This document shows positions 1 through 64,000 of a DNA stretch of 64,000 bases, in pieces. How positions within the stretch are numbered: position 1 is the first letter of the stretch; each line of letters opens with the position of its first letter. Both the position numbers and the translations under genes were made by a program. Below the pieces are notes generated by a model, which made no database searches, was not told the DNA's origin, and worked only from the letters and a program-made list of their open reading frames with translations. Origin of the DNA: Bacteroidota bacterium (lineage in GTDB: Bacteria; Bacteroidota; Bacteroidia; Bacteroidales; F082); the NCBI GenBank assembly GCA_014382445.1, contig JACNJS010000045.1, positions 1 to 64,000 on the forward strand, written 5' to 3'.

Positions 1-1
1 T

Positions 2-88
2 CTGGCAGGCTTATCCGAACAAGCAGGCTTTAGTTGTGAATTAATTTTTGAAGATGATCATTTTAACTATTTAGCCAGGTTATATTAA
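2..88 (+). CDS. C-terminal end of a probable SAM-dependent methyltransferase (partial)
   Basis: Only the last 28 codons are inside the window; they end in TAA at 86-88. The translated tail, containing LSEQAGFSCELIFED and ending in YLARLY, resembles the C-terminus of class I SAM methyltransferases, where a final helix (LxxLxxxAGF) is followed by a last strand. No catalytic motif is visible, so the family is a guess from the tail. It is the only plus-strand gene before 8770 and converges on the MarC remnant that follows. Confidence 0.4.
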   Translation: MAGLSEQAGFSCELIFEDDHFNYLARLY

Positions 89-96
89 AAGAAAAA

Positions 97-255
97 TTAT
101 AAACCATATGCTATTTTAATACCAGCTATTACCATTCCGGTTCCTATTATGGCCAGAATCAACCCCATGAAGACAGGCGTATTAGCAATAGGATTCATTA
201 TAGCGAAAAACCCCATAAATACTGATAAAGAAAATGTTAGCAGTTCGCTCATCAT
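97..255 (-). pseudogene. MarC-family transporter reduced to its N- and C-terminal ends
   Basis: A 52-codon open frame (ATG at 253-255 or 250-252, TAA at 97-99) reads like the first ~31 and last ~20 residues of a MarC-family (PF01914) inner membrane protein joined in frame. The N-terminal part carries the FAIMNPIANTPVFMGL signature of the first membrane segment. The rest, LILAIIGTGMVIAGIKIAYGL minus its ends, matches the last segment of the family, which normally also begins after an MGL. Intact members have about 200 residues, so some 150 are missing. The join falls at an MGL-like stretch, consistent with recombination between short repeats. It may be inert, or a small two-helix protein may still be made. 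Confidence 0.6.
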
Positions 256-377
256 ATTTGAAACGTATTATATTATGTGTTAAGAAAAAACTATTGATCC
301 TGTATTAAAGGAAATCAACTATGCATATTTGTACTAAAAACTATAATCTGCTATTCCTGTGGCAAATAAACTAATGA

Positions 378-905
378 CTAATGGTCGTGGTGGTGTTCGC
401 CGTCATGGTCGTGGCCATGTGCGTCATCATCGTCATCATCCTCATCATCGTTATCATCGTCATCTTTGGTTATAACTTCTTTTTCCAAAATCGCACCAAA
501 GGAATCCATTAGAACTTCGATTTCGACATCGCCTTTTTCGAGTTCAATCTCATAGAATATTCCATCGGTATTTTCGATCATTTCGGCTCCATCAATCTCA
601 AAGCCTGCAAATTCAACATCCAGGATGCTTCTAACAGTGTCGGGGATTGCTGATATCTGAATTTCATATTCGGTTTCAATCCAACTGCCGTCTGCACCGA
701 AGCAAGCCGAATATTCGATTCCGTTCATTTTGAATTTGGCTTCCCATTCAGTGTCGCTTTCTTTTTCCCATTTCACTTTTTCAACATCCGCAAATTTTTG
801 GTCAAATGCAGTTACTACTTCTTTGGGGGGGCGTTCAAAATTTTGTTTGCAAGCAATAAAATTAAACATTGCCGCAACTGTAAGCATTAAAAATAAATTT
901 TTCAT
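378..905 (-). CDS. PepSY-like lipoprotein with an Asp/His-rich tail
   Basis: The protein has 175 residues. Residues 1-19 are a lipoprotein signal with Cys19 in a FIAC lipobox, so it is probably anchored in an envelope membrane. Residues ~28-140 resemble the PepSY-like putative beta-lactamase-inhibitor-like family (PF11396) common in Bacteroidota: two repeats of a strand pattern with FDQKFADVEKVKWEK and a FxADGxWxExE motif. Residues ~148-175 are almost only Asp, then His/Asp (AHGHDHDGEHHHDH), which suggests divalent metal binding. It lies 216 nt downstream of the ArsP-like gene on the same strand, too far to assume one transcript. The metal role is inferred from the tail and the neighbours. 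Confidence 0.75.
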   Translation of the reverse strand: MKNLFLMLTVAAMFNFIACKQNFERPPKEVVTAFDQKFADVEKVKWEKESDTEWEAKFKMNGIEYSACFGADGSWIETEYEIQISAIPDTVRSILDVEFAGFEIDGAEMIENTDGIFYEIELEKGDVEIEVLMDSFGAILEKEVITKDDDDNDDEDDDDDDAHGHDHDGEHHHDH

Positions 906-1121
906 GTTAAACAGGTTTTAATTATAATAATGATTTATACAAAAGTGATTCTCAAGTTAATTAATATTTTTGGCTAGTATTATAAGATTATTTTGGAAAT
1001 CCACTTATAAAATACTAACAATGCAAAAGGGCGAATTTAGGTAAAAAACTAAAGAAAAATAGTTTAAGATGCTCAGATAATTTAATTTTAAATTTAATAA
1101 TATGCAATAAGGGTTTTCGTT

Positions 1122-2420
1122 TTAAGAAAAAAGAGAACCATAAATCAACCCACTGATGGTAGCCATAATCGAAACTAAAACTATATAAACGATAGTTTTT
1201 TGAGTTCCGATCACACTTCGTATAACAAGCATATTAGGAAGAGATAATGCAGGGCCGGCAAGTAGCAAAGCAAGTGCCGGACCTTTTCCCATTCCGTTAT
1301 TCAATAAGCCCTGTATTATGGGTATCTCAGTAAGAGTAGCGAAATACATAAATGCACCAAATATTGATGCAAAAAAGTTTGAGAATAAAGAATTTCCACC
1401 CACTAATGCTGCTACCCATTCACCCGGAATAATGCCCTCACCTTCAGCTGTTCCAAGCAATAATCCCGCAATTAAAACTCCGGCGGCAAGTAACGGCATT
1501 ATCTGTTTTGTAAATCCCCAACTTTCGGCTAACCATTCTTGCGATTCACCGCCTGTAATTAAAGTAAGAACTGTTAATCCGATAACTGCAACAACAAATG
1601 GAATTAAAGGCTGTGCGGGAAAAATAAAGGCAGTTGCTATTACCGGAATTGCTGCAAGTATTACATACAATGGTTTCATTTTAAGGATTTTGATCAAGGA
1701 ATAAATAAACATTAATCCGAAAAATGCAGTAATGTGCCATTTGTTTGCCCATATCCAGTACATAAAACCTTCAGTATTATCTGGGTTTCCCCAGTTAGCA
1801 AATACAAGAATTAATACTAAAACGAAAAAATGATATGAAACTTGCCACAACGGACGCCCCCCCTTTATATCAGGAAAATCCATTTTTTCAGCACGTTGTT
1901 TTTCTTCTTTACGATACAGAAAAGCCATTATTAAACCTATTACAACGCTAAAAAAAACTGCGCCAATAATTCGGGCTACTCCAAGCTCAAATCCCAAAAT
2001 TCGTGCAGTTAGAATTATGGCGAGTATATTTATTGCAGGGCCTGAATATAAAAAAGCTATTGCTGGACCTAATCCGGCACCCCGTTTATGGATACTCGAA
2101 AATAATGGTAGTATCGTACAACTGCAAACGGCCAGTATTGTTCCTGATAATGAAGCGATAAGGTAGGCTTTCCATTTAACTGCCCTTGCCCCGAAGTATT
2201 TAATTACTGCCCCCTGGCTTATAAAAACTGCTATTACACCGGCTATAAAAAAGGCAGGTATAAGACATAGTATTACATGTTCCTGAGCATACCATTTTGT
2301 AAGTTCAAACGCTGCTAACAGTGCATTGTCAAATCTTTCTGTCCCTATTGGCATGAACCAGGCAAATAGGAAAAAGCCTAGTATCCACGCAAAAATAGTA
2401 ATTTCTTTTTTCCACTCCAC
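1122..2420 (-). CDS. ArsP-like permease (DUF318/PF03773)
   Basis: This 432-residue polytopic inner membrane protein has the layout of the permease family PF03773, whose studied member ArsP exports trivalent organoarsenicals. The signature AVCSCTILPLF (Cys99, Cys101) is in the first half. The halves look related: YSGPAINI near residue 126 and LLAGPALSLP near 390 occupy equivalent places. In this family the Cys residues are thought to bind the thiol-reactive substrate. It is the last gene of the ars-like run, 21 nt after the AhpD-like gene, so co-transcription is likely. The substrate, organoarsenical or another soft metal, cannot be fixed from sequence. Confidence 0.8.
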   Translation of the reverse strand: MEWKKEITIFAWILGFFLFAWFMPIGTERFDNALLAAFELTKWYAQEHVILCLIPAFFIAGVIAVFISQGAVIKYFGARAVKWKAYLIASLSGTILAVCSCTILPLFSSIHKRGAGLGPAIAFLYSGPAINILAIILTARILGFELGVARIIGAVFFSVVIGLIMAFLYRKEEKQRAEKMDFPDIKGGRPLWQVSYHFFVLVLILVFANWGNPDNTEGFMYWIWANKWHITAFFGLMFIYSLIKILKMKPLYVILAAIPVIATAFIFPAQPLIPFVVAVIGLTVLTLITGGESQEWLAESWGFTKQIMPLLAAGVLIAGLLLGTAEGEGIIPGEWVAALVGGNSLFSNFFASIFGAFMYFATLTEIPIIQGLLNNGMGKGPALALLLAGPALSLPNMLVIRSVIGTQKTIVYIVLVSIMATISGLIYGSLFS

Positions 2421-2441
2421 TACATATCTCTTTTAATCTGT

Positions 2442-2762
2442 TTACTTCTCGCAACACACTAAATTTGGTCTTAGCAATTCTCTTGTATCTCCTAATACAT
2501 CATGCACCCAGCAATCATCATTACCTGCGCTTTCGCGGATAGTTAATGCAATTATGTACCCTATTTCTTTCGGTGTGGCACCTGCTTTAATGGCACCATT
2601 AAAATGTTTTTTTACACAAGGTGCTGAACGTCCTTTTATTGCAAGTGCAAGACAAATATATTGATATGTTTTTTCGTCAATCATTCGTTTCTCTTCATAC
2701 AAACTATCGATGTTGTCGAACATCTGCGTAAATTCCGGAAAATTTTCTGCTAAGAATCTCAT
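2442..2762 (-). CDS. Carboxymuconolactone decarboxylase (AhpD-like) family protein
   Basis: The protein has about 106 residues if it starts at the ATG at 2760-2762, which overlaps the TGA of the preceding arsG-like gene (ATGA). A longer frame up to 2831 has no family similarity at its start. The core, with LALAIKGRSAPCVKKHF, AGATPKEIGYIIAL and IRESAGNDDC, has the AhpD-like helical pattern, but there is one Cys before the conserved His instead of the CxxC of peroxidase-reducing AhpD. The four-base overlap suggests translational coupling to the arsG-like gene. Such proteins recur beside arsenic and thioredoxin genes, possibly as redox partners; the role here is inferred. Confidence 0.75.
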   Translation of the reverse strand: MRFLAENFPEFTQMFDNIDSLYEEKRMIDEKTYQYICLALAIKGRSAPCVKKHFNGAIKAGATPKEIGYIIALTIRESAGNDDCWVHDVLGDTRELLRPNLVCCEK

Positions 2763-3457
2763 AAAAAATAAATTATTGAATAATATAATCCTACAATGAT
2801 AAAAATTACTGATACAACTCTGCGAAACCAAATTTCGAAGGCTTTTACTTTATTATAAACTCCTCCTACACTACCAACGGTGTAGGCTATAAACCATGCA
2901 AAAATTATCACCGGTAAACCTGTTCCCAAAGCAAATATCAGGGGCAAATAAAGTCCGGAGGCACTAGTAATTGTGATTGGTATTAACATTCCAAAATATA
3001 ACGCTCCGCTGTAAGGGCAAAAGGCAAGGGCAAACACAATACCTAACAATAGTACACCCCAAAAACCTGATTTGCTTTTTTTCTCCATTTTTTCGGTGAG
3101 TTTACCAAGTCCCGGGAAATTTATTTTAATAAAATCGAGCATGAGCAGTCCTATGATAATTAATAACGGTCCAAGAAGTTTTTCACCCCATTGTTGTACA
3201 AATCCGGAAATTTTAAACTGACTTGCTCCAAAATAAAATATCAGTCCTAACCCGGTATAAGTTACTGCCCGACCAAGAGTGTATACCAACCCGTTAATAA
3301 ATACTTTGCGTTTATTATCGATATCTTTACCGATAAAGGCAATCGCGGTTATATTTGTTGCCAACGGGCATGGACTTATTGCTGTCATTAAGCCCAATAT
3401 TAGTGCTGTTAAAAATGGGAGCTGGGAGCTTTCGAGTAAATAAAGAAGAAACTCCAT
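2759..3457 (-). CDS. arsG: ArsG-like aromatic arsenical efflux permease (CcdA/DsbD-related)
   Basis: This 232-residue protein has about six membrane segments and the DsbD/CcdA fold pattern with one Cys in each half: ISPCPLATNITAIAFIGK (Cys30) and ALAFCPYSGALYFG (Cys147). These motifs and the preceding ArsF-like gene fit the ArsG family, described in an arsEFG operon that reduces nitroaromatic arsenicals and exports the aminoaromatic product. The gene follows arsF-like by 3 nt and overlaps the AhpD-like gene by 4 nt. A general thiol-disulfide transporter role is the alternative. Confidence 0.78.
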   Translation of the reverse strand: MEFLLYLLESSQLPFLTALILGLMTAISPCPLATNITAIAFIGKDIDNKRKVFINGLVYTLGRAVTYTGLGLIFYFGASQFKISGFVQQWGEKLLGPLLIIIGLLMLDFIKINFPGLGKLTEKMEKKSKSGFWGVLLLGIVFALAFCPYSGALYFGMLIPITITSASGLYLPLIFALGTGLPVIIFAWFIAYTVGSVGGVYNKVKAFEIWFRRVVSVIFIIVGLYYSIIYFL

Positions 3458-3460
3458 TAT

Positions 3461-3889
3461 CTACAGGTTTTTGTCAATTAATTCTGTTAACTTGTCCCTT
3501 AATTTATCGGGGTCGGTTGTTGCATATCGAAAAGCCAGCGAAGTAAGATTTATAACTTCTACTCCATTGTATACATACAACCCTGAGCTGGTTACTTCAA
3601 ACTTTTCAACGAGGTCTTCGTTTCCGGGAACATCATAATCAATTTCCACAAACTCCACCTTTTTATTATTTCCGTATTTATTTTGCACTAAGGCTTGCGC
3701 CACCCTGCCAACTGCTTTGCAAGTGGTACATCTGCGCGTTCCGTGAAAATAATAAACTTCCACTTTTTCAACTGTGATGGTAGGATCAGTTTTTTCAGAA
3801 TTTTCAGAATCTTTGGTTTCCTGTGCATTACATGAACCGAGGCTAAAAATTAACCCGATAGAAAACATTAAAATCAGTACTTTTTTCAT
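3461..3889 (-). CDS. arsF: ArsF-like thioredoxin-fold lipoprotein
   Basis: The protein has 142 residues with a lipoprotein signal (LGSC, Cys20), so it sits outside the inner membrane. The thioredoxin-fold domain begins with VYYFHGTRRCTTCKAV, placing a CTTC pair at Cys54 and Cys57. The spacing and the FHGTxRCxTC motif are those of proteins annotated as the ArsF subunit of nitrophenyl compound reduction. It probably passes electrons with the ArsG-like membrane protein encoded 3 nt downstream. The name follows the neighbourhood; only the redox Cys pair is visible directly. Confidence 0.75.
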   Translation of the reverse strand: MKKVLILMFSIGLIFSLGSCNAQETKDSENSEKTDPTITVEKVEVYYFHGTRRCTTCKAVGRVAQALVQNKYGNNKKVEFVEIDYDVPGNEDLVEKFEVTSSGLYVYNGVEVINLTSLAFRYATTDPDKLRDKLTELIDKNL

Positions 3890-3900
3890 AGTAAAAACTT

Positions 3901-4134
3901 TTAATTGGTTAGAATTTCTTTTATTTCTTTTGCGGAAGGGACCCTTCCTTTAATCACTACTTTTTCATCAACAACTAATGCAGGTGTTGTCATTACTCCA
4001 TAATTCATTATATCCATAATGTCTTCAACCTTCGATACAGTGGCGTTAGAACCTAATTCCGCAACCACTTCACGCGTGATTTTTTCAAGTGTTTTGCACT
4101 TTGCACAACCCGGGCCTAAAATTTTTATTTCCAT
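3901..4134 (-). CDS. Small thioredoxin/glutaredoxin-like protein (probable ArsE)
   Basis: This is a 77-residue cytoplasmic protein with no signal peptide. It is a full-length member of the small thioredoxin family (TM0996/MTH895 type): MEIKILGPGCAKC puts the active-site CAKC at Cys10 and Cys13, and the cis-proline loop TTPALVVD follows near residue 52. It is the first gene after the second ArsR-type operator and precedes the ArsF-like gene by 11 nt, the position expected for ArsE. It likely supplies reducing power inside the cell. Confidence 0.8.
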   Translation of the reverse strand: MEIKILGPGCAKCKTLEKITREVVAELGSNATVSKVEDIMDIMNYGVMTTPALVVDEKVVIKGRVPSAKEIKEILTN

Positions 4135-4162
4135 GACATTTTTGTTATTTTGTTATTCGTGG

Positions 4163-4178
4163 TTCGTAAAACTACGAA
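4163..4178 (-). promoter_or_regulatory. Putative ArsR operator upstream of the small thioredoxin gene
   Basis: The 16-bp site TTCGTA-AAAC-TACGAA is a perfect inverted repeat (one more matching base on each side gives GTTCGTA/TACGAAC). It lies between arsR and the thioredoxin gene, about 30 nt before the latter's ATG. The same half sites occur in front of arsR at 4514-4529, so the ArsR dimer encoded between them is the likely binder. Basis: sequence match of the two sites; binding is inferred. Confidence 0.7.
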
Positions 4179-4196
4179 CATTTTAATTAAACTTTT

Positions 4197-4499
4197 TTAT
4201 TTATCAAATAGTTTACTAAACAATTTTTGCGCTGCTTCCCAGTTTTCTTTATTAAGGCAATATTTTATTTTTGGTAATTCTATTTCACCCTGTATTAAAC
4301 CGGCATCTTTCAATTCCTTAAGGTGCTGCGAAAGAGTTGATTTCGCAATGGGTAATTCTTCTGACAAATCGCCACTATAACAGCAGCTTTGCTTTGCCAT
4401 CAATTGAAGTATAAATATTCGTACAGGGTGACCTAATGCTTTGGCAAAACGAGCTGTTCGAATCTGATCTTCATTATATATTTGATTTATTTCCGACAT
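4197..4499 (-). CDS. arsR: ArsR-family winged-helix repressor
   Basis: This 100-residue protein is a standard ArsR/SmtB repressor. Helix-turn-helix residues ~45-67 carry ELPIAKSTLSQHLKELKDAG, followed by the wing (GEIELPKIKYCL). Cys39-Cys40 lie just before the recognition region (QSCCYSGDL), where classical ArsR has its ELCVCDL metal site, and Cys81 is a possible third ligand. It probably senses As(III) or Sb(III), or an aromatic derivative, and releases the two operators at 4163-4178 and 4514-4529, controlling itself and the downstream ars genes. Confidence 0.88.
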   Translation of the reverse strand: MSEINQIYNEDQIRTARFAKALGHPVRIFILQLMAKQSCCYSGDLSEELPIAKSTLSQHLKELKDAGLIQGEIELPKIKYCLNKENWEAAQKLFSKLFDK

Positions 4500-4513
4500 T
4501 TAAATGTTTATTG

Positions 4514-4529
4514 TTCGCAATATTACGAA
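4514..4529 (-). promoter_or_regulatory. Putative ArsR operator upstream of arsR
   Basis: TTCGCA-ATAT-TACGAA is 15 nt before the arsR ATG and matches the downstream operator in 11 of the 12 half-site bases, giving a consensus TTCGYA-N4-TACGAA. A repressor bound here would cover the expected start of arsR transcription, the usual autoregulation. No further copy was noticed before the porin or the lipoprotein genes. Confidence 0.7.
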
Positions 4530-4566
4530 TAATATTAATTATATTGGGTTTATTCTTAAAAAATTT

Positions 4567-4581
4567 CATTTTCTGAAAATG
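4567..4581 (-). terminator. Weak hairpin after the porin gene
   Basis: CATTTTC and GAAAATG form a 7-bp inverted repeat with a 1-nt centre, 6 nt downstream of the porin stop. On the minus strand it is followed by AAATTTTTT. The stem is AT-rich and the loop impossibly tight unless some pairs open, so it is only a possible terminator separating the porin from arsR. Confidence 0.3.
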
Positions 4582-4587
4582 ACGTTG

Positions 4588-5793
4588 TTAAAACGCTACC
4601 TGAAACCTCATTTGAAAAATATTTGCTTTCCCAAGGTTTTTAACATCAGAATAAACATAATTGAGGGCAACTTTTACTGCTGGGTTTAAATACCAGTTAA
4701 TCCCTCCGGTTATATCACTCATAATTCCTCCATGTAGGTCTTCGTCATCAAGGTTGATATGTGAATAACGAAGCGACAGTTCAACAGCTCCAAATCCGCC
4801 AGCTTGCCCAAGGTTTTTTTTAGGTTTAACTCTGTCGAAAACAGTTTTTGACGCAACATAATTTTTGTGCTCGCCTGTTAAAAACCAACTTAAAGTGCCA
4901 TAATATGCATAAAATTTATATGATGAATTGTTTAAAGCAGATGTAAACGATGGCTTAACCATAGAAACAGTGTATTCACTTTCAAATGATAACGACCCGA
5001 AAATTAAAAGGAACTCCGTGTTAAAATCATTAATCTCGGCAACCTTATCAATATTTAGGGTCAGATAAGCCGGAGCTAAATGAGCTTCGGGGCGAATACG
5101 GTATAAAACTTCTGTATTATCATGATATTGGTTGGCAAATGATGCTCCCAGATGCAGCACTTTGTATCCGTCATCAACAGTATAAACAGGAAGCCCCGTT
5201 AATCTGAATACTAAATTATACTTGTTTCCAAGATATTTTCCGGTATTGCCTGAAGGATAAAAATAACCTGCAAACCACGACAAACGCCTTTTCAGATGCT
5301 GGTTGAACAACATGAATCCAAGATTTCTGTCATTATCGAACGTGTTAACCAGAGGCCGTTCCATATCGGTAATAAAATTTGAACTTGTGAGCATTGACAG
5401 CCCAAAAGGCTCTTTAAAATTTCCTGCCATCAGATTGCCAGCCACAGGAATTTCTGTGAGCATTATATATGCGTCTTTAACAGCTACAGCACCTCCGGCA
5501 AAATCCAATTGCAATTTAAATTCGGTATTTTTATAAATCTTACCGGAAGTATATATTCTTGCTCTTCTAAATTCAGCGCCATTATTTGCATCAAAATGGC
5601 TATCTAACGAATCATCCTGATCTATCCACATAACATCATATTGAATACGTCCTCCCAATTGAACTTTTGTGTCTCCATCATGACTGCTTACCTTCATGGC
5701 GTTATCCCAAGCAACATTGAAATCTTTTTCATTTTGGCCCGTTAACAGATGCCCAAGAAATGTAAATATAAAAATTAATAAAGTTATTTTCAT
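4588..5793 (-). CDS. OprP/OprO-like phosphate-selective porin
   Basis: The protein has 401 residues. The signal peptide spans residues 1-19 (LTGQ, cleavage near 19-20) and the last residue is Phe, as in outer membrane beta-barrels. It follows the PF07396 pattern: KVQLGGRIQYDVMW, RRARIYTSGKIYKNTEFKLQLDF, AGNFKEPFGLSMLTSSNF and alternating strands to the end. Members import phosphate or other anions. Its place directly upstream of arsR on the same strand suggests a link to arsenate/phosphate handling, but a hairpin and 88 nt lie between, and no ArsR operator precedes it. Confidence 0.8.
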   Translation of the reverse strand: MKITLLIFIFTFLGHLLTGQNEKDFNVAWDNAMKVSSHDGDTKVQLGGRIQYDVMWIDQDDSLDSHFDANNGAEFRRARIYTSGKIYKNTEFKLQLDFAGGAVAVKDAYIMLTEIPVAGNLMAGNFKEPFGLSMLTSSNFITDMERPLVNTFDNDRNLGFMLFNQHLKRRLSWFAGYFYPSGNTGKYLGNKYNLVFRLTGLPVYTVDDGYKVLHLGASFANQYHDNTEVLYRIRPEAHLAPAYLTLNIDKVAEINDFNTEFLLIFGSLSFESEYTVSMVKPSFTSALNNSSYKFYAYYGTLSWFLTGEHKNYVASKTVFDRVKPKKNLGQAGGFGAVELSLRYSHINLDDEDLHGGIMSDITGGINWYLNPAVKVALNYVYSDVKNLGKANIFQMRFQVAF

Positions 5794-6007
5794 TGTAAGA
5801 GTTAAGATTAGCGTTAGTAATAACCAAACTTTGCCTTAATGTAAGGAGATTATTAGGCTAACATATTCATTTCTTCATAATTGATGCAAAAATGAAAAAT
5901 ATTTCGTCCGCCGCTACCTAAATAATGCTCCTTAAACGAGAATTAACCTAAACTTAATATGCAATTATCTATTCTCATGCACAAATTCCGCCAACATTAG
6001 GCACTGA

Positions 6008-7123
6008 TTAGTCAGATTCAGTTTTGAGGTGAGCCTTTATATAAATCGGATTATGATCACTATGTTCAAATTTCAGGTCAATCACTTCAACATCTATAAT
6101 TTCAATATTTGGAGAAACCAGATAATAATCAAGGCAGGTGGTTCCGTTTTCGCCAATAATAAATGGCTTATCATTTTGTCGATTGGTAGGAGCGCTATCA
6201 TCATAAGCCCATGTCCATCCATTGGGCATAAAATCGAAATTCATTTTAACTATGGATGGAAAGAATTTATGCGTATTATAGTCGCCCGATGGCTGATACC
6301 CCGGAGGGTTTTGATTCCAATCGCCACCTGCAATTACATAATTGCCTTTGTTATATTCCGCAAGCATTACTTTTTTGATAATTTGCAGTTCTTCAATTCG
6401 CAGAACACTATCGTATACATATGCCGAGTTATGTGTATTAAATATAACCAGATCGCTTCCGTTTTCAAGCGGATATCTGTTTAATATAAAACACCTGTCC
6501 AATAAAAACAATTTATCGGGCCAGGCGGCAATTAATGGGTAAGCATACCTTAATGCTTCTGCAGGAGGGAAGTTAGAAAATGTCATTAATCCGGCTTCAA
6601 CAAGTCCCATAGGGTTAGTAACCGGAACCGGCACAAACGGAACCTTGTAGTTCATTGCATAAACACTATAACTACCTTCTTTGGCATTTGTAAGCACGTT
6701 AACCTGATTTTCGCGATAGGTTCTTTTTGATTTCACATCAATTTCCTGCAACAACCAAAAATCAACGGAATCATTACCAACTACAAAATCAACAATGCTA
6801 TTTAAATATTTTTCCGATAACTCTTTGGTGGGCCCAACGCCCTCTCCCCCATCATAAAAAAAGTCCATTTCCTGCCCGAGTCCTGCATAGCCAATATTCC
6901 AGTTCATCAACGAAAATGTATCCTGCTGCAACTTCTGAACGTTAGGATAGGTTCCTTCCTCAACAAGAACCTCAACCTGTTCCGGCTGATAATCGGTAAT
7001 GGTTATATAGACTATAAATCCAGCAAACACAAGAAAAACAATCAATAACAACCATGCAATGAGCTTAAGTAATTTTTTAATAAATGTACACATATCAATA
7101 TATTTTTGTGGGAAATTAAACAA
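6008..7123 (-). CDS. Membrane-anchored endonuclease/exonuclease/phosphatase family protein
   Basis: The protein has 371 residues, or 361 if translation starts at the ATG at 7091-7093, which places the basic stretch FIKKLLK directly at the start. One membrane segment (residues ~20-42) is followed by an EEP domain of the DNase I/sphingomyelinase type. Its motifs are in order: LMNWNIGY (~72), WLLQEIDV (~123, metal Glu), VIAGGDWNQNP (~265), LDYYLVSP (~333) and the terminal SDHNPIYI (~357). The catalytic set appears complete. The substrate is unknown; phosphodiester or phospholipid cleavage outside the inner membrane is likely. It starts 6 nt after pabC. Confidence 0.8.
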   Translation of the reverse strand: MFNFPQKYIDMCTFIKKLLKLIAWLLLIVFLVFAGFIVYITITDYQPEQVEVLVEEGTYPNVQKLQQDTFSLMNWNIGYAGLGQEMDFFYDGGEGVGPTKELSEKYLNSIVDFVVGNDSVDFWLLQEIDVKSKRTYRENQVNVLTNAKEGSYSVYAMNYKVPFVPVPVTNPMGLVEAGLMTFSNFPPAEALRYAYPLIAAWPDKLFLLDRCFILNRYPLENGSDLVIFNTHNSAYVYDSVLRIEELQIIKKVMLAEYNKGNYVIAGGDWNQNPPGYQPSGDYNTHKFFPSIVKMNFDFMPNGWTWAYDDSAPTNRQNDKPFIIGENGTTCLDYYLVSPNIEIIDVEVIDLKFEHSDHNPIYIKAHLKTESD

Positions 7124-7129
7124 TTTTTC

Positions 7130-7732
7130 TCAATTTATAATATTCTCAATTTCAACATCCACTTCATCTTCAAATTTTATCATGGCGTTTATCAAACGGA
7201 TTTTTATGAAATGTAGCAAGTCATCCAGCCGGATATCAGCTGTTAGAATTATTTCCTGTTTTAAAAGGAAGGCTCTCTGTGTACCTTTAAGTAATGGGAA
7301 CGCAGGTGTTAGCCATTGTTTCCCATTGTAAAACAGCAGGTTGGAAAATGAAGAATCGGTTATTAGTCCGTTTTTTACAATGATAATATCATCTGCTGTA
7401 CCCTTTTGTTCAAATAACACATTAATTTGTTGACGATTATAGTATTTATGACTGTATTCGATTTCATCACATTTAACAAGTTTTAAAAAATTTATATCAG
7501 GTAATTGATATGGAACAAATTCAACATTTTTTATATCGGTATCGTAAATAATACGGCATTTATAAAGTTGGTTGGTTGAAATTTCAGATGACCGGTTTTG
7601 AAGGATTGATTTAAGGTCTATTTTATCTGTACAATTAAACAACTCCATTCGCGAATTATTCATCCGGTTTTGATGAAAATTCAGGTTTAAAAATTCACCC
7701 TTTTCAGCGCGTATAGTTTCGATTAATTGCAT
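7130..7732 (-). CDS. pabC: Aminodeoxychorismate lyase-like class IV aminotransferase
   Basis: This 200-residue protein is shorter than the ~270 usual for class IV PLP enzymes but has the right order of motifs: an ETIRAEKGEF start, NFHQNRMNNSR (~20-28), KCRIIYD (~58), YSHKYYNR (~93-100, with the probable PLP Lys) and DIIIVKNGLITDSSFSNLLF (~115-134). It converts aminodeoxychorismate to p-aminobenzoate. The gene follows pabB by 3 nt, which supports the assignment over branched-chain or D-amino acid transaminases. Confidence 0.82.
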   Translation of the reverse strand: MQLIETIRAEKGEFLNLNFHQNRMNNSRMELFNCTDKIDLKSILQNRSSEISTNQLYKCRIIYDTDIKNVEFVPYQLPDINFLKLVKCDEIEYSHKYYNRQQINVLFEQKGTADDIIIVKNGLITDSSFSNLLFYNGKQWLTPAFPLLKGTQRAFLLKQEIILTADIRLDDLLHFIKIRLINAMIKFEDEVDVEIENIIN

Positions 7733-7735
7733 TAA

Positions 7736-8701
7736 TCAAAGCGGTATGTATATTTTGTCAATCAATTCCTGGTATTCTTCATCAACATTACTTTTGGCCG
7801 TAATTCCGCCACCACTTTTGTAAATCAAGCCATCGGGCTTCTGTTCAATATATCTAATCATCACTCCACTGTCGATATTTTCTCCATCAAAAATGCCAAA
7901 TATACCTGTATAATATCCACGTTTGTATTGTTCGGCTTCTCTGATAATTTCAATAGTTTTCTTTTTTGGCGCACCGGATATTGAACCTGCCGGAAGCATT
8001 TTTATTAATATTTCTCCTATAATCTCGTGATAATTTTCCGGCAATTCTCCGCTTATCTCCGAGCTCATTTGTAATAACCCACCACGGTTAGTTTTTAGTT
8101 TATCAATAAATCTGAACCTGTCCACCTTCACATTTTTGGCTACCATACTGAGGTCGTTGCGGATAAGATCTACGATTGTATAATGCTCGGCAAGTTCCTT
8201 TTCGCTGTTAAGCAATTTTTGTTCCGCATCAGGCAATGCAGCATCCATTGTTCCTTTCATGGGAAAGGAACTGATTTTCCGGCCAATTGTTTTTATAAAT
8301 ATTTCAGGTGAAAACACAACAAATTGGTCTTTTACAAGGAGCTTGTATTTGGCTTTACTGCAAGCAAATATTTCTTTTAAATTCAAATTGGTTTCAATTT
8401 TGCTTGGCATGGTAAGGTTTAGCAAAAATGAATCACCATGACGGATATGTTTTTGAACATGGTTGAATGCAGTGAGATATCGTTCTTTTGAAACAGGACT
8501 GGCCTTAAACTCAATTTCTTTTGCGCATTCCGGATTGTTGCCGTTTATATTAGAAATGCCATTAACAGAATACAGAATCTCATCCGAATCAATCTCATTT
8601 AATGGCAAAACAATAGGCTTCTCCATATCGAAATCGATAATAAAAAGAAAAGGTATTCGTTTTTTGCCAAATTGATTAATCCTATTTATAGTAGTTTGCA
8701 A
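7736..8701 (-). CDS. pabB: Aminodeoxychorismate synthase component I
   Basis: This 321-residue chorismate-binding enzyme corresponds to the catalytic half of PabB/TrpE. Motifs are FSPEIFIKTIGRKISSFPMKG (~148), LLNSEKELAEHYTIVDLIRN (~183), the LPAGSISGAPK loop (~236) and the end GYYTGIFG... IRYIE... SGGGITAKSN. It lacks the N-terminal half of TrpE-like proteins, typical of Bacteroidota PabB. Translation must start at TTG (8699-8701), because the frame closes at TAA four codons upstream and no ATG precedes the conserved FLFIIDFD. It pairs with the amidotransferase encoded divergently at 8770. Confidence 0.87.
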   Translation of the reverse strand: MQTTINRINQFGKKRIPFLFIIDFDMEKPIVLPLNEIDSDEILYSVNGISNINGNNPECAKEIEFKASPVSKERYLTAFNHVQKHIRHGDSFLLNLTMPSKIETNLNLKEIFACSKAKYKLLVKDQFVVFSPEIFIKTIGRKISSFPMKGTMDAALPDAEQKLLNSEKELAEHYTIVDLIRNDLSMVAKNVKVDRFRFIDKLKTNRGGLLQMSSEISGELPENYHEIIGEILIKMLPAGSISGAPKKKTIEIIREAEQYKRGYYTGIFGIFDGENIDSGVMIRYIEQKPDGLIYKSGGGITAKSNVDEEYQELIDKIYIPL

Positions 8702-8722
8702 TACCTTTACTTAGTTTTTTTA

Positions 8723-8730
8723 CAAAATTA
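8723..8730 (-). promoter_or_regulatory. -7 box for pabBC
   Basis: On the minus strand TAATTTTG matches the Bacteroidota -7 consensus TAnnTTTG, 21 nt before the TTG start of pabB. No clear TTTG -33 element is at the expected distance. It shares a 68-bp divergent region with the pabA box. Confidence 0.5.
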
Positions 8731-8747
8731 CACTTTTGCTATTATAC

Positions 8748-8755
8748 TACATTTG
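8748..8755 (+). promoter_or_regulatory. -7 box for pabA
   Basis: TACATTTG matches TAnnTTTG and ends 14 nt before the TTG start of pabA, so the leader would be only about ten bases. A -33 TTTG is not evident. Short leaders are compatible with the SD-independent initiation common in this phylum. Confidence 0.5.
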
Positions 8756-8769
8756 CAAAAACAATAAGT

Positions 8770-9336
8770 TTGAAACTCATCATCATCGATAATTACGATT
8801 CTTTTATTTACAACCTGGTTCAGTTAGTTGAACAGGCCGGGGTTAGTGATTATTTAATTTTGAAGAACGATGAACTTGATAAGCTTGGGGCGAAAGATTT
8901 TGACAGAGTATTAATTTCGCCGGGGCCCGGCATTGCAAAAGAAGCCGGACAGTTAATGTGGTTTTTAAAGAAATTTCATAGTTCGGTGCCAATGCTTGGC
9001 ATTTGCCTTGGTCATGAAGCTATTGCTGAACTTTTCGGGGCTAAACTTGTTCAAATGAAAGAACCGATGCACGGCATAAAAAACAAGGCTTCTATTGTAG
9101 TAGCTGATAGAATTTTCAACGGATTACCCTCAAATTTTTTCATAGGTCATTACCATTCGTGGAATATCGACGAACAATCGATTCCTCATGAATTAGAAAT
9201 AATACTGAGAGATGAAAATAATTTGAATATGGCCATCAGGCATAAAAAACTCGACCTTACCGGTTTACAATTCCATCCCGAGTCAATAATGACTGATTAT
9301 GGTTTGGAAATGATTAAAAACTGGTTAGCCCAATAG
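8770..9336 (+). CDS. pabA: Aminodeoxychorismate/anthranilate synthase glutamine amidotransferase subunit
   Basis: This 188-residue class I amidotransferase is full length for PabA/TrpG. The nucleophile motif MLGICLGHEAIAELFGA (Cys ~79) is followed by GHYHSW and the terminal FHPESIMT (His/Glu of the triad, ~174-176). It frees ammonia from glutamine for the chorismate enzyme. The start is TTG at 8770-8772, which gives the standard N-terminus MKLIIIDNYDSFIYNL. Being divergent from pabB-pabC and far from any trp genes, it most likely serves folate synthesis, though a shared role with anthranilate synthase is possible. Confidence 0.85.
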   Translation: MKLIIIDNYDSFIYNLVQLVEQAGVSDYLILKNDELDKLGAKDFDRVLISPGPGIAKEAGQLMWFLKKFHSSVPMLGICLGHEAIAELFGAKLVQMKEPMHGIKNKASIVVADRIFNGLPSNFFIGHYHSWNIDEQSIPHELEIILRDENNLNMAIRHKKLDLTGLQFHPESIMTDYGLEMIKNWLAQ

Positions 9337-9345
9337 TATTTCCAG

Positions 9346-9882
9346 CTATTTAGTCTTAGATAATTGCAATGAAATTACAATAAAGTAAATTCCATAAAAT
9401 AACAAAGTAACCGAAATAAGCCAGATAAGCATCATGGCTTCTGCAGCAGGATATAAACTAATCCAGATTCCCCCCGCAAAAATAATTATCCCCATAAGCA
9501 TATCAAACCAACTGCCAAGTACCTTGTTATTATGTTCACCAATGCCATTGAAAAACGTAAATATTCCAACAAACATCATCCAAAATCCAACAAAGAAAGG
9601 CAATACCTCGGCTGTTACAGCCGGATGTGAAATAAATATTGCCCCAATAATAACGTTGATAATACCGCTAAACATCAGCCATGGCCAGTTTGATGCTATG
9701 TGCTTTGACGACACTGAATAGCCAATTTGAAAGACGCCTGCTATAAGCGATGCCCAGCCTATAAAAAATGCAAGTTCGAGAATCGAATCTGCAGGATGTC
9801 CCCAAACTTTAAAAGCCAGAATTAAAAAAATAATTCCTGCGAGTAGTAATAACCACCAATTTGTTTTCATACTTTTTGTCAT
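9346..9882 (-). CDS. HdeD-like membrane protein (DUF308)
   Basis: The 178-residue protein has six predicted membrane segments, in pairs separated by short loops. Repeats of the DUF308 type are visible: GIIFLILAFKVW, GIINVIIGAIFISHP and GIIIFAGGIWISLYP. HdeD is linked to acid resistance in E. coli, but most Bacteroidota homologues have no tested role. It converges on pabA (9 nt between stops) and follows ridA by 22 nt, so it may share that promoter. Confidence 0.75.
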   Translation of the reverse strand: MTKSMKTNWWLLLLAGIIFLILAFKVWGHPADSILELAFFIGWASLIAGVFQIGYSVSSKHIASNWPWLMFSGIINVIIGAIFISHPAVTAEVLPFFVGFWMMFVGIFTFFNGIGEHNNKVLGSWFDMLMGIIIFAGGIWISLYPAAEAMMLIWLISVTLLFYGIYFIVISLQLSKTK

Positions 9883-9904
9883 GATTTTTTTATTTAGTTA
9901 ATAA

Positions 9905-10288
9905 TTACATCATTGCAACGGCTTCAATTTCAACCAATGCGTTTAAAGGCAGCCCTTTAACAGCAAAAGCTGCACGAGCAGGGGGGGTAACCGGAAAATA
10001 TGTTCCATAAACGGCATTCATTTCAGCGAAAAGGCTCATGTCGTTTAAATATATTGTGCACTTCAATATTTTACTAAGGTCATTGCCAAAACCTGCTGAC
10101 TGAACAATAGCCTGGATGTTCTTCATTACCTGTTCGGTTTGTTCAGCTACACCTCCCGGCACAACGCTGCCGGTTTCTGGGTCAACCGGCACCTGGCCTG
10201 AAATAAAAAGCATTCCGTTTTGCTCAACTGCCTGGCTGTAAGGGCCAATGGGCGCAGGAGCATTATCAGTATAAATTATTTGTTTCAT
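9905..10288 (-). CDS. ridA: RidA family enamine/imine deaminase
   Basis: This 127-residue protein is the standard length for RidA/YjgF. APAPIGPYSQAV at the start, LFISGQVPVDPETG, the catalytic Arg in TPPARAAFAV (~105) and the closing VEIEAVAMM with the conserved Glu are all present. It hydrolyses reactive enamine/imine intermediates such as 2-aminoacrylate made by PLP enzymes. No terminator or -7 box stands out in the 180 bp upstream. Confidence 0.92.
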   Translation of the reverse strand: MKQIIYTDNAPAPIGPYSQAVEQNGMLFISGQVPVDPETGSVVPGGVAEQTEQVMKNIQAIVQSAGFGNDLSKILKCTIYLNDMSLFAEMNAVYGTYFPVTPPARAAFAVKGLPLNALVEIEAVAMM

Positions 10289-10468
10289 GTGTTATTATTT
10301 ATTTTTTACGGGTCACATGGAATACGCCATGATTAACAATAATATCATCTTCTCTTTGTGTTTTTTGAATCATGGCTATTTCATATGTATAAAATTATTT
10401 CAACTTTTCACTTTTCTAGATATTTCTCAAATTTAATAAACTATTGTAATTGAGAGAATATTTTCAAT

Positions 10469-11935
10469 CTATTCAAAACTCCACTCTGAACCGTCTTTGG
10501 TATCCTTAATATTAATTTTAAGCTTACTAAGGTCTTCTCTTATACGGTCGGCAGTAGCCCAGTCTTTATTAAGTTTTGCATCATTGCGTATTACAAGGAT
10601 TGTATTCATCAATTGGTCGATAAGCAGGTCGCTATTTTTACCTGACTCATTTTTTAACCCCAGTACTTTAAATATAAAAACAGCGAACAGTTCCTTTACA
10701 AAACTGATGTCTTCTTTGGTTAATTTTTCTTTACCGTCGTTAACCTGATTTATCAATCTTGAGAGATCGAAAAGATAGGCAATAGTTATTGGAGTATTAA
10801 AATCATCGTTCATGGCCTCATAAAGCCTTGATTCAAATTGCCTTACATCAATCGTTGATTTTTCTGTGGGCACCAGCTTATCAATAATTTCAATTGTGTT
10901 AAATAGTTTATGCATACCTTTCTCAGCAGCTTGTAACGCTTCGTTCGAGAAATCGAGAGTGCTGCGATAATGTGCTTGAAGTATGAAGAAACGAATAGTC
11001 ATTGGGCTATAGGCGCGAGTTAGTAGCTCTTGATTGCCGCTAAAAAATTCATCAAGAGTGATGAAGTTATTCAGGGATTTACCCATTTTCTGCCCCCCAA
11101 TGGTAATCATATTATTATGCATCCAATACTTAACCGGATCGTGGCCACGTGATGCATTCGACTGTGCAATTTCCGATTCGTGATGAGGGAAAAGCAAATC
11201 CATTCCGCCACCATGTATATCAAACTTTTCGCCAAGGTATTTAGCACCCATAGCAGAGCATTCCAAATGCCAGCCAGGGTATCCATCACTCCATGGAGAG
11301 GGCCATTGCATTATATGTTTCGGGTCAGTTTTTTTCCACAGGGCAAAATCATAGCTGTTCTTTTTTTCATCTTGTCCCGCAAGGATGCGTGTATTTTCGA
11401 GCAAATCTTCTGTTTTGCGCCCCGAAAGTTTTCCGTATTGATAATCTTTATTATACTTTTCTACATCAAAATACACTGATCCATCCGCCTCATAAGCATA
11501 ACCGTTATTCAGAATGGATTTAATAAGCTCTATTTGCTCGATAATATGGCCGGAAGCTGTGGGCTCAATACTTGGGTGAAGCACATTTAACTGATCCATA
11601 TTTTTATGATAACGATCGGTAAACAGCTTCACTACTTCCATTGGTTCCAACGACTCAAGCCTTGCTTTTTTAACAATTTTATCTTCGCCTTCATCAGCAT
11701 CATTCTCAAGATGACCAACATCTGTAATATTGCGAACATAGCGCACCTTATAACCGATGTGCATCAAATACCTAAAAACAACATCGAAAGTAATCGCCGG
11801 TCGTGCGTGACCTAAATGTGCATCCCCATAAACCGTAGGGCCACAAACATACATGCCCACATGTGGAGGTACAATGGGTTCAAACTTTTCCTTTGTCCGC
11901 GATAAGGTGTTATATATTTGCAGATTGTTGTTCAT
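10469..11935 (-). CDS. cysS: Cysteinyl-tRNA synthetase
   Basis: This 488-residue class I synthetase has a complete set of signatures. [16 protein letters not shown] carries the HIGH-like motif (HLGH, residues 40-43). Zinc ligands are Cys31, Cys226, His251 and Glu255 at the same spacing as in E. coli, and the KMSKS loop reads KMGKS at 283-287. The DALR-type helical domain follows to the end. The first Ser of KMSKS being Gly is a tolerated change. It starts 91 nt downstream of the acetyltransferase-like gene and has its own -7 box. The cognate tRNA-Cys gene is at 49411-49481. Confidence 0.97.
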
Positions 11936-11954
11936 TGATTTGATTTTAAAGATG

Positions 11955-11962
11955 CAAAATTA
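11955..11962 (-). promoter_or_regulatory. -7 box for cysS
   Basis: TAATTTTG on the minus strand fits TAnnTTTG and lies 20 nt before the cysS ATG. The predicted leader is about 14 nt. A matching -33 element is not clear. Confidence 0.5.
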
Positions 11963-12026
11963 GGGAAAAACAGGTAATTTAGATTTGAAATATCGCCAAG
12001 CTGCCAGATTGCAAAGAATAAACAAA

Positions 12027-13139
12027 TTAGAACTCCTTAACAAAACATCTCCTACGTTTATGTTGAATGTGGTCGTAATTTTTCCAGGTTGTGGAGCCTT
12101 TAAAGTTGGTTTCAAACATTCCGGTGGTTTCAACATAGCTTACGCCTGTATCAATTAAAGTTTGCTGTAACTCGCTTATTAAAATTGCCGGTAATCCAAG
12201 TTTTTGATAACGTGGATCAACTCCGGTAAGAAGTAAATCCATTACTTCAGGATTTTTAAGCGCTTTTTTGATGTGTATAAACCCGAATGGGAATAACTTT
12301 CCATTTGCCTTTTGCATTGCCTTCGACAAGCTTGGGAGGCCCACAATAAAGGCAACAACCTCACTTTCTTGTTTAATAATGACAATATATTTGGGCGGTA
12401 ATACCGCTATGTATTTTTTAGTGGCGCTATTTATAAGCTTATCCGTAAAAGGAGTAACATAGGGCAGTTCCTCAAAAGCACGATTCAACAAATGAAAAAC
12501 ATCTTTAAGATAAAGTTTCATTTCACGTTTTTCCTTAAAGTGAATAACTTCGAGGTTATTTCTTTTTTTGATGATCTCGACAAGTCGGGCAGCTTTTTCG
12601 GGTATCTCTTCAATTTTGAGCCTATACTCTACCCAGTCATTTTCCTTAACATAACCAAGGTCTTCAATTAGATTTTGCATGTAAGGATAATGCATCACCG
12701 AAGCAATTGAAGGGAGGTGCTCAAATCCTTCAATAAGTAAGCCCTGATTATCAAGGTTAGTAAAACCGAGGGGGCCATGAATGCCAATCATGCCCTGTTG
12801 TTTAATCCAGCTTTCAGCGGTGTGGAATAATTTTTTTGTAACATCGCTATCATCAATTACCTCAAAACGGGTAAAGCGACCCATCTCTTTGCCGGTTTTT
12901 TTATTGTAATCTTTATTAATGATGGCGCCTATTCTGCCAACACACTTTCCATTCCTCCAGGCAGTCCAGAATTTTGCATCACAAAAATCAAATGCAGGGT
13001 TTGTTTGTGCATTAAGCTGTTTAATTTCATCGTGTTTAATTGGAGGTATCCACATATTATTACCTCTGTATAAATCAAACTGAAAATCAACAAATGCCTT
13101 TTTGTCCTTATTGGATACAACTTCTTTTATTTCAATCAT
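12027..13139 (-). CDS. GNAT-fold acetyltransferase-like protein
   Basis: The 370-residue protein begins MIEIKEVVSNKDKKAFVDF and contains CVGRIGAIIN (~66), a strand-turn typical of a GNAT N-terminal half, and GVDPRYQKLGLPAILISELQ (~304), where an acyl-CoA pyrophosphate loop would be. Proteins of this length and pattern are widespread in Bacteroidota, usually labelled hypothetical or GNAT. The substrate is unknown. A good -7 box is directly upstream, so it is probably transcribed alone or with cysS. Confidence 0.65.
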   Translation of the reverse strand: MIEIKEVVSNKDKKAFVDFQFDLYRGNNMWIPPIKHDEIKQLNAQTNPAFDFCDAKFWTAWRNGKCVGRIGAIINKDYNKKTGKEMGRFTRFEVIDDSDVTKKLFHTAESWIKQQGMIGIHGPLGFTNLDNQGLLIEGFEHLPSIASVMHYPYMQNLIEDLGYVKENDWVEYRLKIEEIPEKAARLVEIIKKRNNLEVIHFKEKREMKLYLKDVFHLLNRAFEELPYVTPFTDKLINSATKKYIAVLPPKYIVIIKQESEVVAFIVGLPSLSKAMQKANGKLFPFGFIHIKKALKNPEVMDLLLTGVDPRYQKLGLPAILISELQQTLIDTGVSYVETTGMFETNFKGSTTWKNYDHIQHKRRRCFVKEF

Positions 13140-13165
13140 ATTAGCAGGGTTATTTTATTTCAATG

Positions 13166-13173
13166 CAAATATA
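13166..13173 (-). promoter_or_regulatory. -7 box for the acetyltransferase-like gene
   Basis: TATATTTG on the minus strand matches TAnnTTTG exactly, 26 nt before the ATG at 13137-13139. The -33 region is poor (CTGT at the ideal place). Confidence 0.55.
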
Positions 13174-13292
13174 CTACATCAATATCAAGTAAACAGATAA
13201 TGTGGTAGTTTTTGCAATAGTTTATAAATTTCGACCGGGATTAACATCCCGTTTTCTTTCCAGACCCAATATAAAATAGTGGAAAAAGAAAA

Positions 13293-13316
13293 CCTCCAAA
13301 ACATAAACTTTGGAGG
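13293..13316 (-). terminator. Rho-independent terminator of the threonine dehydrogenase gene
   Basis: CCTCCAAA and TTTGGAGG form a perfect 8-bp stem with an 8-nt loop. On the minus strand it is followed at once by TTTTCTTTTT. It lies about 100 nt downstream of the tdh stop, so that transcript would carry a ~100-nt untranslated tail. Confidence 0.75.
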
Positions 13317-13414
13317 CTCCAATTAAATTTACTGTAACTGATCAGTACGCTTAAAATGTTGATTCTAATGTTATTAATATGTCAATCTATTTTAGAGGAT
13401 CACGATTCAATAAA

Positions 13415-14377
13415 CTAACTATAAGAAATCCCGAGTTTAGCGCTGATTTTTTCCATCATATCGGCAACCATCTCCTCTAGTTTGTATTTTGGATTCCAGC
13501 CCCATTCTTCTCTGGCAGCAGAATCATCCATACTATTGGGCCATGTAGCCGCAATAGCTTCTTTCATGGGGTCAACATCGTAAATCATTTCAAAATCAGG
13601 AATGTGCTTCTTTACTTCAGCTGCAAGTATTTCCGGGTCGTAACTCATAGCAGTAACATTAAATGCGTTCCTGTGGATCAATTTCGAGGGATCTGCCTCC
13701 ATTAAATCAATAGCACAATCCAATGCATCCGGCATATACATCATATCAAGGAATGCCCCTTTTGGTAATGGGCATGTAAATTTCCTGTTTTTGATGGCTT
13801 CGTAGTAAATCTCCACGGCATAATCTGTGGTTCCACCTCCGGGTAATGTAACAGATGAAATAATTCCGGGATAACGCAAACCACGGGTATCAACGCCAAA
13901 ACGTTTATAATAATAATCGCTCAATAATTCGCCAGCTACCTTGGTTACTCCATACATTGTGGTTGGGCGTTGTATAGTATCCTGAGGTGTATTATCAAGG
14001 GGTGTGGTAGGGCCAAAAGCACCAATTGAACTTGGGAAGAATACGGCACAACCATGTTCACGTGCAACTTCAAGCACGTTAAAAACACCGTTTACCCCTA
14101 CATTCCACGCAGCCTGTGGTTTTGCTTCGGCTACTGCTGATAGTAACGCTGCCAGATTATAAATGGTATCAATCTTATATTTTTTTACAATTTCATTTAA
14201 CTTGTCGACGTCAGTAGCATCTACTCTTTCAAGAGGTCCTGAATTTGCCAGTTCTTCGGAAGGCTGAGTGCTGCGAAATCCGGCAACCACATGGTCGTTT
14301 CCGTAACGCTTTCTTAATTCCATGGTGAGCTCCGATCCAATTTGTCCTACAGAGCCGATAATCAATATATTTTTCAT
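13415..14377 (-). CDS. tdh: L-threonine 3-dehydrogenase, short-chain (epimerase-like) type
   Basis: This 320-residue extended short-chain dehydrogenase has the NAD motif GSVGQIG (8-14) and the catalytic YGVTK (Tyr142, Lys146) with preceding SSIGAFG. The protein is very close in pattern to the GalE-like threonine dehydrogenases of Flavobacterium and relatives (conserved LPGGGTTDYAVEIYYEA and WPNSMDDSAAREEWGW). It oxidises threonine to 2-amino-3-oxobutyrate, which the divergently encoded Kbl cleaves to glycine and acetyl-CoA. The neighbour makes this assignment much firmer than sugar epimerase. Confidence 0.92.
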   Translation of the reverse strand: MKNILIIGSVGQIGSELTMELRKRYGNDHVVAGFRSTQPSEELANSGPLERVDATDVDKLNEIVKKYKIDTIYNLAALLSAVAEAKPQAAWNVGVNGVFNVLEVAREHGCAVFFPSSIGAFGPTTPLDNTPQDTIQRPTTMYGVTKVAGELLSDYYYKRFGVDTRGLRYPGIISSVTLPGGGTTDYAVEIYYEAIKNRKFTCPLPKGAFLDMMYMPDALDCAIDLMEADPSKLIHRNAFNVTAMSYDPEILAAEVKKHIPDFEMIYDVDPMKEAIAATWPNSMDDSAAREEWGWNPKYKLEEMVADMMEKISAKLGISYS

Positions 14378-14413
14378 AATAATATTTTGGTGTTAGTTAA
14401 TTAACAATGTGTG

Positions 14414-14433
14414 GCAAAAATAATTATTTTTGC
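14414..14433. promoter_or_regulatory. Perfect 20-bp palindrome between tdh and kbl
   Basis: GCAAAAATAATTATTTTTGC is its own reverse complement and contains TATTTTTG, a -7 box, on both strands. It is 36 nt from the tdh start and 101 nt from the kbl start. It could be a back-to-back promoter pair, an operator for one regulator of both threonine-catabolic genes, or both. Confidence 0.5.
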
Positions 14434-14534
14434 ACTCCATAAAATCATTTTTAATTACGATAATTATTTTTTTAAAATTAAAGTGAAAATTACAATTCCC
14501 TTTAAGCAATCTAACAACTAAAAACATAAACAAC

Positions 14535-15728
14535 ATGTACGGAAAAATTAAAGACCATCTTGCAGCTGAGCTAAAAAATATTAAAGAAGCCGGCTTGTTC
14601 AAAAATGAACGGATTATTAAATCTCCACAGGGAGCTGAAATTGCACTGACTACAGGACAAGAAGTATTGAACTTTTGTGCCAATAATTACTTGGGTTTAT
14701 CTAATCATCCGCGCCTGGTTAAAGCAGCAAAAGACACCCTGGATTCTCATGGATTTGGCATGTCTTCGGTTCGGTTTATTTGCGGATGCCAGGATATTCA
14801 TAAAACCCTTGAAGCTAAAATTGCCGAGTTTTTTGGTACTGAAGATACCATCTTATATGCTGCTTGTTTTGACGCAAACGGTGGTGTTTTTGAGCCAATT
14901 TTAACCGAGGAGGATGCCATAATTTCCGATTCGCTAAACCATGCTTCCATCATCGACGGGGTAAGGTTATGTAAAGCTCAACGCTTCCGGTTTAAAAATG
15001 CTGACATGGGAGACCTTGAAGAACAATTGAAAAAGGCTTCTGAAACTGCCCGTTTTAAAATTATTGTTACTGATGGGGTATTTTCTATGGATGGAAACGT
15101 AGCTCCAATGGACAAGATCAATGAACTGGCCAAGAAATATGATGCAATGATCATGATCGACGAATGCCACTCAGCCGGTGTTGTTGGTAAAACCGGCCGC
15201 GGGGTAACTGAGTTATTTGATATCCGTGGGGAGGTTGATATTATTACAGGCACATTAGGAAAAGCCTTTGGTGGAGGTATCGGTGGATTTACAACCGGTA
15301 AAAAAGAGATCATCGAAATGTTGCGCCAGAAGTCACGTCCTTATTTATTCTCAAACTCATTAATCCCTGCTGCTGTTGGGGCCGGAATTGAGATGTTTAA
15401 CATGATGGAGGAAACTACTGAGTTACAAGATAAGCTGCATTGGAATTCCGAATATTTCATCACTAAAATGAAGGAAGCCGGATTTGACATTAAACCGTCA
15501 AAATCCGCAATTTGTGCAGTAATGCTTTATGATGCTAAACTATCGCAGGATATGGCAACCAAATTACTGGACGAAGGTATTTATGTAATTGGGTTCTATT
15601 ATCCGGTAGTTCCGAAAGGGGAAGCACGTATCCGCGTTCAGCTATCAGCCGGCCACAACAAAGAACACCTTGATAAAGCCATCGCAGCATTTACAAAGGT
15701 TGGTAAAGAGCTGCGTGTGATTAAGTAA
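14535..15728 (+). CDS. kbl: Glycine C-acetyltransferase (2-amino-3-ketobutyrate CoA ligase)
   Basis: This 397-residue alpha-oxoamine synthase is the usual Kbl length. The PLP Lys is Lys243 in TGTLGKAFGG; NFCANNYLGLSNHPRL (~47), DSLNHASIIDG (~137) and IDECHSAGVVG (~210) are the expected cofactor contacts. It cleaves 2-amino-3-oxobutyrate with CoA. The long AT-rich leader (14434-14534) holds no further obvious signal. BioF is the main paralogue, but the divergent tdh argues for Kbl. Confidence 0.95.
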   Translation: MYGKIKDHLAAELKNIKEAGLFKNERIIKSPQGAEIALTTGQEVLNFCANNYLGLSNHPRLVKAAKDTLDSHGFGMSSVRFICGCQDIHKTLEAKIAEFFGTEDTILYAACFDANGGVFEPILTEEDAIISDSLNHASIIDGVRLCKAQRFRFKNADMGDLEEQLKKASETARFKIIVTDGVFSMDGNVAPMDKINELAKKYDAMIMIDECHSAGVVGKTGRGVTELFDIRGEVDIITGTLGKAFGGGIGGFTTGKKEIIEMLRQKSRPYLFSNSLIPAAVGAGIEMFNMMEETTELQDKLHWNSEYFITKMKEAGFDIKPSKSAICAVMLYDAKLSQDMATKLLDEGIYVIGFYYPVVPKGEARIRVQLSAGHNKEHLDKAIAAFTKVGKELRVIK

Positions 15729-15738
15729 TTAGCACTTG

Positions 15739-15846
15739 CCAGAAATCGCCAATTTCTTCGTTATGCTCGTGTAGAAATCCTGTCATTTATAATAGTAAAC
15801 CCTTGATTTTCTGCACTTCGCAAGCCTCGAACTTGACGATTTCTGA
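15739..15846. repeat. Imperfect ~108-bp palindromic element
   Basis: The outer arms CCAGAAATCGCCAA (15739-15752) and TTGACGATTTCTGA (15833-15846) pair with two mismatches. Inner segments around TAGAAATC and GATTTTCTGC also pair partly, so the whole could fold into one long imperfect hairpin. It fills the gap between the convergent kbl and lipid kinase genes and may serve as a two-way terminator or be a REP/MITE-like repeat. Confidence 0.4.
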
Positions 15847-15886
15847 CGAAGCACTCCAAATTTTAGATTTCTTGGGGTGATTAAAG

Positions 15887-16846
15887 CTAATTGGGATTCT
15901 CCTTTATAATAACTTTTGCTGCAAGAGGCAACAAAGTGAAATGCAAAGGTGAGTGTCCTAACGATTCCCCATCGGTTTCAAGAAATACTGACTTTTTAGG
16001 CACCGCAGTTACTGTAAACTGATTTCCTGTAAAAGTTTCAACTTCTTTTATCTTAATAAACGAACCATCATAAAGGTTTTTAATATTTCTAAGAACCTTT
16101 AAGCGCGATACTTTTCTGATAACCGTAACATCAAAAAGGCCGTCATCGGGTTTGGCAAATGGTAATTGCATCATACCACCGCCATTGTATTTGCATATTC
16201 CCACACTCATGCTAAATACCTTTCCGGAAAAAATACGTTCGTTCTCTGTGTCAATTTCTATAAAATTGTAAGTAAACTGAAACAATCCTGTAATCAAATT
16301 GAACATATAGGAAAATGCACCACCTGCCCCTTTTTGTTTGGCAATATTGGATTTTTTAGCAACCAATGCATCGAAGCCCATGCCGGCGATATTTATAAAA
16401 TAATGTGTTTTTTCTTTGTTATGATGCAGATATTTTACTTTTCCAACATCCTGCAAAAATGTATTGTTATGTTTTATTATTTTAATTTGCTCCAAATAAT
16501 CCTGAGGTATGCCGTACATGCGGCCCCAATCGTTACCTGTTCCTACGGTTATTACTCCAATCGCTATATCAGTAGTTGAAACTGTGTTTTGCGAGAAAAC
16601 CCCATTCAGCACCTCATTTAGAGTGCCATCTCCCCCAACAACAATAATCTTTCTAACACCATTTTTTTGAACAGCTTTTTTAACAAGCTTAGTGGCATGA
16701 TATTGATATTCGGTAAAAACGCATTCCATGTTGAACCCCTCTGCCTCCAGTAATTTTCTGATATCCGGCCAGTCAGCCCGCGTTTTATTATTGCCCGCCT
16801 GCGGGTTTACTACAACGTACCATTCTGAATTTGAGTCTTTTTTCAA
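15887..16846 (-). CDS. Diacylglycerol/lipid kinase family protein (YegS/DgkB-like)
   Basis: The protein has 319 residues with the diacylglycerol kinase catalytic domain: NPQAGNN (~14), VVGGDGTLNEVLNG (~69-82, nucleotide loop) and GTGNDWGR (~107). The C-terminal sandwich contains KPDDGLFDVTVI and DGESLGHSP. It probably phosphorylates a lipid alcohol at the inner membrane. It lies 38 nt after two glycosyltransferases on the same strand, so a role in envelope lipid or glycolipid synthesis is plausible; the actual lipid is unknown. Confidence 0.85.
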   Translation of the reverse strand: MKKDSNSEWYVVVNPQAGNNKTRADWPDIRKLLEAEGFNMECVFTEYQYHATKLVKKAVQKNGVRKIIVVGGDGTLNEVLNGVFSQNTVSTTDIAIGVITVGTGNDWGRMYGIPQDYLEQIKIIKHNNTFLQDVGKVKYLHHNKEKTHYFINIAGMGFDALVAKKSNIAKQKGAGGAFSYMFNLITGLFQFTYNFIEIDTENERIFSGKVFSMSVGICKYNGGGMMQLPFAKPDDGLFDVTVIRKVSRLKVLRNIKNLYDGSFIKIKEVETFTGNQFTVTAVPKKSVFLETDGESLGHSPLHFTLLPLAAKVIIKENPN

Positions 16847-16884
16847 AATATATTTTGGTTTGGTTTATCAATAATAAACTACAA

Positions 16885-17784
16885 TTATACAAAACTTCTT
16901 ATAGATACAACAATCCTTTTTATCCGATACCTGATCTTTGATGTTTTTTTAAGCAAAACATTTTCAGGATATTTGTGGATATACTCCTTGCCCATGTTCA
17001 AGTATTCAGAATAATATGTTCTGGCTGATAACCCCCATTTAAGTAAAAACGTATTACTGCCCATATTTTTTTTTACTCTGCCTGTCGATTTTTCTCCGAA
17101 ATGATAAACTTTGCTTTTTCCCACGCCGTAAAAAATCCTAACACCTGCCTGCCATAACTTCATCGAAAAATCAGGATCGGAGTACATGCCGGGTGTAAAT
17201 TCAATGCTAAAACCGCCAACCATGTCCCATGTTTTTTTATGAATAACAGTTGGTGGCCATGAACTTCCACACCAGTTTTTCATTAGCAAATTATTACACT
17301 CCAACAATAGCTCTTCCTCTTTAAAAGTTTGTATTGAATTTCCGAAATTTTTAATTATAGCAACATAATTAGGATTTGTGGTCTTAACCGGTTCAATGAG
17401 GGTTGATGATAATAAGAAATAATCGGTATCAAGTTTGTTTATTTCATTGAGCAATTCTGCATCCCATCCCGGGCAGGCATACATATCATCATTCATGTAA
17501 ACAATATAGTTGGTGTTTACGTGTGGTCGGCATGAATTTACTGCGTAACAAATGCCAAGGTTTGCTTCCGAATGAATATAGTCAATCTCTTTCTGGCCAT
17601 CTATCCACTCTAAAGTTCCGTCGTTCCCCTCATTCACAGCAACGATAATCTGATTATCGAATGAAGAGTTCAGTCGAAGACTTTTAATGCATAATTTCAA
17701 ATAATCCAGATTATTCCATGTTGGTATAATAATGGAAAAATTCTCTTTATTTTTCGACCTGATATTTTCAGAAATATCTATCAT
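16885..17784 (-). CDS. Family 2 glycosyltransferase
   Basis: The protein has 299 residues, mostly a GT-A fold. SIIIPTWNNLDYLKLCIKSL opens the domain, NLGICYAVN and YIVYMNDDMYACPGW hold the nucleotide-sugar site with the metal-binding DDM triplet in place of DxD, and GGFSIEFTPGMYSDPDFSMKLW is the acceptor-side motif. There is no membrane segment, so it acts in the cytoplasm or at the inner membrane face. It overlaps the previous glycosyltransferase gene by 4 nt, a sign of coupling. The sugar and acceptor are unknown, with lipopolysaccharide core likely. Confidence 0.82.
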   Translation of the reverse strand: MIDISENIRSKNKENFSIIIPTWNNLDYLKLCIKSLRLNSSFDNQIIVAVNEGNDGTLEWIDGQKEIDYIHSEANLGICYAVNSCRPHVNTNYIVYMNDDMYACPGWDAELLNEINKLDTDYFLLSSTLIEPVKTTNPNYVAIIKNFGNSIQTFKEEELLLECNNLLMKNWCGSSWPPTVIHKKTWDMVGGFSIEFTPGMYSDPDFSMKLWQAGVRIFYGVGKSKVYHFGEKSTGRVKKNMGSNTFLLKWGLSARTYYSEYLNMGKEYIHKYPENVLLKKTSKIRYRIKRIVVSIRSFV

Positions 17785-18554
17785 TCAGATTTTTGTTTTT
17801 TCTCAGATTTATAAAGATCTCTTAATTTCCTGTATTTAGTGTGGGTAGCACCCGCCGAGATATAACATATTATAAAACCAGTGCGGCCATCCATAAAGCC
17901 AAGCCTTATAAAATAACTCTGAATAAACTTAACTACCGGTCCTAACCATATCTTGTAATACGGGGCTTTTTTTCCTTTCTTAAAATCGGCCTGGGCACCA
18001 AGAGTGGTAAATATTTCTGTCTGCTTCTTCTGGTCGGCCACCGAATGAAATGAATAGTGCAGTAGGTCGCCTTTCAAATGTTCCGCCCTTCCTCCTTCCT
18101 GCAGCTTAAATTGCTCATGTATTATCACGCCTTCCCATTTTCCTTTTCTGCGGTCAAACAGGCGCATTTTCCGGTCGGGATACCAGCCGCAATGATGAAC
18201 CCACTTACCGGCATAATTGGTCATGCGATTCATTGTGTAGCCATCTGCATCAAATGCCATTTTAGCTTGCATAACCGAGTTTTTCAACTCTTTCGATAGT
18301 ACTTCATCTGCGTCAAGCGATAAGATATATTCGTGCAAAGCCTTACTGTTGGCGTAGTTCTTCTGATTTACATAGTCAACAAAACCATGTTTAACAAAAC
18401 TCACCCCATAACTTTTACATATTTGCTCAGTATTATCGGTTGAATACGAATCGACAACAACAATTTCATCCGCAACAGTCGATACTGAATCCAAACATCT
18501 TGCGATATTCTTTTCCTCGTTGAACGTAATTATGACAACCGATAATTTTACCAT
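17781..18554 (-). CDS. Family 2 glycosyltransferase, LPS core (WaaE/KdtX) type
   Basis: This 257-residue protein opens with KLSVVIITFNEEKNIARCLDSV and has EIVVVDSYSTDNTEQIC and the catalytic LSLDADEVLS. The middle portion (MTNYAGKWVHHCGWYPDRKMRL) is typical of the beta-glucosyltransferases of LPS inner core, the WaaE/KdtX group. It is the first gene of a three-gene run with the next glycosyltransferase and the lipid kinase. Confidence 0.85.
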   Translation of the reverse strand: MVKLSVVIITFNEEKNIARCLDSVSTVADEIVVVDSYSTDNTEQICKSYGVSFVKHGFVDYVNQKNYANSKALHEYILSLDADEVLSKELKNSVMQAKMAFDADGYTMNRMTNYAGKWVHHCGWYPDRKMRLFDRRKGKWEGVIIHEQFKLQEGGRAEHLKGDLLHYSFHSVADQKKQTEIFTTLGAQADFKKGKKAPYYKIWLGPVVKFIQSYFIRLGFMDGRTGFIICYISAGATHTKYRKLRDLYKSEKKQKSE

Positions 18555-18608
18555 AGCATTATGAATGAGCCAAAGATATAGGATTTTTATTTCCTAACGA
18601 TCTTTGTC

Positions 18609-18616
18609 TATTTTTG
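18609..18616 (+). promoter_or_regulatory. Promoter of the terC-like gene
   Basis: TATTTTTG fits TAnnTTTG and lies 21 nt before the ATG at 18638. A TTTT stands exactly 20 nt upstream of the box, one base from the -33 consensus TTTG. Confidence 0.55.
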
Positions 18617-18637
18617 CAAACATTTTAATATAGATAA

Positions 18638-19702
18638 ATGCACCTACAGGAGATAATAATATTTAGCGGTTTTCTGATATTCATCATACTCATGTTGATT
18701 ATCGACATTGGTGTATTAAATAAAGAGGCAAAAGAAGTAGGTTTTAAAAGTGCACTTTACTGGACAATCGGTTGGGTGTCGCTTTCGCTGATATTTTGGG
18801 GTGTAATTTATTTGTTTGGTGATAGAATTCATAACATCCAAACTATTGAGGATCTCAAGCACATAGTAGAAAAATATGATCATCCTATAAAAATAACTAC
18901 AGAAAACTTTGAACTACATATTGCTGACTACCGACGTAATTTAAGCCTGGAATATATTACCGGTTACTTAATTGAATATGCTCTTTCGGTTGATAATATT
19001 TTTGTGATATTAATGATATTTTACTCATTCGGATTAGAGAAAAAGTACTATCACAAAGTATTGTTTTGGGGAATCTTGGGGGCAATAATTATGAGGTTCC
19101 TGTTTATTTTCGTTAGCGCCGCATTAATCCAGCAGTTTGTTTGGGTGTTATACATTTTTGGACTTTTGCTTATTTTTACGGGGGCTAAAATGTTTATCGA
19201 CAGAAATAAAAAGGGAACTATTGATACCGGAAATCATAAAATAGTAAAACTTGCCTCAAAAATCTTTTCAGTTGACAGGGAATATAAGGGACCTTTATTT
19301 TTCATCAAAAAAGATGGGAAAACGTATATTACTACACTGTTTATTATCTTGCTTGTTATTGAATTCACTGATGTTATTTTTGCAGTTGACTCCGTTCCCG
19401 CAATTTTTTCAATAACACATGATCCATACATTGTTTATTTCTCAAATATCTTTGCAATTATCGGACTGCGTTCTCTTTTCTTCCTTGTAGAAAACATTGT
19501 TGAAAAATTCAGGTATTTAAAAATCGGATTGTCGGTATTGCTAGTTTTTATCGGAGTTAAAATGCTGATTCATGATTTCTTTCAGATAAGCACAATGTAT
19601 TCGCTATTAACAGTATTAGCAATTCTTACAATTAGTGTTGTGGCATCATTACTTTTTCCTATTCAGCGGTTTTCTTACCCCGACGCTGATAGTACCAGCT
19701 AA
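18638..19702 (+). CDS. TerC family membrane protein
   Basis: The protein has 354 residues and about nine membrane segments. The two family signatures are intact: EYALSVDNIFVILMIFYSFGL (~109, minus its last residue here) and FTDVIFAVDSVPAIFSIT (~247), each with the Asp in a membrane helix thought to bind a metal. Related Alx/TerC proteins export manganese or assist the Sec machinery with metal loading. No tellurite resistance genes are near. A cytosolic insert with FFIKKDGKTY separates the two halves. Its last 44 bp overlap the 3' end of the convergent small membrane gene. Confidence 0.85.
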   Translation: MHLQEIIIFSGFLIFIILMLIIDIGVLNKEAKEVGFKSALYWTIGWVSLSLIFWGVIYLFGDRIHNIQTIEDLKHIVEKYDHPIKITTENFELHIADYRRNLSLEYITGYLIEYALSVDNIFVILMIFYSFGLEKKYYHKVLFWGILGAIIMRFLFIFVSAALIQQFVWVLYIFGLLLIFTGAKMFIDRNKKGTIDTGNHKIVKLASKIFSVDREYKGPLFFIKKDGKTYITTLFIILLVIEFTDVIFAVDSVPAIFSITHDPYIVYFSNIFAIIGLRSLFFLVENIVEKFRYLKIGLSVLLVFIGVKMLIHDFFQISTMYSLLTVLAILTISVVASLLFPIQRFSYPDADSTS

Positions 19703-20024
19703 CGAAAAATAATATCCCCACAATAAAAAGTGGACCGGAAATGCCAAAATAGGCAGAAATGTGAAAATTGCCCCATGCCCAAGCAATATAAAAAATTCCA
19801 AGCGCAAAATAAAATATTGCTCCAAATAACTCCCTTCGCCAGGCAATAACAAGCGAAACTAAAATTATTGCAGTAGGGATAAGATGAATCAGAAGTGCCA
19901 TAATTGTATCCCAAAGTGTTCTGTTTTCCTCAAAAACATCTAAAGCAAATAAGCTGCTGAATGCAGCAAACCATATTACAAGGATCCTGGGTGTCCAAAA
20001 TAAAATGTAGGATGAATGTTTCAT
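19659..20024 (-). CDS. Small four-helix membrane protein (unidentified family)
   Basis: The most likely start is the ATG at 20022-20024 (MKHSSYILFW), giving 121 residues. A longer frame to 20162 has a polar, non-conserved beginning that would run into the pfkA promoter region. Four hydrophobic segments are visible, with IPTAIILVSLVIAWRRELFG, IFYIAWAWGNF and SGPLFIVGILFFVSWYY. I do not recognise a function; short proteins of this type are common in Bacteroidota and annotated as hypothetical. Its 3' end overlaps terC by 44 bp in antisense. Confidence 0.65.
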   Translation of the reverse strand: MKHSSYILFWTPRILVIWFAAFSSLFALDVFEENRTLWDTIMALLIHLIPTAIILVSLVIAWRRELFGAIFYFALGIFYIAWAWGNFHISAYFGISGPLFIVGILFFVSWYYQRRGKKTAE

Positions 20025-20139
20025 ATGATTAAACTTTAGTTGTAAATAATCAATAAAGATAATACAATACATAAAGTTTGTTAAATTAAATATTTTTTGA
20101 GGTTCCGAATTTAAGGTTTCAGGTTTGAAAACTCTCGTG

Positions 20140-20147
20140 TATATTTG
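20140..20147 (+). promoter_or_regulatory. -7 box for pfkA
   Basis: TATATTTG matches TAnnTTTG, 52 nt before the pfkA ATG. A TTTG occurs only 12 nt upstream, too close for the usual -33 spacing, so the upstream element is uncertain. Confidence 0.5.
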
Positions 20148-20199
20148 CAGTGGCGAACTCATTTAAATTTGAGCTTAGTTACTTCAGAAAATCCAAATT

Positions 20200-21294
20200 A
20201 TGAAACGAGTACTTATTGCAACAGGGGGTGGCGACTGTCCGGGTTTAAACGCGGTTATCAGGGCTATTGTACACAGGGCTTCCAAAGAAAATGACTGGCA
20301 GGTGCTTGGAAGCATACAGGCTTTTAACGGTGTGCTTTGGGAGCCCAATGAAATAGTTGAGCTTGATAACAAGAAAGTTGCAGGCATTCACTTTCAGGGA
20401 GGAACAATCCTTGAAACCACTAATAAAGGGGGACCTTTTGCATGGCCGGTTAAAAATAATGAGGGTATTTGGACGACTGTTGACAGGTCGGATGAGATGT
20501 TGCGCAAATTACAGCACATGAACATTGATGCTGTTATAAACATCGGTGGCGATGGTTCTCAGTCAATCTCACAGCGTTTATACGAAAAAGGACTAAATAT
20601 AATTGGTGTTCCTAAAACCATTGATAATGATTTAAGCAGCACCGATACTACTTTTGGATTTCAAACTGCCGTACAAATTGCCACAGAAGCAGTTGACAAA
20701 CTTGTTACTACAGCAGCAAGCCATAACCGGGTTTTTGTGTTGGAGGTTATGGGCAGGAATGCCGGCTGGATTGCTATCCATTCAGCAATAGCAGGTGGAG
20801 CAGAAGTTTGCCTAATTCCCGAAATTCCCTATGATATAAATAAAGTTAATGCAGCTCTTGAAAAGAGGTTTCAAAAAGACAGAGGGTTTGCTGTTGTGGT
20901 AATTTCAGAAGGTGCATATCCTGAGCATGGTAGTATTGTTTCAAAGGAAAACACAGAGATTGGATATGAAAATGTAAAACTCGGTGGAGTTTCACGGCAA
21001 TTAATTAAAGAGCTGGCTGAGGCAGGTTTTAGGCACGATATGCGTGAAACAATACTTGGCCACTTACAACGTGGTGGCGTACCAATAGCATACGACAGGG
21101 TGCTTTCGGCCCAGATGGGAGTTAAGGCAATGGAGATGGCAATTGATGGAGATTTTGGCAAAATGGTAGCATATCACCACCCTGATTTTGTGTCGGTTGA
21201 CCTGAAAGACGCAATTGCTCTTCCTAATCTTGTTACAAAAAATAATGCCCTGATCAGTACTGCCAGAGGCCTGGGAATTTGTCTTGGTTATTAA
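20200..21294 (+). CDS. pfkA: 6-phosphofructokinase, mixed-signature type
   Basis: This 364-residue PFK phosphorylates fructose 6-phosphate in glycolysis. The opening TGGGDCPGLNAVI, nucleotide site GGDGS (116-120), catalytic PKTIDND (138-144) and MGRNAGWIA (184-192) are all present. The Gly in GGDGS is the residue found in ATP enzymes, whereas the Lys of PKTIDND is normally found in pyrophosphate enzymes, where ATP-type E. coli PFK has Gly. This Gly/Lys combination is known from ATP-using group III PFKs, so ATP is the likelier donor. Its stop is 3 nt from that of the convergent FG-GAP gene. Confidence 0.9.
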   Translation: MKRVLIATGGGDCPGLNAVIRAIVHRASKENDWQVLGSIQAFNGVLWEPNEIVELDNKKVAGIHFQGGTILETTNKGGPFAWPVKNNEGIWTTVDRSDEMLRKLQHMNIDAVINIGGDGSQSISQRLYEKGLNIIGVPKTIDNDLSSTDTTFGFQTAVQIATEAVDKLVTTAASHNRVFVLEVMGRNAGWIAIHSAIAGGAEVCLIPEIPYDINKVNAALEKRFQKDRGFAVVVISEGAYPEHGSIVSKENTEIGYENVKLGGVSRQLIKELAEAGFRHDMRETILGHLQRGGVPIAYDRVLSAQMGVKAMEMAIDGDFGKMVAYHHPDFVSVDLKDAIALPNLVTKNNALISTARGLGICLGY

Positions 21295-21297
21295 CGG

Positions 21298-22806
21298 CTA
21301 CCAGTTTAGTTCGTGAACAATAAAGTTTGTTGATCTATAAGATTCCAGAACTTGCTTACGGGAGGCTTCAGCTTCCCTTTTTGTTGCAAAGCCATTTGAA
21401 GTACGATGGCCACGATCGGTTTGTCCCCAGTTGGGCACTTGTTTTACTAATAGATCGTTAAACTTATAATTCAATTCGTATCTTTTATGTTGCAAATGTA
21501 CATTACTTATATACATATGATAAGCCTTGTTATCACCTCCTTCGGGATCGCAATAGCTTGACGAAAAAATATAGTAATAAAAAGGCCCTACTGATAAATC
21601 AGGCATAGGAGCAACGATAAAAATATTATTATCCCTTTCTGTTTCCTTCTCAGGTGGATCTACCGAATTATTATAAATATCACCGATAAAATCATAACAA
21701 ATTGTCAACCCCGAAAGTAAAATATCTAGGTCTCCATCTTTGTCATAGTCGCCCCATAATGCCTTGCCGTCAGCTACTCCGGGTAAACCGGCAATAATAT
21801 TTTCAAATTCAAATCCGAGTTTGTTTTTATAAACTATAGTATAAGGGCGCTCTAACGATTCGCCGGTCATGATAATATCTAAATCATTGTCATTATCATA
21901 ATCTCCCAAATCGATGCTGCAGCCTTTTAAGGGTCTTAAGGATACAGGGACTTCTCCAAAGTAGGTGCCGGATTGGTTTTTATAGATCATACAGATTGGA
22001 TAACCTTCGCTATCTTCTCCACTAACAATAAAATCCATATACAAATCATTATCAAGATCGCCCCAGGCTCCTGCGCTGTTCATAAGTGGGATAAACTGCT
22101 GGCTCAATTTAACGAATTTACTGTTGTTGTTTTTATAAACGGCAGTAACAGGTAAACCTCCTGCATTTCCGGTTATTAAAATATCCAGATCTTTATCATT
22201 GTCGAAATCGCCCCAGGTTGCATTTCCATAATATACGCCGGGGATTCCGGGATTTGTTTCCGTAAATATTCCTCTATCATTACGGTAAATTATTGTTAAA
22301 AGTTGGTTGTCGAACTGTTTCCCGGTTGCAAGAATATCAAGATCATCATCGTTATCAAAGTCACCCCATTCGAGCGAACCATCAATTAGGGGTGTAAAAA
22401 TTTCCCTGATCGCAGAAAAACGATTCCCGCCATCATTTCTGTAAAGTTTCATTAATAATTGATTATCAGGAGTGAGGCCTGTAACAATAATGTCTTCATC
22501 TCCATCTCCGTCATAGTCTGCTGATGCAGCATCACCCGCATAAAGTGCAGGAAGGTTTGTTGAAATATGCTTGAATTTATTTTTGCTTAAGAACGAGTTA
22601 GCCTGAGAAGTAACAAAATGCCTGTCATTCTTGTAATAGTCTCCGGCTAAATATGCTATCAAATTGATCTTGTCACCATTGTCGATCCAAGTGGAAACAG
22701 GTTGCATAACGCCCACAAAATCGGTTTTTACTTTCTCAAATACCTGCGCCCAAATATTGGTTATCCCACAAAACAGAGCCGATAACAATAAATATTTTTT
22801 CCACAT
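21298..22806 (-). CDS. Secreted FG-GAP/VCBS-repeat protein
   Basis: The 502-residue protein has a signal peptide (residues 1-20, IWAQ). Residues ~80-385 hold about seven repeats of ~45 residues with the Asp-rich Ca-binding loop (YDGDGDEDIIVTG, FDNDDDLDILATG, FDNDKDLDILITG, YDKDGDLDILLSG), predicted to form a beta-propeller. The last ~70 residues (NGFATKREAEASRKQVLESY) resemble a SPOR-like or small alpha/beta domain. It is 82 nt downstream of the FtsX-like permease gene on the same strand and may be the last member of the large redox operon. The function is unknown. Confidence 0.75.
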   Translation of the reverse strand: MWKKYLLLSALFCGITNIWAQVFEKVKTDFVGVMQPVSTWIDNGDKINLIAYLAGDYYKNDRHFVTSQANSFLSKNKFKHISTNLPALYAGDAASADYDGDGDEDIIVTGLTPDNQLLMKLYRNDGGNRFSAIREIFTPLIDGSLEWGDFDNDDDLDILATGKQFDNQLLTIIYRNDRGIFTETNPGIPGVYYGNATWGDFDNDKDLDILITGNAGGLPVTAVYKNNNSKFVKLSQQFIPLMNSAGAWGDLDNDLYMDFIVSGEDSEGYPICMIYKNQSGTYFGEVPVSLRPLKGCSIDLGDYDNDNDLDIIMTGESLERPYTIVYKNKLGFEFENIIAGLPGVADGKALWGDYDKDGDLDILLSGLTICYDFIGDIYNNSVDPPEKETERDNNIFIVAPMPDLSVGPFYYYIFSSSYCDPEGGDNKAYHMYISNVHLQHKRYELNYKFNDLLVKQVPNWGQTDRGHRTSNGFATKREAEASRKQVLESYRSTNFIVHELNW

Positions 22807-22888
22807 AATTTTAAATATAAATTAATGCCTAAAAGTAATAACAATTTATTTAATTGCAATTCCTGTCAATTTTATTTTAACCCCTTAA

Positions 22889-25800
22889 TCAATCCTTTCT
22901 GATTAATGCTAAAAGATCGAAATTAATTAGCTTGTTTGCCGACGCTATTATAATAACAGTTCCGGTAATTGAAATCACTAAAATGATTGATATCAAAAGT
23001 GTCCATGGGATTTCTACTCCGGTAAGTAATGAAGGAAGGGTGGCGATAATTGCAGGAATAGTGCCTGTAATTATTCCCGCAAACAGTATCATCAAATATT
23101 CTTTATATACCATTAAACGAAGCTTTTTTGAAGTAAATCCGCTTGCTATAAGAAAAGCATATTCTTTTTTCCTGGAGTCGATATTTCTCATCAAAATTAA
23201 TCCCAGACCAAAAATACCCAGCAACATGCCCAGTCCGCCAAGTGTAATAAAAACAGTAAGGTAAGTATTTGTAACCTCGTAAAACGATGCAAGGCGGTCA
23301 TCGGTGTATTCAACATTAATGCCATAAGTGTTAAATAAATTATCAATACTGGTTTTATAAACCTCTTTTTTGTCCGGATTTCCTCGGGCTAATAATATCG
23401 TACTGCCAGCGATAGAAGGCATAAAGCGACTAAAATTTTCACGTCCGATAATAACTGAACCCTGGAAGACCGACGGTTTAAGACCTCCTGCAAATACAAT
23501 ATGCAGGATTTCTCCGCTTTCAGCTATTATCGATAAAGTATCTCCAACCTTTAGTTTTAATCCCCATGTTAGTACTGTTTGATCGGCAATACCATAAATA
23601 ACATTTTCTTTGGCCGGTATTTTGAGTGCGTCCCATGGGTTGTTAACCTGTAACCTCGTTAATGCATTTGCAAATGAAAAAGACTCAGAGTGAGCAAGGA
23701 TATCACTATCAATACCCAAAACTGATGGCACTGCAATCTGGTTCAGGTTGAGACAACTGGCATCATCTCCCTCCATCTTTAATGCCTGAAGGAAAAATAA
23801 TTCGGAGTAATCTTCATTATCGAGACCGATTTTTATTCTGTCGTCAGGAAAATTAAGGTTTTCTTTAATTGGCGTCATTGTTTCGCACCACAACAAATAT
23901 CCTCCGGTACCACTTTGGTTCGACAGATAATCGAGGTCGAAACTCTTCCTGTTTGCCCCGGTAATTATGATAACGAAAAGTCCCGCCGCAATAAAAATAA
24001 CAGGACTGAGTGCTTTGGAAGGATAAAAAGCATAATAAAGCCAGGAATATTTTTTCATTGATATAAACGACCCGTTATTTGCTCTGGTCGTAAACCAAAT
24101 AACCCATCTGAAAAACAGTAGCAGGCTTATGAAAATTAAAGCGCCGCCAATAAAAAACAGCATTGTGGTTTTTTCGGATAAAAGAAACGTAGTTAAAAAC
24201 GGAATGCTTGCAATAATAACAGAAAGCGGAAATAGCCAACGAATATATCTTGTATTTCTTTTATTGCTTTCCGGTAGTTTATCTTTGTTCAGCCCTAGTA
24301 AAAAGCTTCGCGTTTTAACCAATAAAACAATAATGGAGATAAAAAATGTGCTTATAAGGGCTATAACAAGCATTCCGGGATCCGTATATGAAGACAAGGT
24401 GTTTGTTTGTACGGCGCCTTCCCATACCGTATTAAGGGCATAAATTATCACATCATTAAAAAGCACCCCAAGGAAAACTCCTGCCAAGGAGGCTAAAAAT
24501 GAAATAAACGCGGTTTCATACAACAATATCAATGCAATTTTACTATTTCTGAATCCCAATGAGAACAGAGTTACTACCTGGTTTTTTCTGCTTTCAAAGA
24601 AAGAAGAAACGAGCAGTGACAATAATAATATGCTTGAGGCAATAATGAAAAAGCTCAGGCTAAGAAACAGTGCTGAAAAATCAACACCATTATTTGCAGC
24701 CATCATCCCCTCGGCATAGGCATCACTAACAGAGAATCCAAGTTTTGCGGGATTAAGTTTTCCTGTAAAATCAGATACTATTTCTGCTTCTTCCTTGTCG
24801 ATGGGAAAACGTAATGCCGTTGCCGGACCAAAATTATTCCCCCATATACTAACCCCTTCCTCGTAATTAATAAATGCTTTGGGCGTTCCTTTAAAATTAT
24901 ACCAATAGTCCTCGTCCTTTTCCCTGATATTATCGTAATTAATCGATACCCCGGCATCCCAATTTGAGCAACTTTCGCTACCGGCAATTCCGGGAAACTC
25001 AGGCATAAAATTTGGGTCACCCCAGATTTTATCAATACTCACAATCTTGTCAACAATAAATTCAGAAGAGTCTTCAGAAAGGTTGTTTTTACTATCGCTA
25101 ACATAATACCTCAGCACAACCGTGTCGCCGGGTTTTGCAGCCAGATCTTCGGCAAGCCATGTATTAATTGTAATATTTTTCCCTTGAGGGCTTTCCATGT
25201 ACAAATTTTCAGGAATTGCAGAAACAAATGAATATGGCGTAGATTTGCAATTTGCATTGATGCTGTTTGCCAGATAAGTGATCAGGGGGCTGGCCTGAGG
25301 AGTGGCAACCATAATCTCTCTCACTACATTCTCATCAATAAAAATCCTGTCGGAGACAATCTCATATTGATTTAACGTTTCTATCTTCCTTATGTGTAAG
25401 CCGGCATCTTCCGGCGCAAGAACCTCTTTTAAAGCGTTTTCTGCTACTTCCGGAGTAATAAATTTATTGTTTTCGATAAGCATGCGGTTAGTTTTCGCGC
25501 CACCTTCGAAGGCCTGTCCGAGATCGGAAAGGTTAAAAAAAATATTTAACGCTTTAATCTGACTAATTCCAAGTGTAAAATTATCATAAGAGTCATTATT
25601 GGCTATGGCGCCAACGGTAAGTATTATTGATTCGTGAGGGTCCAATTCCGGGGCAAAAGGTGCATTTAACGGAATGTTTGAAATGCTTTCAAAACGAACT
25701 ATGATGTCGTCGCCGATATTTATTTTCAATCTATCGGCAAGTTTTTTATTTATGAGAGCTTCACCGGGTGCTAATTCTTCCCTTGAATATTCAGGGTTAA

Positions 25801-26188
25801 ACCTGAAAAAATCATTCCACACACCAAATATCTGCACGTTTACAACTGATTCTCCTGTATTAAAATTGGTGGTATATCCTTTAAGCTCAAGTATGCTTGT
25901 GCATTTGACATTTATTTTCTTCTGAAGTTTATTGCTTAATTCAGGGTTGAAATACCTTAACCCGGAACTAATTACAACCCCTGCATTATTGAGCTTCTTT
26001 TCGGTATTTGCTTTTAATGTTTGTCGCACAGAGCTTCCGGTAAGCAATGAGCCTGCAATAATTGCAGCTAAAAATGCAGTTATAAGGAACTGGTAAAAAA
26101 GCGGTGCGCGGTAATAAACCAACGACCTTAAAACAATATTCAAAATCCCCTTTCGCATCAATTTACTATTTAGTTGGGTTCGTTTCAT
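22889..26188 (-). CDS. FtsX-like ABC transporter permease
   Basis: At 1099 residues this is a large MacB/LolC-type permease with duplicated structure. One N-terminal membrane segment (~28-50) precedes a long periplasmic region, three segments near 505-640 form the first FtsX domain, further segments follow around 650-750, then a second periplasmic region, and three terminal segments (~980-1090, with FITLGGLGMLLGIFGLGLIL) form the second FtsX domain. Such permeases move lipoproteins, peptides or signals at the inner membrane without transporting through it. It pairs with the ATPase encoded 9 nt upstream. The cargo is unknown. Confidence 0.85.
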   Translation of the reverse strand: MKRTQLNSKLMRKGILNIVLRSLVYYRAPLFYQFLITAFLAAIIAGSLLTGSSVRQTLKANTEKKLNNAGVVISSGLRYFNPELSNKLQKKINVKCTSILELKGYTTNFNTGESVVNVQIFGVWNDFFRFNPEYSREELAPGEALINKKLADRLKINIGDDIIVRFESISNIPLNAPFAPELDPHESIILTVGAIANNDSYDNFTLGISQIKALNIFFNLSDLGQAFEGGAKTNRMLIENNKFITPEVAENALKEVLAPEDAGLHIRKIETLNQYEIVSDRIFIDENVVREIMVATPQASPLITYLANSINANCKSTPYSFVSAIPENLYMESPQGKNITINTWLAEDLAAKPGDTVVLRYYVSDSKNNLSEDSSEFIVDKIVSIDKIWGDPNFMPEFPGIAGSESCSNWDAGVSINYDNIREKDEDYWYNFKGTPKAFINYEEGVSIWGNNFGPATALRFPIDKEEAEIVSDFTGKLNPAKLGFSVSDAYAEGMMAANNGVDFSALFLSLSFFIIASSILLLSLLVSSFFESRKNQVVTLFSLGFRNSKIALILLYETAFISFLASLAGVFLGVLFNDVIIYALNTVWEGAVQTNTLSSYTDPGMLVIALISTFFISIIVLLVKTRSFLLGLNKDKLPESNKRNTRYIRWLFPLSVIIASIPFLTTFLLSEKTTMLFFIGGALIFISLLLFFRWVIWFTTRANNGSFISMKKYSWLYYAFYPSKALSPVIFIAAGLFVIIITGANRKSFDLDYLSNQSGTGGYLLWCETMTPIKENLNFPDDRIKIGLDNEDYSELFFLQALKMEGDDASCLNLNQIAVPSVLGIDSDILAHSESFSFANALTRLQVNNPWDALKIPAKENVIYGIADQTVLTWGLKLKVGDTLSIIAESGEILHIVFAGGLKPSVFQGSVIIGRENFSRFMPSIAGSTILLARGNPDKKEVYKTSIDNLFNTYGINVEYTDDRLASFYEVTNTYLTVFITLGGLGMLLGIFGLGLILMRNIDSRKKEYAFLIASGFTSKKLRLMVYKEYLMILFAGIITGTIPAIIATLPSLLTGVEIPWTLLISIILVISITGTVIIIASANKLINFDLLALIRKD

Positions 26189-26197
26189 CCTTGTTTA

Positions 26198-26869
26198 TCA
26201 AGCTGATGGTACAAGAACACCCTTTTCTATATGCATTTTTTTCTGCATTTTGGAGGCCAGATTTTCAGAATGAGTTACCACTATCAATGTGGTTCCAAGC
26301 TCCTTATTCAGATCAACCAATATATTGGCCATTAACATTGCATTATCCTCATCGAGAGATCCGGTTGGCTCATCGGCAAGGAGCAATTCGGGTTTATTAA
26401 TTAGCGCCCGCACCAGTGTAGCCCTCTGCGCTTCGCCTCCTGATACCTGCCACGGAAATTTGTTTTTAATTTCAACAATCCCTGTTCTTTCCATTAACGT
26501 TAAAGCATATTTTGAAGCCTCATTCTTGCTGTTATTGCTTTCTTTATTTGCCAGCAGAGGAAGTAATATATTCTCATAAATTGTAAGATGCGGCAGCAGC
26601 AGGTGATCCTGAAATATAAATCCTATTTTCCGGCTCCTGTAATATGCAGCCCTGTCGGCATCCAGCTTTGTAATATCTTCACCATTAAAAAAAACTTCGC
26701 CCTTATCAGGTACTGTTAACATGCCTATAATATTTAGCAGCGTCGTTTTTCCCGACCCCGAAGGCCCCGTTATAGCAAGAGAACATGATTCTTTAATTTC
26801 AAGGTCAAGGTTATCAAGTACCTGTCCGCGTTGCTGATATGATTTTGATAGTTTATTTATTTTGATCAT
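26198..26869 (-). CDS. LolD/MacB-type ABC transporter ATPase
   Basis: The 223-residue ATPase is complete: Walker A GPSGSGKT (35-42), Q-loop FQDHLLLPHL (~86), signature VSGGEAQRA (142-150), Walker B LLLADEP (162-168) and the switch His in VVTHSE. Its closest pattern is the LolD/FtsE/MacB group, which couples to FtsX-like permeases, and the partner follows 9 nt downstream. It lies 10 nt after the GT4 gene in the same run. Confidence 0.9.
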   Translation of the reverse strand: MIKINKLSKSYQQRGQVLDNLDLEIKESCSLAITGPSGSGKTTLLNIIGMLTVPDKGEVFFNGEDITKLDADRAAYYRSRKIGFIFQDHLLLPHLTIYENILLPLLANKESNNSKNEASKYALTLMERTGIVEIKNKFPWQVSGGEAQRATLVRALINKPELLLADEPTGSLDEDNAMLMANILVDLNKELGTTLIVVTHSENLASKMQKKMHIEKGVLVPSA

Positions 26870-26879
26870 GCTAAAACAT

Positions 26880-28178
26880 TTATAGTGTTTTTGTCAGCTT
26901 TTTATAGACTTCAATTAAACCCAATGCCATAGCTTTTGGTGTAAGGTTCTGGCTTATGGTTTCTCTGCCTGCTAATCCTATTTTATGCAGTTTCTCCCTG
27001 TCGTTAAGCAGTTCGTCAAGAGTTTCGGCAAGTTTTTCCACGGTATCCGGAGTATATGTAACACCCCCTTTTGTGGATTCTACAATTTCAGGAAAAGCAC
27101 CAGTATGTGGCTGAACAACCGGTACAGCTGAAGATATGGCTTCAAGAAGATATAATCCATAAGCGTCGTGTTTTCTAACCGGAACACTAAGCAAATCGAT
27201 GGAATTGAAAAATGACTGCTTTTGTGCACCGGAAAAAGCATTGTATAGGATTACATCGTTTTCCAGACCTTCTTTTTTCAACTTTGTTGTTTGCTCTTTG
27301 ATAAAACCCTTTTCGTCGCTGGTATATCCTCCGCTAAGATGCAGCTTAAGGCCGGGATGTGTATTTCTTTTTCTAATAATTATATATGCGTCGATAATCT
27401 TATCCAGTCCGTTCATTTTGTTAAGACGGGAATAGTATCCTATTGATGGTGCCTCAGAAGAATTATATAGTTTGCGGTCCCGTACAACTTCAAGCGCCGA
27501 CGGAACAACATAAATTTTGTCTTCACTAATCCCCGTTTTTGAAATTATGAGCTTTTTAAAGTAATGGCTTGTGGTAATAAAAAGATCAATGTGCTTTTCC
27601 TCCGCAGAGATAAGTTGCCAGGCCATGGTGCCATAGGGTTCTTTCATCTCGTCAATCCAGTCGTCTTCATTTTGCAAAGAACACACAACTGGTTTTCCAA
27701 GTACTTTTTTCAATTGTACGGCAACTCCCATGATTAACGCATTGGAGATATGAATTATATCTGTCCCTCCACTGTCATGAATAAATTTTGCAAGCCTGCT
27801 GATTTCTTTTTCCCTTGAAGGGTCATTGGTCCGAATCATACTCAGAGTAGTTTCTTCTAAACCAATGGGGTTTGTAGTGCCAGCCTGTTTGGCTGCAAAA
27901 TTTAGCAATGATGGCGAGTCAAGCAGCCTGTCAACAAATGTTGGCATTGACCTGAACAAAGGAACTTTTTCTTTAAGATATAAGGAAACTGCGCCAAAAA
28001 ACACTTCATTTTCTAACTCTCCCCCAAAATTTTTATCGCCCGGGGGAAGATATAACGGAATAGCAGAAACTTCAATATTTTCAATTTTCTTAAGCCAGGA
28101 AACATAGAGTGTGTCCCGCTGGCAATTGCCACAGTAAAAATTATCGCCTGAGCCAGGTATTAAATATGTGATTTTCAT
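26880..28178 (-). CDS. Family 4 glycosyltransferase
   Basis: The protein has 432 residues in a GT-B fold. MKITYLIPGSGDNFYCGNCQRD opens it (minus the last residues); the N-terminal domain carries an unusual early pair, CGNC (Cys17, Cys20). The C-terminal domain begins with SIGYYSRLNKMNGLDKIIDAY and holds the donor-site pattern KHDAYGLYLLEAISSAVPVV with the conserved Glu. The gene overlaps the preceding PQQ-like gene by 4 nt and is followed after 10 nt by the ABC ATPase, so it is part of the same transcript. The acceptor is unknown; modification of an operon-encoded envelope component is one possibility. Confidence 0.8.
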   Translation of the reverse strand: MKITYLIPGSGDNFYCGNCQRDTLYVSWLKKIENIEVSAIPLYLPPGDKNFGGELENEVFFGAVSLYLKEKVPLFRSMPTFVDRLLDSPSLLNFAAKQAGTTNPIGLEETTLSMIRTNDPSREKEISRLAKFIHDSGGTDIIHISNALIMGVAVQLKKVLGKPVVCSLQNEDDWIDEMKEPYGTMAWQLISAEEKHIDLFITTSHYFKKLIISKTGISEDKIYVVPSALEVVRDRKLYNSSEAPSIGYYSRLNKMNGLDKIIDAYIIIRKRNTHPGLKLHLSGGYTSDEKGFIKEQTTKLKKEGLENDVILYNAFSGAQKQSFFNSIDLLSVPVRKHDAYGLYLLEAISSAVPVVQPHTGAFPEIVESTKGGVTYTPDTVEKLAETLDELLNDREKLHKIGLAGRETISQNLTPKAMALGLIEVYKKLTKTL

Positions 28179-29299
28179 TTTTGATTTCCTTTCCCAAAAG
28201 CCATCAATCTTCCGTCTTCGGTAAGAACGAAAAATTTATTGTCGATTACGGCTGCCGTGCTGCTGATGGGCTTTCCGCTGTCAAAACTCCATATTTTTTC
28301 TCCATTATCCAGACTAACAATATAAATTTTCCCGTCGCGGCTGCCGAACAGAACTTTATCGTCAGATATTACAGCTGAGCTGGTTATTCTTCCGTCGGTT
28401 CTCATCTTCCACTCTACATCGCCGGTATTCATGTTGTAACAGTAAAGATATTTATCTTCGCTGCCAATAACAACCTTGCATTTATCAATTGCCGGTGTTG
28501 CAAGCAGTACACTCTGTTCGCTTTGTTGTTCCGACTTCCATTCCACTTTCATTGTATTTAGATTTATTCCGAAGAAATTACCATCGTAATCCCCAACAAA
28601 AGCTTTGTTTGACGATATTGCAGGTGATGAGGCAAGGTAAACTCCCAGGTCGCTTTTATTAACTTCTTTTCCGCTTACTGCATCAGCCACACGTAGATAA
28701 CCGTCGCAACCACCGAACACAATTTTATTATGAAATATTGCCGGAGTGCCGTTAATGAAATTCTCCGTTTCAATTTTCCAGATGGCGTTCCCTGAATCAG
28801 GGTCGACGCAATGGAGGTTGTAGTCGTAGCTGCCAACAATTATGAGATTTTTTTCATTATCAGTCCACATGTTTGCTGAGCCAGCGATCTGGTTTTCGGT
28901 ACGGTATTCCCATATAAGCTTGCCTGTTTTTGAATCAACTGCTCGTAATACTCCATCCAGTGCTCCGAAAACAACTTTGTTGTCGATTAACAACGGCGGT
29001 GCTTCTATAGCGTTCCCTGCCTCAAATTGCCACAGGATTTCTCCATCAATATTAATTGCAAATAATTCTCCAGCATTGTTACCGAAATAAATAATTCCCT
29101 CTTTTACAACGGGCGACGAAACTGTTCTGTTGTTGGTTTTTACTGTCCATAACAACGAGGGAGAAGAGGGAATAACGGCATCTGTTCTGCCCGAAAGATC
29201 TGCTCTGCCCCTGTAGTTAGGCCATTCGCTTTGCGAAAATTGGGCAAAGGATGAAATGTTGATTATTAAAAATAATATAACTAGTCTTATTCTATTCAT
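28175..29299 (-). CDS. Exported PQQ-like beta-propeller protein (4 of 4)
   Basis: The 374-residue protein has a signal peptide (residues 1-19, SFAQ). The start of the propeller has the motif WPNYRGRADLSG, shared in outline with the three other propeller proteins of the operon. About eight blades follow, each with a GxxxWxxxT-like turn (GEILWQFEAGN, GKLIWEYRTEN, GNAIWKIETEN, GDVEWKMRTDG, GEKIWSFDSGK). No haem-binding CxxCH and none of the metal and catalytic residues of quinoprotein alcohol dehydrogenases were seen, so a BamB-like scaffold or binding role is likelier than PQQ chemistry. It starts 3 nt after the Fe-S flavoprotein gene. Confidence 0.8.
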   Translation of the reverse strand: MNRIRLVILFLIINISSFAQFSQSEWPNYRGRADLSGRTDAVIPSSPSLLWTVKTNNRTVSSPVVKEGIIYFGNNAGELFAINIDGEILWQFEAGNAIEAPPLLIDNKVVFGALDGVLRAVDSKTGKLIWEYRTENQIAGSANMWTDNEKNLIIVGSYDYNLHCVDPDSGNAIWKIETENFINGTPAIFHNKIVFGGCDGYLRVADAVSGKEVNKSDLGVYLASSPAISSNKAFVGDYDGNFFGINLNTMKVEWKSEQQSEQSVLLATPAIDKCKVVIGSEDKYLYCYNMNTGDVEWKMRTDGRITSSAVISDDKVLFGSRDGKIYIVSLDNGEKIWSFDSGKPISSTAAVIDNKFFVLTEDGRLMAFGKGNQK

Positions 29300-29302
29300 T
29301 GT

Positions 29303-30838
29303 TTAAAAATCTTCGTGCTTACTTAATGCACCTGTTGGACAAACTTCGACAAGTATATCTGTTTTATTATTAAGAATGTCATTAAAATCATGAGTTAGCG
29401 GCTCCGAAATAATACTCTTAAATCCTCTTCCCTGGAAACCAAGTCCGGCGTTTATGGTTTCTTTATTTAACAACCTCACACATAATCCGCATTTAATACA
29501 TTTAGCGTTTTCAAAAATCAGGCCACTGGTAAAATTAATTTTCTTTTCGATCGGGTGGCTGTACATACTAACTTTTGGATTGATAACATTATAATCACCC
29601 GAAATATTTCGTAACATACAATTGTTAAGCGCGCGGCAGTCGCAATGCAAGCAATTTTTTGCTTCTTCTATGCTTTCTTCTAATGAGATGGGGGTTTTAA
29701 ATCTATTCGTTTCTTCGGGGGTTTCTTTAAGCCAGACCTTTTTTTCGTGATCTTCAATTTTTCCAATTACAGAGTTGAATTGCTTTACAACCGATATTAA
29801 TCTGCTACTTTTCAGAAAGTTATTAATTGCCATAGAGGCTTTTTTCGCCTGGCCAATATCACGTATAATCTGTTTGTTTTGCTTCGCAGCTTTGCCAATT
29901 TTAAAAACATGCACATCATTCAACACCATAGAATCTCCTTTAAATTGTATATGATTTTCTGAGATTGTGGCATTTTTGAGATTATCGAATCCGGGAACGG
30001 AAATTACAACGCTGTCATATTCTTTTGTTAATGACCTTGATAAGATATCGTTATTCACCTCAATGCCATACTTCATTTCGACACCCAATGCAAGAACATT
30101 TTTTAATTCATGCTCAAATATATATTTTGTCTCTTCTTCAAGCGTATTTATTATTGCACCTCCTGCATGATCCGTTTTTTCGAAAATCACACAATGATGG
30201 CCTTCCTGTGACAAAAAGAATGAGGCAGTAATTCCTGAAAAGCCACCACCGATTATTGCTACCTTTTTGCCTGTTGATTTTTTGAGATTGCCCGAAAGAG
30301 GCTCTTTTAAGTTGTGACTTTCAGATGAATAGCGCTTAATGTTGACAATTGAAATTGTATGGTCAATCATTTTTCGCCGGCATGCATTTTCGCAATATGC
30401 CGGACATATCTTGCAAAAAGTTTCAGGCATTCCCATTTCGGCCATAGCCAATTCTGCTGCTGCCTTAATATCACCCTTTTGAATATGCCTGTTCATAAGG
30501 GGAATATTCAGCCCAAGCGGACACACAAGTTTGCAGGGAGCCTCACATTCAGCTCTGTGTTCCGATAACAACATTGAAATCGCTTCTCTTCGCAGTTCCA
30601 AAACTTCTTTACCTGATGCATCGATTACCATTCCTTCAAGTGCCTGAGCAGAGCAGGAATGAATAAATTTATCCGTGGTCTTATTCTTTACAAGGCATAC
30701 AGAGCAGGAAGTATAATGAGGAAGGTCGTTGCGGTAGCAAAGCGAGGGTATATTGATACCGTTCAGTCGCGCAGCTTCAATTAATCTGGTTCCCTCTTTA
30801 ACCTCTATATTTTTATTATTTATCTGTAGCTTAATCAT
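29303..30838 (-). CDS. NuoG/GltD-like iron-sulfur flavoprotein
   Basis: The 511-residue protein combines several modules. Residues 1-75 are a plant-type [2Fe-2S] domain (Cys34, 45, 48, 62). Residues ~95-155 have two Cys groups (98/102/106 and 142/145/149/153) as in the Fer4_20 domain of GltD. An FAD Rossmann motif, AIIGGGFSG, is at 195-202. Cys396/399/401/407 come next. Last is a NuoG-like end with Cys447/450/453, GLGFQGRG and Cys500 in VCPTGAL. The FAD part (190-345) is far shorter than in GltD: the second NAD(P) motif GxGxxA is not there. It overlaps the NuoE-NuoF gene by 4 nt and probably takes electrons from that protein. Confidence 0.82.
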   Translation of the reverse strand: MIKLQINNKNIEVKEGTRLIEAARLNGINIPSLCYRNDLPHYTSCSVCLVKNKTTDKFIHSCSAQALEGMVIDASGKEVLELRREAISMLLSEHRAECEAPCKLVCPLGLNIPLMNRHIQKGDIKAAAELAMAEMGMPETFCKICPAYCENACRRKMIDHTISIVNIKRYSSESHNLKEPLSGNLKKSTGKKVAIIGGGFSGITASFFLSQEGHHCVIFEKTDHAGGAIINTLEEETKYIFEHELKNVLALGVEMKYGIEVNNDILSRSLTKEYDSVVISVPGFDNLKNATISENHIQFKGDSMVLNDVHVFKIGKAAKQNKQIIRDIGQAKKASMAINNFLKSSRLISVVKQFNSVIGKIEDHEKKVWLKETPEETNRFKTPISLEESIEEAKNCLHCDCRALNNCMLRNISGDYNVINPKVSMYSHPIEKKINFTSGLIFENAKCIKCGLCVRLLNKETINAGLGFQGRGFKSIISEPLTHDFNDILNNKTDILVEVCPTGALSKHEDF

Positions 30839-33234
30839 ATTTTTTGTTTCTCAATTGCATCAACGGTGCATACCTGAACGCAGGAATCACATTTAACACA
30901 TAATTCAGTATCTATATGGTGCTTTTCATAAGGCTTAAACTCTATTGCGTTTACCGGACATGCCGTTACACATATTGTGCAGCCAATACAGTTGTCGTTT
31001 ATCCGATAAGTAATAAGAGCGGGGCAACTTCCAGTAGGACAAACGCCATTGGCGTGAGCTTCATATTCTTCGCGGAAATATTTAATACTTGTAAGCACGG
31101 GATTGGGGGCAGTGCTGCCTAGTCCGCAAAGACTACCATTTTTTACCGAAATACAAAGTTTTTCGAGCTCATCTATTTCTGAAATTTCCGCCTCTCCCTT
31201 GCTGAACCTGTTGAGAATCCTGAGCATCTGTCCGGTTCCAACCCTGCAGAAAGTACATTTTCCACACGACTGATTATGAGTGAACGAAAGAAAATACTTC
31301 GCCATATCAACCATGCAATCAGAATCATCCAGAACAACAAGCCCTCCCGAGCCCATCATTGCACCAAGCTGTGTCAGCATCTCAAAATCTACAGGAGTGT
31401 CGGCAAGGCTCTCGGGAATGCACCCTCCCGATGGTCCTCCAATTTGCACAGCCTTAAATTTCCTTCCAGGAGCAACCCCTTCGCCAATTTTTTCAACAAT
31501 TTTTCTAATAGTTATTCCCATGGGAACTTCTATAAGTCCGCCACGGGCAATTTTTCCGGCAAGGGCAAAAACTTTTGTCCCTTTACTGTTTGCTGTTCCA
31601 ATGCTGTTAAATGCTTCCGGCCCGTTTCTGATTATCCACGGGATCATACATAAGGTTTCAACATTGTTAACAAGTGTCGGTTTGCCATACAGGCCGTTTT
31701 CTATTGGAAAAGGAGGGCGGACAACAGGGTTTCCCCTGTCTCCCTGTATCGATGCAATCATTGCTGTTTCTTCGCCGCAAACAAATGCTCCGGCGCCTTC
31801 AAAAATTTTAACCCTGAATGAAAATCCGGAGCCCATGATATTATCTCCCAGCAACTGCTTTTCTTCACAAATTTTAATGGCCTTTTTAACTCTGTCAACA
31901 GCAAGGGGATATTCGGCCCTGATATAAAAAATTCCTTCTTTAGCTCCAATGGCATATGCAGCGATCATCATTCCTTCAATAACACGGAAGGGAAAAGACT
32001 CGAGCAGCATCCTGTCCATAAATGCGCCGGGGTCTCCTTCATCGCCATTGCAAATAATATACTTTACATCACCCTCGGCTAAATAGCCAATTTTCCACTT
32101 CTCCCCTGTTATAAATCCTCCGCCTCCACGACCCCTGAGTCCGCTTTCGGTAACCAAATCGATAAGTTGAGACTGATTCATCAGGGTAATGACATTGTTA
32201 AAGGCTTTGAATCCGTCGTACTTTAAGTATTCATCGTATGAGAAGGGAGATATAAGGCCATAATGCTCTGTAGCAATATGTTTCTGGTACTGAAGAAAAT
32301 TGTTCAGATATTTTTCTCTGGTGTCATCTTCCAGATTGACGGGGCTGAATAACATATCGTCTGTATGAAAAGTGTCGGCCCAGTTGTTAAGTGCAGTCCT
32401 GAGTTTGTTTTTTTTCTTTTTAGGCTTTATGTGATGAAGGATTATTTCACTAACCCTCTCTTCGGTCAGGTTTGTATATCTTATTGGCTCTTTGTTTTTG
32501 TAGGCTATTTCGAGTAAGGGCGTTTGATTACAAACCCCAACACACCCAACCGTCTTTACGTGCGCTTCAATGCCATACTTATAAACGGTTTTTTCAACCT
32601 CATTCATAATATCACGGCTTCCTCCTGCTATGCAGCATGATCCAAGCCCTACTCTTATTTCGGTATCATATTCACCGTCGGGAAGGATTACTTTTTTCGA
32701 CACTATTTCTTTTTCGGAGTTTAGGAAATCTTTAATAATATTGCCGACTTTCGATGTAGTTGCATGTCCGTATGTTTTGTCATCAATTTGAACAACGGGA
32801 GCCAATGTACAACATCCCAAACAGGCTACTTCTTCAACAGAAAAAAGTTTGTCGTCGCTTGTGCTGCTGCCTTCACTTATCTTAAGCTCTCTTTTAAAAG
32901 CATCTAAAATAAGAGTTGCTCCCTTAACATGACAAGCTGTTCCGGTACAAACTTTTACAATATGTTCTCCTGTTGGCAGGTGCCGGAATTGAGAATAGAA
33001 AGTGGTGATTCCTGATATTTGTACCGGAGTAATATCTGTTAGTTCACAAATAAGTTTTAAAGCTTCCGATGGCAGGTAATTGAGCTTATTCTGCACCGCC
33101 TGAAGTATTGGGATTGCCTTGTTTTTTTCGGTGCCGATTTCTGCCACTACCGCCTCCACAATACCACCTATATCAACAGCCGTGGTTGTAACACAACTAC
33201 ATGAATCAATTTTTATTTCCTTAATTTTTTCCAC
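30835..33234 (-). CDS. NuoE-NuoF (HydC-HydB/Bfu-type) fusion, NADH-binding
   Basis: This 799-residue diaphorase has, in order, a NuoE-like [2Fe-2S] domain (Cys96, 101, 138, 142), a second thioredoxin-like [2Fe-2S] domain (Cys200 or 201, 231, 235), the NuoF core with FMN/NADH loop LRGRGGGGFITGEKW (366-380) and NGDEGDPGAF (396-405), an SLBB part, the N3 cluster (Cys657, 660, 663, 703), and a C-terminal pair of [4Fe-4S] clusters (Cys749/752/755/759 and 779/782/785/789). This is the layout of HydB of electron-bifurcating hydrogenases with HydC fused in front. No hydrogenase H-cluster subunit is present. It likely exchanges electrons between NADH and the neighbouring Fe-S proteins in the cytoplasm. 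Confidence 0.9.
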   Translation of the reverse strand: MEKIKEIKIDSCSCVTTTAVDIGGIVEAVVAEIGTEKNKAIPILQAVQNKLNYLPSEALKLICELTDITPVQISGITTFYSQFRHLPTGEHIVKVCTGTACHVKGATLILDAFKRELKISEGSSTSDDKLFSVEEVACLGCCTLAPVVQIDDKTYGHATTSKVGNIIKDFLNSEKEIVSKKVILPDGEYDTEIRVGLGSCCIAGGSRDIMNEVEKTVYKYGIEAHVKTVGCVGVCNQTPLLEIAYKNKEPIRYTNLTEERVSEIILHHIKPKKKKNKLRTALNNWADTFHTDDMLFSPVNLEDDTREKYLNNFLQYQKHIATEHYGLISPFSYDEYLKYDGFKAFNNVITLMNQSQLIDLVTESGLRGRGGGGFITGEKWKIGYLAEGDVKYIICNGDEGDPGAFMDRMLLESFPFRVIEGMMIAAYAIGAKEGIFYIRAEYPLAVDRVKKAIKICEEKQLLGDNIMGSGFSFRVKIFEGAGAFVCGEETAMIASIQGDRGNPVVRPPFPIENGLYGKPTLVNNVETLCMIPWIIRNGPEAFNSIGTANSKGTKVFALAGKIARGGLIEVPMGITIRKIVEKIGEGVAPGRKFKAVQIGGPSGGCIPESLADTPVDFEMLTQLGAMMGSGGLVVLDDSDCMVDMAKYFLSFTHNQSCGKCTFCRVGTGQMLRILNRFSKGEAEISEIDELEKLCISVKNGSLCGLGSTAPNPVLTSIKYFREEYEAHANGVCPTGSCPALITYRINDNCIGCTICVTACPVNAIEFKPYEKHHIDTELCVKCDSCVQVCTVDAIEKQKI

Positions 33235-33265
33235 TCTTATTTCCTAAAACCTTCAAGCTATTAAC

Positions 33266-35101
33266 CTATTCCGAAATACAGTATAAATATTTTTCTCCTC
33301 TGATATAAATTTTTCCGTTAGAAAATGCAGGTGTTGTAACTACGCCTTCTCCTATTGGTGATTCTTCAATAATCGCAAATTCTTTATCCGCTTTAATAAT
33401 GTGCATCACTCCTGCCTGATCGATCATGTATACTTTATCATCGCCAACCAATATAGGCGAAGAATAGAAACCGTAATCAAATTCATAGTCCCATAGCTTT
33501 TCGCCTGTATTCGCATCATAACATGCAATGGCTCCGTAGCTTGTTGCAACAAAAAGAAGGTGTTCGGTTGCAAGGGGACTTGCTACTTCGGGCAAATATT
33601 CATTATCTTCCCAAACAATGGAGGCGTCTTTCCCCGGCTTTATGGCAACAAGTTTGGCAAATTCATTTGCAGCAAAAACATATTTACTGTTTATACCAAC
33701 AGAGGGTCCAACTTCGGCGCTCATGCACTTTGCCGACCACAGTTCCTCTCCTGTATTCGCATCATACGAAATCACAAACGGATCGGAACTTAAAATTACC
33801 TGAGTAATGCCATCGAAAACTGCCAATACCGGTGATGCCCATGATAGCGCAACATTACGCTTGGTTTCCCACAGTTTGTTTCCGGTTTTAATATCGAAAG
33901 CTATAAGTGACTTGGAAATATGATGATCATATTGAACAAGTATTTTGTGGTTATGAATTATAAGCGATGACGAATGACCGTAATGATTATCAGGAATTCC
34001 GATATTTTTTGCCCAAATTTGTTTTCCATCCATGTTGAGACAGATAAGGTTTCCTGTGCCAAAGATGGCAACCACCGATTCTACGTCAGTAGCGGCCGTA
34101 GGAGCGGCAAGGCCTGTATCCTCTGATGTGTCGGGAGCTTCGGATGGCTCTCCGGGAATATTGTTTCCTGGTGCTGTCCATAATATTCTTCCTGTATTTT
34201 TATCGAAACAGAAAATCGCTGCTTCCTCGGCGTTAGCGCCTGTTAAGAATAATTTATCTCCCCATATGATGGGAGAACTATATCCATGAATAGGAATTTC
34301 AGTTTTCCACAGGATATTGGTGCCCTGTTTACCATCCCATGTTATAGGATAATTGCCTGAACTTACCTTTCCCCTGCTTCCCTGTCCTCTGAAAAACGGA
34401 AAAACATCGTCTTCGGTTATCGTTATTGGAGGTAGTACAATAACCCTTTCGGGTTTTTCTTTTATCGTTGATTTATCGACTTCAATTTTAATATCATCTG
34501 GGCGTAGTTCTTCGCTTATAGCTACTGTTTCCACCGGAACTTCATTAGTAATAATTATAGGTTGGTGAGCAGGCGCTTCAATTATTGCACTAATACCTTC
34601 GGTAATAGCTTCTACGGGCACAGGCGTTGGGTTGGGCAACATGTTTCGCATCGAAAAGGAAATTACAATGGCTGAAACTATAATAATAACCGAAGCCGAA
34701 ATCAGATATTTTCGTGTCTCTTTTTTTGTCCGCGAATCAGGAGCATCCGTTAAAAATGCAGGAGATTTTTTTTCATTATCACTCAAAATGCGCTGGCATA
34801 GAAAAAATACTATTGCGCCAAAAAGAAGAAGATAGGAACCCGTTTCAATTTGCCATCGAGTTGAGAAGTATGCTTTTCTCGCCATCAAATCCAGCGCCCT
34901 TATTTGCTCTTTCAGGTCTTCCTGATTTGGGTTTGCATCATACTGTATTTTAAGTTCAGTTAGGGCAGGGTTTTCGAGAGGCTTGACCAGGGCCAGCTGC
35001 ATGAAGCTAAAAATCATGGTCATTGCGATCATTAACGAAAACATTGCCGAAGCATATGAAATCGTTCTCAAAAGCTTAATATTTTTTTCGGTCAGATTCA
35101 T
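33266..35101 (-). CDS. Membrane-anchored PQQ-like beta-propeller protein (3 of 4)
   Basis: The 611-residue protein differs from its paralogues in having three hydrophobic segments at the start: ~16-35, ~105-117 and ~131-150, the last two flanking a short cytoplasmic loop. A Pro/Glu-rich linker (~153-225) leads to the propeller, which opens with FPFFRGQGSRGKVS and has repeated blade turns such as GRILWTAPGN, GNKLWETKRN, GEELWSAKCM and GEKLWDYEFD. It would place the propeller in the periplasm, fixed next to the polyferredoxin encoded 5 nt upstream. No PQQ-ligand set is recognisable. Confidence 0.8.
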   Translation of the reverse strand: MNLTEKNIKLLRTISYASAMFSLMIAMTMIFSFMQLALVKPLENPALTELKIQYDANPNQEDLKEQIRALDLMARKAYFSTRWQIETGSYLLLFGAIVFFLCQRILSDNEKKSPAFLTDAPDSRTKKETRKYLISASVIIIVSAIVISFSMRNMLPNPTPVPVEAITEGISAIIEAPAHQPIIITNEVPVETVAISEELRPDDIKIEVDKSTIKEKPERVIVLPPITITEDDVFPFFRGQGSRGKVSSGNYPITWDGKQGTNILWKTEIPIHGYSSPIIWGDKLFLTGANAEEAAIFCFDKNTGRILWTAPGNNIPGEPSEAPDTSEDTGLAAPTAATDVESVVAIFGTGNLICLNMDGKQIWAKNIGIPDNHYGHSSSLIIHNHKILVQYDHHISKSLIAFDIKTGNKLWETKRNVALSWASPVLAVFDGITQVILSSDPFVISYDANTGEELWSAKCMSAEVGPSVGINSKYVFAANEFAKLVAIKPGKDASIVWEDNEYLPEVASPLATEHLLFVATSYGAIACYDANTGEKLWDYEFDYGFYSSPILVGDDKVYMIDQAGVMHIIKADKEFAIIEESPIGEGVVTTPAFSNGKIYIRGEKYLYCISE

Positions 35102-35106
35102 ATTTA

Positions 35107-36375
35107 TTAGTATTTCTCAGTATGCATCGGGCAATATTCGAAACAGCGGCCACAACTATAACAACTGCCCTGATCGGGCTTATATTCATCTCGTCTTTTT
35201 TTGATGGTTGTCAGCAATAAGGCTATTCCTAACGATAATCCAAGGAATCCGCCAACCCATGGTGCGCCTTTTCTAGTACGGGTTAATATTACCTTTTCTT
35301 CAGCGAATAACTGATCTAAAGTTACGCCGGACTCTTTAAACGTTACCGCGTCGATTGAAATGGCTTTAATTCCATTTTCCCTTTCCATACGTAGTTCATT
35401 TGCAAGCCTCACTTTTTGGTTAACCATGGCCAGATCATTTGAAAACATCTGTGTAAAAAATATTCCGCCAAGGGTAATTGCCGGTAATAAAATCAGATAC
35501 AGGATAAATTTCTTTCTTGATTTTATCATGCTTTCTTTTTCCTGCAATATGTCGGACGGAATAATTGCATTATATGGGCATGAGTTTTCGCAGAGCCTGC
35601 AATTTATACATGTGGTGGGAGTAATTGTTAGATGTTTATTTGAGAATCGCGACACCCAATTGAGGATAACACCATAAGGGCATAAAAAGCGGCAATATGG
35701 CCTGTTAATAAACACCCCGGAAATTAACAGCAGAATCCCAAAAATCATTATTGTTGCCGGACCGTTCAATCGGAAAATGCCAACAAACGGATCGTATTTG
35801 CAAATGATGAAATGACTGTTGGTAGCAGCAAATAAAATCGATAATGCCAGGTAGATATATGGAACTGTTGATAAGATAACTTCGGCTGTTCTGGGCAGCT
35901 TAACTGAATAGAACCCTGTTAATTCCTGGATAGCGCCCAGAGGGCATGCCCCCGCACAAAACTGGCGGCCATAAGCCAGCGTAAAGAGTATTGGGATAAG
36001 GAAAAAAAGCAACACCGAAAGTGGCAGCGTATAGCCATCGTTAAACAATGCAAGGGCAATATTTTGTATTGCGCCTATCGAACATATGCATCCCACCCGA
36101 AAAAAGCCGAAATATATTAGCGAAAAAAGTGAGATCAGCAAAATCGATTTCCTCGACCGTGTTTTTAATGTGAAGCGGGTTGTTAAGGCGAGAACGACAA
36201 TCAACACTACAACATCGATGTATTCCCACGCAGGGTTTCTTGGATCGGTAAGCTGGTATTCAGGATAATTGTAACCCGACTCGAAATCAGGCTTAGGGAA
36301 TCGCTGTTGTGCATATATAGCTGCATTCCATATGAGCAGAACAAATAATATTATGTATAGAATCTTTTTATTCAC
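35107..36375 (-). CDS. NosR/NapH-like membrane polyferredoxin
   Basis: The 422-residue protein has an apparent N-terminal signal segment (YAQ at 21-23) and about six further membrane segments. Cys motifs: GCICS (96/98), FCAGACPLGAIQE (140/144), YCRFLCPYGVI (228/232), a full ferredoxin set CINCRLCENSCP (256/259/262/266) and a C-terminal CYSCGRCFEYCP. The two CxxxCP motifs are those of the NosR/NapH/PceC group, which carry electrons across or along the inner membrane; the periplasmic FMN domain of NosR is absent. It overlaps the Tat ferredoxin gene by 4 nt, as napG and napH are often coupled. Confidence 0.85.
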   Translation of the reverse strand: MNKKILYIILFVLLIWNAAIYAQQRFPKPDFESGYNYPEYQLTDPRNPAWEYIDVVVLIVVLALTTRFTLKTRSRKSILLISLFSLIYFGFFRVGCICSIGAIQNIALALFNDGYTLPLSVLLFFLIPILFTLAYGRQFCAGACPLGAIQELTGFYSVKLPRTAEVILSTVPYIYLALSILFAATNSHFIICKYDPFVGIFRLNGPATIMIFGILLLISGVFINRPYCRFLCPYGVILNWVSRFSNKHLTITPTTCINCRLCENSCPYNAIIPSDILQEKESMIKSRKKFILYLILLPAITLGGIFFTQMFSNDLAMVNQKVRLANELRMERENGIKAISIDAVTFKESGVTLDQLFAEEKVILTRTRKGAPWVGGFLGLSLGIALLLTTIKKRRDEYKPDQGSCYSCGRCFEYCPMHTEKY

Positions 36376-36947
36376 GATTCATCAGTTTTATAGCCTTCCT
36401 TAAGAATATATGGTTTAGTGGCGGGAATTCGTTGAATAGCATCAGCCGGACAACTTTGGGCAATAGAACATTGATTACAGTTTACACAAAGCTCATGAAT
36501 TATCTGAAGATAAAGGGATCCGTTACCAAAATCGGCACATCCCTTAACACATTTTCCGCAGCCATTGCACAGATTTTCATCGATGGTGTATTCGAAATAA
36601 GGGTTTTCAACAAACGATCTTGTAATTGCTGACGTTGGGCATAACTGTAACTCAGCACCGGTATTGAGTTCTTTAACACCCATTCGAAGGTAACCACTAC
36701 ATAAATCGCAATATCCACACATTTCATAGGCGTGCATACATTTAACTGCCGAAACGGTTTGCACACAGTTTGTTTCACACTGTCCGCACTGCGTACAGCT
36801 ATAAGGGTCGATTTGCCAAACAAATTCCCCGGCAGTGGTTTTTGGCACCAGCTCCCATGCAAGATAGCCTATGGGTAAAGCAACCGCCAGTTTTCCAACT
36901 GATTTTACAAAATCCCTCCGGTTCTGATATTTATTTTTCCCGCTCAT
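36372..36947 (-). CDS. Tat-exported multi-cluster ferredoxin (NapG-like)
   Basis: The protein has 191 residues. A twin-arginine signal (NRRDFVKSVGKLAVAL, Arg10-Arg11) precedes the hydrophobic stretch, so the folded Fe-S protein is exported. Seventeen Cys follow, grouped as CTQCGQCETNC (51-61), Cys70/77/80/83, CP at 103, CNGCGKCVKGC (127-137) and CVNCNQC...CP (154-166), enough for four [4Fe-4S] clusters. In known systems NapG works with NapH in quinol oxidation or electron delivery to the periplasm. Here no nitrate reductase is near; the partner is the polyferredoxin whose gene overlaps it. Confidence 0.87.
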   Translation of the reverse strand: MSGKNKYQNRRDFVKSVGKLAVALPIGYLAWELVPKTTAGEFVWQIDPYSCTQCGQCETNCVQTVSAVKCMHAYEMCGYCDLCSGYLRMGVKELNTGAELQLCPTSAITRSFVENPYFEYTIDENLCNGCGKCVKGCADFGNGSLYLQIIHELCVNCNQCSIAQSCPADAIQRIPATKPYILKEGYKTDES

Positions 36948-36952
36948 CGGTA

Positions 36953-37126
36953 TTAATTTGATGATTCGATCTTACAATTTTCGAAATCAGTGCAATTGCT
37001 ATACTCGGGGCATGACTTACAATCCTTTTTAAAAACAAGCTTTTTGCCAAGTATTAAAATTAGCGACGACATGAGCAGCAGCATTATCATTCTGATAATT
37101 TTATGTATAAAGTCTTTCCTGCTCAT
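36953..37126 (-). CDS. 57-residue membrane protein with four Cys
   Basis: This small frame starts at the ATG at 37124-37126 and fits exactly between its neighbours (5 nt and 4 nt gaps). The N-terminus MSRKDFIHK resembles an Arg-Lys variant of a Tat motif. One hydrophobic helix spans residues ~11-27, and the polar end has KDCKSCPEYSNCTDFENC with Cys36, 39, 45 and 51, enough to bind one Fe-S cluster or another metal. Being between the Tat ferredoxin and the CGCC protein, it is probably a small periplasm-facing redox or assembly partner. That role is inferred from position only. Confidence 0.7.
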   Translation of the reverse strand: MSRKDFIHKIIRMIMLLLMSSLILILGKKLVFKKDCKSCPEYSNCTDFENCKIESSN

Positions 37127-37130
37127 TGTA

Positions 37131-38063
37131 CTAAAGATTTCTTATAAAGATATATAAAATTGAATCGGCCCCATTTGCAGCATAAATTTTGCTCTCTTTG
37201 CTTATCGCGATATCAAGGGGAAAGGATGGCTTAAATAAAGCTGATTGCTCAACCAGCTCGATCAGCTCTCCTTTTTTATCAAGCACTTTAATGCGGTTAA
37301 TTCCCTTTTCGGCAGTAACAATTTTTCCATCAGGTAAAAAAGCAAAATGCGCCGGATTGCAGCAACCGCAGAAATCTTTCAGTTCTATGCCTTCCTCTCC
37401 GAAACTACTAATTATTTCACCGCTTATTGTTCTGAATTCAATTTTTCGTTTTCCGGGATTTGCAACAGCCAGGGTATCATCTCCAAAAAATGCAACATCG
37501 AAATACGGACTTGGTACAATAAACTGATTACGCGGCTGTCCGAAAAAATACTTTAAGGAACCATCTTTATTTAAAACGAAGACCATCTTATTTCCTGCAT
37601 CAGCAAAAGCTATATAATTATTATTTGAGGTGATACTGGTTATGAACGAGCCATCATCATAAGGACCCCATTCTTCAATAAAATTGCCATCCAAATTAAA
37701 TAAGCTAACCGTTTCTTCTGTGGCGGCATAAATAGTATCGCCAAATACCGACAATGCTATAATGCTTTTTTCGGCAGTAATATTCCATCGTAAGGATAAG
37801 TCGGCCAAATTGTAGGACGCCAGAAAATCTTCTCCTCCAACAATAATTGTATTATTATCACCAATGGCAACTGCAACTAATTTCCCAGTAGGTATTGTTA
37901 GCGTTTCCGCGATGGTCCATGCTGGCTTATGTGCTTCCGCAGATTCTTTAGCGTTTACCAATAATTTGTTCACCTGCTTTCCTGTTGTGGTGTCATAAAC
38001 TATATAAGCTATAAACAGGATTATAACAGCAAGTGAAAAATATGTCGCAATTTTTTTATTCAT
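37131..38063 (-). CDS. Membrane-anchored NHL/WD-like propeller protein with a CGCC motif
   Basis: The 310-residue protein has an N-terminal membrane anchor (residues ~8-24) and then a periplasmic propeller made of about six NHL-like repeats (YNLADLSLRW, FNLDGNFIEEWG, LNKDGSLKYFFG, RTISGEIISSFG, LDKKGELIEL). In the fifth blade, FCGCCNPAHFAF holds Cys232, Cys234 and Cys235, followed by LPDGKIVTAEKGINRIKV. The three Cys lie in a protein otherwise free of Cys, so a metal, cluster or disulfide function is likely. It is not a c-type haem motif. It lies 11 nt downstream of the second PQQ-like gene. Confidence 0.75.
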   Translation of the reverse strand: MNKKIATYFSLAVIILFIAYIVYDTTTGKQVNKLLVNAKESAEAHKPAWTIAETLTIPTGKLVAVAIGDNNTIIVGGEDFLASYNLADLSLRWNITAEKSIIALSVFGDTIYAATEETVSLFNLDGNFIEEWGPYDDGSFITSITSNNNYIAFADAGNKMVFVLNKDGSLKYFFGQPRNQFIVPSPYFDVAFFGDDTLAVANPGKRKIEFRTISGEIISSFGEEGIELKDFCGCCNPAHFAFLPDGKIVTAEKGINRIKVLDKKGELIELVEQSALFKPSFPLDIAISKESKIYAANGADSILYIFIRNL

Positions 38064-38074
38064 AACGTGTTAAT

Positions 38075-39508
38075 TTACAGACCAACGTATATGCTAACCA
38101 TCCTGTGGGAATCCCTCAGAATCAAATACCCATCGATATAGGCCATTGGACCCCAGGCATCTACACCTTCTTCAAAAACCTTGTGTTGTGCCAGAAGTTG
38201 GGCGCTTTTGTTATCGATTATTTTATAGAGAAACAATTCCGAATCATCATTCATTAGAAACATTATATCACCTGCCAGAAGATAAGGACCTAGTCCATAA
38301 CGATTTTCCTTGCCGCTTGTCCAAACAGGATAGGTGAGATCAGATACATGATAACAGGCAAGCTGGTTTCGCAACGCTCCCGCATCTTTTGGGTTTATTG
38401 TCCATATATATTCTCCGGTTACAATTGGCGTTTGTTGCTCACTTGCCAATCCTTCTTTCGGGCTGTGTTTTTCAATAAGTATGGCTTCATAACCGGTATC
38501 TGTTTTTAAAATTCTAAATTTTGCACCTCCGGCACCATAACCCGTTGTTACAATAATTTCATTATTGCCCGGAAATACAGGACTGGCAGCAACTACCGTC
38601 GGGCTCCATTCTGTTGTACTCCACAGCAACTGCCCAACATCATCACCTTCAGCAGAAATACCGGCAACACCTCCAATTGCCATATAAACGTAGGTTTTTT
38701 TTCCATGGAATGTAGTTGTAAAAACAGATGAATGCGACATTTTCCAATTGTCGGGATTAGGTGTTTCCCAAACTATTTCACCGGTATAACAATTAACCCC
38801 TACTGCAAGCTTTTCGCCACCAATTGCAATAACGGCTATGCTGTCGTCAATAAGAGGACATTGTGCCGTATACCATTGCGGAAGATCGGCGCCATAATTC
38901 CGGATCAAATCCATGCTCCAAATCAAATCGCCGGTGGTTGAATTTGAGCACATCACATGGCATCGCGGCCCGAAAGTTATTACATATTCGTTGGTTACTG
39001 TTGGAATAGACCTCGACATGCCGTGATTTCTTTTAATTAACACATTATACCATCTCCGCCATAATTCTTCACCCGTACTAAACGAAAAAACCCGAAGAGC
39101 ATCAGCCTTGGCCTTCTCGTCGTAGTCGAGTACATATACTTTGCCATTATGGATAGCCGGGCCGGCATGGCCTTCGCCAAGATCTATTTGCCATACAATT
39201 GGAGGGCCTTCTAATGGCCAGCTTTCGGCAACTGGAGTTCGGTTGTTGCTGATATTATTAAAATCGACTCCCCTAAACCGTGGCCAGCTACCGCTGTTGT
39301 AAACATCTGGTTCGTTGAATATTTCAAAAAACTCGCCAATAATAACGCTGTCGTTTTCACCGATCGTTAAGGGTCGGTTATCCATTCCGGGAAGTGAGAT
39401 AATAAAATCGCGGGTTGGCTGATTAAGTAAATACCAAAGAAATGCAGATGTAAAAATTATTATAATTACAATAATCAATAGCCTGCTGTTTAGTATCTTA
39501 TCAGTCAT
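38075..39508 (-). CDS. Membrane-anchored PQQ-like beta-propeller protein (2 of 4)
   Basis: The 477-residue protein has a single N-terminal membrane segment (~7-26). The propeller starts with SWPRFRGVDFNNIS and the DLGEGHAGPAIHNGKVYVLDYD region; blades carry GEELWRRWYN, GDLIWSMDLI and GEIVWETPNP turns. Five Cys are scattered and do not form an obvious site. The best-conserved part of the family, the GxGxxxPxxxxxxVY stretch, is present. It is the second gene of the run, 63 nt after the first propeller gene. Confidence 0.78.
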   Translation of the reverse strand: MTDKILNSRLLIIVIIIIFTSAFLWYLLNQPTRDFIISLPGMDNRPLTIGENDSVIIGEFFEIFNEPDVYNSGSWPRFRGVDFNNISNNRTPVAESWPLEGPPIVWQIDLGEGHAGPAIHNGKVYVLDYDEKAKADALRVFSFSTGEELWRRWYNVLIKRNHGMSRSIPTVTNEYVITFGPRCHVMCSNSTTGDLIWSMDLIRNYGADLPQWYTAQCPLIDDSIAVIAIGGEKLAVGVNCYTGEIVWETPNPDNWKMSHSSVFTTTFHGKKTYVYMAIGGVAGISAEGDDVGQLLWSTTEWSPTVVAASPVFPGNNEIIVTTGYGAGGAKFRILKTDTGYEAILIEKHSPKEGLASEQQTPIVTGEYIWTINPKDAGALRNQLACYHVSDLTYPVWTSGKENRYGLGPYLLAGDIMFLMNDDSELFLYKIIDNKSAQLLAQHKVFEEGVDAWGPMAYIDGYLILRDSHRMVSIYVGL

Positions 39509-39571
39509 TTTTTAAAAGACAGCCCTTTGGTAAAAATGGAAATATTAAAGCAATGCAAAGATGATGAAATA

Positions 39572-40843
39572 TTACTTTATAGAATGCACCATCAGCACTT
39601 CGCCATGACGTAAATATAATCTGCCATCGCGGATCACCGGGTGAGCCCAGAAAGGGCCTTCCCCTTTGGTCATTTGGAAACTGCTTACGAGGTCAAACTT
39701 TTCAGGTGTTGGATTTACCAGGCCAACGTTTCCCGTTTTTTCTTCAAAGATATACAACATACTATCGGCAGAAATTATAGAGCCCTTGTTAATCCACCTT
39801 TCCGACCACATCGTTTCGCCCGTGTTCCAGTTTACACAAACCCAATTCCCCATTGAATTGCTCTCGTAGCTGGTAGCATAAATGTAATCGCCCAGCAGCA
39901 GCATTCCACCATGGTGGGGGCCAATGTCGCGACTTTCCCAAACCACCTCTGCCGCCGAACCATCCTCAGAAAGCTCAAGCATTACAGCAACATATTTATA
40001 ACCATTGGCAATAAATACTTTTCCGTCGTTGTACAGCGGCGTGTTAGTATGATTATTTCGCGCCCTTCCCTCCACTGCATTAAGTTCATTGTAATTAAAC
40101 TTCCACAAAATCGTTCCGTCAACTGCATCAACGCCAATTATATATGTGTCGGTTAATGTTACTATCAGGCTCCGGCCATTATGAACTACCAATTTAGGAT
40201 TTACATATTGAGGTGCCTCATTAAGGGGTGCTGCCTCCCATATTACATCACCATTTTCAATATTATAAGCAACCAGCGAAGCCTTATCCCCGCCGGGAGA
40301 TGCTATTACTTTATTATCATAAACCAGGGGTGATTCGGAAACGCCAAAACGTAAAGGTTCTCCTCCATAAGTTTGGTAGTGATCTCTTTTCCATTTAATT
40401 TCTCCGGAAGAGTTCAGGCATACCAGCTCGCCAATTCCGCTGATAAGAAAAATATCGCCGTTATAATATGTTGGTGTTGATCTGGTGCCTTCAAAATTTC
40501 TTGTCCAGGCTTTTCCGTAAACTGTTTCCCATATTATTTCACCATCAAACGTAAGGGCGGTTATTACATCAAAGCTGTCTTTCCTTCCGGTAACATAAAT
40601 AGCATCGTCAGAAATAGTTACGGATGAATATCCTTCACCAAGGCTGTCGAGTTCCCACAGTAACTCAGGACCACTTTCGGGCCATGTTTTTAGTAGTCCT
40701 GTTTCGTTATAGATTCCGCCGCGATCCGGTCCACGCCAGTCGTATAGCTGTGCATGAGAAAGTGAAAAACACGAAACAAAAAATAGTACGGCAATAATCC
40801 TAAAGTAAATTTTCATGGTAAATTGATTAAAGATTAAGAACAA
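39572..40843 (-). CDS. Exported PQQ-like beta-propeller protein (1 of 4), first gene of the redox operon
   Basis: The protein has 423 residues, or 414 if it starts at the ATG at 40814-40816, which gives the better signal peptide (MKIYFRIIAVLFFVSCFSLS, ending in SHAQ). The mature protein begins YDWRGPDRGGIYNETGL, a motif typical of BamB-like propeller proteins. Blades have GEIIWETVYGK, GEIKWKRDHY, GDVIWEAAPL, GTILWKFNYN and GETMWSERWI turns. It is the most upstream gene of the run. No catalytic or haem site is visible. Confidence 0.8.
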   Translation of the reverse strand: MFLIFNQFTMKIYFRIIAVLFFVSCFSLSHAQLYDWRGPDRGGIYNETGLLKTWPESGPELLWELDSLGEGYSSVTISDDAIYVTGRKDSFDVITALTFDGEIIWETVYGKAWTRNFEGTRSTPTYYNGDIFLISGIGELVCLNSSGEIKWKRDHYQTYGGEPLRFGVSESPLVYDNKVIASPGGDKASLVAYNIENGDVIWEAAPLNEAPQYVNPKLVVHNGRSLIVTLTDTYIIGVDAVDGTILWKFNYNELNAVEGRARNNHTNTPLYNDGKVFIANGYKYVAVMLELSEDGSAAEVVWESRDIGPHHGGMLLLGDYIYATSYESNSMGNWVCVNWNTGETMWSERWINKGSIISADSMLYIFEEKTGNVGLVNPTPEKFDLVSSFQMTKGEGPFWAHPVIRDGRLYLRHGEVLMVHSIK

Positions 40844-40890
40844 TATTTAATTGAATATAGCCTATGTTGTTAAGTAGAACGAAAGCGTAA

Positions 40891-40935
40891 AAATAGATGT
40901 TTTTAACACACATATGTATTTATTAACATCTATTT
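40891..40935. promoter_or_regulatory. 11-bp inverted repeat upstream of the redox operon
   Basis: AAATAGATGTT (40891-40901) and AACATCTATTT (40925-40935) are perfect inverted copies around a 23-bp centre, 48 nt before the first operon gene. No TAnnTTTG box is evident closer to the gene, so the promoter may need an activator and this repeat is the best candidate operator. A structured leader is an alternative. Confidence 0.45.
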
Positions 40936-41120
40936 GTAAACTGCCTCTGGTACATCGCAATGGACTTAACTGGCTTGGTTAGATAAAAACCCGCCGAATG
41001 GAATTTCTCCGATCACATATCGTTAAAATTTCACATCATGTAAAAAAAGGTAACTAATCAGTGTTTTAAAGTGTTGTTTATATTTTTATTACAGAAATAG
41101 TTACTACCGCAATGACCGCC

Positions 41121-41209
41121 AAGTTATATGCAAAGAACGCTAAGTTGTTAAATATGTATTCTTTGCGAACTTTGCGGTTTACATTGCGAACTTTGCGGTT
41201 AAATAACTT
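41121..41209. repeat. ~90-bp palindromic intergenic repeat
   Basis: The outer arms AAGTTAT (41121-41127) and ATAACTT (41203-41209) are perfectly inverted, as are GCAAAGAA (41130-41137) and TTCTTTGC (41159-41166). TTGCGAACTTTGCGGTT occurs twice in direct order (41163-41179 and 41184-41200, 21-bp period). Such GCAAAG/CTTTGC-rich units look like dispersed intergenic repeats of Bacteroidota genomes; copy number cannot be judged from one window. Confidence 0.5.
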
Positions 41210-41280
41210 ATATCACTCACGTTGGTACAAAATAATTTACTCTAAACCCAAACTCTTTATTTGATTTTTTTGGCTAAATG

Positions 41281-41312
41281 TTTGGCAATCAAAAAATAAT
41301 AATGTATATTTG
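41281..41312 (+). promoter_or_regulatory. Consensus Bacteroidota promoter of the phosphorelay genes
   Basis: TTTG (41281-41284), exactly 20 nt, then TATATTTG (41305-41312) reproduces the -33/-7 arrangement of the primary sigma factor of this phylum. Transcription would begin near 41317, giving a leader of about 57 nt before the sensor kinase ATG. Confidence 0.8.
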
Positions 41313-41373
41313 CGTCAACCAAAACCTAATTTTAATTATTTATATGAAATAGTGATTAGAAAAAGGCTTACCA

Positions 41374-42888
41374 ATGAATCCAATTAAAAAAATTACACTT
41401 AGAACAAAATTAATAATCACAATCTTTTTAATACTAGGATTTACATTCTTTGTTGGATGGCGCGGTATCGTTGGAATACATGATATCAATGAAGATCTCA
41501 ATTCTATTTATACCGAACAGTATTTGCCTACGCGAATTATTGCTAACACAAACATTGCTCTAATCACATGGAACCGTGCTGTACTGAACCATGTTCTTTC
41601 CTTGAGCAGGGCTAACATGGAAAAGTACGAACAGATTATGTTAACTGAGGGTTACTTTATCAAAGAGCAGATCAAGGTATTATCGAATATGAAAAATCTT
41701 TCGGAGGAAGGAATGAAGATGATCAGCAAATTTAAAGATGGTTTTCAAAAGACTGATCTGGTCCGGGAGCGGGTGATTGCCCTTTCATCAGCAGGCAGGA
41801 AGGATGAAGCAATAGAGTTAATCCGAACAGAGTTAAGGCCAATAGTAGATGACAAGGATAAAAACATGACTGAATTTATGATGTTGCAGGAAAAACAGCT
41901 TGATGAAGTTATTGCAGATTCAGATACCAGATATCAGACCGGGCTTAGAAGAATCTTAATTATTATTGGAATTGTTCTCGTACTATCATTTATAACCATC
42001 TTCTACTTTTCGTATATTATCCTTAATAACATAAAAAAATTAAAGCAGGGGATGAAACTGGCAGCGGAAGGGAAATATAACCTTGCTAAAGTTAACATCC
42101 AAACAGAAGATGAGTTTGGTTATCTGGCTGAAGGTTTTAATAAAATGACAAATAAAATCGAACAAAACATTATTGAGATCAAGAGTGCACAGGAGGAATT
42201 GCAGAGCACGGAAAAATTTGCCTTATTAGGCAGGCTGTCAGGAAGTATCGCACACGAAATCAAGAACCCACTGGCCGTTATCGACAGTTCGGTTTATATA
42301 TTGAAAATGAAACTCAAAAATGCCGACGATAGTACATTAGAGCATATCAACAGAATTAAAAACCAGGTTGATATTTCAAATCAAATTATTATAAGTCTGC
42401 AGGATTTGTCCAAGACGCAAAAATCTGTTAAACAACCTTTTGATATCGCCGATTCTATCGAAAAGAGCATCACTCTTGCAGGGCTGTCCGACGATGAGAT
42501 AAGAATAATTAAAAAAGTTGAAAGAGGAAGCTGTACTATTAATGCCGACGTTAATCAGCTTGCTATCGCCTTCAAAAATATAATTATTAATGCTATGCAG
42601 GCAATGGGCGATAAGGGTACACTATTAATAACTGCCACGGGCATTGATAACAACATGTGTGAGATTTCATTTAAAGATTCAGGCTCCGGAATTCCCATTG
42701 ATAAACTTGATCAAATATTTGAGCCGTTTTACAGTACCAAAACAAAAAATCTTGGCATTGGCCTTACGATTATCAAAAATATTATAGAAGAAAATGGCGG
42801 AACAATCGAAGTAACATCAGAAATTGGAGAAGGGTCTGTTTTTATTGTCCGTTTCCCTGCATCTAAAACAAAAGGAGGTTTATTATGA
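41374..42888 (+). CDS. Membrane sensor histidine kinase (4HB-HAMP-HisKA-HATPase)
   Basis: The 504-residue kinase has membrane segments at ~13-31 and ~192-214 bounding a helical periplasmic sensor of the four-helix-bundle MCP type. HAMP follows (~215-268), then HisKA with the phosphoacceptor His294 in SIAHEIKNPLAV, and the ATPase domain with N-box NAMQAMGDKG, DSGSGIP and the GIGLTII motif. It is the first gene of the phosphorelay, has the promoter at 41281-41312, and overlaps the double-receiver gene by 4 nt (ATGA). The signal is unknown. Confidence 0.92.
   Translation: MNPIKKITLRTKLIITIFLILGFTFFVGWRGIVGIHDINEDLNSIYTEQYLPTRIIANTNIALITWNRAVLNHVLSLSRANMEKYEQIMLTEGYFIKEQIKVLSNMKNLSEEGMKMISKFKDGFQKTDLVRERVIALSSAGRKDEAIELIRTELRPIVDDKDKNMTEFMMLQEKQLDEVIADSDTRYQTGLRRILIIIGIVLVLSFITIFYFSYIILNNIKKLKQGMKLAAEGKYNLAKVNIQTEDEFGYLAEGFNKMTNKIEQNIIEIKSAQEELQSTEKFALLGRLSGSIAHEIKNPLAVIDSSVYILKMKLKNADDSTLEHINRIKNQVDISNQIIISLQDLSKTQKSVKQPFDIADSIEKSITLAGLSDDEIRIIKKVERGSCTINADVNQLAIAFKNIIINAMQAMGDKGTLLITATGIDNNMCEISFKDSGSGIPIDKLDQIFEPFYSTKTKNLGIGLTIIKNIIEENGGTIEVTSEIGEGSVFIVRFPASKTKGGLL
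42871..42878 (+). promoter_or_regulatory. Strong Shine-Dalgarno sequence before the double-receiver gene
   Basis: AAAGGAGG ends 6 nt before the ATG at 42885. It lies within the last codons of the kinase gene. Bacteroidota rarely use such sites, and neighbouring genes show none, so re-initiation at the ATGA overlap may be favoured here. It may also simply reflect the codons for Lys-Gly-Gly. Confidence 0.5.
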
Positions 42889-43622
42889 GTTCAAAAATTA
42901 AAATTCTCATCGTAGATGATAATATCCCATTCTGCGAGAACCTGGTCGAAATTGTGGAATTGCATGATTTTCATGCCGAATATATTGATGATGGGTACAA
43001 AGCCATCGAAGCTGCGAAGAACAATGATTTTGATCTAGTGCTGCTGGATATCAAGATGCCTTTGATAAATGGTGTTGAAACCTTTAGGGAGATTAAAAAA
43101 GCTAAACCAAAAATACCGGTCATCATGATGACAGCTTTTGCACTCGAAGACCTTATTAAGGAGGCATTACAGGAAGGGGTTTTTTGTGTACTTCATAAAC
43201 CACTCGACATGGGAAAACTGTATTCTACAATAGAAATGGCAACACAGAAAAACACATTGATTCTGGTAACTGATGATGATCCGTTAATAGGCATCAGTCT
43301 TACAAAAATTTTGAAGGAAAAGGGTTACAATGTAAAAACTGCAAAAGATGGCAAAAGCGCAATACAAATGACCAAGGATAGTAAGTTTGACATATTGATA
43401 CTCGACATGAAACTTCCAATTCTTAATGGCCTGGAAACCTTTTTGGCCATACGGGAAATACGCCCGTATTTAAAAACAATTATCATTTCAGGTTATTCGC
43501 GGGATAAAAGTGGAGCTGTTGATCTGGCCATGGAGAAAGGTGCCTATGCATTCCTTGAGAAGCCATTGAATTTTGAATTACTACTAAAGTATCTGGAGGA
43601 GATTGAGAAACTAAAAGCTTAG
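42885..43622 (+). CDS. Double receiver-domain response regulator without output domain
   Basis: The 245-residue protein consists of two CheY-like receivers in tandem. Receiver 1 (~5-118) has acidic Asp11/Asp12, phosphoacceptor Asp55 (VLLDIKMP), Thr83 and Lys105. Receiver 2 (~125-240) has Asp130-132, Asp174 (LILDMKLP), the Ser of IISGYS and the Lys of LEKPLN. Both look active. No DNA-binding or enzymatic domain follows, so it should pass phosphate on or act through protein contacts. It lies between two kinase genes in one transcript. Confidence 0.92.
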   Translation: MSSKIKILIVDDNIPFCENLVEIVELHDFHAEYIDDGYKAIEAAKNNDFDLVLLDIKMPLINGVETFREIKKAKPKIPVIMMTAFALEDLIKEALQEGVFCVLHKPLDMGKLYSTIEMATQKNTLILVTDDDPLIGISLTKILKEKGYNVKTAKDGKSAIQMTKDSKFDILILDMKLPILNGLETFLAIREIRPYLKTIIISGYSRDKSGAVDLAMEKGAYAFLEKPLNFELLLKYLEEIEKLKA

Positions 43623-43626
43623 TCAA

Positions 43627-46600
43627 ATGGAAACAAAATATCGAATACTTCTGGTTGATGATGATTCGGACCTGTGTGCAAATATTCAGGAAATTCTGGA
43701 AAACAACAACTATGAGGTAGATAATGCACATCGGGGTAAAGATGCTATTGAACTCTGCAAAAATAACCACTATGAACTAGCTATCATCGACATCAGGCTT
43801 CCCGATATCAAAGGTACCGAACTTGTGGATAAAATTTATGCTATTTCACCGGAAACTGAATTCATATACATAACAAGTAATCCTGAACTATATAATACCA
43901 TTCAGGTATTGGCACAAAAAAACATAATTTCTTACGAAACCAAACCTGTTGATATTGATCATTTGCTTACAATCATCGATCAAATAACTAAGTGCAAGCA
44001 GGCGGAGGAGGAATCACAACAGATATGGAACAGACTTTTAAAAGCCCAGCAAGTTGCTAAAATGGGATTTGTCGATTGGAATTTTATTACCGGTGAAATT
44101 TACTGGTCAGAAGAAATCTACCGGCTTTTTGGGTTAGACCCTGAAAAAGTTAGTCCAACCCCCGATCTGTTATTAAACACTGTACATCCTGATGACCTGG
44201 AGTACGTGCAGGAGAATCTTAATCGCGCCAAACAGGGTCTTGCGGTAGATAATATTGATCATCGAATGGTGCGGCCTGACGGCACCATTATCTGGGTTCA
44301 TGCACAGGGTGAATTAGCTCATGACGGGGAAGGAAATCCTTTTACTTTACTCTGTACTGTGGTTGACATCACTTCATGTAAAAATGCGGAAGCGGCGGCA
44401 TATCTACAGTCCCGCATCGCCAACATCGCACTTACCGTCAGCGACTATGATATGTTTAATGAAGTACTGAAGGTAATCATGTCAGAAATGCAGAGCCCGT
44501 TGGGGGTTTTCGGATATCTCGACGAAGAGGGTGCGCTCGTAGTGCCAACCATGACCAGTCAGGTTTGGGACAAATGTATGATACCAGGGAAAATAACCCG
44601 ATTCCCAAAGGATGAATGGGGCGACAGCAGCTGGGTCCGTGCAATAAGGGAGAAAAAGTCAAACTTCTCAAACGTAAAGTCAACGGAGATACCCAAAGGA
44701 CATATTGCCATACATCGCCACATCTCCACGCCAATTCTGTTTCTCGATGAGGTAATCGGCCTCTTTCAGCTGGCCAATAAAGATGCTGATTACACCGAAA
44801 ATGACATAAAAACACTGGAAACTATTGCAGTCCATGTCGCCTATCTTCTAAGCGCTCGGTTGCAGCGCGAGAGTGCACAGGCTAAGTTACTCACAAGTAA
44901 AGAAAAATACCGGAAACTTGTTAATGAAGTTAACGACGGATTTTATATAATCGACAAGCAGGGCGTTATTACATTTGCGAATAATGCACTTGCCATTATA
45001 TTGGGGGTTGATAATTATAAAGAATTAATCGGCCGTCATTTTCTTGCGTTTGTTCATCCTGATCATGTGGCTGAATTTTCGGATAGATTCAAAAAGAGTA
45101 TTGAAGATAAAACGTGCCAAAATAGTTTAGAAGTTATGATACTGCGAATTGATGGACAATCTGCATTTATCGAGGTATCGTGGTATCCAAATATAGAAAA
45201 TGAAAAAGTTATTGGAATGAGTGGCATTATCCACGATATCACCAGGCAGAAAAGAGATGAAACTGAAATACGTAACCTTAATGCATCCCTTGAAAGTAAA
45301 GTTAAAAAAAGAACCAGGCAACTTGCAGCAACAAACACAAATCTTCAAAACCTGATTAATGAAAAAACGCAGTTAGTTGAAGAACTTAATGTATCGCAGG
45401 CAAAATTACAAGCACAGAATGAACAACTTCGCAAGACTCAGTCAGAACTGGATGATACTACAAGAAAATATTACGACCTCTATTATCTTGCACCGGTAGG
45501 TTATTTAACGATATCCCAAGAAGGAAAAATATTGGAGACAAATCTATTGGCATCAAAACTGTTGGGCGGTGAATTAAATCATTTTATTAACAAACCTATA
45601 AGTAAATTTATAGTTAAAGATTATAACGACATTTTTTATGTGCGTCAGACCCACCTTCATGAAACCGGTGAAAAACAATCGTTCGAACTAAAAATGAAAG
45701 GGGAACACGGCATTGAGTTCTGGGCACATTGTAGCATAGCATTATCCAGGGGAATTGATGGTAAGGATATTTGCAGCACAACAATTATGGATATAACCAA
45801 GTCGAAGCTGGCAAAAGAGGGTTTGATTGAATCGGAAGAAAAGTACCGCGATTTATTCAATAATGCCCAAATCGGAATGTACCGTTCAAAATTAGATGGT
45901 TCCGGTTTCGTAGCTGTTAACCGGAAATTCTGCGAAATATTGGGTTACACAAAAAAAGAATTGCTTACTATGCCTCGAAGTACCAGTGCATGGGCTATTC
46001 CTAATGACCGGAAAAAGATGATGTCGAAACTTAAAAGGAATGGCTCTCTGAAAAACTATGAACTAAATGTATTAACCAAAAATAAAGAGATTCGTGCCTG
46101 TCTTATTTCTGCGAAATTGTATCCTGATAACGATTATATAGAAGGAACTATTATTGATATCACCGAACGTAAAAAATCGGAAGAAACTGTAAAAAGTATC
46201 GAATGGCTTCTACACTCCATGGAAATTCGTCGTAAAGATACTTTTATGCCCCTATACGGTGATATAACCGCGTTAAATACAAACCGTACTATACTGAATG
46301 CCGTTGGCGAGGAGGCTTTACAAAACATTCTAACTGAGTTTATGAACTTACTGGGCACATCGGGTGCGATTTATGAAAAGAATGGCGATTATGCGGCAGG
46401 TATATTTTCATCAGGCTGGTGCCGTTTTCTTGACATGGCTTCGTTTAAATTATGCAATACCGATAAACTAAACAATGCACTTACTTGCGGTAGTTGGCGT
46501 TGCCACGAATCATGCTGGACAGATGGAGCAAAAAAATCAATCGAAACCGGACAGATTTACGATATTGAATGTAATGGCGGAATCCGCCTGTATAATACAC

Positions 46601-48024
46601 CAATTCAAGTAGAAGATGAAATTGTCGGTGCTATTAACTTTGGGTATGGTAATCCGCCTCGTGATAGAAAAACACTTTCCGAAATCGCTTCAAATAATAA
46701 TGTAGATTTTAAAGAATTAAGGCGATTATCAAATGAATATGAAACCCGGCCTCAATTTATTATTGATATAGCTAAAAATCGTGTTGAAACAGCGGCCGCC
46801 ATAATCGCACTTATGGTTCAGTACCACAAGGCGCGCACATTGCTTTCGGAAGCAAAATTCGAAGCTGAACGGGCAAACCTTGCAAAGAGCGAATTTCTTT
46901 CGCGTATGAGCCACGAACTTCGCACACCAATGAATTCAATACTTGGTTTTGCACAATTAATGAAAATGGGAGAACTCACGCCTGCAAACAAAAAAGGCGT
47001 TAACCACATATTGAAAAACGGCGAGCATCTTCTGGATTTAATAAATGAAGTGCTTGATCTTTCGAAAATTGAAGCCGGCAAACTTTCTCTTTCGTTAGAA
47101 GCGGTTAAGATAAACAGGGTGATCCAGGAAACGATGGATATTGTAGGGCCACTTGCCAAAGAGGGTAACGTAACTTTAGAATTCGCTGAATCTCCGTATA
47201 ATGAATTATTTGTATTAGCTGACAAACAAAAACTGAAACAAGTACTGCTGAATATAGCTGACAATGCAGTGAAGTTTAATCACGAAGGAGGGTTAGTGAA
47301 AATTGAATGTAGTGTGGGGAGTGGGAAGACGGAAGCTGGGGCAAGACCAAAGACAGCAAGAATAAGCATAATTGACACAGGTCCAGGCATTTTGCCTACG
47401 GAGATAACCCATCTTTTTGATCCGTTCCAGCGAATTGGATCTGAAATTTCGGAGGTTGAAGGAACAGGACTTGGATTATCAATTTCTAAAAAATTGATTG
47501 AAATCATGCACGGCACAATTGGCGTTGAAAGTACCCCGGGTACCGGAAGTACATTTTGGATTGAATTGCAGTTGACTGAAAGTCAATTTGAACATCACGA
47601 TCGAAAAGATGATTTCGATGAACCCGAAGGTGAGGCATCTGTAGTAAGCGGAACACTATTGTATATTGAGGATAACATTTCCAACATTCATGTAATTGAG
47701 TCGATAATAGAAGCTCACCGACAGTCAATTAGCCTTATAACTGAAATGTACGGAAAGAATACAGTAAAGCGTGCCACTGATAACGCGCCCGATTTAATAC
47801 TGCTCGATCTTGATTTGCCCGATATAAAAGGCAGTAAAGTGTTGAAGTTGTTAAAGTCGAACAAAAAAACGAAAGAAATTCCGGTGGTAATATTAAGTGC
47901 AGATGCCACACCGAAACAAATTGAGAGGTTGATGAAAGCAGGAGCTGCAGATTATATAACAAAGCCGTTGGATATTACAGAGTTTTTAAAGATAGTTGAT
48001 GAAGTAATTGGCGGTAAAACTTAG
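43627..48024 (+). CDS. Giant hybrid sensor kinase with PAS, GAF and PocR-like domains
   Basis: The 1465-residue soluble kinase has an N-terminal receiver (Asp55), PAS (~140-250), GAF (~262-420), PAS (~428-545), a coiled coil (~550-610), two more PAS domains (~615-735, ~740-850), a PocR-like sensory domain (~864-1010), HisKA with SRMSHELRTPMNSILG (~1091), an ATPase domain (to ~1314) and a C-terminal receiver (~1344-1460, LLDLDLP). The PocR-like part holds a Cys-rich segment, LTCGSWRCHESCW, that may bind a metal. There is no membrane segment, so it senses cytoplasmic ligands or redox state. It follows the double receiver by 4 nt. Confidence 0.92.
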   Translation: METKYRILLVDDDSDLCANIQEILENNNYEVDNAHRGKDAIELCKNNHYELAIIDIRLPDIKGTELVDKIYAISPETEFIYITSNPELYNTIQVLAQKNIISYETKPVDIDHLLTIIDQITKCKQAEEESQQIWNRLLKAQQVAKMGFVDWNFITGEIYWSEEIYRLFGLDPEKVSPTPDLLLNTVHPDDLEYVQENLNRAKQGLAVDNIDHRMVRPDGTIIWVHAQGELAHDGEGNPFTLLCTVVDITSCKNAEAAAYLQSRIANIALTVSDYDMFNEVLKVIMSEMQSPLGVFGYLDEEGALVVPTMTSQVWDKCMIPGKITRFPKDEWGDSSWVRAIREKKSNFSNVKSTEIPKGHIAIHRHISTPILFLDEVIGLFQLANKDADYTENDIKTLETIAVHVAYLLSARLQRESAQAKLLTSKEKYRKLVNEVNDGFYIIDKQGVITFANNALAIILGVDNYKELIGRHFLAFVHPDHVAEFSDRFKKSIEDKTCQNSLEVMILRIDGQSAFIEVSWYPNIENEKVIGMSGIIHDITRQKRDETEIRNLNASLESKVKKRTRQLAATNTNLQNLINEKTQLVEELNVSQAKLQAQNEQLRKTQSELDDTTRKYYDLYYLAPVGYLTISQEGKILETNLLASKLLGGELNHFINKPISKFIVKDYNDIFYVRQTHLHETGEKQSFELKMKGEHGIEFWAHCSIALSRGIDGKDICSTTIMDITKSKLAKEGLIESEEKYRDLFNNAQIGMYRSKLDGSGFVAVNRKFCEILGYTKKELLTMPRSTSAWAIPNDRKKMMSKLKRNGSLKNYELNVLTKNKEIRACLISAKLYPDNDYIEGTIIDITERKKSEETVKSIEWLLHSMEIRRKDTFMPLYGDITALNTNRTILNAVGEEALQNILTEFMNLLGTSGAIYEKNGDYAAGIFSSGWCRFLDMASFKLCNTDKLNNALTCGSWRCHESCWTDGAKKSIETGQIYDIECNGGIRLYNTPIQVEDEIVGAINFGYGNPPRDRKTLSEIASNNNVDFKELRRLSNEYETRPQFIIDIAKNRVETAAAIIALMVQYHKARTLLSEAKFEAERANLAKSEFLSRMSHELRTPMNSILGFAQLMKMGELTPANKKGVNHILKNGEHLLDLINEVLDLSKIEAGKLSLSLEAVKINRVIQETMDIVGPLAKEGNVTLEFAESPYNELFVLADKQKLKQVLLNIADNAVKFNHEGGLVKIECSVGSGKTEAGARPKTARISIIDTGPGILPTEITHLFDPFQRIGSEISEVEGTGLGLSISKKLIEIMHGTIGVESTPGTGSTFWIELQLTESQFEHHDRKDDFDEPEGEASVVSGTLLYIEDNISNIHVIESIIEAHRQSISLITEMYGKNTVKRATDNAPDLILLDLDLPDIKGSKVLKLLKSNKKTKEIPVVILSADATPKQIERLMKAGAADYITKPLDITEFLKIVDEVIGGKT

Positions 48025-48031
48025 TGAAACT

Positions 48032-48052
48032 GCGCTCGTTTGTAACGAGTGC
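48032..48052. repeat. Short REP-like hairpin
   Basis: GCGCTCGTT-TGT-AACGAGTGC pairs over 9 bp with one G-T. It lies between the hybrid kinase stop and the next gene, 35 nt before that ATG. There is no T-run after it, so it is not a typical terminator; it resembles REP units mobilised by RAYT-type transposases. It might also slow transcription between the two genes. Confidence 0.4.
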
Positions 48053-48087
48053 ATTGGAGTGCGATAATGTAACTTAAAATATAAACC

Positions 48088-49284
48088 ATGATAAATTCAA
48101 CATTAAAAAACGCCAATATCCTTATTGTGGATGACAAGCAGGCAAATATTGATGTTCTGACAGGGCTGCTTGAAATTAAAGGTTATACTGATATTTATAC
48201 AACAACCGACCCTCGAAATACATTAAGTATTGTTAAAAAGCGTGAACCGGATTTAATATTACTCGATTTAATGATGCCACACTTAAATGGCTACCAGGTG
48301 ATGGAACAGTTGAAAGCTCATCTCCCTGCCGATTCATATGTACCAATACTGGTACTAACTGCAGATTTAACCAACGAAGCCAAACAACGCGCTCTTTCAG
48401 GAGGAGCAGTTGATTTTTTAACAAAACCTTTTGATTTAACGGAAGTTGATCTTCGTATCAAAAATTTGCTTGAAACACGATATCTGCATCAACAGTTGGC
48501 AAACCAGAATAGTATATTAGAAGAAAAGGTTCTGGAAAGAACAGCTCAGCTTCAGGAAGCACTGGGCAACCTGGATAAAGCCAACAAAGAATTACAAGGT
48601 TTAGACAGAGCCAAAAATTCGTTTCTTCAATTGATAAGTCATGAAATAAGAACTCCCCTGAACGGAATTGTAGGTGTTGCACACTTGCTAACAGACATGC
48701 TTGATCACGATAATAACTTGTGTGAGCTGATTGATGTTTTAACAACCTCTGTTGATCGACTTGAACAATTTTCGACCACAGCATTAGTAATAACTGAATT
48801 GCAGACAAATAACTACGCTATTAAAAAAACTCCACATAAAATTGATGACATAATTAACGATTGTATTATTCAAATATCCGATTATGCGAATTGTAGAAAT
48901 ATTAATATCCAAAAGGAGCTCGGTGATAGTTTGAATATGATTGAGGTTGATGGGTATCTTATGAATAGAGTTATTCTCAGTTTGCTACATAACGCCGTAA
49001 AGTACTCACCTGATAATTCCACGGTTTTTATAAAAACGAGTTCCAAGGGCAATAGATTGATTTGCGAAATAATTGACAATGGCAGCGGGTTTACCGATGA
49101 GGCTATAGATAACTTATTTAAACCATTTAGTTTGGGAGAAGATCATATGGATACAAATAAAGGATTAAGTTTAAAGGCTGCTAAAATGATAATTGACGCA
49201 CATAACGGGGAAATACATATTAATAAACTACCACAATCAGGAGCCACGGTAAAACTGGTTTTGTCAAATAACGGAGTTAAGTAA
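48088..49284 (+). CDS. Receiver-histidine kinase hybrid
   Basis: The 398-residue soluble protein begins with a receiver (Asp15/16, phosphoacceptor Asp60 in LLDLMMP, Thr91, Lys113), has a coiled-coil linker (~130-172), HisKA with His185 in LISHEIRTPLNG, and an ATPase domain (IIDNGSGFTDEAIDNLF, then NKGLSLKAAKMI, where the usual GxGLGL is altered to NKGLSL). The altered G2 box may weaken kinase activity, leaving a receiver-controlled phosphatase or phosphotransfer role. It closes the phosphorelay set; a hairpin follows 28 nt after its stop. Confidence 0.9.
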   Translation: MINSTLKNANILIVDDKQANIDVLTGLLEIKGYTDIYTTTDPRNTLSIVKKREPDLILLDLMMPHLNGYQVMEQLKAHLPADSYVPILVLTADLTNEAKQRALSGGAVDFLTKPFDLTEVDLRIKNLLETRYLHQQLANQNSILEEKVLERTAQLQEALGNLDKANKELQGLDRAKNSFLQLISHEIRTPLNGIVGVAHLLTDMLDHDNNLCELIDVLTTSVDRLEQFSTTALVITELQTNNYAIKKTPHKIDDIINDCIIQISDYANCRNINIQKELGDSLNMIEVDGYLMNRVILSLLHNAVKYSPDNSTVFIKTSSKGNRLICEIIDNGSGFTDEAIDNLFKPFSLGEDHMDTNKGLSLKAAKMIIDAHNGEIHINKLPQSGATVKLVLSNNGVK

Positions 49285-49312
49285 CTTGAAATAATAAAGA
49301 GAAGTTTTTTTT

Positions 49313-49344
49313 GACCCGTTAAGTCCGGGGCGACTTAGCGGGTC
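49313..49344 (+). terminator. Hairpin after the phosphorelay genes
   Basis: GACCCGTTAAGTC and GACTTAGCGGGTC pair over 13 positions (one G-T) with a 6-nt loop. It is followed by only TTCCTC instead of a T-run, while eight T's precede it. The strong stem and its place argue for a terminator or 3'-end stabiliser of the kinase transcript, with imperfect form. Confidence 0.5.
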
Positions 49345-49358
49345 TTCCTCCCCCACAA

Positions 49359-49397
49359 AAAACCCGATCCATATCTGTTTGATATACACCGGGTTTT
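49359..49397 (-). terminator. Terminator of tRNA-Cys
   Basis: AAAACCCG (49359-49366) pairs with CGGGTTTT (49390-49397), and the inner ATATC/GATAT adds a second short stem. On the minus strand the hairpin is directly followed by TTTTTTG. It is 13 nt downstream of the tRNA-Cys 3' end and could also stop plus-strand transcripts. Confidence 0.75.
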
Positions 49398-49410
49398 AAA
49401 AAATTATTTG

Positions 49411-49481
49411 AGGTACCGAACGGATTCGAACCGCCGTATATGGTTTTGCAGACCACCGCCTAGCCACTCGGCCACGGTACC
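49411..49481 (-). tRNA. tRNA-Cys (GCA)
   Basis: A 71-nt cloverleaf can be drawn on the minus strand. The acceptor stem is GGTACCG/CGGTACC with a U discriminator base, the anticodon GCA is in the loop CTGCAAA, and the T-loop reads GTTCGAATC. CCA is not encoded. The U73 discriminator and GCA anticodon are the identity elements of tRNA-Cys. It lies 77 nt downstream of folB on the same strand. Confidence 0.95.
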
Positions 49482-49558
49482 AATTTTAAAACGGATTGCA
49501 AAATTAATTAATTTTTAAGAGAATCAAGGTGGGCACGCCAATTTTTGTTGAGCCAACT

Positions 49559-49909
49559 CTAAAAATCCATTGATAGGCTTACAAAGTTCATCTTTCCACC
49601 AAGCGGTGGGTTAAGTTTTCTGATTTTAATAGTTGCCTTTTCAACCTGCGGAAATGTTGATTGTATACTGTTCAAAATCCGTCGGCCAACATGTTCCAAT
49701 AATTTGGAAGTAATCTGCATTTCAGCTTTTACAATCTGGAAAACATGCTGATAATTAACCGTATCATGAAGTTTATCTGAGACTTCAGCTTTTGAAGTAT
49801 CTAATGTTAAAAACAAATCAATATTGAATTTAGTTCCTATAACCTGCTCCTCTTTAAAACAGCCGTGATAGGCAAAAAACTCCATTCCTTCTATCGATAT
49901 TACCGACAT
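49559..49909 (-). CDS. folB: Dihydroneopterin aldolase
   Basis: This 116-residue protein has the usual FolB length and pattern: ISIEGMEFFAYHGCFKEEQVIG at the start (Tyr and the FYGxHG-like segment, minus ends), DTVNYQHVFQIV in the middle and the conserved Lys-containing KATIKIRKLNPP near the end. It converts dihydroneopterin to hydroxymethyl-dihydropterin in folate synthesis, the pathway also served by the pab genes at 7130-9336. It follows gltX by 20 nt and is probably co-transcribed. Confidence 0.92.
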   Translation of the reverse strand: MSVISIEGMEFFAYHGCFKEEQVIGTKFNIDLFLTLDTSKAEVSDKLHDTVNYQHVFQIVKAEMQITSKLLEHVGRRILNSIQSTFPQVEKATIKIRKLNPPLGGKMNFVSLSMDF

Positions 49910-49929
49910 GTTTGATGTTTATTTGGTTA

Positions 49930-51462
49930 TCAGTTCTCTATCCTCCCTATTTCATGCAAACCCTGTTCAATCCTTTCAACAGATGCTTCCTGTCCGATTA
50001 AGGCTACAATATCAAAAAGATGGGGCCCTTTTAATTCACCAACCAACAATAATCTGAAAGCGTTCATTACAGCACCCGTTTTATATTCATTGTTTTCAAT
50101 CCATTTTTTAACAGCTTTTTCGGTGTTTTCAGCAGTAAAATCATCTACTTCCAATAGCACATCTTTTAGTTCAGCCATTTGATTATAGGATCCCTCTTTC
50201 CAGCATTTTTTAACTGATTTGTGATCATAATTCTCTGGTTGTTTGAAAAAGAAATCGAGATGATCCCATAATTCGGAAACAAAATTTACTCTTTCTTTCA
50301 CCATGCCAACAGCTATGCTAAGCTGCTCTTTTTCAACTAAAACACCATTTTTTATAGCGATTGGCATTAAAAGCCCTGCAAGGGTTTCGTTGTCCACTCT
50401 AATTAAATATTGATGATTGAACCAGGCAGCTTTAACAGGATCAAATTTTGCTCCTGATTTTCCAACTCTTTCTATTGAGAATGCTTCTGTCAGTTCTTCC
50501 ATTGAAAATAATTCCCTCTCATCACCGGGGTTCCATCCCAGCATGGCCAACAAATTAATAAAAGCATCAGCAAAATACCCTTCTTCCCTGAACCCGGTTG
50601 AAATATTTCCGGTTTTGGGATCTTTCCATTCAAGCGGGAAAACAGGAAATCCCAAACGATCACCATCGCGCTTACTTAGCTTTCCGTTTCCGTCAGGTTT
50701 TAACAATAGCGGAAGGTGAGCAAACTCCGGCTTTTCCCAGTTAAATGCTTCATAAAGGAGTACATGCAGCGGGAGTGACGGAAGCCACTCTTCTCCGCGA
50801 ATTACATGGCTTATCTCCATCAAATGATCATCAACAATATTGGCCAGATGATAAGTGGGCATGCCGTCAGACTTAAATAGAACTTTATCGTCAAGTGCCG
50901 AGGTGTTAACTTCTACTTTGCCCCTGATCATGTCGTTCATTACAACTATTTTGTTTTCAGGCATACAAAACCGTATCACATATGGTTCGCCGCTTTCAAG
51001 AAGCTTGTTTGTTTCTTCTTCGGTAAGGGTTAAGGAATTCCGCAGTTTCTTTCTTGCAACAGCATTATAAACAAATGTAAGCTTTTGTAATTCGTAATCA
51101 GTGCGTATTTTGTTTAGCTCATCAGGAGTATCAAAAGCATAGTAGGCATGTCCGCTTTTAACAAGTTCTTCGGCGTATGCAGGGTAGATGTGCTTTCTGT
51201 CCGACTGTCTGTATGGGCCATAATCTCCACCAGAGGCTACACCCTCGTCAAATTCAATTCCGCACCACTTAAACGAATCAATTATGTATTTTTCGGCACC
51301 ACTTACAAGTCGAGTTTGGTCGGTATCTTCTATTCTGAGGATAAATTTCCCTCCATTTTTTCGGGCAAATAAATAATTGTACAAAGCCGTTCTAACACCT
51401 CCAATATGGAGTGGTCCCGTAGGGCTTGGGGCAAAACGCACGCGTATGTTGCTGTTACTCAT
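49930..51462 (-). CDS. gltX: Glutamyl-tRNA synthetase
   Basis: This 510-residue class I synthetase has RFAPSPTGPLHIGGVRTALY (HIGH motif HIGG) at residues ~9-28, IRGEEWLPSLPLHVLLYEAF (~230) and the KMSKS-like KLSKRDGDRLG (~262). An insertion with PVFPLEWKDPKTGN follows that motif, as seen in other Bacteroidota enzymes. No zinc-binding Cys cluster is present. It charges tRNA-Glu (possibly tRNA-Gln as well). A -7 box lies 21 nt upstream. Confidence 0.96.
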   Translation of the reverse strand: MSNSNIRVRFAPSPTGPLHIGGVRTALYNYLFARKNGGKFILRIEDTDQTRLVSGAEKYIIDSFKWCGIEFDEGVASGGDYGPYRQSDRKHIYPAYAEELVKSGHAYYAFDTPDELNKIRTDYELQKLTFVYNAVARKKLRNSLTLTEEETNKLLESGEPYVIRFCMPENKIVVMNDMIRGKVEVNTSALDDKVLFKSDGMPTYHLANIVDDHLMEISHVIRGEEWLPSLPLHVLLYEAFNWEKPEFAHLPLLLKPDGNGKLSKRDGDRLGFPVFPLEWKDPKTGNISTGFREEGYFADAFINLLAMLGWNPGDERELFSMEELTEAFSIERVGKSGAKFDPVKAAWFNHQYLIRVDNETLAGLLMPIAIKNGVLVEKEQLSIAVGMVKERVNFVSELWDHLDFFFKQPENYDHKSVKKCWKEGSYNQMAELKDVLLEVDDFTAENTEKAVKKWIENNEYKTGAVMNAFRLLLVGELKGPHLFDIVALIGQEASVERIEQGLHEIGRIEN

Positions 51463-51482
51463 TGATATAATTTTATTGGCTG

Positions 51483-51490
51483 CAAAGATA
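51483..51490 (-). promoter_or_regulatory. -7 box for gltX-folB
   Basis: TATCTTTG on the minus strand fits TAnnTTTG, 20 nt before the gltX ATG. The -33 position lacks a clear TTTG. Confidence 0.5.
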
Positions 51491-51584
51491 ATCGTCTTTG
51501 TAAGAATAAGATAATTTTTGTGTTAAGAACCAAATATAATTTCGCCTTATCCCGTTAATAAAATAATTAATATCAGGTTTTTAG

Positions 51585-51592
51585 TAATTTTG
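51585..51592 (+). promoter_or_regulatory. -7 box placed for a leaderless transcript
   Basis: TAATTTTG ends only 4 nt before the ATG at 51597. If used, transcription would start at or next to the start codon. No TTTG stands at the -33 place, so the box could be fortuitous. Confidence 0.45.
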
Positions 51593-51596
51593 TTAA

Positions 51597-52124
51597 ATGA
51601 TTTTGACATTGCTTAAACGTTTAACAAAAGAATTTGATTTTCATAACATTTCATATATGTTATCGGGAAGTGTTGCCATGGGAATTTATACTGTACCCCG
51701 AATGACACTGGATATTGATATAGTGATTGAACTGGACAATAGTAATATTGATGTTTTTCTAAATATTTTTAAAGAAAACTTCTACATTAATGCTGCAAGT
51801 GTTAAAGAAGAAATTAAGCGAAGAGGAATGTTTAATGTTATTGACCATGATACAGGATATAAGGTTGATTTTATAGTAAGGAAAGAAAGTAAATACCGAA
51901 GATTGGAGTTCGCCAGGAAGAGAAAAGCAAATATTAATGATTTTAGTGTTTGGGTTGTTTCTCCCGAAGACCTTGTAATTTCAAAAATAGAATGGATTCA
52001 ACAATATCCAAGCCCAAAGCAAATAAATGACATTGAGAATATATTAGATTACGAAGACATTGATAAGACCTATATTATTGAGTGGTGTAATGAATTAGGG
52101 TTAGTAACATTTAATTTATTATAA
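51597..52124 (+). CDS. Nucleotidyltransferase-fold protein (AbiEii/DUF6036-like)
   Basis: The 175-residue protein has a minimal nucleotidyltransferase core: YMLSGSVAMGIYTVPRMTLDIDIVI (~19-43, minus its ends) carries the GS motif and the DxD metal pair, and GYKVDFIV (~87) the third acidic residue. SPEDLVISKIEWI (~122) is the helix typical of this group. Members act as toxins in abortive-infection and toxin-antitoxin pairs or modify tRNA and proteins. The second gene starts 4 nt downstream, which fits a two-gene module. Toxicity is inference. Confidence 0.72.
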   Translation: MILTLLKRLTKEFDFHNISYMLSGSVAMGIYTVPRMTLDIDIVIELDNSNIDVFLNIFKENFYINAASVKEEIKRRGMFNVIDHDTGYKVDFIVRKESKYRRLEFARKRKANINDFSVWVVSPEDLVISKIEWIQQYPSPKQINDIENILDYEDIDKTYIIEWCNELGLVTFNLL

Positions 52125-52128
52125 ATAA

Positions 52129-52383
52129 GTGAAAGACACTACAGCCGAAATAGAAAAGAAACAAAGAGAAATTTTTATGGCAAAAAGCCCCGGTGAACGT
52201 TTGGCAATTTGTCTTGAAATGACAGATTTTGCTCATGCACTGGTTGAAAGCGGTATAAAAGCGAAAACCCCAAATATTTCATGTTTTGACTTAAAAGCTG
52301 AGGTTTTTAAACGGTTTTATAAAAATGATTTTGAAGGCGAAGAACTTGAAAGAATTGCGCACTGGTTGAGTACAGTACATTAA
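52129..52383 (+). CDS. Small helical protein paired with the nucleotidyltransferase
   Basis: The 84-residue protein starts at GTG (52129-52131); no ATG precedes the conserved part. It is charged and predicted helical, with SPGERLAICLEMTDFAHALVE and ELERIAHWL as the most regular stretches. I recognise no catalytic site. Small proteins of this pattern recur beside such nucleotidyltransferases in Bacteroidota, so an antitoxin or partner subunit is the best guess. Confidence 0.6.
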   Translation: MKDTTAEIEKKQREIFMAKSPGERLAICLEMTDFAHALVESGIKAKTPNISCFDLKAEVFKRFYKNDFEGEELERIAHWLSTVH

Positions 52384-52447
52384 CAAATTCATGGTATTCG
52401 TTACTCCAAATATTTTGTGTTTGTTTTTATATAAGTCTAAAAATGTA

Positions 52448-52455
52448 TAGCTTTG
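52448..52455 (+). promoter_or_regulatory. -7 box for the S9 peptidase gene
   Basis: TAGCTTTG fits TAnnTTTG, 52 nt before the ATG. A TTTG lies 26 nt upstream of it, slightly too far for the usual 19-21 nt spacing. Confidence 0.45.
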
Positions 52456-52507
52456 CCCATATAATCATAAATGCATTTCTTATTCGTCTATCATAAAAAC
52501 TATTATT

Positions 52508-54433
52508 ATGAACAGAAATTTTTTAATCATCATAACGATGATTGGTATATTTTTGCTGGCCGCAAATTGTACTAACAGAGAAAAAAAGCCAATGACAGCA
52601 AAACAAATTCCGCTGGAAGATTTTTTTAAGAATCCCGAAAAGAGCAGCTATCAGATTTCACCTGATGGTAATTACTACTCTTATATGGCACCCTATGAAA
52701 AACGCATGAACGTTTTTGTTCAGGAAAGAGGTAGCGATGAAGTAATTCAGCTGACTGCCGAGACTGAAAGAAGTGTTTCCGGTTATTTTTGGCCAAACAG
52801 CGAACGCATCCTTTACCTGAAAGACACCGGTGGTGATGAAAATTTTAAGCTTTACGGCATTAATATCGACAGCACCAACCCAATTGCCTACACCGAATTT
52901 GATGGTGTTCGTACACAAATTATTGATGATTTACCGGATATTCCAAATGAGGTTATCATTGGTTTAAACAAACGTAATCCGCAGGTTTTTGACCCATATC
53001 GGCTAAACCTCGAAACCGGTGATATGAAAATTCTTGCCGAAAACCCGGGAAACATTCAGGGATGGATGTTTGACCATGATGGCAAATTACGCGTTGCTTT
53101 TGCAATTGTTGACGGAATTAATGTAAGCTTGCTTTATCGCGAAACCGAAGCTGATGAATGGAAAACTGTGCTTACAACAAGTTTTAAAGATAATGTGAGT
53201 CCCGAATTTTTCACTTTTGATAACAAAAATGTTATTGCCACATCAAACTTAAATCGTGATAAAAGCGTTGTTGTTTTGTTTGACATTGCCAACGGTAAAG
53301 AATTAGAGGTGCTTTACGAAAACCCTGATTATGACGTATCAAGCGTAAGCCATTCGAAGAAAAGGAAGGTTATAACTTCGGCAAATTACACGTCATCCAA
53401 GAGAGAAAAACACTTTTTCGATAAAGAAACCGAGGAGCTCTACAAACGCCTTGAACAGGACCTGGGAGGTTTTGAAATTGCCATTACCGGCCTTAACGAA
53501 AATGAGGATGTTTTTATAATCAGAACCTACAGCGACCGTTCACTTGGGTCGTACTATATATACGACAAAAACGAAGATGTGCTTGAGAAAATTACTGATG
53601 TAAGTCCGTGGATTGACGAAAACAATATGGCTAATGTTTATCCTGTTGAGTATAAATCACGCGATGGCCTTACAATTCATGCATACCTTACATTACCACT
53701 GGGTTATACTCCCGAAACGGCAAAAAATCTTCCAACAATCATAAACCCTCATGGCGGCCCCTGGGCACGTGATGGCTGGGGTTTTAATCCTGAAATTCAG
53801 TTTTTAGCCAACAGAGGTTATGCCGTTTTTCAGATGAACTTCAGAGGCTCAACCGGATATGGTAAAGAATTCTGGGAAGCTTCATTTAAAAAGTGGGGGC
53901 AAGAAATGCAGGACGATATTACCGATGGTACAAATTGGTTAATCGAAAAAGGAATTGCCGACCCTGACAGGATTGCTATTTATGGTGCCAGCTACGGTGG
54001 TTATGCTACATTAATGGGGCTGGTTAAAGAGCCTGAATTATATGCAGCAGGGGTTGATTATGTAGGGGTTTCTAACATGTTTACATTTATGAAAACTGTC
54101 CCTCCATATTGGGAGCCTTTGCTTGCTATGATGTATGAGATGGTTGGAAATCCTGAAGACGACAGCCTGATGTTGCGCGAAGTTTCTCCGGTTTTTCATG
54201 TTGACAAAATCATTGCTCCGCTTTTTATAGCTCAGGGCGCTAACGATCCACGTGTTAACATCGATGAATCGGATCAAATTGTTAAAGCAATGCAAGATCG
54301 TGGCGTAATTGTAGAATATATGGTTAAAGATAACGAGGGCCATGGTTTTCATAATGAAGAAAACAGGTTCGATTTTTACCGTTCCATGGAAGCGTTTTTG
54401 AACGAACAACTAAAAGTAGCAAAGGAGGAATAA
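52508..54433 (+). CDS. S9 family prolyl oligopeptidase-like peptidase
   Basis: The 641-residue protein has an N-terminal signal segment with Cys at the end (LLAANC), possibly a lipoprotein signal though Asn before Cys is unusual. An N-terminal propeller (~40-370) begins with SPDGNYYSYMAP. The catalytic domain has the triad Ser495 (GASYGG), Asp580 (ANDPRVN) and His612 (EGHGF). The family cleaves short peptides or acylaminoacyl ends, here outside the cytoplasm. It is a single gene, convergent with the M1 peptidase. Confidence 0.9.
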   Translation: MNRNFLIIITMIGIFLLAANCTNREKKPMTAKQIPLEDFFKNPEKSSYQISPDGNYYSYMAPYEKRMNVFVQERGSDEVIQLTAETERSVSGYFWPNSERILYLKDTGGDENFKLYGINIDSTNPIAYTEFDGVRTQIIDDLPDIPNEVIIGLNKRNPQVFDPYRLNLETGDMKILAENPGNIQGWMFDHDGKLRVAFAIVDGINVSLLYRETEADEWKTVLTTSFKDNVSPEFFTFDNKNVIATSNLNRDKSVVVLFDIANGKELEVLYENPDYDVSSVSHSKKRKVITSANYTSSKREKHFFDKETEELYKRLEQDLGGFEIAITGLNENEDVFIIRTYSDRSLGSYYIYDKNEDVLEKITDVSPWIDENNMANVYPVEYKSRDGLTIHAYLTLPLGYTPETAKNLPTIINPHGGPWARDGWGFNPEIQFLANRGYAVFQMNFRGSTGYGKEFWEASFKKWGQEMQDDITDGTNWLIEKGIADPDRIAIYGASYGGYATLMGLVKEPELYAAGVDYVGVSNMFTFMKTVPPYWEPLLAMMYEMVGNPEDDSLMLREVSPVFHVDKIIAPLFIAQGANDPRVNIDESDQIVKAMQDRGVIVEYMVKDNEGHGFHNEENRFDFYRSMEAFLNEQLKVAKEE

Positions 54434-54487
54434 TACCTCTGCTTTGAGATGAAAGAGGCCCCAAGGGACGGGGAATATGACCCAAGA

Positions 54488-54511
54488 GATCCTTCGCATT
54501 TGCTCAGGATC
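54488..54511. repeat. Short dispersed-repeat-like hairpin
   Basis: GATCCT (54488-54493) and AGGATC (54506-54511) form a 6-bp stem around TCGCATTTGCTC. GATCCTTCG...CTCAGGATC units are common dispersed intergenic sequences in several bacterial groups. The surrounding gap (54434-54551) is less AT-rich than its neighbours and separates two convergent genes. Confidence 0.35.
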
Positions 54512-54551
54512 AGTTCGGCTAATTAATTCCAGTTCACTATCGTTCATGGAA

Positions 54552-56543
54552 TCAATGCCTCACTGATTTAACAAACTTTTTGGTAACAGTATTACTTCCG
54601 TTAGAAACAGAAATAAAGTAAACTCCGCTTCGCAAACCGGAGGCGTTAAATTCAAAACAGTTTTCGGTTGTTTCTGCCGTAAAAATTTGCTGACCCCCAA
54701 TATTGGTGATATCAATAATGCGTGGAATAGAGTCTGTGTTTAAGAAATAAACATTTAGCTTGCTTTTAACAGGATTGGGACCGAGAGTAAAATACAATGG
54801 GGACATTGGAACTTCTTCAACAAGTGAAATACTGATAACTTCCTCCATTGTCCATTGCTCAGGATCCACATCAACATGGTTAACTTTTTTGTTAAACGCC
54901 ATCGAAAATACATTTAGGTTTTCCGTTTGCCTGAACTGAACTAAAGTATCGGTACCATCGGTAAAACGCAACCTGAAATCAAGTAACATATCATACATGG
55001 TAGTATGCACTGAAGAGGTTGATTGCGTAGAGCTTAAATAGAATGTATTCTGCTCATCAGTCCAATACTTAAAGTTATACAACGGGTATCCCTGTCCGTA
55101 ATACCATTGATCGAAAAACTGACCGAAGTCCATACCAGTTATGTCTTCAGCAATTTCCTTAAAATCTTCGCCTGTTGCGGTGCTTCCTCCAAAATTTGTT
55201 TGAAAGGATTTTAGAACGTCAAAAAAAGCATCGTCATTCTGAATTTCGTGCCTTAACATATGAATAATCGCGGCTCCTTTATCATAAGACAGCCTACCGG
55301 AAAATATCCTCCATTCATTCCCAGGATAAATTTCATCCAAAGGAATATATATACTTCCATCAGGAAAGGACATTGCATTATTTTGGGCTTTACTGATAAA
55401 AGCTTTTCCTGCTTCCCAGCCAAATATAAATTCATTTGCAAGATAATCTGAATAAGTTGCAAACCCTTCATTTATCCATATATCACTCCATGTAGCGCAT
55501 GTAACGTTATCGCCAAACCACATGTGACCAAGCTCGTGCGCTATTAGATGGAAACTAAAGTTACCCATGGTTGACATTGTTTGGTGTTCCATGCCTCCGC
55601 CAAGTTGCGTTTCGCAATGTCCGTATTTCTCTTCATAAAAAGGGTATAGTGTATACAAATCGCAGTATAGCTCCATAATTTCAATGGTACTATCGAGTGG
55701 ATCTTTTTTTATTTCAAGATTACCCGGAGCGTTATAAATAAAGTTTTGTATTAAAATTGAGTCGCCTTCCATTTCGGTGGGATAGGCGTAGTTGCTATAA
55801 TCCTGGTAATCGGCAACCGCAAATGAAATAAGGTAATAGTCGATCGGATATTTTGTTTTCCACTCATATCTTAATTTATCATTTCCTAATTCAACAACGT
55901 TTGTTAACAAGCCCTGTGAACCAACCATATTTGATGATGACGTTGTTAAAAAAACCCAGGCCGAATCGGCCTTGTCTTGCAGATCTTGCTTAACAGGAAA
56001 CCAATATTTTGCACTAAAGGGTTCCGACAATGTCCAGGTTACATTTTTTTGCCAGGCCGCCGATGAATCATTTGTTACTCCTGAAAAAAAACCACTGGTA
56101 GGAGGTTTTCCGTGATAATAAATTTGTGTCGAAATGCTTGCTCCTGTTGACACTTCTATAACCGGAACCAGCACATTATCCCCTTCACGATAGTAGTTTG
56201 TGTATTCTGTTCCGTTGAATAATATACTATCTATCTGATGTTCCGGAATTAGCTCAAAAGCAAATGTATCGAGTGGCACTATTGCGGTGCAGTTAATTAT
56301 CACATTTCCTTCAACGAAAGTTGTTGTGTCGCTTACCTCAATATCAATGATGTATGAAGACACATTATAATCAAACAAATATTCACTTTGCCAATTATAA
56401 TCGGGATTAAAATTTATCTTTTCAACTACAGTACTGGCATGTGAACATTTTCCTTCGATATTAAAGTCTTCGTTCCACTGCGCTCCTGCCAATATTGCAG
56501 AAACAAGAAAAATAAACAATGTTGCTATGCGTTTCATAATCAC
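54552..56543 (-). CDS. M1 family aminopeptidase with type IX secretion C-terminal domain
   Basis: The 663-residue protein has a signal peptide (1-21, LAGAQ). The M1 gluzincin core has the exopeptidase motif GGGMEH (315-320) and zinc site HELGH (336-340) with Glu359 in INEGFATY. Residues ~585-663 are a type A T9SS sorting domain (LGPNPVKSKLNVYF, ISGVYFISV-like end, KKFVKS), so it should cross the outer membrane by the type IX system and be released or anchored. It is shorter than full M1 enzymes, lacking the large C-terminal helical domain. Alternative start at 56537. Confidence 0.92.
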   Translation of the reverse strand: MIMKRIATLFIFLVSAILAGAQWNEDFNIEGKCSHASTVVEKINFNPDYNWQSEYLFDYNVSSYIIDIEVSDTTTFVEGNVIINCTAIVPLDTFAFELIPEHQIDSILFNGTEYTNYYREGDNVLVPVIEVSTGASISTQIYYHGKPPTSGFFSGVTNDSSAAWQKNVTWTLSEPFSAKYWFPVKQDLQDKADSAWVFLTTSSSNMVGSQGLLTNVVELGNDKLRYEWKTKYPIDYYLISFAVADYQDYSNYAYPTEMEGDSILIQNFIYNAPGNLEIKKDPLDSTIEIMELYCDLYTLYPFYEEKYGHCETQLGGGMEHQTMSTMGNFSFHLIAHELGHMWFGDNVTCATWSDIWINEGFATYSDYLANEFIFGWEAGKAFISKAQNNAMSFPDGSIYIPLDEIYPGNEWRIFSGRLSYDKGAAIIHMLRHEIQNDDAFFDVLKSFQTNFGGSTATGEDFKEIAEDITGMDFGQFFDQWYYGQGYPLYNFKYWTDEQNTFYLSSTQSTSSVHTTMYDMLLDFRLRFTDGTDTLVQFRQTENLNVFSMAFNKKVNHVDVDPEQWTMEEVISISLVEEVPMSPLYFTLGPNPVKSKLNVYFLNTDSIPRIIDITNIGGQQIFTAETTENCFEFNASGLRSGVYFISVSNGSNTVTKKFVKSVRH

Positions 56544-56613
56544 ATATTTTTTAATGACGTACTATTTAAATATAGCGCAATATGCTCATTGTGCCTTTCA
56601 GCCGTTGAATTTA

Positions 56614-56621
56614 TATCTTTG
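56614..56621 (+). promoter_or_regulatory. -7 box for the DUF4175-ybeY-mnmG run
   Basis: TATCTTTG fits TAnnTTTG, 47 nt before the ATG at 56669. ATTG about 22 nt upstream approximates the -33 element. Confidence 0.5.
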
Positions 56622-56668
56622 CCAAATGTAATGATTAAAAAGACAAATTAGGAAACGTTAAAGTTGCC

Positions 56669-59600
56669 ATGAACACAGCATATGACATATTAATATCAAA
56701 ACTTAACAAATTCATACGAAAGTATTATAAGAATTTGATAATTAAGGGGGCGATGCTCAGTTTTGGCCTAATCGTTATCTTGTTTATGCTTATTAGTTTT
56801 TTTGAATATTTCTCGTGGTCAGATATGCTAACCCGAACTATAATTTTTTATTTATTTGTTGTTTCCGTCCTAATTATTTTGGTTTATTATGTAACTATTC
56901 CTTCGTTAAAACTAATTAAACTTGGCAAGGTAATTTCATATGAAGATGCAGCCAAAATTATAGGAGATCATTTTTCGGAGGTTAACGACAAACTATTAAA
57001 CACGCTCCAATTACACAATTCAGGTGATACTTCTAATATAGAATTGCTGTTGGCTAGCATTGAGCAAAAATCGGCAGCCCTCAACCCTATTCCTTTCAGA
57101 AATGCCGTTAAATATAGTACCAACTTTAAGTATTTTAAATTTATAATTCCTCCTGCTATATTTCTGTTATTAATTTTTGTGATTACTCCCGAATTTATTG
57201 CGGATCCTGTAGATCGAATTATAAATCATAATACATATTTCAGCAAACCTCTGCCCTATTCCATTGAACTGTTAAATAAGGATCTTACTTGTGCTCAATA
57301 TGAAAATTACAGTATAAAAGTTATGATGCGAGGTGAAACGGTTCCGTCAAAAATATGGATAAGTGCCGGAGGTTTCAAATACCGAATGGTTGAAATTAAG
57401 CCAGGGGAGTTTGAATATGTTTTTAAAAACCTGCTTTCTGATGTTTATTTCACAATTGTTACCACTGAATATATTAGCCCGCAATACCTGTTAAAAATAT
57501 ATCCACAACCCGTTATATTTAACTTTGATGTGTTGCTTAAATATCCTTTTTATCTGCAAAAGCAGGATGAGAAAATAGAAAATACAGGCGATCTGGTTGT
57601 TCCTGAAAACACAACAATAATGTGGGATTTTTTTACCCGTGACACAAAAAAAGTTCTTTTTATTACTAACGACAGTACAATTACACTATTCGTTTTGGGA
57701 AGTAATGTTTTTAAGCATTCTTTAACGGCAATACATGATTTTAGCTACACATTGGTAGCCATTAATCAATATATGCAAAGTGCGGACTCAATGCTTTTTA
57801 ATGTACAGGTTATTGCTGACGAATATCCTACGATAAATGTAGATGAATACAAAGACGAATCGATCTATGGTGTTGTTAATTTTAGCGGAACGGTGGAAGA
57901 TGATCATGGGTTTTCAGGTCTTTACTTTTTTTATCGCAAGGACAGTATCCCCGGTGCTTCCTGGAAAAGGGAGCAGATTGATGTTGAGCGCAATATTACG
58001 CGACAGCATTTTGACGATGGGCTAACAGCTTCAGATTTTAATCTTGCTCCAGGAGATGCGATTAGCTATTATTTTGAAATTCGGGACAATGATGCTGTTA
58101 ATGGATTTAAGAGTGCAAAATCAGAGATGTACTATTTCAAATTACCCGAGGCTTCGGTGCTGGAAAAGAAGATTGAGAACAGCTCAAATGAAATGAAAAA
58201 CAAATTAAAAGAATCTATAAGCGAAATTGATGAGCTGAATCGTCAGATTGAAGAAACAAAGCTTAGTTTATTTGAAAAAAAAGAGATGGGCTGGGCTGAT
58301 AAACAAGTTCTTGATGACATTCTTAAAAAGGAAGAAAATATTAAAGCGCAGATTGAACAATTAAAAAAATTGAATGAGGAAATAAAAGAACTTGAAGACC
58401 TGCTTAAGAAAAAACTAAGCCCCGAACTTCTTGAGAAACTAAAGCAATTAGAAGAACTTTTTAATGAGCTCATTAAAGAGGAGCTTGAAAAACTAAAAGA
58501 AAATCTTAAAAAAGATAATATCAGTGAGTTTCTTGAGAAAATGAAACAGCAAAATGAGGAACTTAAGAGTGACCTTGAGCAAAATCTTGAGCTATATAAA
58601 CAGCTTGAATATGAAAAACTGATTCAAGAGGCTATTGATGAGCTAAACAGGCTGGCCGAAGAACAAAAGAAGTTGGCCGAACAAACTGCTAACAAAGAAG
58701 TTGCAAAAGAAGAGTCGATAGATAAACAAAATGATGTTCAGGAAAAGTTTTCTGATTTAATGGAAAAGCTTGAAAATGCCGACAAATTAAATAAAGAACT
58801 CGAAGACCCATACAATATGGAAACTGACACGGCAACAGCTAATGATATTAATGAACAAATGGAAGAGGCCGGAAATAACCTTGAGAAAGGCAAGAGGAAC
58901 AAGGCATCGGAAAATCAGGAAAAAGCAGGTCAAAAAATGAAAGATATGGCAGATGGTCTGTCGCTAATGATGGAGGCCGCTATGGAGGCCCGCATGGGCG
59001 AAGATATTGAACAAATAAAAAACATGCTTGATAATTTATTGGACATAAGTTTTGCGCAAGAAGGTCTTATTAATGATCTTCATAGTACATCAAAAAATGA
59101 CCCGAAAAACGCTGATATTCGAGAGCAGCAAAAAGGCCTTAAGGATGATTTTGAAATAATACAAGATTCATTAATTAGCATGAGTAAGCGGCAGGCTGCT
59201 ATAAAGCCATTTGTTTTAAAAGAATGTGGGAAAATTAATAATCATATAGAAAAGGCGCTGTTGATGCTGCAGGAGCAAAATAAAGGAACGGCCTCGGGTG
59301 ATCAGCAATATGCAATGACATCCATGAACAACCTGTCGTTGATGCTTGCCGAATCTCTCGAACAAATGAAGCAGTCAATGCAAATGTCGGGCGGCAAAAA
59401 AGGTAGCAGCAGGTGTAAGAATCCTGGCAAAGGCAACTCGCCTTCAATGTCAGAAATAATGAATCAGCAAAAGGGTCTAAATCAGGGAATAAAAGGGAAA
59501 TCGGAGAAAAATGGATTAAATGGCAGTGTGGGATTGAACAGTAAAAGCGAAGAGCTTGCCAGGATGGCTGCGGCACAAGGCGAAATAAGAAGAATGTTAC

Positions 59601-59971
59601 AGGATTTCATAGAGCAGCTTGAGAGTGAGGGAGGAAACGGTAACGCTCTCAATAAAGTTGTTGAGGAAATGAAAAAATCAGAGGAAGATATTATTAACAG
59701 ACGGTTGTCGTTGGAAACTTTAGAGCGCCAAAAAAACATTGAAACTAGGTTGCTTAAATCGCAGAAAGCTTTGCAGGAAAGAGAAAAGGAGAAGAAGAGA
59801 GAATCAACAGAGGGTAAAAACCGAAAAACTGGTAACCTAAATAATAAAATTGAGTATAAGCCAATAAATACTAAACAAGAGGAAATATTAATTACTGTTC
59901 CTCTTGAGGTTTCGCCATATTACAGAAACCTGCTTAAGAAGTATTTATACAAACTTGAAAAAGAAAAATAA
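56669..59971 (+). CDS. DUF4175-like membrane protein with long coiled coil
   Basis: The 1100-residue protein has two adjacent membrane segments (~25-50, ~60-80) and a third (~155-175). A periplasmic part to ~500 has beta-rich Ig-like stretches. Residues ~500-690 and ~700-1090 are long Lys/Glu-rich coiled coils, then Met/Gln-rich helices (MKQSMQMSGGKKG). This is the pattern of DUF4175-family proteins of Bacteroidota, whose function is untested; the N-terminal half is reminiscent of proteins encoded near BatA/MoxR operons. Start and overlap with the next gene (1 nt gap) fit co-transcription. Confidence 0.75.
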   Translation: MNTAYDILISKLNKFIRKYYKNLIIKGAMLSFGLIVILFMLISFFEYFSWSDMLTRTIIFYLFVVSVLIILVYYVTIPSLKLIKLGKVISYEDAAKIIGDHFSEVNDKLLNTLQLHNSGDTSNIELLLASIEQKSAALNPIPFRNAVKYSTNFKYFKFIIPPAIFLLLIFVITPEFIADPVDRIINHNTYFSKPLPYSIELLNKDLTCAQYENYSIKVMMRGETVPSKIWISAGGFKYRMVEIKPGEFEYVFKNLLSDVYFTIVTTEYISPQYLLKIYPQPVIFNFDVLLKYPFYLQKQDEKIENTGDLVVPENTTIMWDFFTRDTKKVLFITNDSTITLFVLGSNVFKHSLTAIHDFSYTLVAINQYMQSADSMLFNVQVIADEYPTINVDEYKDESIYGVVNFSGTVEDDHGFSGLYFFYRKDSIPGASWKREQIDVERNITRQHFDDGLTASDFNLAPGDAISYYFEIRDNDAVNGFKSAKSEMYYFKLPEASVLEKKIENSSNEMKNKLKESISEIDELNRQIEETKLSLFEKKEMGWADKQVLDDILKKEENIKAQIEQLKKLNEEIKELEDLLKKKLSPELLEKLKQLEELFNELIKEELEKLKENLKKDNISEFLEKMKQQNEELKSDLEQNLELYKQLEYEKLIQEAIDELNRLAEEQKKLAEQTANKEVAKEESIDKQNDVQEKFSDLMEKLENADKLNKELEDPYNMETDTATANDINEQMEEAGNNLEKGKRNKASENQEKAGQKMKDMADGLSLMMEAAMEARMGEDIEQIKNMLDNLLDISFAQEGLINDLHSTSKNDPKNADIREQQKGLKDDFEIIQDSLISMSKRQAAIKPFVLKECGKINNHIEKALLMLQEQNKGTASGDQQYAMTSMNNLSLMLAESLEQMKQSMQMSGGKKGSSRCKNPGKGNSPSMSEIMNQQKGLNQGIKGKSEKNGLNGSVGLNSKSEELARMAAAQGEIRRMLQDFIEQLESEGGNGNALNKVVEEMKKSEEDIINRRLSLETLERQKNIETRLLKSQKALQEREKEKKRESTEGKNRKTGNLNNKIEYKPINTKQEEILITVPLEVSPYYRNLLKKYLYKLEKEK

Positions 59972-59972
59972 G

Positions 59973-60458
59973 ATGGTAAATAATAATCAATCGGTTTCAA
60001 TTAAGCCAAAACCCGAATCCATTAGAGATATTGAACTTTTCGTTGATACTATTTGCGACCAGCTGTTTATTAACGACACATATTATGGAAATATCCTTAT
60101 ATCGCTAACTGAATTATTTAATTATTTACTCGCAAATAATCAAATCCATAATATAAATATTGCTTATAATTCTGATTATAAAAGCATTGTTATTTCGTTT
60201 CAACGTGTTGACTATCTGATAATTAAGGCTCTTTCGAAAGCAATTTCTTCAAATGAAATTATTCATCAGGATTGCGATAAAAATATCTTTCTTATTCACT
60301 CTTTGGTCGACAACATTACATTCGACAGCAAGGATACTCTTTCATTTGAGTTTGATATTAGCGCTCTTCATAATGAAATTTATAATAAGCGATCGGCTTT
60401 ATTAAAAAAATATTTCACTAAACAAACCAACGAAAAGGTAACAAAGGAAAATGATTAG
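59973..60458 (+). CDS. HATPase-like (anti-sigma factor-type) protein, degenerate
   Basis: The likely start is the ATG at 59973, one base after the previous stop, giving 161 residues; a longer frame from 59904 lies inside the DUF4175 gene. The fold pattern resembles RsbW-type GHKL ATPases: the N-box ExxN survives in LTELFNYLLANN, and KNIFLIHSLVDNITF matches the last helix, but the glycines of the G-boxes are missing. ATP binding may therefore be lost. It overlaps ybeY by 8 nt. Confidence 0.68.
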   Translation: MVNNNQSVSIKPKPESIRDIELFVDTICDQLFINDTYYGNILISLTELFNYLLANNQIHNINIAYNSDYKSIVISFQRVDYLIIKALSKAISSNEIIHQDCDKNIFLIHSLVDNITFDSKDTLSFEFDISALHNEIYNKRSALLKKYFTKQTNEKVTKEND

Positions 60459-60870
60459 CTTTACTTCCCTCCTACCTAACAACACCGAAAATTTGAAAGA
60501 GTCTCTTTACAAAAACTGGCTCAAAACTGTTATTATTAAAGAAGGGAAAAAAACGGGTGATGTTCAATACATTTTTTGTGACGATTCTCATCTGTTAGAA
60601 ATTAACAAATTATTCCTTAATCACCATGAACTAACTGATATCATTACTTTTTCAACAACAGCTAACGCCAATATTATTTCTGGCGAAATTTACATTAGTC
60701 TTGATCGGGTAAAAGAAAATTCAAAAACACAATCTGTTTCTTTTGAAGAAGAGCTTGGCCGGGTAATGGTACATGGCATACTTCATCTCATCGGCTATAA
60801 CGATCACTCTGATTCTGATAAAAAATTAATGCGAAGCAAAGAGTATTATTATTTACATTTGCACCGTTAA
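60451..60870 (+). CDS. ybeY: Endoribonuclease YbeY
   Basis: This 139-residue protein has the zinc site HGILHLIGYNDH, with His108, His112 and His118 in the H-x3-H-x5-H spacing of YbeY. YIFCDDSHLLEINKLFLNHHELTDIITF is the typical N-terminal half (positions ~40-67, only its ends quoted as FCDDS and TDIITF matter). It matures 16S rRNA and helps ribosome quality control. It is followed after 10 nt by a parS site and then mnmG. Confidence 0.93.
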   Translation: MISFTSLLPNNTENLKESLYKNWLKTVIIKEGKKTGDVQYIFCDDSHLLEINKLFLNHHELTDIITFSTTANANIISGEIYISLDRVKENSKTQSVSFEEELGRVMVHGILHLIGYNDHSDSDKKLMRSKEYYYLHLHR

Positions 60871-60880
60871 TTTTCCCGAT

Positions 60881-60896
60881 TGTTCCACGTGAAACA
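60881..60896 (+). promoter_or_regulatory. parS site 1 (ParB binding)
   Basis: TGTTCCACGTGAAACA is an exact match to the conserved 16-bp parS sequence recognised by ParB/Spo0J, identical to a form known from Bacillus subtilis. It lies between ybeY and mnmG, 8 bp before the mnmG ATG. The same 16-mer occurs in the opposite orientation at 62777-62792. parS sites cluster near the replication origin. Confidence 0.88.
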
Positions 60897-60903
60897 AAAC
60901 ACC

Positions 60904-62772
60904 ATGTTTGATCGCTATGATGTAATAGTTGTTGGTGCAGGTCATGCCGGAGCAGAAGCTGCTGCATCTGCTGCAAATCTTGGTTCAAAAGTGTTGCTCA
61001 TAACCATGAGCTTGCAACGCATTTCACAAATGTCGTGTAACCCGGCAATGGGGGGAGTGGCTAAAGGGCAAATTGTTCGTGAAATTGATGCTTTGGGTGG
61101 GTATTCGGGACTTGTGTCTGATAGCACAATGATACAATTTCGGATGCTAAATAAATCCAAGGGTCCTGCCATGTGGAGCCCAAGAACACAAAACGACAGG
61201 GTTCAATTCTCTATCGAGTGGAGAAATATGCTTGAAAATACTCCAAACCTCGATTTTTGGCAAGACACGGTTACAAACATAATTGTTGAAGATAAAAGGG
61301 TAATTGGTGTTCGAACACAAATGGGCCAGAAGATATTTGGCAATTCTGTTATTCTTACAAATGGTACTTTTCTAAATGGTAAAATTCACATTGGGCAAAA
61401 TAGTTTTAATGGAGGAAGAATCGGAGACCCTTCTTCAACAGGATTAACTGAGCAGCTTAAAGGCTTTGGCTTTGAGTCTTTACGCCTTAAAACCGGAACT
61501 CCTGTAAGGGTTGATGGAAGGACGATCAATTTTTCTAAAATGGAAGAGCAAAAAGGAGATGAAGAACCTGGGGGATTTTCGTTTCTAAAGAAAACCAGAC
61601 TTAAAAAACAAAGAAGTTGTTGGATAACTTACACCTCTCCTATTGTACATGATACCCTCAAACAAGGCTTTTCAGATTCTCCAATGTTTGCCGGTAGAAT
61701 TGAAGGAACAGGGCCCAGATATTGCCCCTCAATTGAAGATAAAATTGAACGATTCTCCGACAAAACAAGGCACCAATTATTTGTTGAACCCGAGGGGTGG
61801 AATACAATCGAATATTATGTAAATGGTTTCTCTTCGTCTCTTCCCGACCATATTCAATTAAAGGCATTACGACGGATTGCGGGTTTTGAAAATGCCAAGA
61901 TTTTCGTTCCGGGTTATGCAATCGAATATGATTATTTTCCACCCACTCAGCTAAAATATACTCTTGAAACGAAATTAGTAGAAAACCTTTATTTCGCTGG
62001 TCAGATAAACGGCACAACCGGCTACGAGGAAGCTGCTGCTCAAGGTTTAATGGCAGGAATAAACGCCCATCTAAAATTAAACAATAAATCATCATTTATT
62101 CTTAAAAGACACGAAGCGTATATCGGTGTGCTTATCGACGACTTAATTACAAAAGGTGTTGATGAGCCTTATCGCATGTTTACATCAAGAGCTGAATACA
62201 GAATTCTCTTGCGTCAGGATAATGCTGATGTTAGGCTGACCCCAATGGGATATGAACTTGGCCTTGCCTCTAAAGAAAGGTATGAGGCTGTTGTTCACAA
62301 AAAGAAAACAGTTATTGAAATTGTAAAATTAACAAAAGAACAAAGTATTAGCCCGGATGAAGCAGAGTCATTATTAAATATCCGAAACACAACACCTCTT
62401 AAACAAAAAGTTAAACTTTCTGATCTACTTCTTCGCCCCCAAATAAATATCGACGATTTAATTTCGATAAGCAAACCGTTTAGTAATGCTCTAAAAATAT
62501 TATCGCCTAGTAAAGAAGATTTGGAAAATACTGAAATTCTCATTAAATATGAGGGTTATATTTTAAAAGAAAATGAACTGGTTACAAAGCTCTCAAAACT
62601 TGAAAATATTCCACTTAAAGAAGATTTCGATTATCATAGTTTAGTATCTATTTCGACAGAAGCGAGAGAAAAGCTATCAAAAATTAAACCCTCAACGATT
62701 GGTCAGGCTTCTCGAATTAGTGGAGTCTCGCCATCAGATATAAATGTAATTGCCGTTTTTATTGGCAGATAA
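60904..62772 (+). CDS. mnmG: tRNA uridine 5-carboxymethylaminomethyl modification enzyme MnmG
   Basis: Starting at the ATG at 60904 ([20 protein letters not shown]) the protein has 622 residues, the usual MnmG length. A frame to TTG 60880 would translate the parS site and is rejected. The FAD motif [29 protein letters not shown] and [20 protein letters not shown] are family hallmarks. With MnmE it modifies the wobble uridine of several tRNAs. mnmG (gidA) is a frequent neighbour of oriC, in agreement with the parS sites on both sides. Confidence 0.96.
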
Positions 62773-62775
62773 AAA

Positions 62776-63678
62776 TTGTTTCACGTGGAACAAAATACTA
62801 AATTATTAGATATTCATGCCTGCCCCTTGTGCGCCGGAGATAATTTTATACATTTCCTGAATACTAAAGATTTCTTTTTTACACAAGAAGATTTTTCCTT
62901 ATATAAATGTGCAGATTGCAATTTTGTTTTTACTAATCCTGTTCCTACATCGATTTCTAAATATTATGAAACACCCGATTACCTTTCACATAATACAAAT
63001 GGAAAAGGTGCATTAGCATGGCTGTATTATTTGCTCAGAGAAATAAATATAAAAAGAAAATATCAGCTCGTCACAAAATATTGCAAACAGGGAAATATCT
63101 TGGACATCGGTTGTGGTACAGGGGAGCTTCTTAATTTCTTTAAAAAAAATAATTGGCTGGCTTTGGGTGTTGAACCAAATTTAACCGCTCGTGAATTTGC
63201 TGCCAATAAATATCTGATTGATGTTTTTGAAGAAAATAAACTTGACGAATTTGATCACGGAACATTAGATGTTATATCAATGTGGCACGTGCTGGAACAT
63301 GTTCCTGACCTTCATCGCAGATTATCGAAAGTTTCAAAACTTCTAAAAGATGACGGAACAATTTTTATTGCAGTTCCTAATATAGATTCACCAGATTCGA
63401 AAAAATACAAAAAATATTGGTCTGCACTTGATGTTCCCCGCCATCTTTACCATTTCACACCAGCTACATTCGAACATTTAATTTCCAAACACCAGCTCAA
63501 GCTTGTTCATGCAGAGCCGATGAAATTTGATTCCTACTATGTAAGTATGTTAAGCGAAAAATATCTTAAGAACCGTTTATATTTTCTTTCAGCCAGCTAT
63601 TATGGATATTTATCAAATTTAAAAGCTAAAAGAAATAACAATTATTCCAGCATGATTTTTGTTGTTAAAAAAGATTAG
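62776..63678 (+). CDS. Class I SAM-dependent methyltransferase with zinc-ribbon N-terminus
   Basis: The protein has about 300 residues. It has no ATG near its start: the candidates are TTG at 62776 or GTG at 62785, both inside parS site 2. A zinc ribbon, CPLCAGDNF (~16-24) and YKCADCNFVF (~44-53), precedes the methyltransferase domain with ILDIGCGTGELLNFF (~109), a VEPN acidic end of strand 2, and SMWHVLEHVPDL (~170). The arrangement resembles enzymes acting on cell-surface sugars or quinone precursors; the substrate is unknown. It follows mnmG by 3 nt. Confidence 0.85.
   Translation: MFHVEQNTKLLDIHACPLCAGDNFIHFLNTKDFFFTQEDFSLYKCADCNFVFTNPVPTSISKYYETPDYLSHNTNGKGALAWLYYLLREINIKRKYQLVTKYCKQGNILDIGCGTGELLNFFKKNNWLALGVEPNLTAREFAANKYLIDVFEENKLDEFDHGTLDVISMWHVLEHVPDLHRRLSKVSKLLKDDGTIFIAVPNIDSPDSKKYKKYWSALDVPRHLYHFTPATFEHLISKHQLKLVHAEPMKFDSYYVSMLSEKYLKNRLYFLSASYYGYLSNLKAKRNNNYSSMIFVVKKD
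62777..62792 (-). promoter_or_regulatory. parS site 2 (ParB binding), inside the methyltransferase start
   Basis: TGTTTCACGTGGAACA is the reverse complement of parS site 1, so the two identical sites face each other across mnmG, 1.9 kb apart. Here the site overlaps the probable start codon and the first codons (F-H-V-E-Q) of the methyltransferase gene. ParB binding could therefore affect that gene. Confidence 0.87.
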
Positions 63679-63687
63679 TTTTTTTGT

Positions 63688-63695
63688 TACCTTTG
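63688..63695 (+). promoter_or_regulatory. -7 box for the last gene
   Basis: TACCTTTG fits TAnnTTTG and lies 46 nt before the ATG at 63742. The -33 region (poly-T) is not diagnostic. Confidence 0.45.
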
Positions 63696-63741
63696 AATCT
63701 CATTAATTATTGCATTCTTGCTTGGAGTATGCATATTACTT

Positions 63742-64000
63742 ATGCCAATGTTTAAGTCGATAAATAAGAAAATATCATCTATTTTCATCTCTCTGTCTAT
63801 ATTATTTTTTCTGTCGTATTATCTCACGCAATATTTCCATAACAAAACTCATACAGGTCCTGTAGAAACAGAAATATTGTCCAAACGAATTGATTATCAG
63901 GCTGTTAGTCTGTTAAAGCTCATGGGAGACACTAAAGATATCCTGACTGAAAACTCTAATAATTATTGGCAAAAATTGGATAGTATATTTTATAAAAACC
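63742..64000 (+). CDS. Start of an unidentified membrane protein (truncated by the window)
   Basis: An open frame begins at the ATG at 63742 (or 63748) and runs to the window end, 86 codons so far. After MPMFKSINKKISS comes one membrane segment (IFISLSILFFLSYYLTQYF), then a polar, probably extracytoplasmic part (HNKTHTGPVETEILSKR). This could be the N-terminus of a sensor kinase or another single-anchor protein, but no family motif is reached. Confidence 0.55.
   Translation, partial: MPMFKSINKKISSIFISLSILFFLSYYLTQYFHNKTHTGPVETEILSKRIDYQAVSLLKLMGDTKDILTENSNNYWQKLDSIFYKN

Follow-up and report, generated by a model that had tools for sequence, protein, structure and literature searches.

What kind of redox system is encoded by a run of genes that joins a Bfu-type NADH module to membrane and exported Fe-S proteins and to a set of propellers? 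In the ORF listing of the window (the whole 64-kb stretch of DNA analysed), 13 same-strand genes occupy positions 22889-40843, with gaps of -4 to 63 nt. The individual gaps are A-B 63, B-C 11, C-D 4, D-E 5, E-F -4, F-G 5, G-H 31, H-I -4, I-J 3, J-K -4, K-L 10 and L-M 9 nt; an FG-GAP gene lies beyond M on the same strand, 82 nt away. The co-directional, tightly packed arrangement given in the preliminary description is therefore present, and the propellers, Fe-S proteins, glycosyltransferase and transporter that it listed were all matched in family or fold searches. As called, A begins with TTG at 40843; since a Met at residue 10 is conserved in 92% of 71 aligned rows, the ATG at 40816 is its likely start. 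The genes are as follows:

A, 39572..40816, minus strand: PQQ_2-type propeller whose start, from the likely ATG, reads as signal-peptide-like
B, 38075..39508, minus strand: PQQ-like propeller with an N-terminal helix, the most conserved of the propellers
C, 37131..38063, minus strand: NHL-type propeller with an N-terminal helix; its vicinal cysteines C234-C235 (GCCNP) are invariant
D, 36953..37126, minus strand: 57-aa protein with an RKDF start and four Cys
E, 36372..36947, minus strand: twin-arginine (RRDF) multi-cluster ferredoxin
F, 35107..36375, minus strand: NapH/MauN/NosR-like membrane polyferredoxin with 15 conserved Cys
G, 33266..35101, minus strand: BamB-like propeller whose N-terminal segments read as hydrophobic
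H, 30835..33234, minus strand: fused BfuC-BfuB (NuoE-NuoF) containing an FMN/NAD domain, the cluster ligands and H727-x4-C732-x4-C737
I, 29303..30838, minus strand: StnC-like BfuA candidate with 2Fe-2S, GltD-type Fe-S, FAD fold and C-terminal Fe-S motifs
J, 28175..29299, minus strand: ACSF4/BamB-like propeller whose start reads as signal-peptide-like
K, 26880..28178, minus strand: GT4-type glycosyltransferase with a conserved FYCxNCxRD N-terminus
L, 26198..26869, minus strand: LolD-like ABC ATPase
M, 22889..26188, minus strand: FtsX-type duplicated permease

The Pfam matches of H comprise a NuoE-like 2Fe-2S domain, the FMN/NAD domain of NuoF, the 4Fe-4S cluster B1, two C-terminal 4Fe-4S clusters and an N-terminal 2Fe-2S cluster, which together form the BfuBC core of the Bfu family. 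The candidate cluster-ligand cysteines are retained in 53-56 of 56 rows, and the misses are gaps apart from the B1 cluster cysteine C663, which is replaced by Gly in three of the 56 rows (L067, L086 and L105). H727, the position of the Bfu cluster-B2 His ligand, is found in 54 of 56 rows (L029 and L033 are gapped) and also in the four Acidobacteriota rows examined; the NuoF homologue in L027, from the same genome, has no such His motif. According to section 6 of PMC9304861, this ligand is absent from non-bifurcating homologues and is diagnostic of Bfu enzymes. NfnA/NfnB (9n5u), Stn (8oh5) and Hyd chains rank among the top PDB matches of H and I. Thus, the domains of H and its Bfu His ligand bear out the Bfu/Hyd-type NADH module proposed earlier; as H carries the Bfu signature, ferredoxin may be its partner in addition to NADH. 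Like HydABC, NiFe-Bfu and Nfn-Bfu, H has the NuoE/NuoF core, the FMN/NAD domain and the B2 His with two following Cys. Unlike in that family, however, the core here is a single fused chain, the window copy of I lacks an NAD(P) site, and the operon neighbours are a NapGH-like membrane pair and predicted periplasmic propellers. The main text of Schut et al. 2022 (PMC9304861) names two other membrane-bound Bfu types and 17 clades without an assigned function; it makes no mention of PQQ, Tat or polyferredoxin.

In fold and PDB comparisons, I resembles the N-terminal part of StnC/NfnA, and no third-substrate site was seen. Of 12 aligned I rows, 11, including that of the window, have no NAD(P) Rossmann domain and are gapped there for about 150 columns; the NAD(P) motif is present in 3 of 61 complete I proteins. 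The closest comparison is StnABC of Sporomusa ovata (PDB 8oh5; PMC10482914), in which StnA and StnB resemble H and StnC resembles I over the N-terminal part. StnC, however, has an NADPH Rossmann domain that I lacks, and its 1172 aa include an FdhF-like C-terminal domain for which I (511 aa, with no FdhF-like Pfam match) is too short. Judged by sequence, I is a BfuA candidate whose own nucleotide site was lost. The NuoG/GltD-like step of the preliminary description thus holds for the 2Fe-2S and GltD-like parts of I, but not for an NAD(P) Rossmann domain in the window. With no nucleotide site of its own, the Fe-S chain of I would most likely end on the C-terminal cluster of F.

E and F have the NapGH layout, in which a twin-arginine ferredoxin adjoins a membrane protein that carries CX3CP and 4Fe-4S motifs. 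The RR of E is invariant in nine aligned rows and TatC is encoded in 27 of 27 operon genomes searched, in agreement with the Tat-exported ferredoxin suggested before. In F, C140-x3-C144-P and C228-x3-C232-P are conserved among 15 Cys in total, all of which are retained in 6 of 6 rows from loci without H and I. All scores against the named families fall far below the cut-offs: E reached 16.7 bits with NCBIfam NapG (cut-off 269), and F reached 49.7 bits with NapH (cut-off 234) and 54.2 bits with the NapH/MauN family (cut-off 213.05). The weak NapH/MauN match, the CX3CP motifs and the 15 Cys uphold F as a NosR/NapH-like polyferredoxin. NosGH and MauMN are further ferredoxin pairs of the NapGH type; in contrast to these three pairs, E-F is tied to a Bfu module and propellers instead of a nitrate or N2O reductase. 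NosR and the flavinylated NapH-like proteins also differ in having an FMN-binding domain, for which F gave no Pfam match at E 0.01; most, not all, of the NapH-like proteins described in PMC8238504 carry this domain. In two Acidobacteriota loci, E has an in-frame TGA at a conserved Cys, which may represent selenocysteine or a broken gene.

Four of the propellers (A, B, G and J) are PQQ_2/BamB-like, and C is NHL-type with GCC. Fold searches placed B among PQQ-like and C among NHL propellers, with VIA-align applied to B alone, which leaves room for other families; the structure models of the propellers indicate no specific enzyme. The fold of B is similar to those of BamB, tetrathionate hydrolase and YxaL, but B scores below the BamB cut-offs and has its own residue set, with D128, Y129, N161, H162, R166, M257, S258, H259, R465 and D466 invariant in 21 aligned sequences. 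Asp325 is a catalytic-site residue of TetH; tetrathionate hydrolase seems a doubtful identity for B, the similarity being at repeat level only. A PQQ enzyme was rejected as the identity of the propellers: A, B, G and J lie far below the cut-off of the PQQ dehydrogenase family TIGR03075, and PqqC was found in 0 of 27 operon genomes searched (the control record matched, 1 of 1). Because no operon genome searched encodes PqqC, the propellers are probably PQQ-free, although imported PQQ would be compatible with this absence. None of the 13 window proteins contains CXXCH.

The operon order is kept in Bacteroidota and KSB1, and partly in Acidobacteriota. Since the set recurs in the same arrangement in related genomes, the grouping goes beyond chance. 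The gene-neighbourhood search found the unit in many genomes besides its source, and the searches gave no match to a characterised pathway, so that two outcomes which would have spoken against the preliminary description did not come about. Literature searches returned no description, consistent with its claim of an undescribed system. Adjacent pairs in the main set are E-F in 75/75, B-C in 72/76, J-K in 36/36, K-L in 9/10 and L-M in 8/8 (L030, which contains N runs, was left out as a variant). Where the flank was sufficient, E has both B and F in its vicinity in 56 of 59 main-set loci, in 10 of 10 from KSB1 and in 5 of 6 from Acidobacteriota; L061 and L106 showed no B, and L132 no F, in the 4.5 kb around E. 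The core shared by almost every lineage consists of the propeller B, the Tat ferredoxin E and the polyferredoxin F. Around this core, A occurs in one to three tandem copies in relatives, and in 80 of 93 loci C and E are separated by an ORF with a loose four-Cys pattern; D itself has no family matches. Each of 14 genomes (14/14) has one operon copy, and a plasmid collection gave no match to E.

Seven loci are without H and I, with only partial matches to I in their genomes, while the other genes remain. For B, E, F, G, J, K, L and M, dN/dS was 0.06-0.13 (pair L043/L047), and four values from two further pairs were 0.06-0.16; most comparisons gave a high dS or none that could be computed. Because the remaining genes persist, and do so under purifying selection where this was measurable, after the loss of H and I, NADH appears to be a replaceable input. 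The NADH-started path proposed earlier therefore stands in most lineages, which have the Bfu module, but is not obligatory. Protein lengths and a tree suggest a reduction series in which the FAD fold was kept, then lost, followed by H and I, and in some by C.

On this basis, the operon may well encode a transmembrane Fe-S conduit of NapGH-like type that leads to PQQ-free propellers and usually takes its input from the Bfu module. In the scheme that we infer, which covers complex formation, electron path, topology, direction and order of losses, membrane-bound F and twin-arginine E would shuttle electrons between the cytoplasm and the periplasmic propellers; B would be the dedicated partner of the conduit, with C, D, G, A and J around it; and H and I would tie the conduit to NAD(H), and probably ferredoxin, in most lineages. 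We consider outward flow, in which a periplasmic substrate or cofactor would be reduced at B, the likelier direction. A tentative extension, which we consider rather improbable, is a membrane-spanning bifurcating or confurcating enzyme whose Bfu core reaches a periplasmic third substrate via the NapGH-like conduit, with PQQ-free B catalytic or substrate-binding and perhaps selenocysteine in the two Acidobacteriota loci; some lineages would have shed the core and re-plugged the conduit to another electron source. PQQ-like propeller enzymes are mostly oxidative, which would suit the opposite direction: a propeller could oxidise a periplasmic substrate, with E-F-I-H bifurcating its electrons to NAD+ and ferredoxin. 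PMC9304861 describes Bfu enzymes as reversible, and in PMC8238504 alcohol oxidases are among the partners with which NapH-like proteins occur. This inward conduit nevertheless seems doubtful, given the lack of PqqC and CXXCH noted above, and lineages without H and I would lack this NAD/ferredoxin acceptor.

The genes K, L and M bear on two other readings. MauN relatives are biogenesis factors, and the resemblance of F to MauN, together with the close fold match to the assembly factor BamB, would fit maturation or envelope assembly: E-F would supply electrons to mature or repair a periplasmic product, the propellers would serve as a scaffold, and K-L-M would glycosylate and export it. The glycosyltransferase, LolD and FtsX genes are embedded and conserved, and are retained in the four loci without H and I that were inspected. 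However, no client enzyme recurs widely among the clustered and inspected flanks, and K and L are missing from two Acidobacteriota loci that still have B, C, E, F, H and I, so we regard assembly as unlikely. The same Acidobacteriota loci would fit two units placed together for convenience, with A-J serving redox functions and K-M, unrelated to them, the export of glycolipid or lipoprotein. Yet almost every main-set locus with sufficient flank has K-M after J, as does KSB1 G820 (L188), and K-M are under purifying selection where H and I were lost, which makes this the least probable reading.

If the preferred conduit reading is right, the operon is a 13-gene redox system that recurs in mostly uncultured Bacteroidota, in KSB1 and in some Acidobacteriota; it would add a type with a periplasmic partner to the membrane-bound Bfu enzymes already known, and would give some PQQ-free propellers a genomic role. 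The natural losses (NADP site, FAD fold, H/I and C) mark B-E-F as the part hardest to lose; the substrate question is therefore directly testable in cultured relatives such as Mariniphaga anaerophila DSM 26910 (L076) and Maribellus sediminis (L078).

Squalene-cyclase-like genes lie upstream of the operon in L075, L078, L090 and KSB1 L165; a terpene link as obligate partner was rejected, with a homologue in 2 of 100 family genomes and 1 of 9 operon-bearing ones. ArsF/ArsG-family genes occur near the operon in L040, L167 and L175, NifS-like genes in L061, L167 and L175, and an ArsP/SaoE-like permease in L075 and L090. A profile scan of 133 loci over 4 kb, which takes in the profile-building loci and loci unrelated to the operon and added little beyond the builders, matched arsF in 3 loci, arsG in 3, arsP in 2, nifS in 4 (one weak) and sqh in 6. 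ArsG was found in 9 of 9 operon-bearing vs 40 of 91 other family genomes (raw counts, uncorrected for kinship and genome size), and the arsenic/sulfur link is a weak lead. Sulfatase (9 of 80 loci) and asnB (12 of 80), both named by reading, look lineage-specific.

The thirteen genes A-M, listed 5' to 3', lie on the minus strand at window 22889-40843, and the preliminary description of them as co-directional and tightly spaced holds, with intergenic gaps of -4 to 63 nt. Its list of components was likewise borne out by domain scans of the 13 proteins. These are PQQ-like or BamB-like propellers (A, B, G, J), an NHL-type propeller (C), a 57-aa four-Cys protein (D), a twin-arginine ferredoxin (E), a NapH-like membrane polyferredoxin (F), a NuoE-NuoF fusion (H), a StnC-like BfuA candidate (I), a GT4-type glycosyltransferase (K), a LolD-like ATPase (L) and an FtsX-type permease (M). 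None of the 13 reached a curated NCBIfam cut-off among the matches listed (the best 25 for F, H, I and L). Gene A likely starts at ATG 40816 rather than TTG 40843. An opposite-strand histidine kinase/response regulator set lies upstream of the operon (window 41374-48024); an FG-GAP protein gene (21298-22806, minus strand) follows 82 nt after M.

Conserved co-occurrence of the operon genes was checked in a main set of 88 loci, drawn partly from the best 80 relatives in a species collection, in which at least 539 of 584 pattern matches encode an E-protein relative at 1e-3. The set includes some KSB1 and Aminicenantes records. Among all loci, two genomes are represented twice (L017/L104 and L084/L136). 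The order around E is kept across relatives: counting only loci with sufficient flank, the expected neighbours were adjacent for A-B in 59/61, B-C in 72/76, C-E in 71/74, E-F in 75/75, F-G in 69/72, G-H in 55/63, H-I in 45/47, I-J in 37/39, J-K in 36/36, K-L in 9/10 and L-M in 8/8. K, L and M are conserved within the operon. In 14 KSB1 loci the counts were B-C 11/11, C-E 11/12, E-F 12/13, H-I 8/8, J-K 3/3 and L-M 0/2; in one of the two L-M misses (G820), J-K-L-M is present further on. Five divergent Acidobacteriota loci (L131-L135) all carry B, C and E; F is present in four of them, H in four and I in three. Neither K nor L was detected in these loci, and an FtsX-like gene is nearby in two. 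Where flank sufficed, B and F both stood beside E in 56 of 59 main-set, 10 of 10 KSB1 and 5 of 6 Acidobacteriota loci. The exceptions are L030, which contains N runs, L061 and L106, in which no B was found up to 4.5 kb from E, and L132, in which no F was found. In one KSB1 genome, ABC importer-like genes (by reading) are inserted between F and G (L165:12951-15497).

Of 100 family genomes, 9 (the own genome among them) encode a strong E-protein relative (E-value <1e-60); 33 have a match at 1e-3, the remaining 24 being no better than 4e-7. At 1e-25, the only one of 395 phylum genomes was the own genome, the rows listed being nearly complete genomes. At 1e-15, relatives were found in 18 of 82 KSB1 genomes and in 7 of 297 from the phylum of the Aminicenantes genome. 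All 14 genomes tested at 1e-10 encode exactly one copy.

H fuses NuoE, a small 2Fe-2S domain, NuoF and two C-terminal 4Fe-4S domains, and its top PDB matches are NfnB (9n5u), Stn (8oh5, so named in PMC10482914) and hydrogenase HydB chains. Schut et al. (PMC9304861) describe a His ligand of cluster B2 as a mark of bifurcating BfuB. The corresponding motif, H727-x4-C732-x4-C737, is present in 54 of 56 H rows, with gaps in the other two, and in four Acidobacteriota H rows. Because H carries this diagnostic motif, its partners probably include ferredoxin as well, provided that H is a bifurcating enzyme at all. The B1 cluster Cys C663 is replaced by Gly in three related H proteins (L067, L086, L105). 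The match of I to StnC (8oh5_C) and NfnA covers roughly their first 290 residues; 11 of 12 aligned rows are without the NAD(P) Rossmann domain, which one Acidobacteriota row retains. Elsewhere in the own genome, a NuoF-like gene near HdrA- and AOR-like genes (L026, contig C75) has the Bfu His motif, and one in a hydrogenase-like locus (L027, contig C88) is without it, the neighbours being assigned by reading.

On the periplasmic side, the RR.F motif of E is invariant in 9 rows, and TatC was found in all 27 genomes searched. B is the most conserved propeller. Its predicted model (pLDDT 87.7) is nearest in fold to BamB, tetrathionate hydrolase and YxaL, and residues including D128, Y129, N161, H162, R166, N251, M257, H259, R465 and D466 are invariant among 21 sequences, which suggests a candidate site. 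The model of C is NHL-like (pLDDT 88.9), and its GCCNP is invariant in 17 rows. PqqC was found in none of 27 operon genomes, the control record being matched, and none of the 13 window proteins contains a CXXCH motif; PQQ and c-type haem would therefore not be expected in the operon proteins, although PQQ might be imported.

Parts of the system are missing in some lineages. Among 61 complete I proteins, 3 show the NADP motif (all Acidobacteriota, 689-695 aa), 44 have 512-580 aa, 13 have 349-367 aa and one has 966 aa. From length and alignment A5, the FAD fold appears to be retained in the 44, of which a motif search matched only 18. In a maximum likelihood tree of F (94 rows), the window lies inside a 26-row clade (support 100/100), a 23-row part of which contains all 13 short-I rows; six rows without H and I form a single clade (100/99) inside that part. 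We can only infer the order of losses across lineages, because the tree is midpoint-rooted and does not include the three NADP-motif rows.

The preliminary description proposed a path from NADH through H and I to F. H does have a Bfu-type core; H and I are absent, however, from seven loci, whose genomes (mostly draft assemblies) gave only partial matches when searched for I. Among these H/I-less loci, C is absent in L043, L047 and L052, reduced to its two ends in L085, retained in L049 and L063, and at a contig edge in L046; C seems to tend to be lost together with the NADH module. In the L043/L047 comparison, B, E, F, G, J, K, L and M have dN/dS values of 0.06-0.13; dS exceeds 1, and A yielded no value. 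Two other pairs gave four values of 0.06-0.16, the remainder not being computable. All 15 Cys of F are kept in 6 of 6 H/I-less rows. Taken together, the loss of H and I, the low dN/dS and the kept Cys suggest that the system's membrane and periplasmic components can function in the absence of the NADH module. Sulfatase-like gene arrays (by reading) lie upstream, beside the operons of L043, L063 and L085.

E and F would form a NapGH-like conduit, fed by the Bfu module in most lineages and by another source in those without H and I; B is its best-supported partner. NapH-like systems are described in PMC8238504 as modular, working with reductases in some cases and oxidases in others. The operon would work like NapGH, but E and F fall below the NapG and NapH cut-offs. 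It would also work like Bfu enzymes, and H has the sequence features of the Bfu core that were tested. It differs from Stn in that I lacks the NADPH feature, and from NosR in that F lacks the FMN feature. The 2022 Bfu survey has 17 clades without assigned function (PMC9304861). In line with the preliminary description, no described system with this gene set was found in the open-licence literature.

In two Acidobacteriota loci, E contains an in-frame TGA at the second Cys of CGYC:
L134:10237-10239, in-frame TGA in E
L135, codon 76 of 9906-10499, in-frame TGA in E
The site corresponds to window C80, a conserved Cys elsewhere, including L131-L133. The rest of the gene is open, and a 7-bp hairpin starts soon after the TGA in both loci; folding energy downstream is ordinary (z -0.4), and the sequences folded for the two loci are nearly identical. 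E of L134 and L135 is possibly a selenoferredoxin, with a candidate selenocysteine at the cluster position, the alternative being a broken gene.

In K (window 26880-28178), F14, Y15, C16, N18, C19, R21 and D22 are invariant in 41 rows; we know of no other GT4 enzyme with this N-terminal F14-D22 motif. Directly upstream of the operon in one KSB1 genome (L165:602-7424) lie DGC, ferredoxin, radical SAM, polyprenyl synthase-DUF116 fusion and squalene-cyclase-like genes, and cyclase-like genes also precede the operon in three Bacteroidota loci (L075, L078, L090). In Mariniphaga anaerophila, genes that read as a V-type ATPase-like set lie downstream of the operon (L171:4537-12147). At window 1122-3889 (minus strand), an ArsG-family permease lies beside ArsP-like permease, AhpD-like protein and ArsF-like thioredoxin ORFs (by reading); ArsG occurs in 9 of 9 operon-bearing family genomes, compared with 40 of 91 others.
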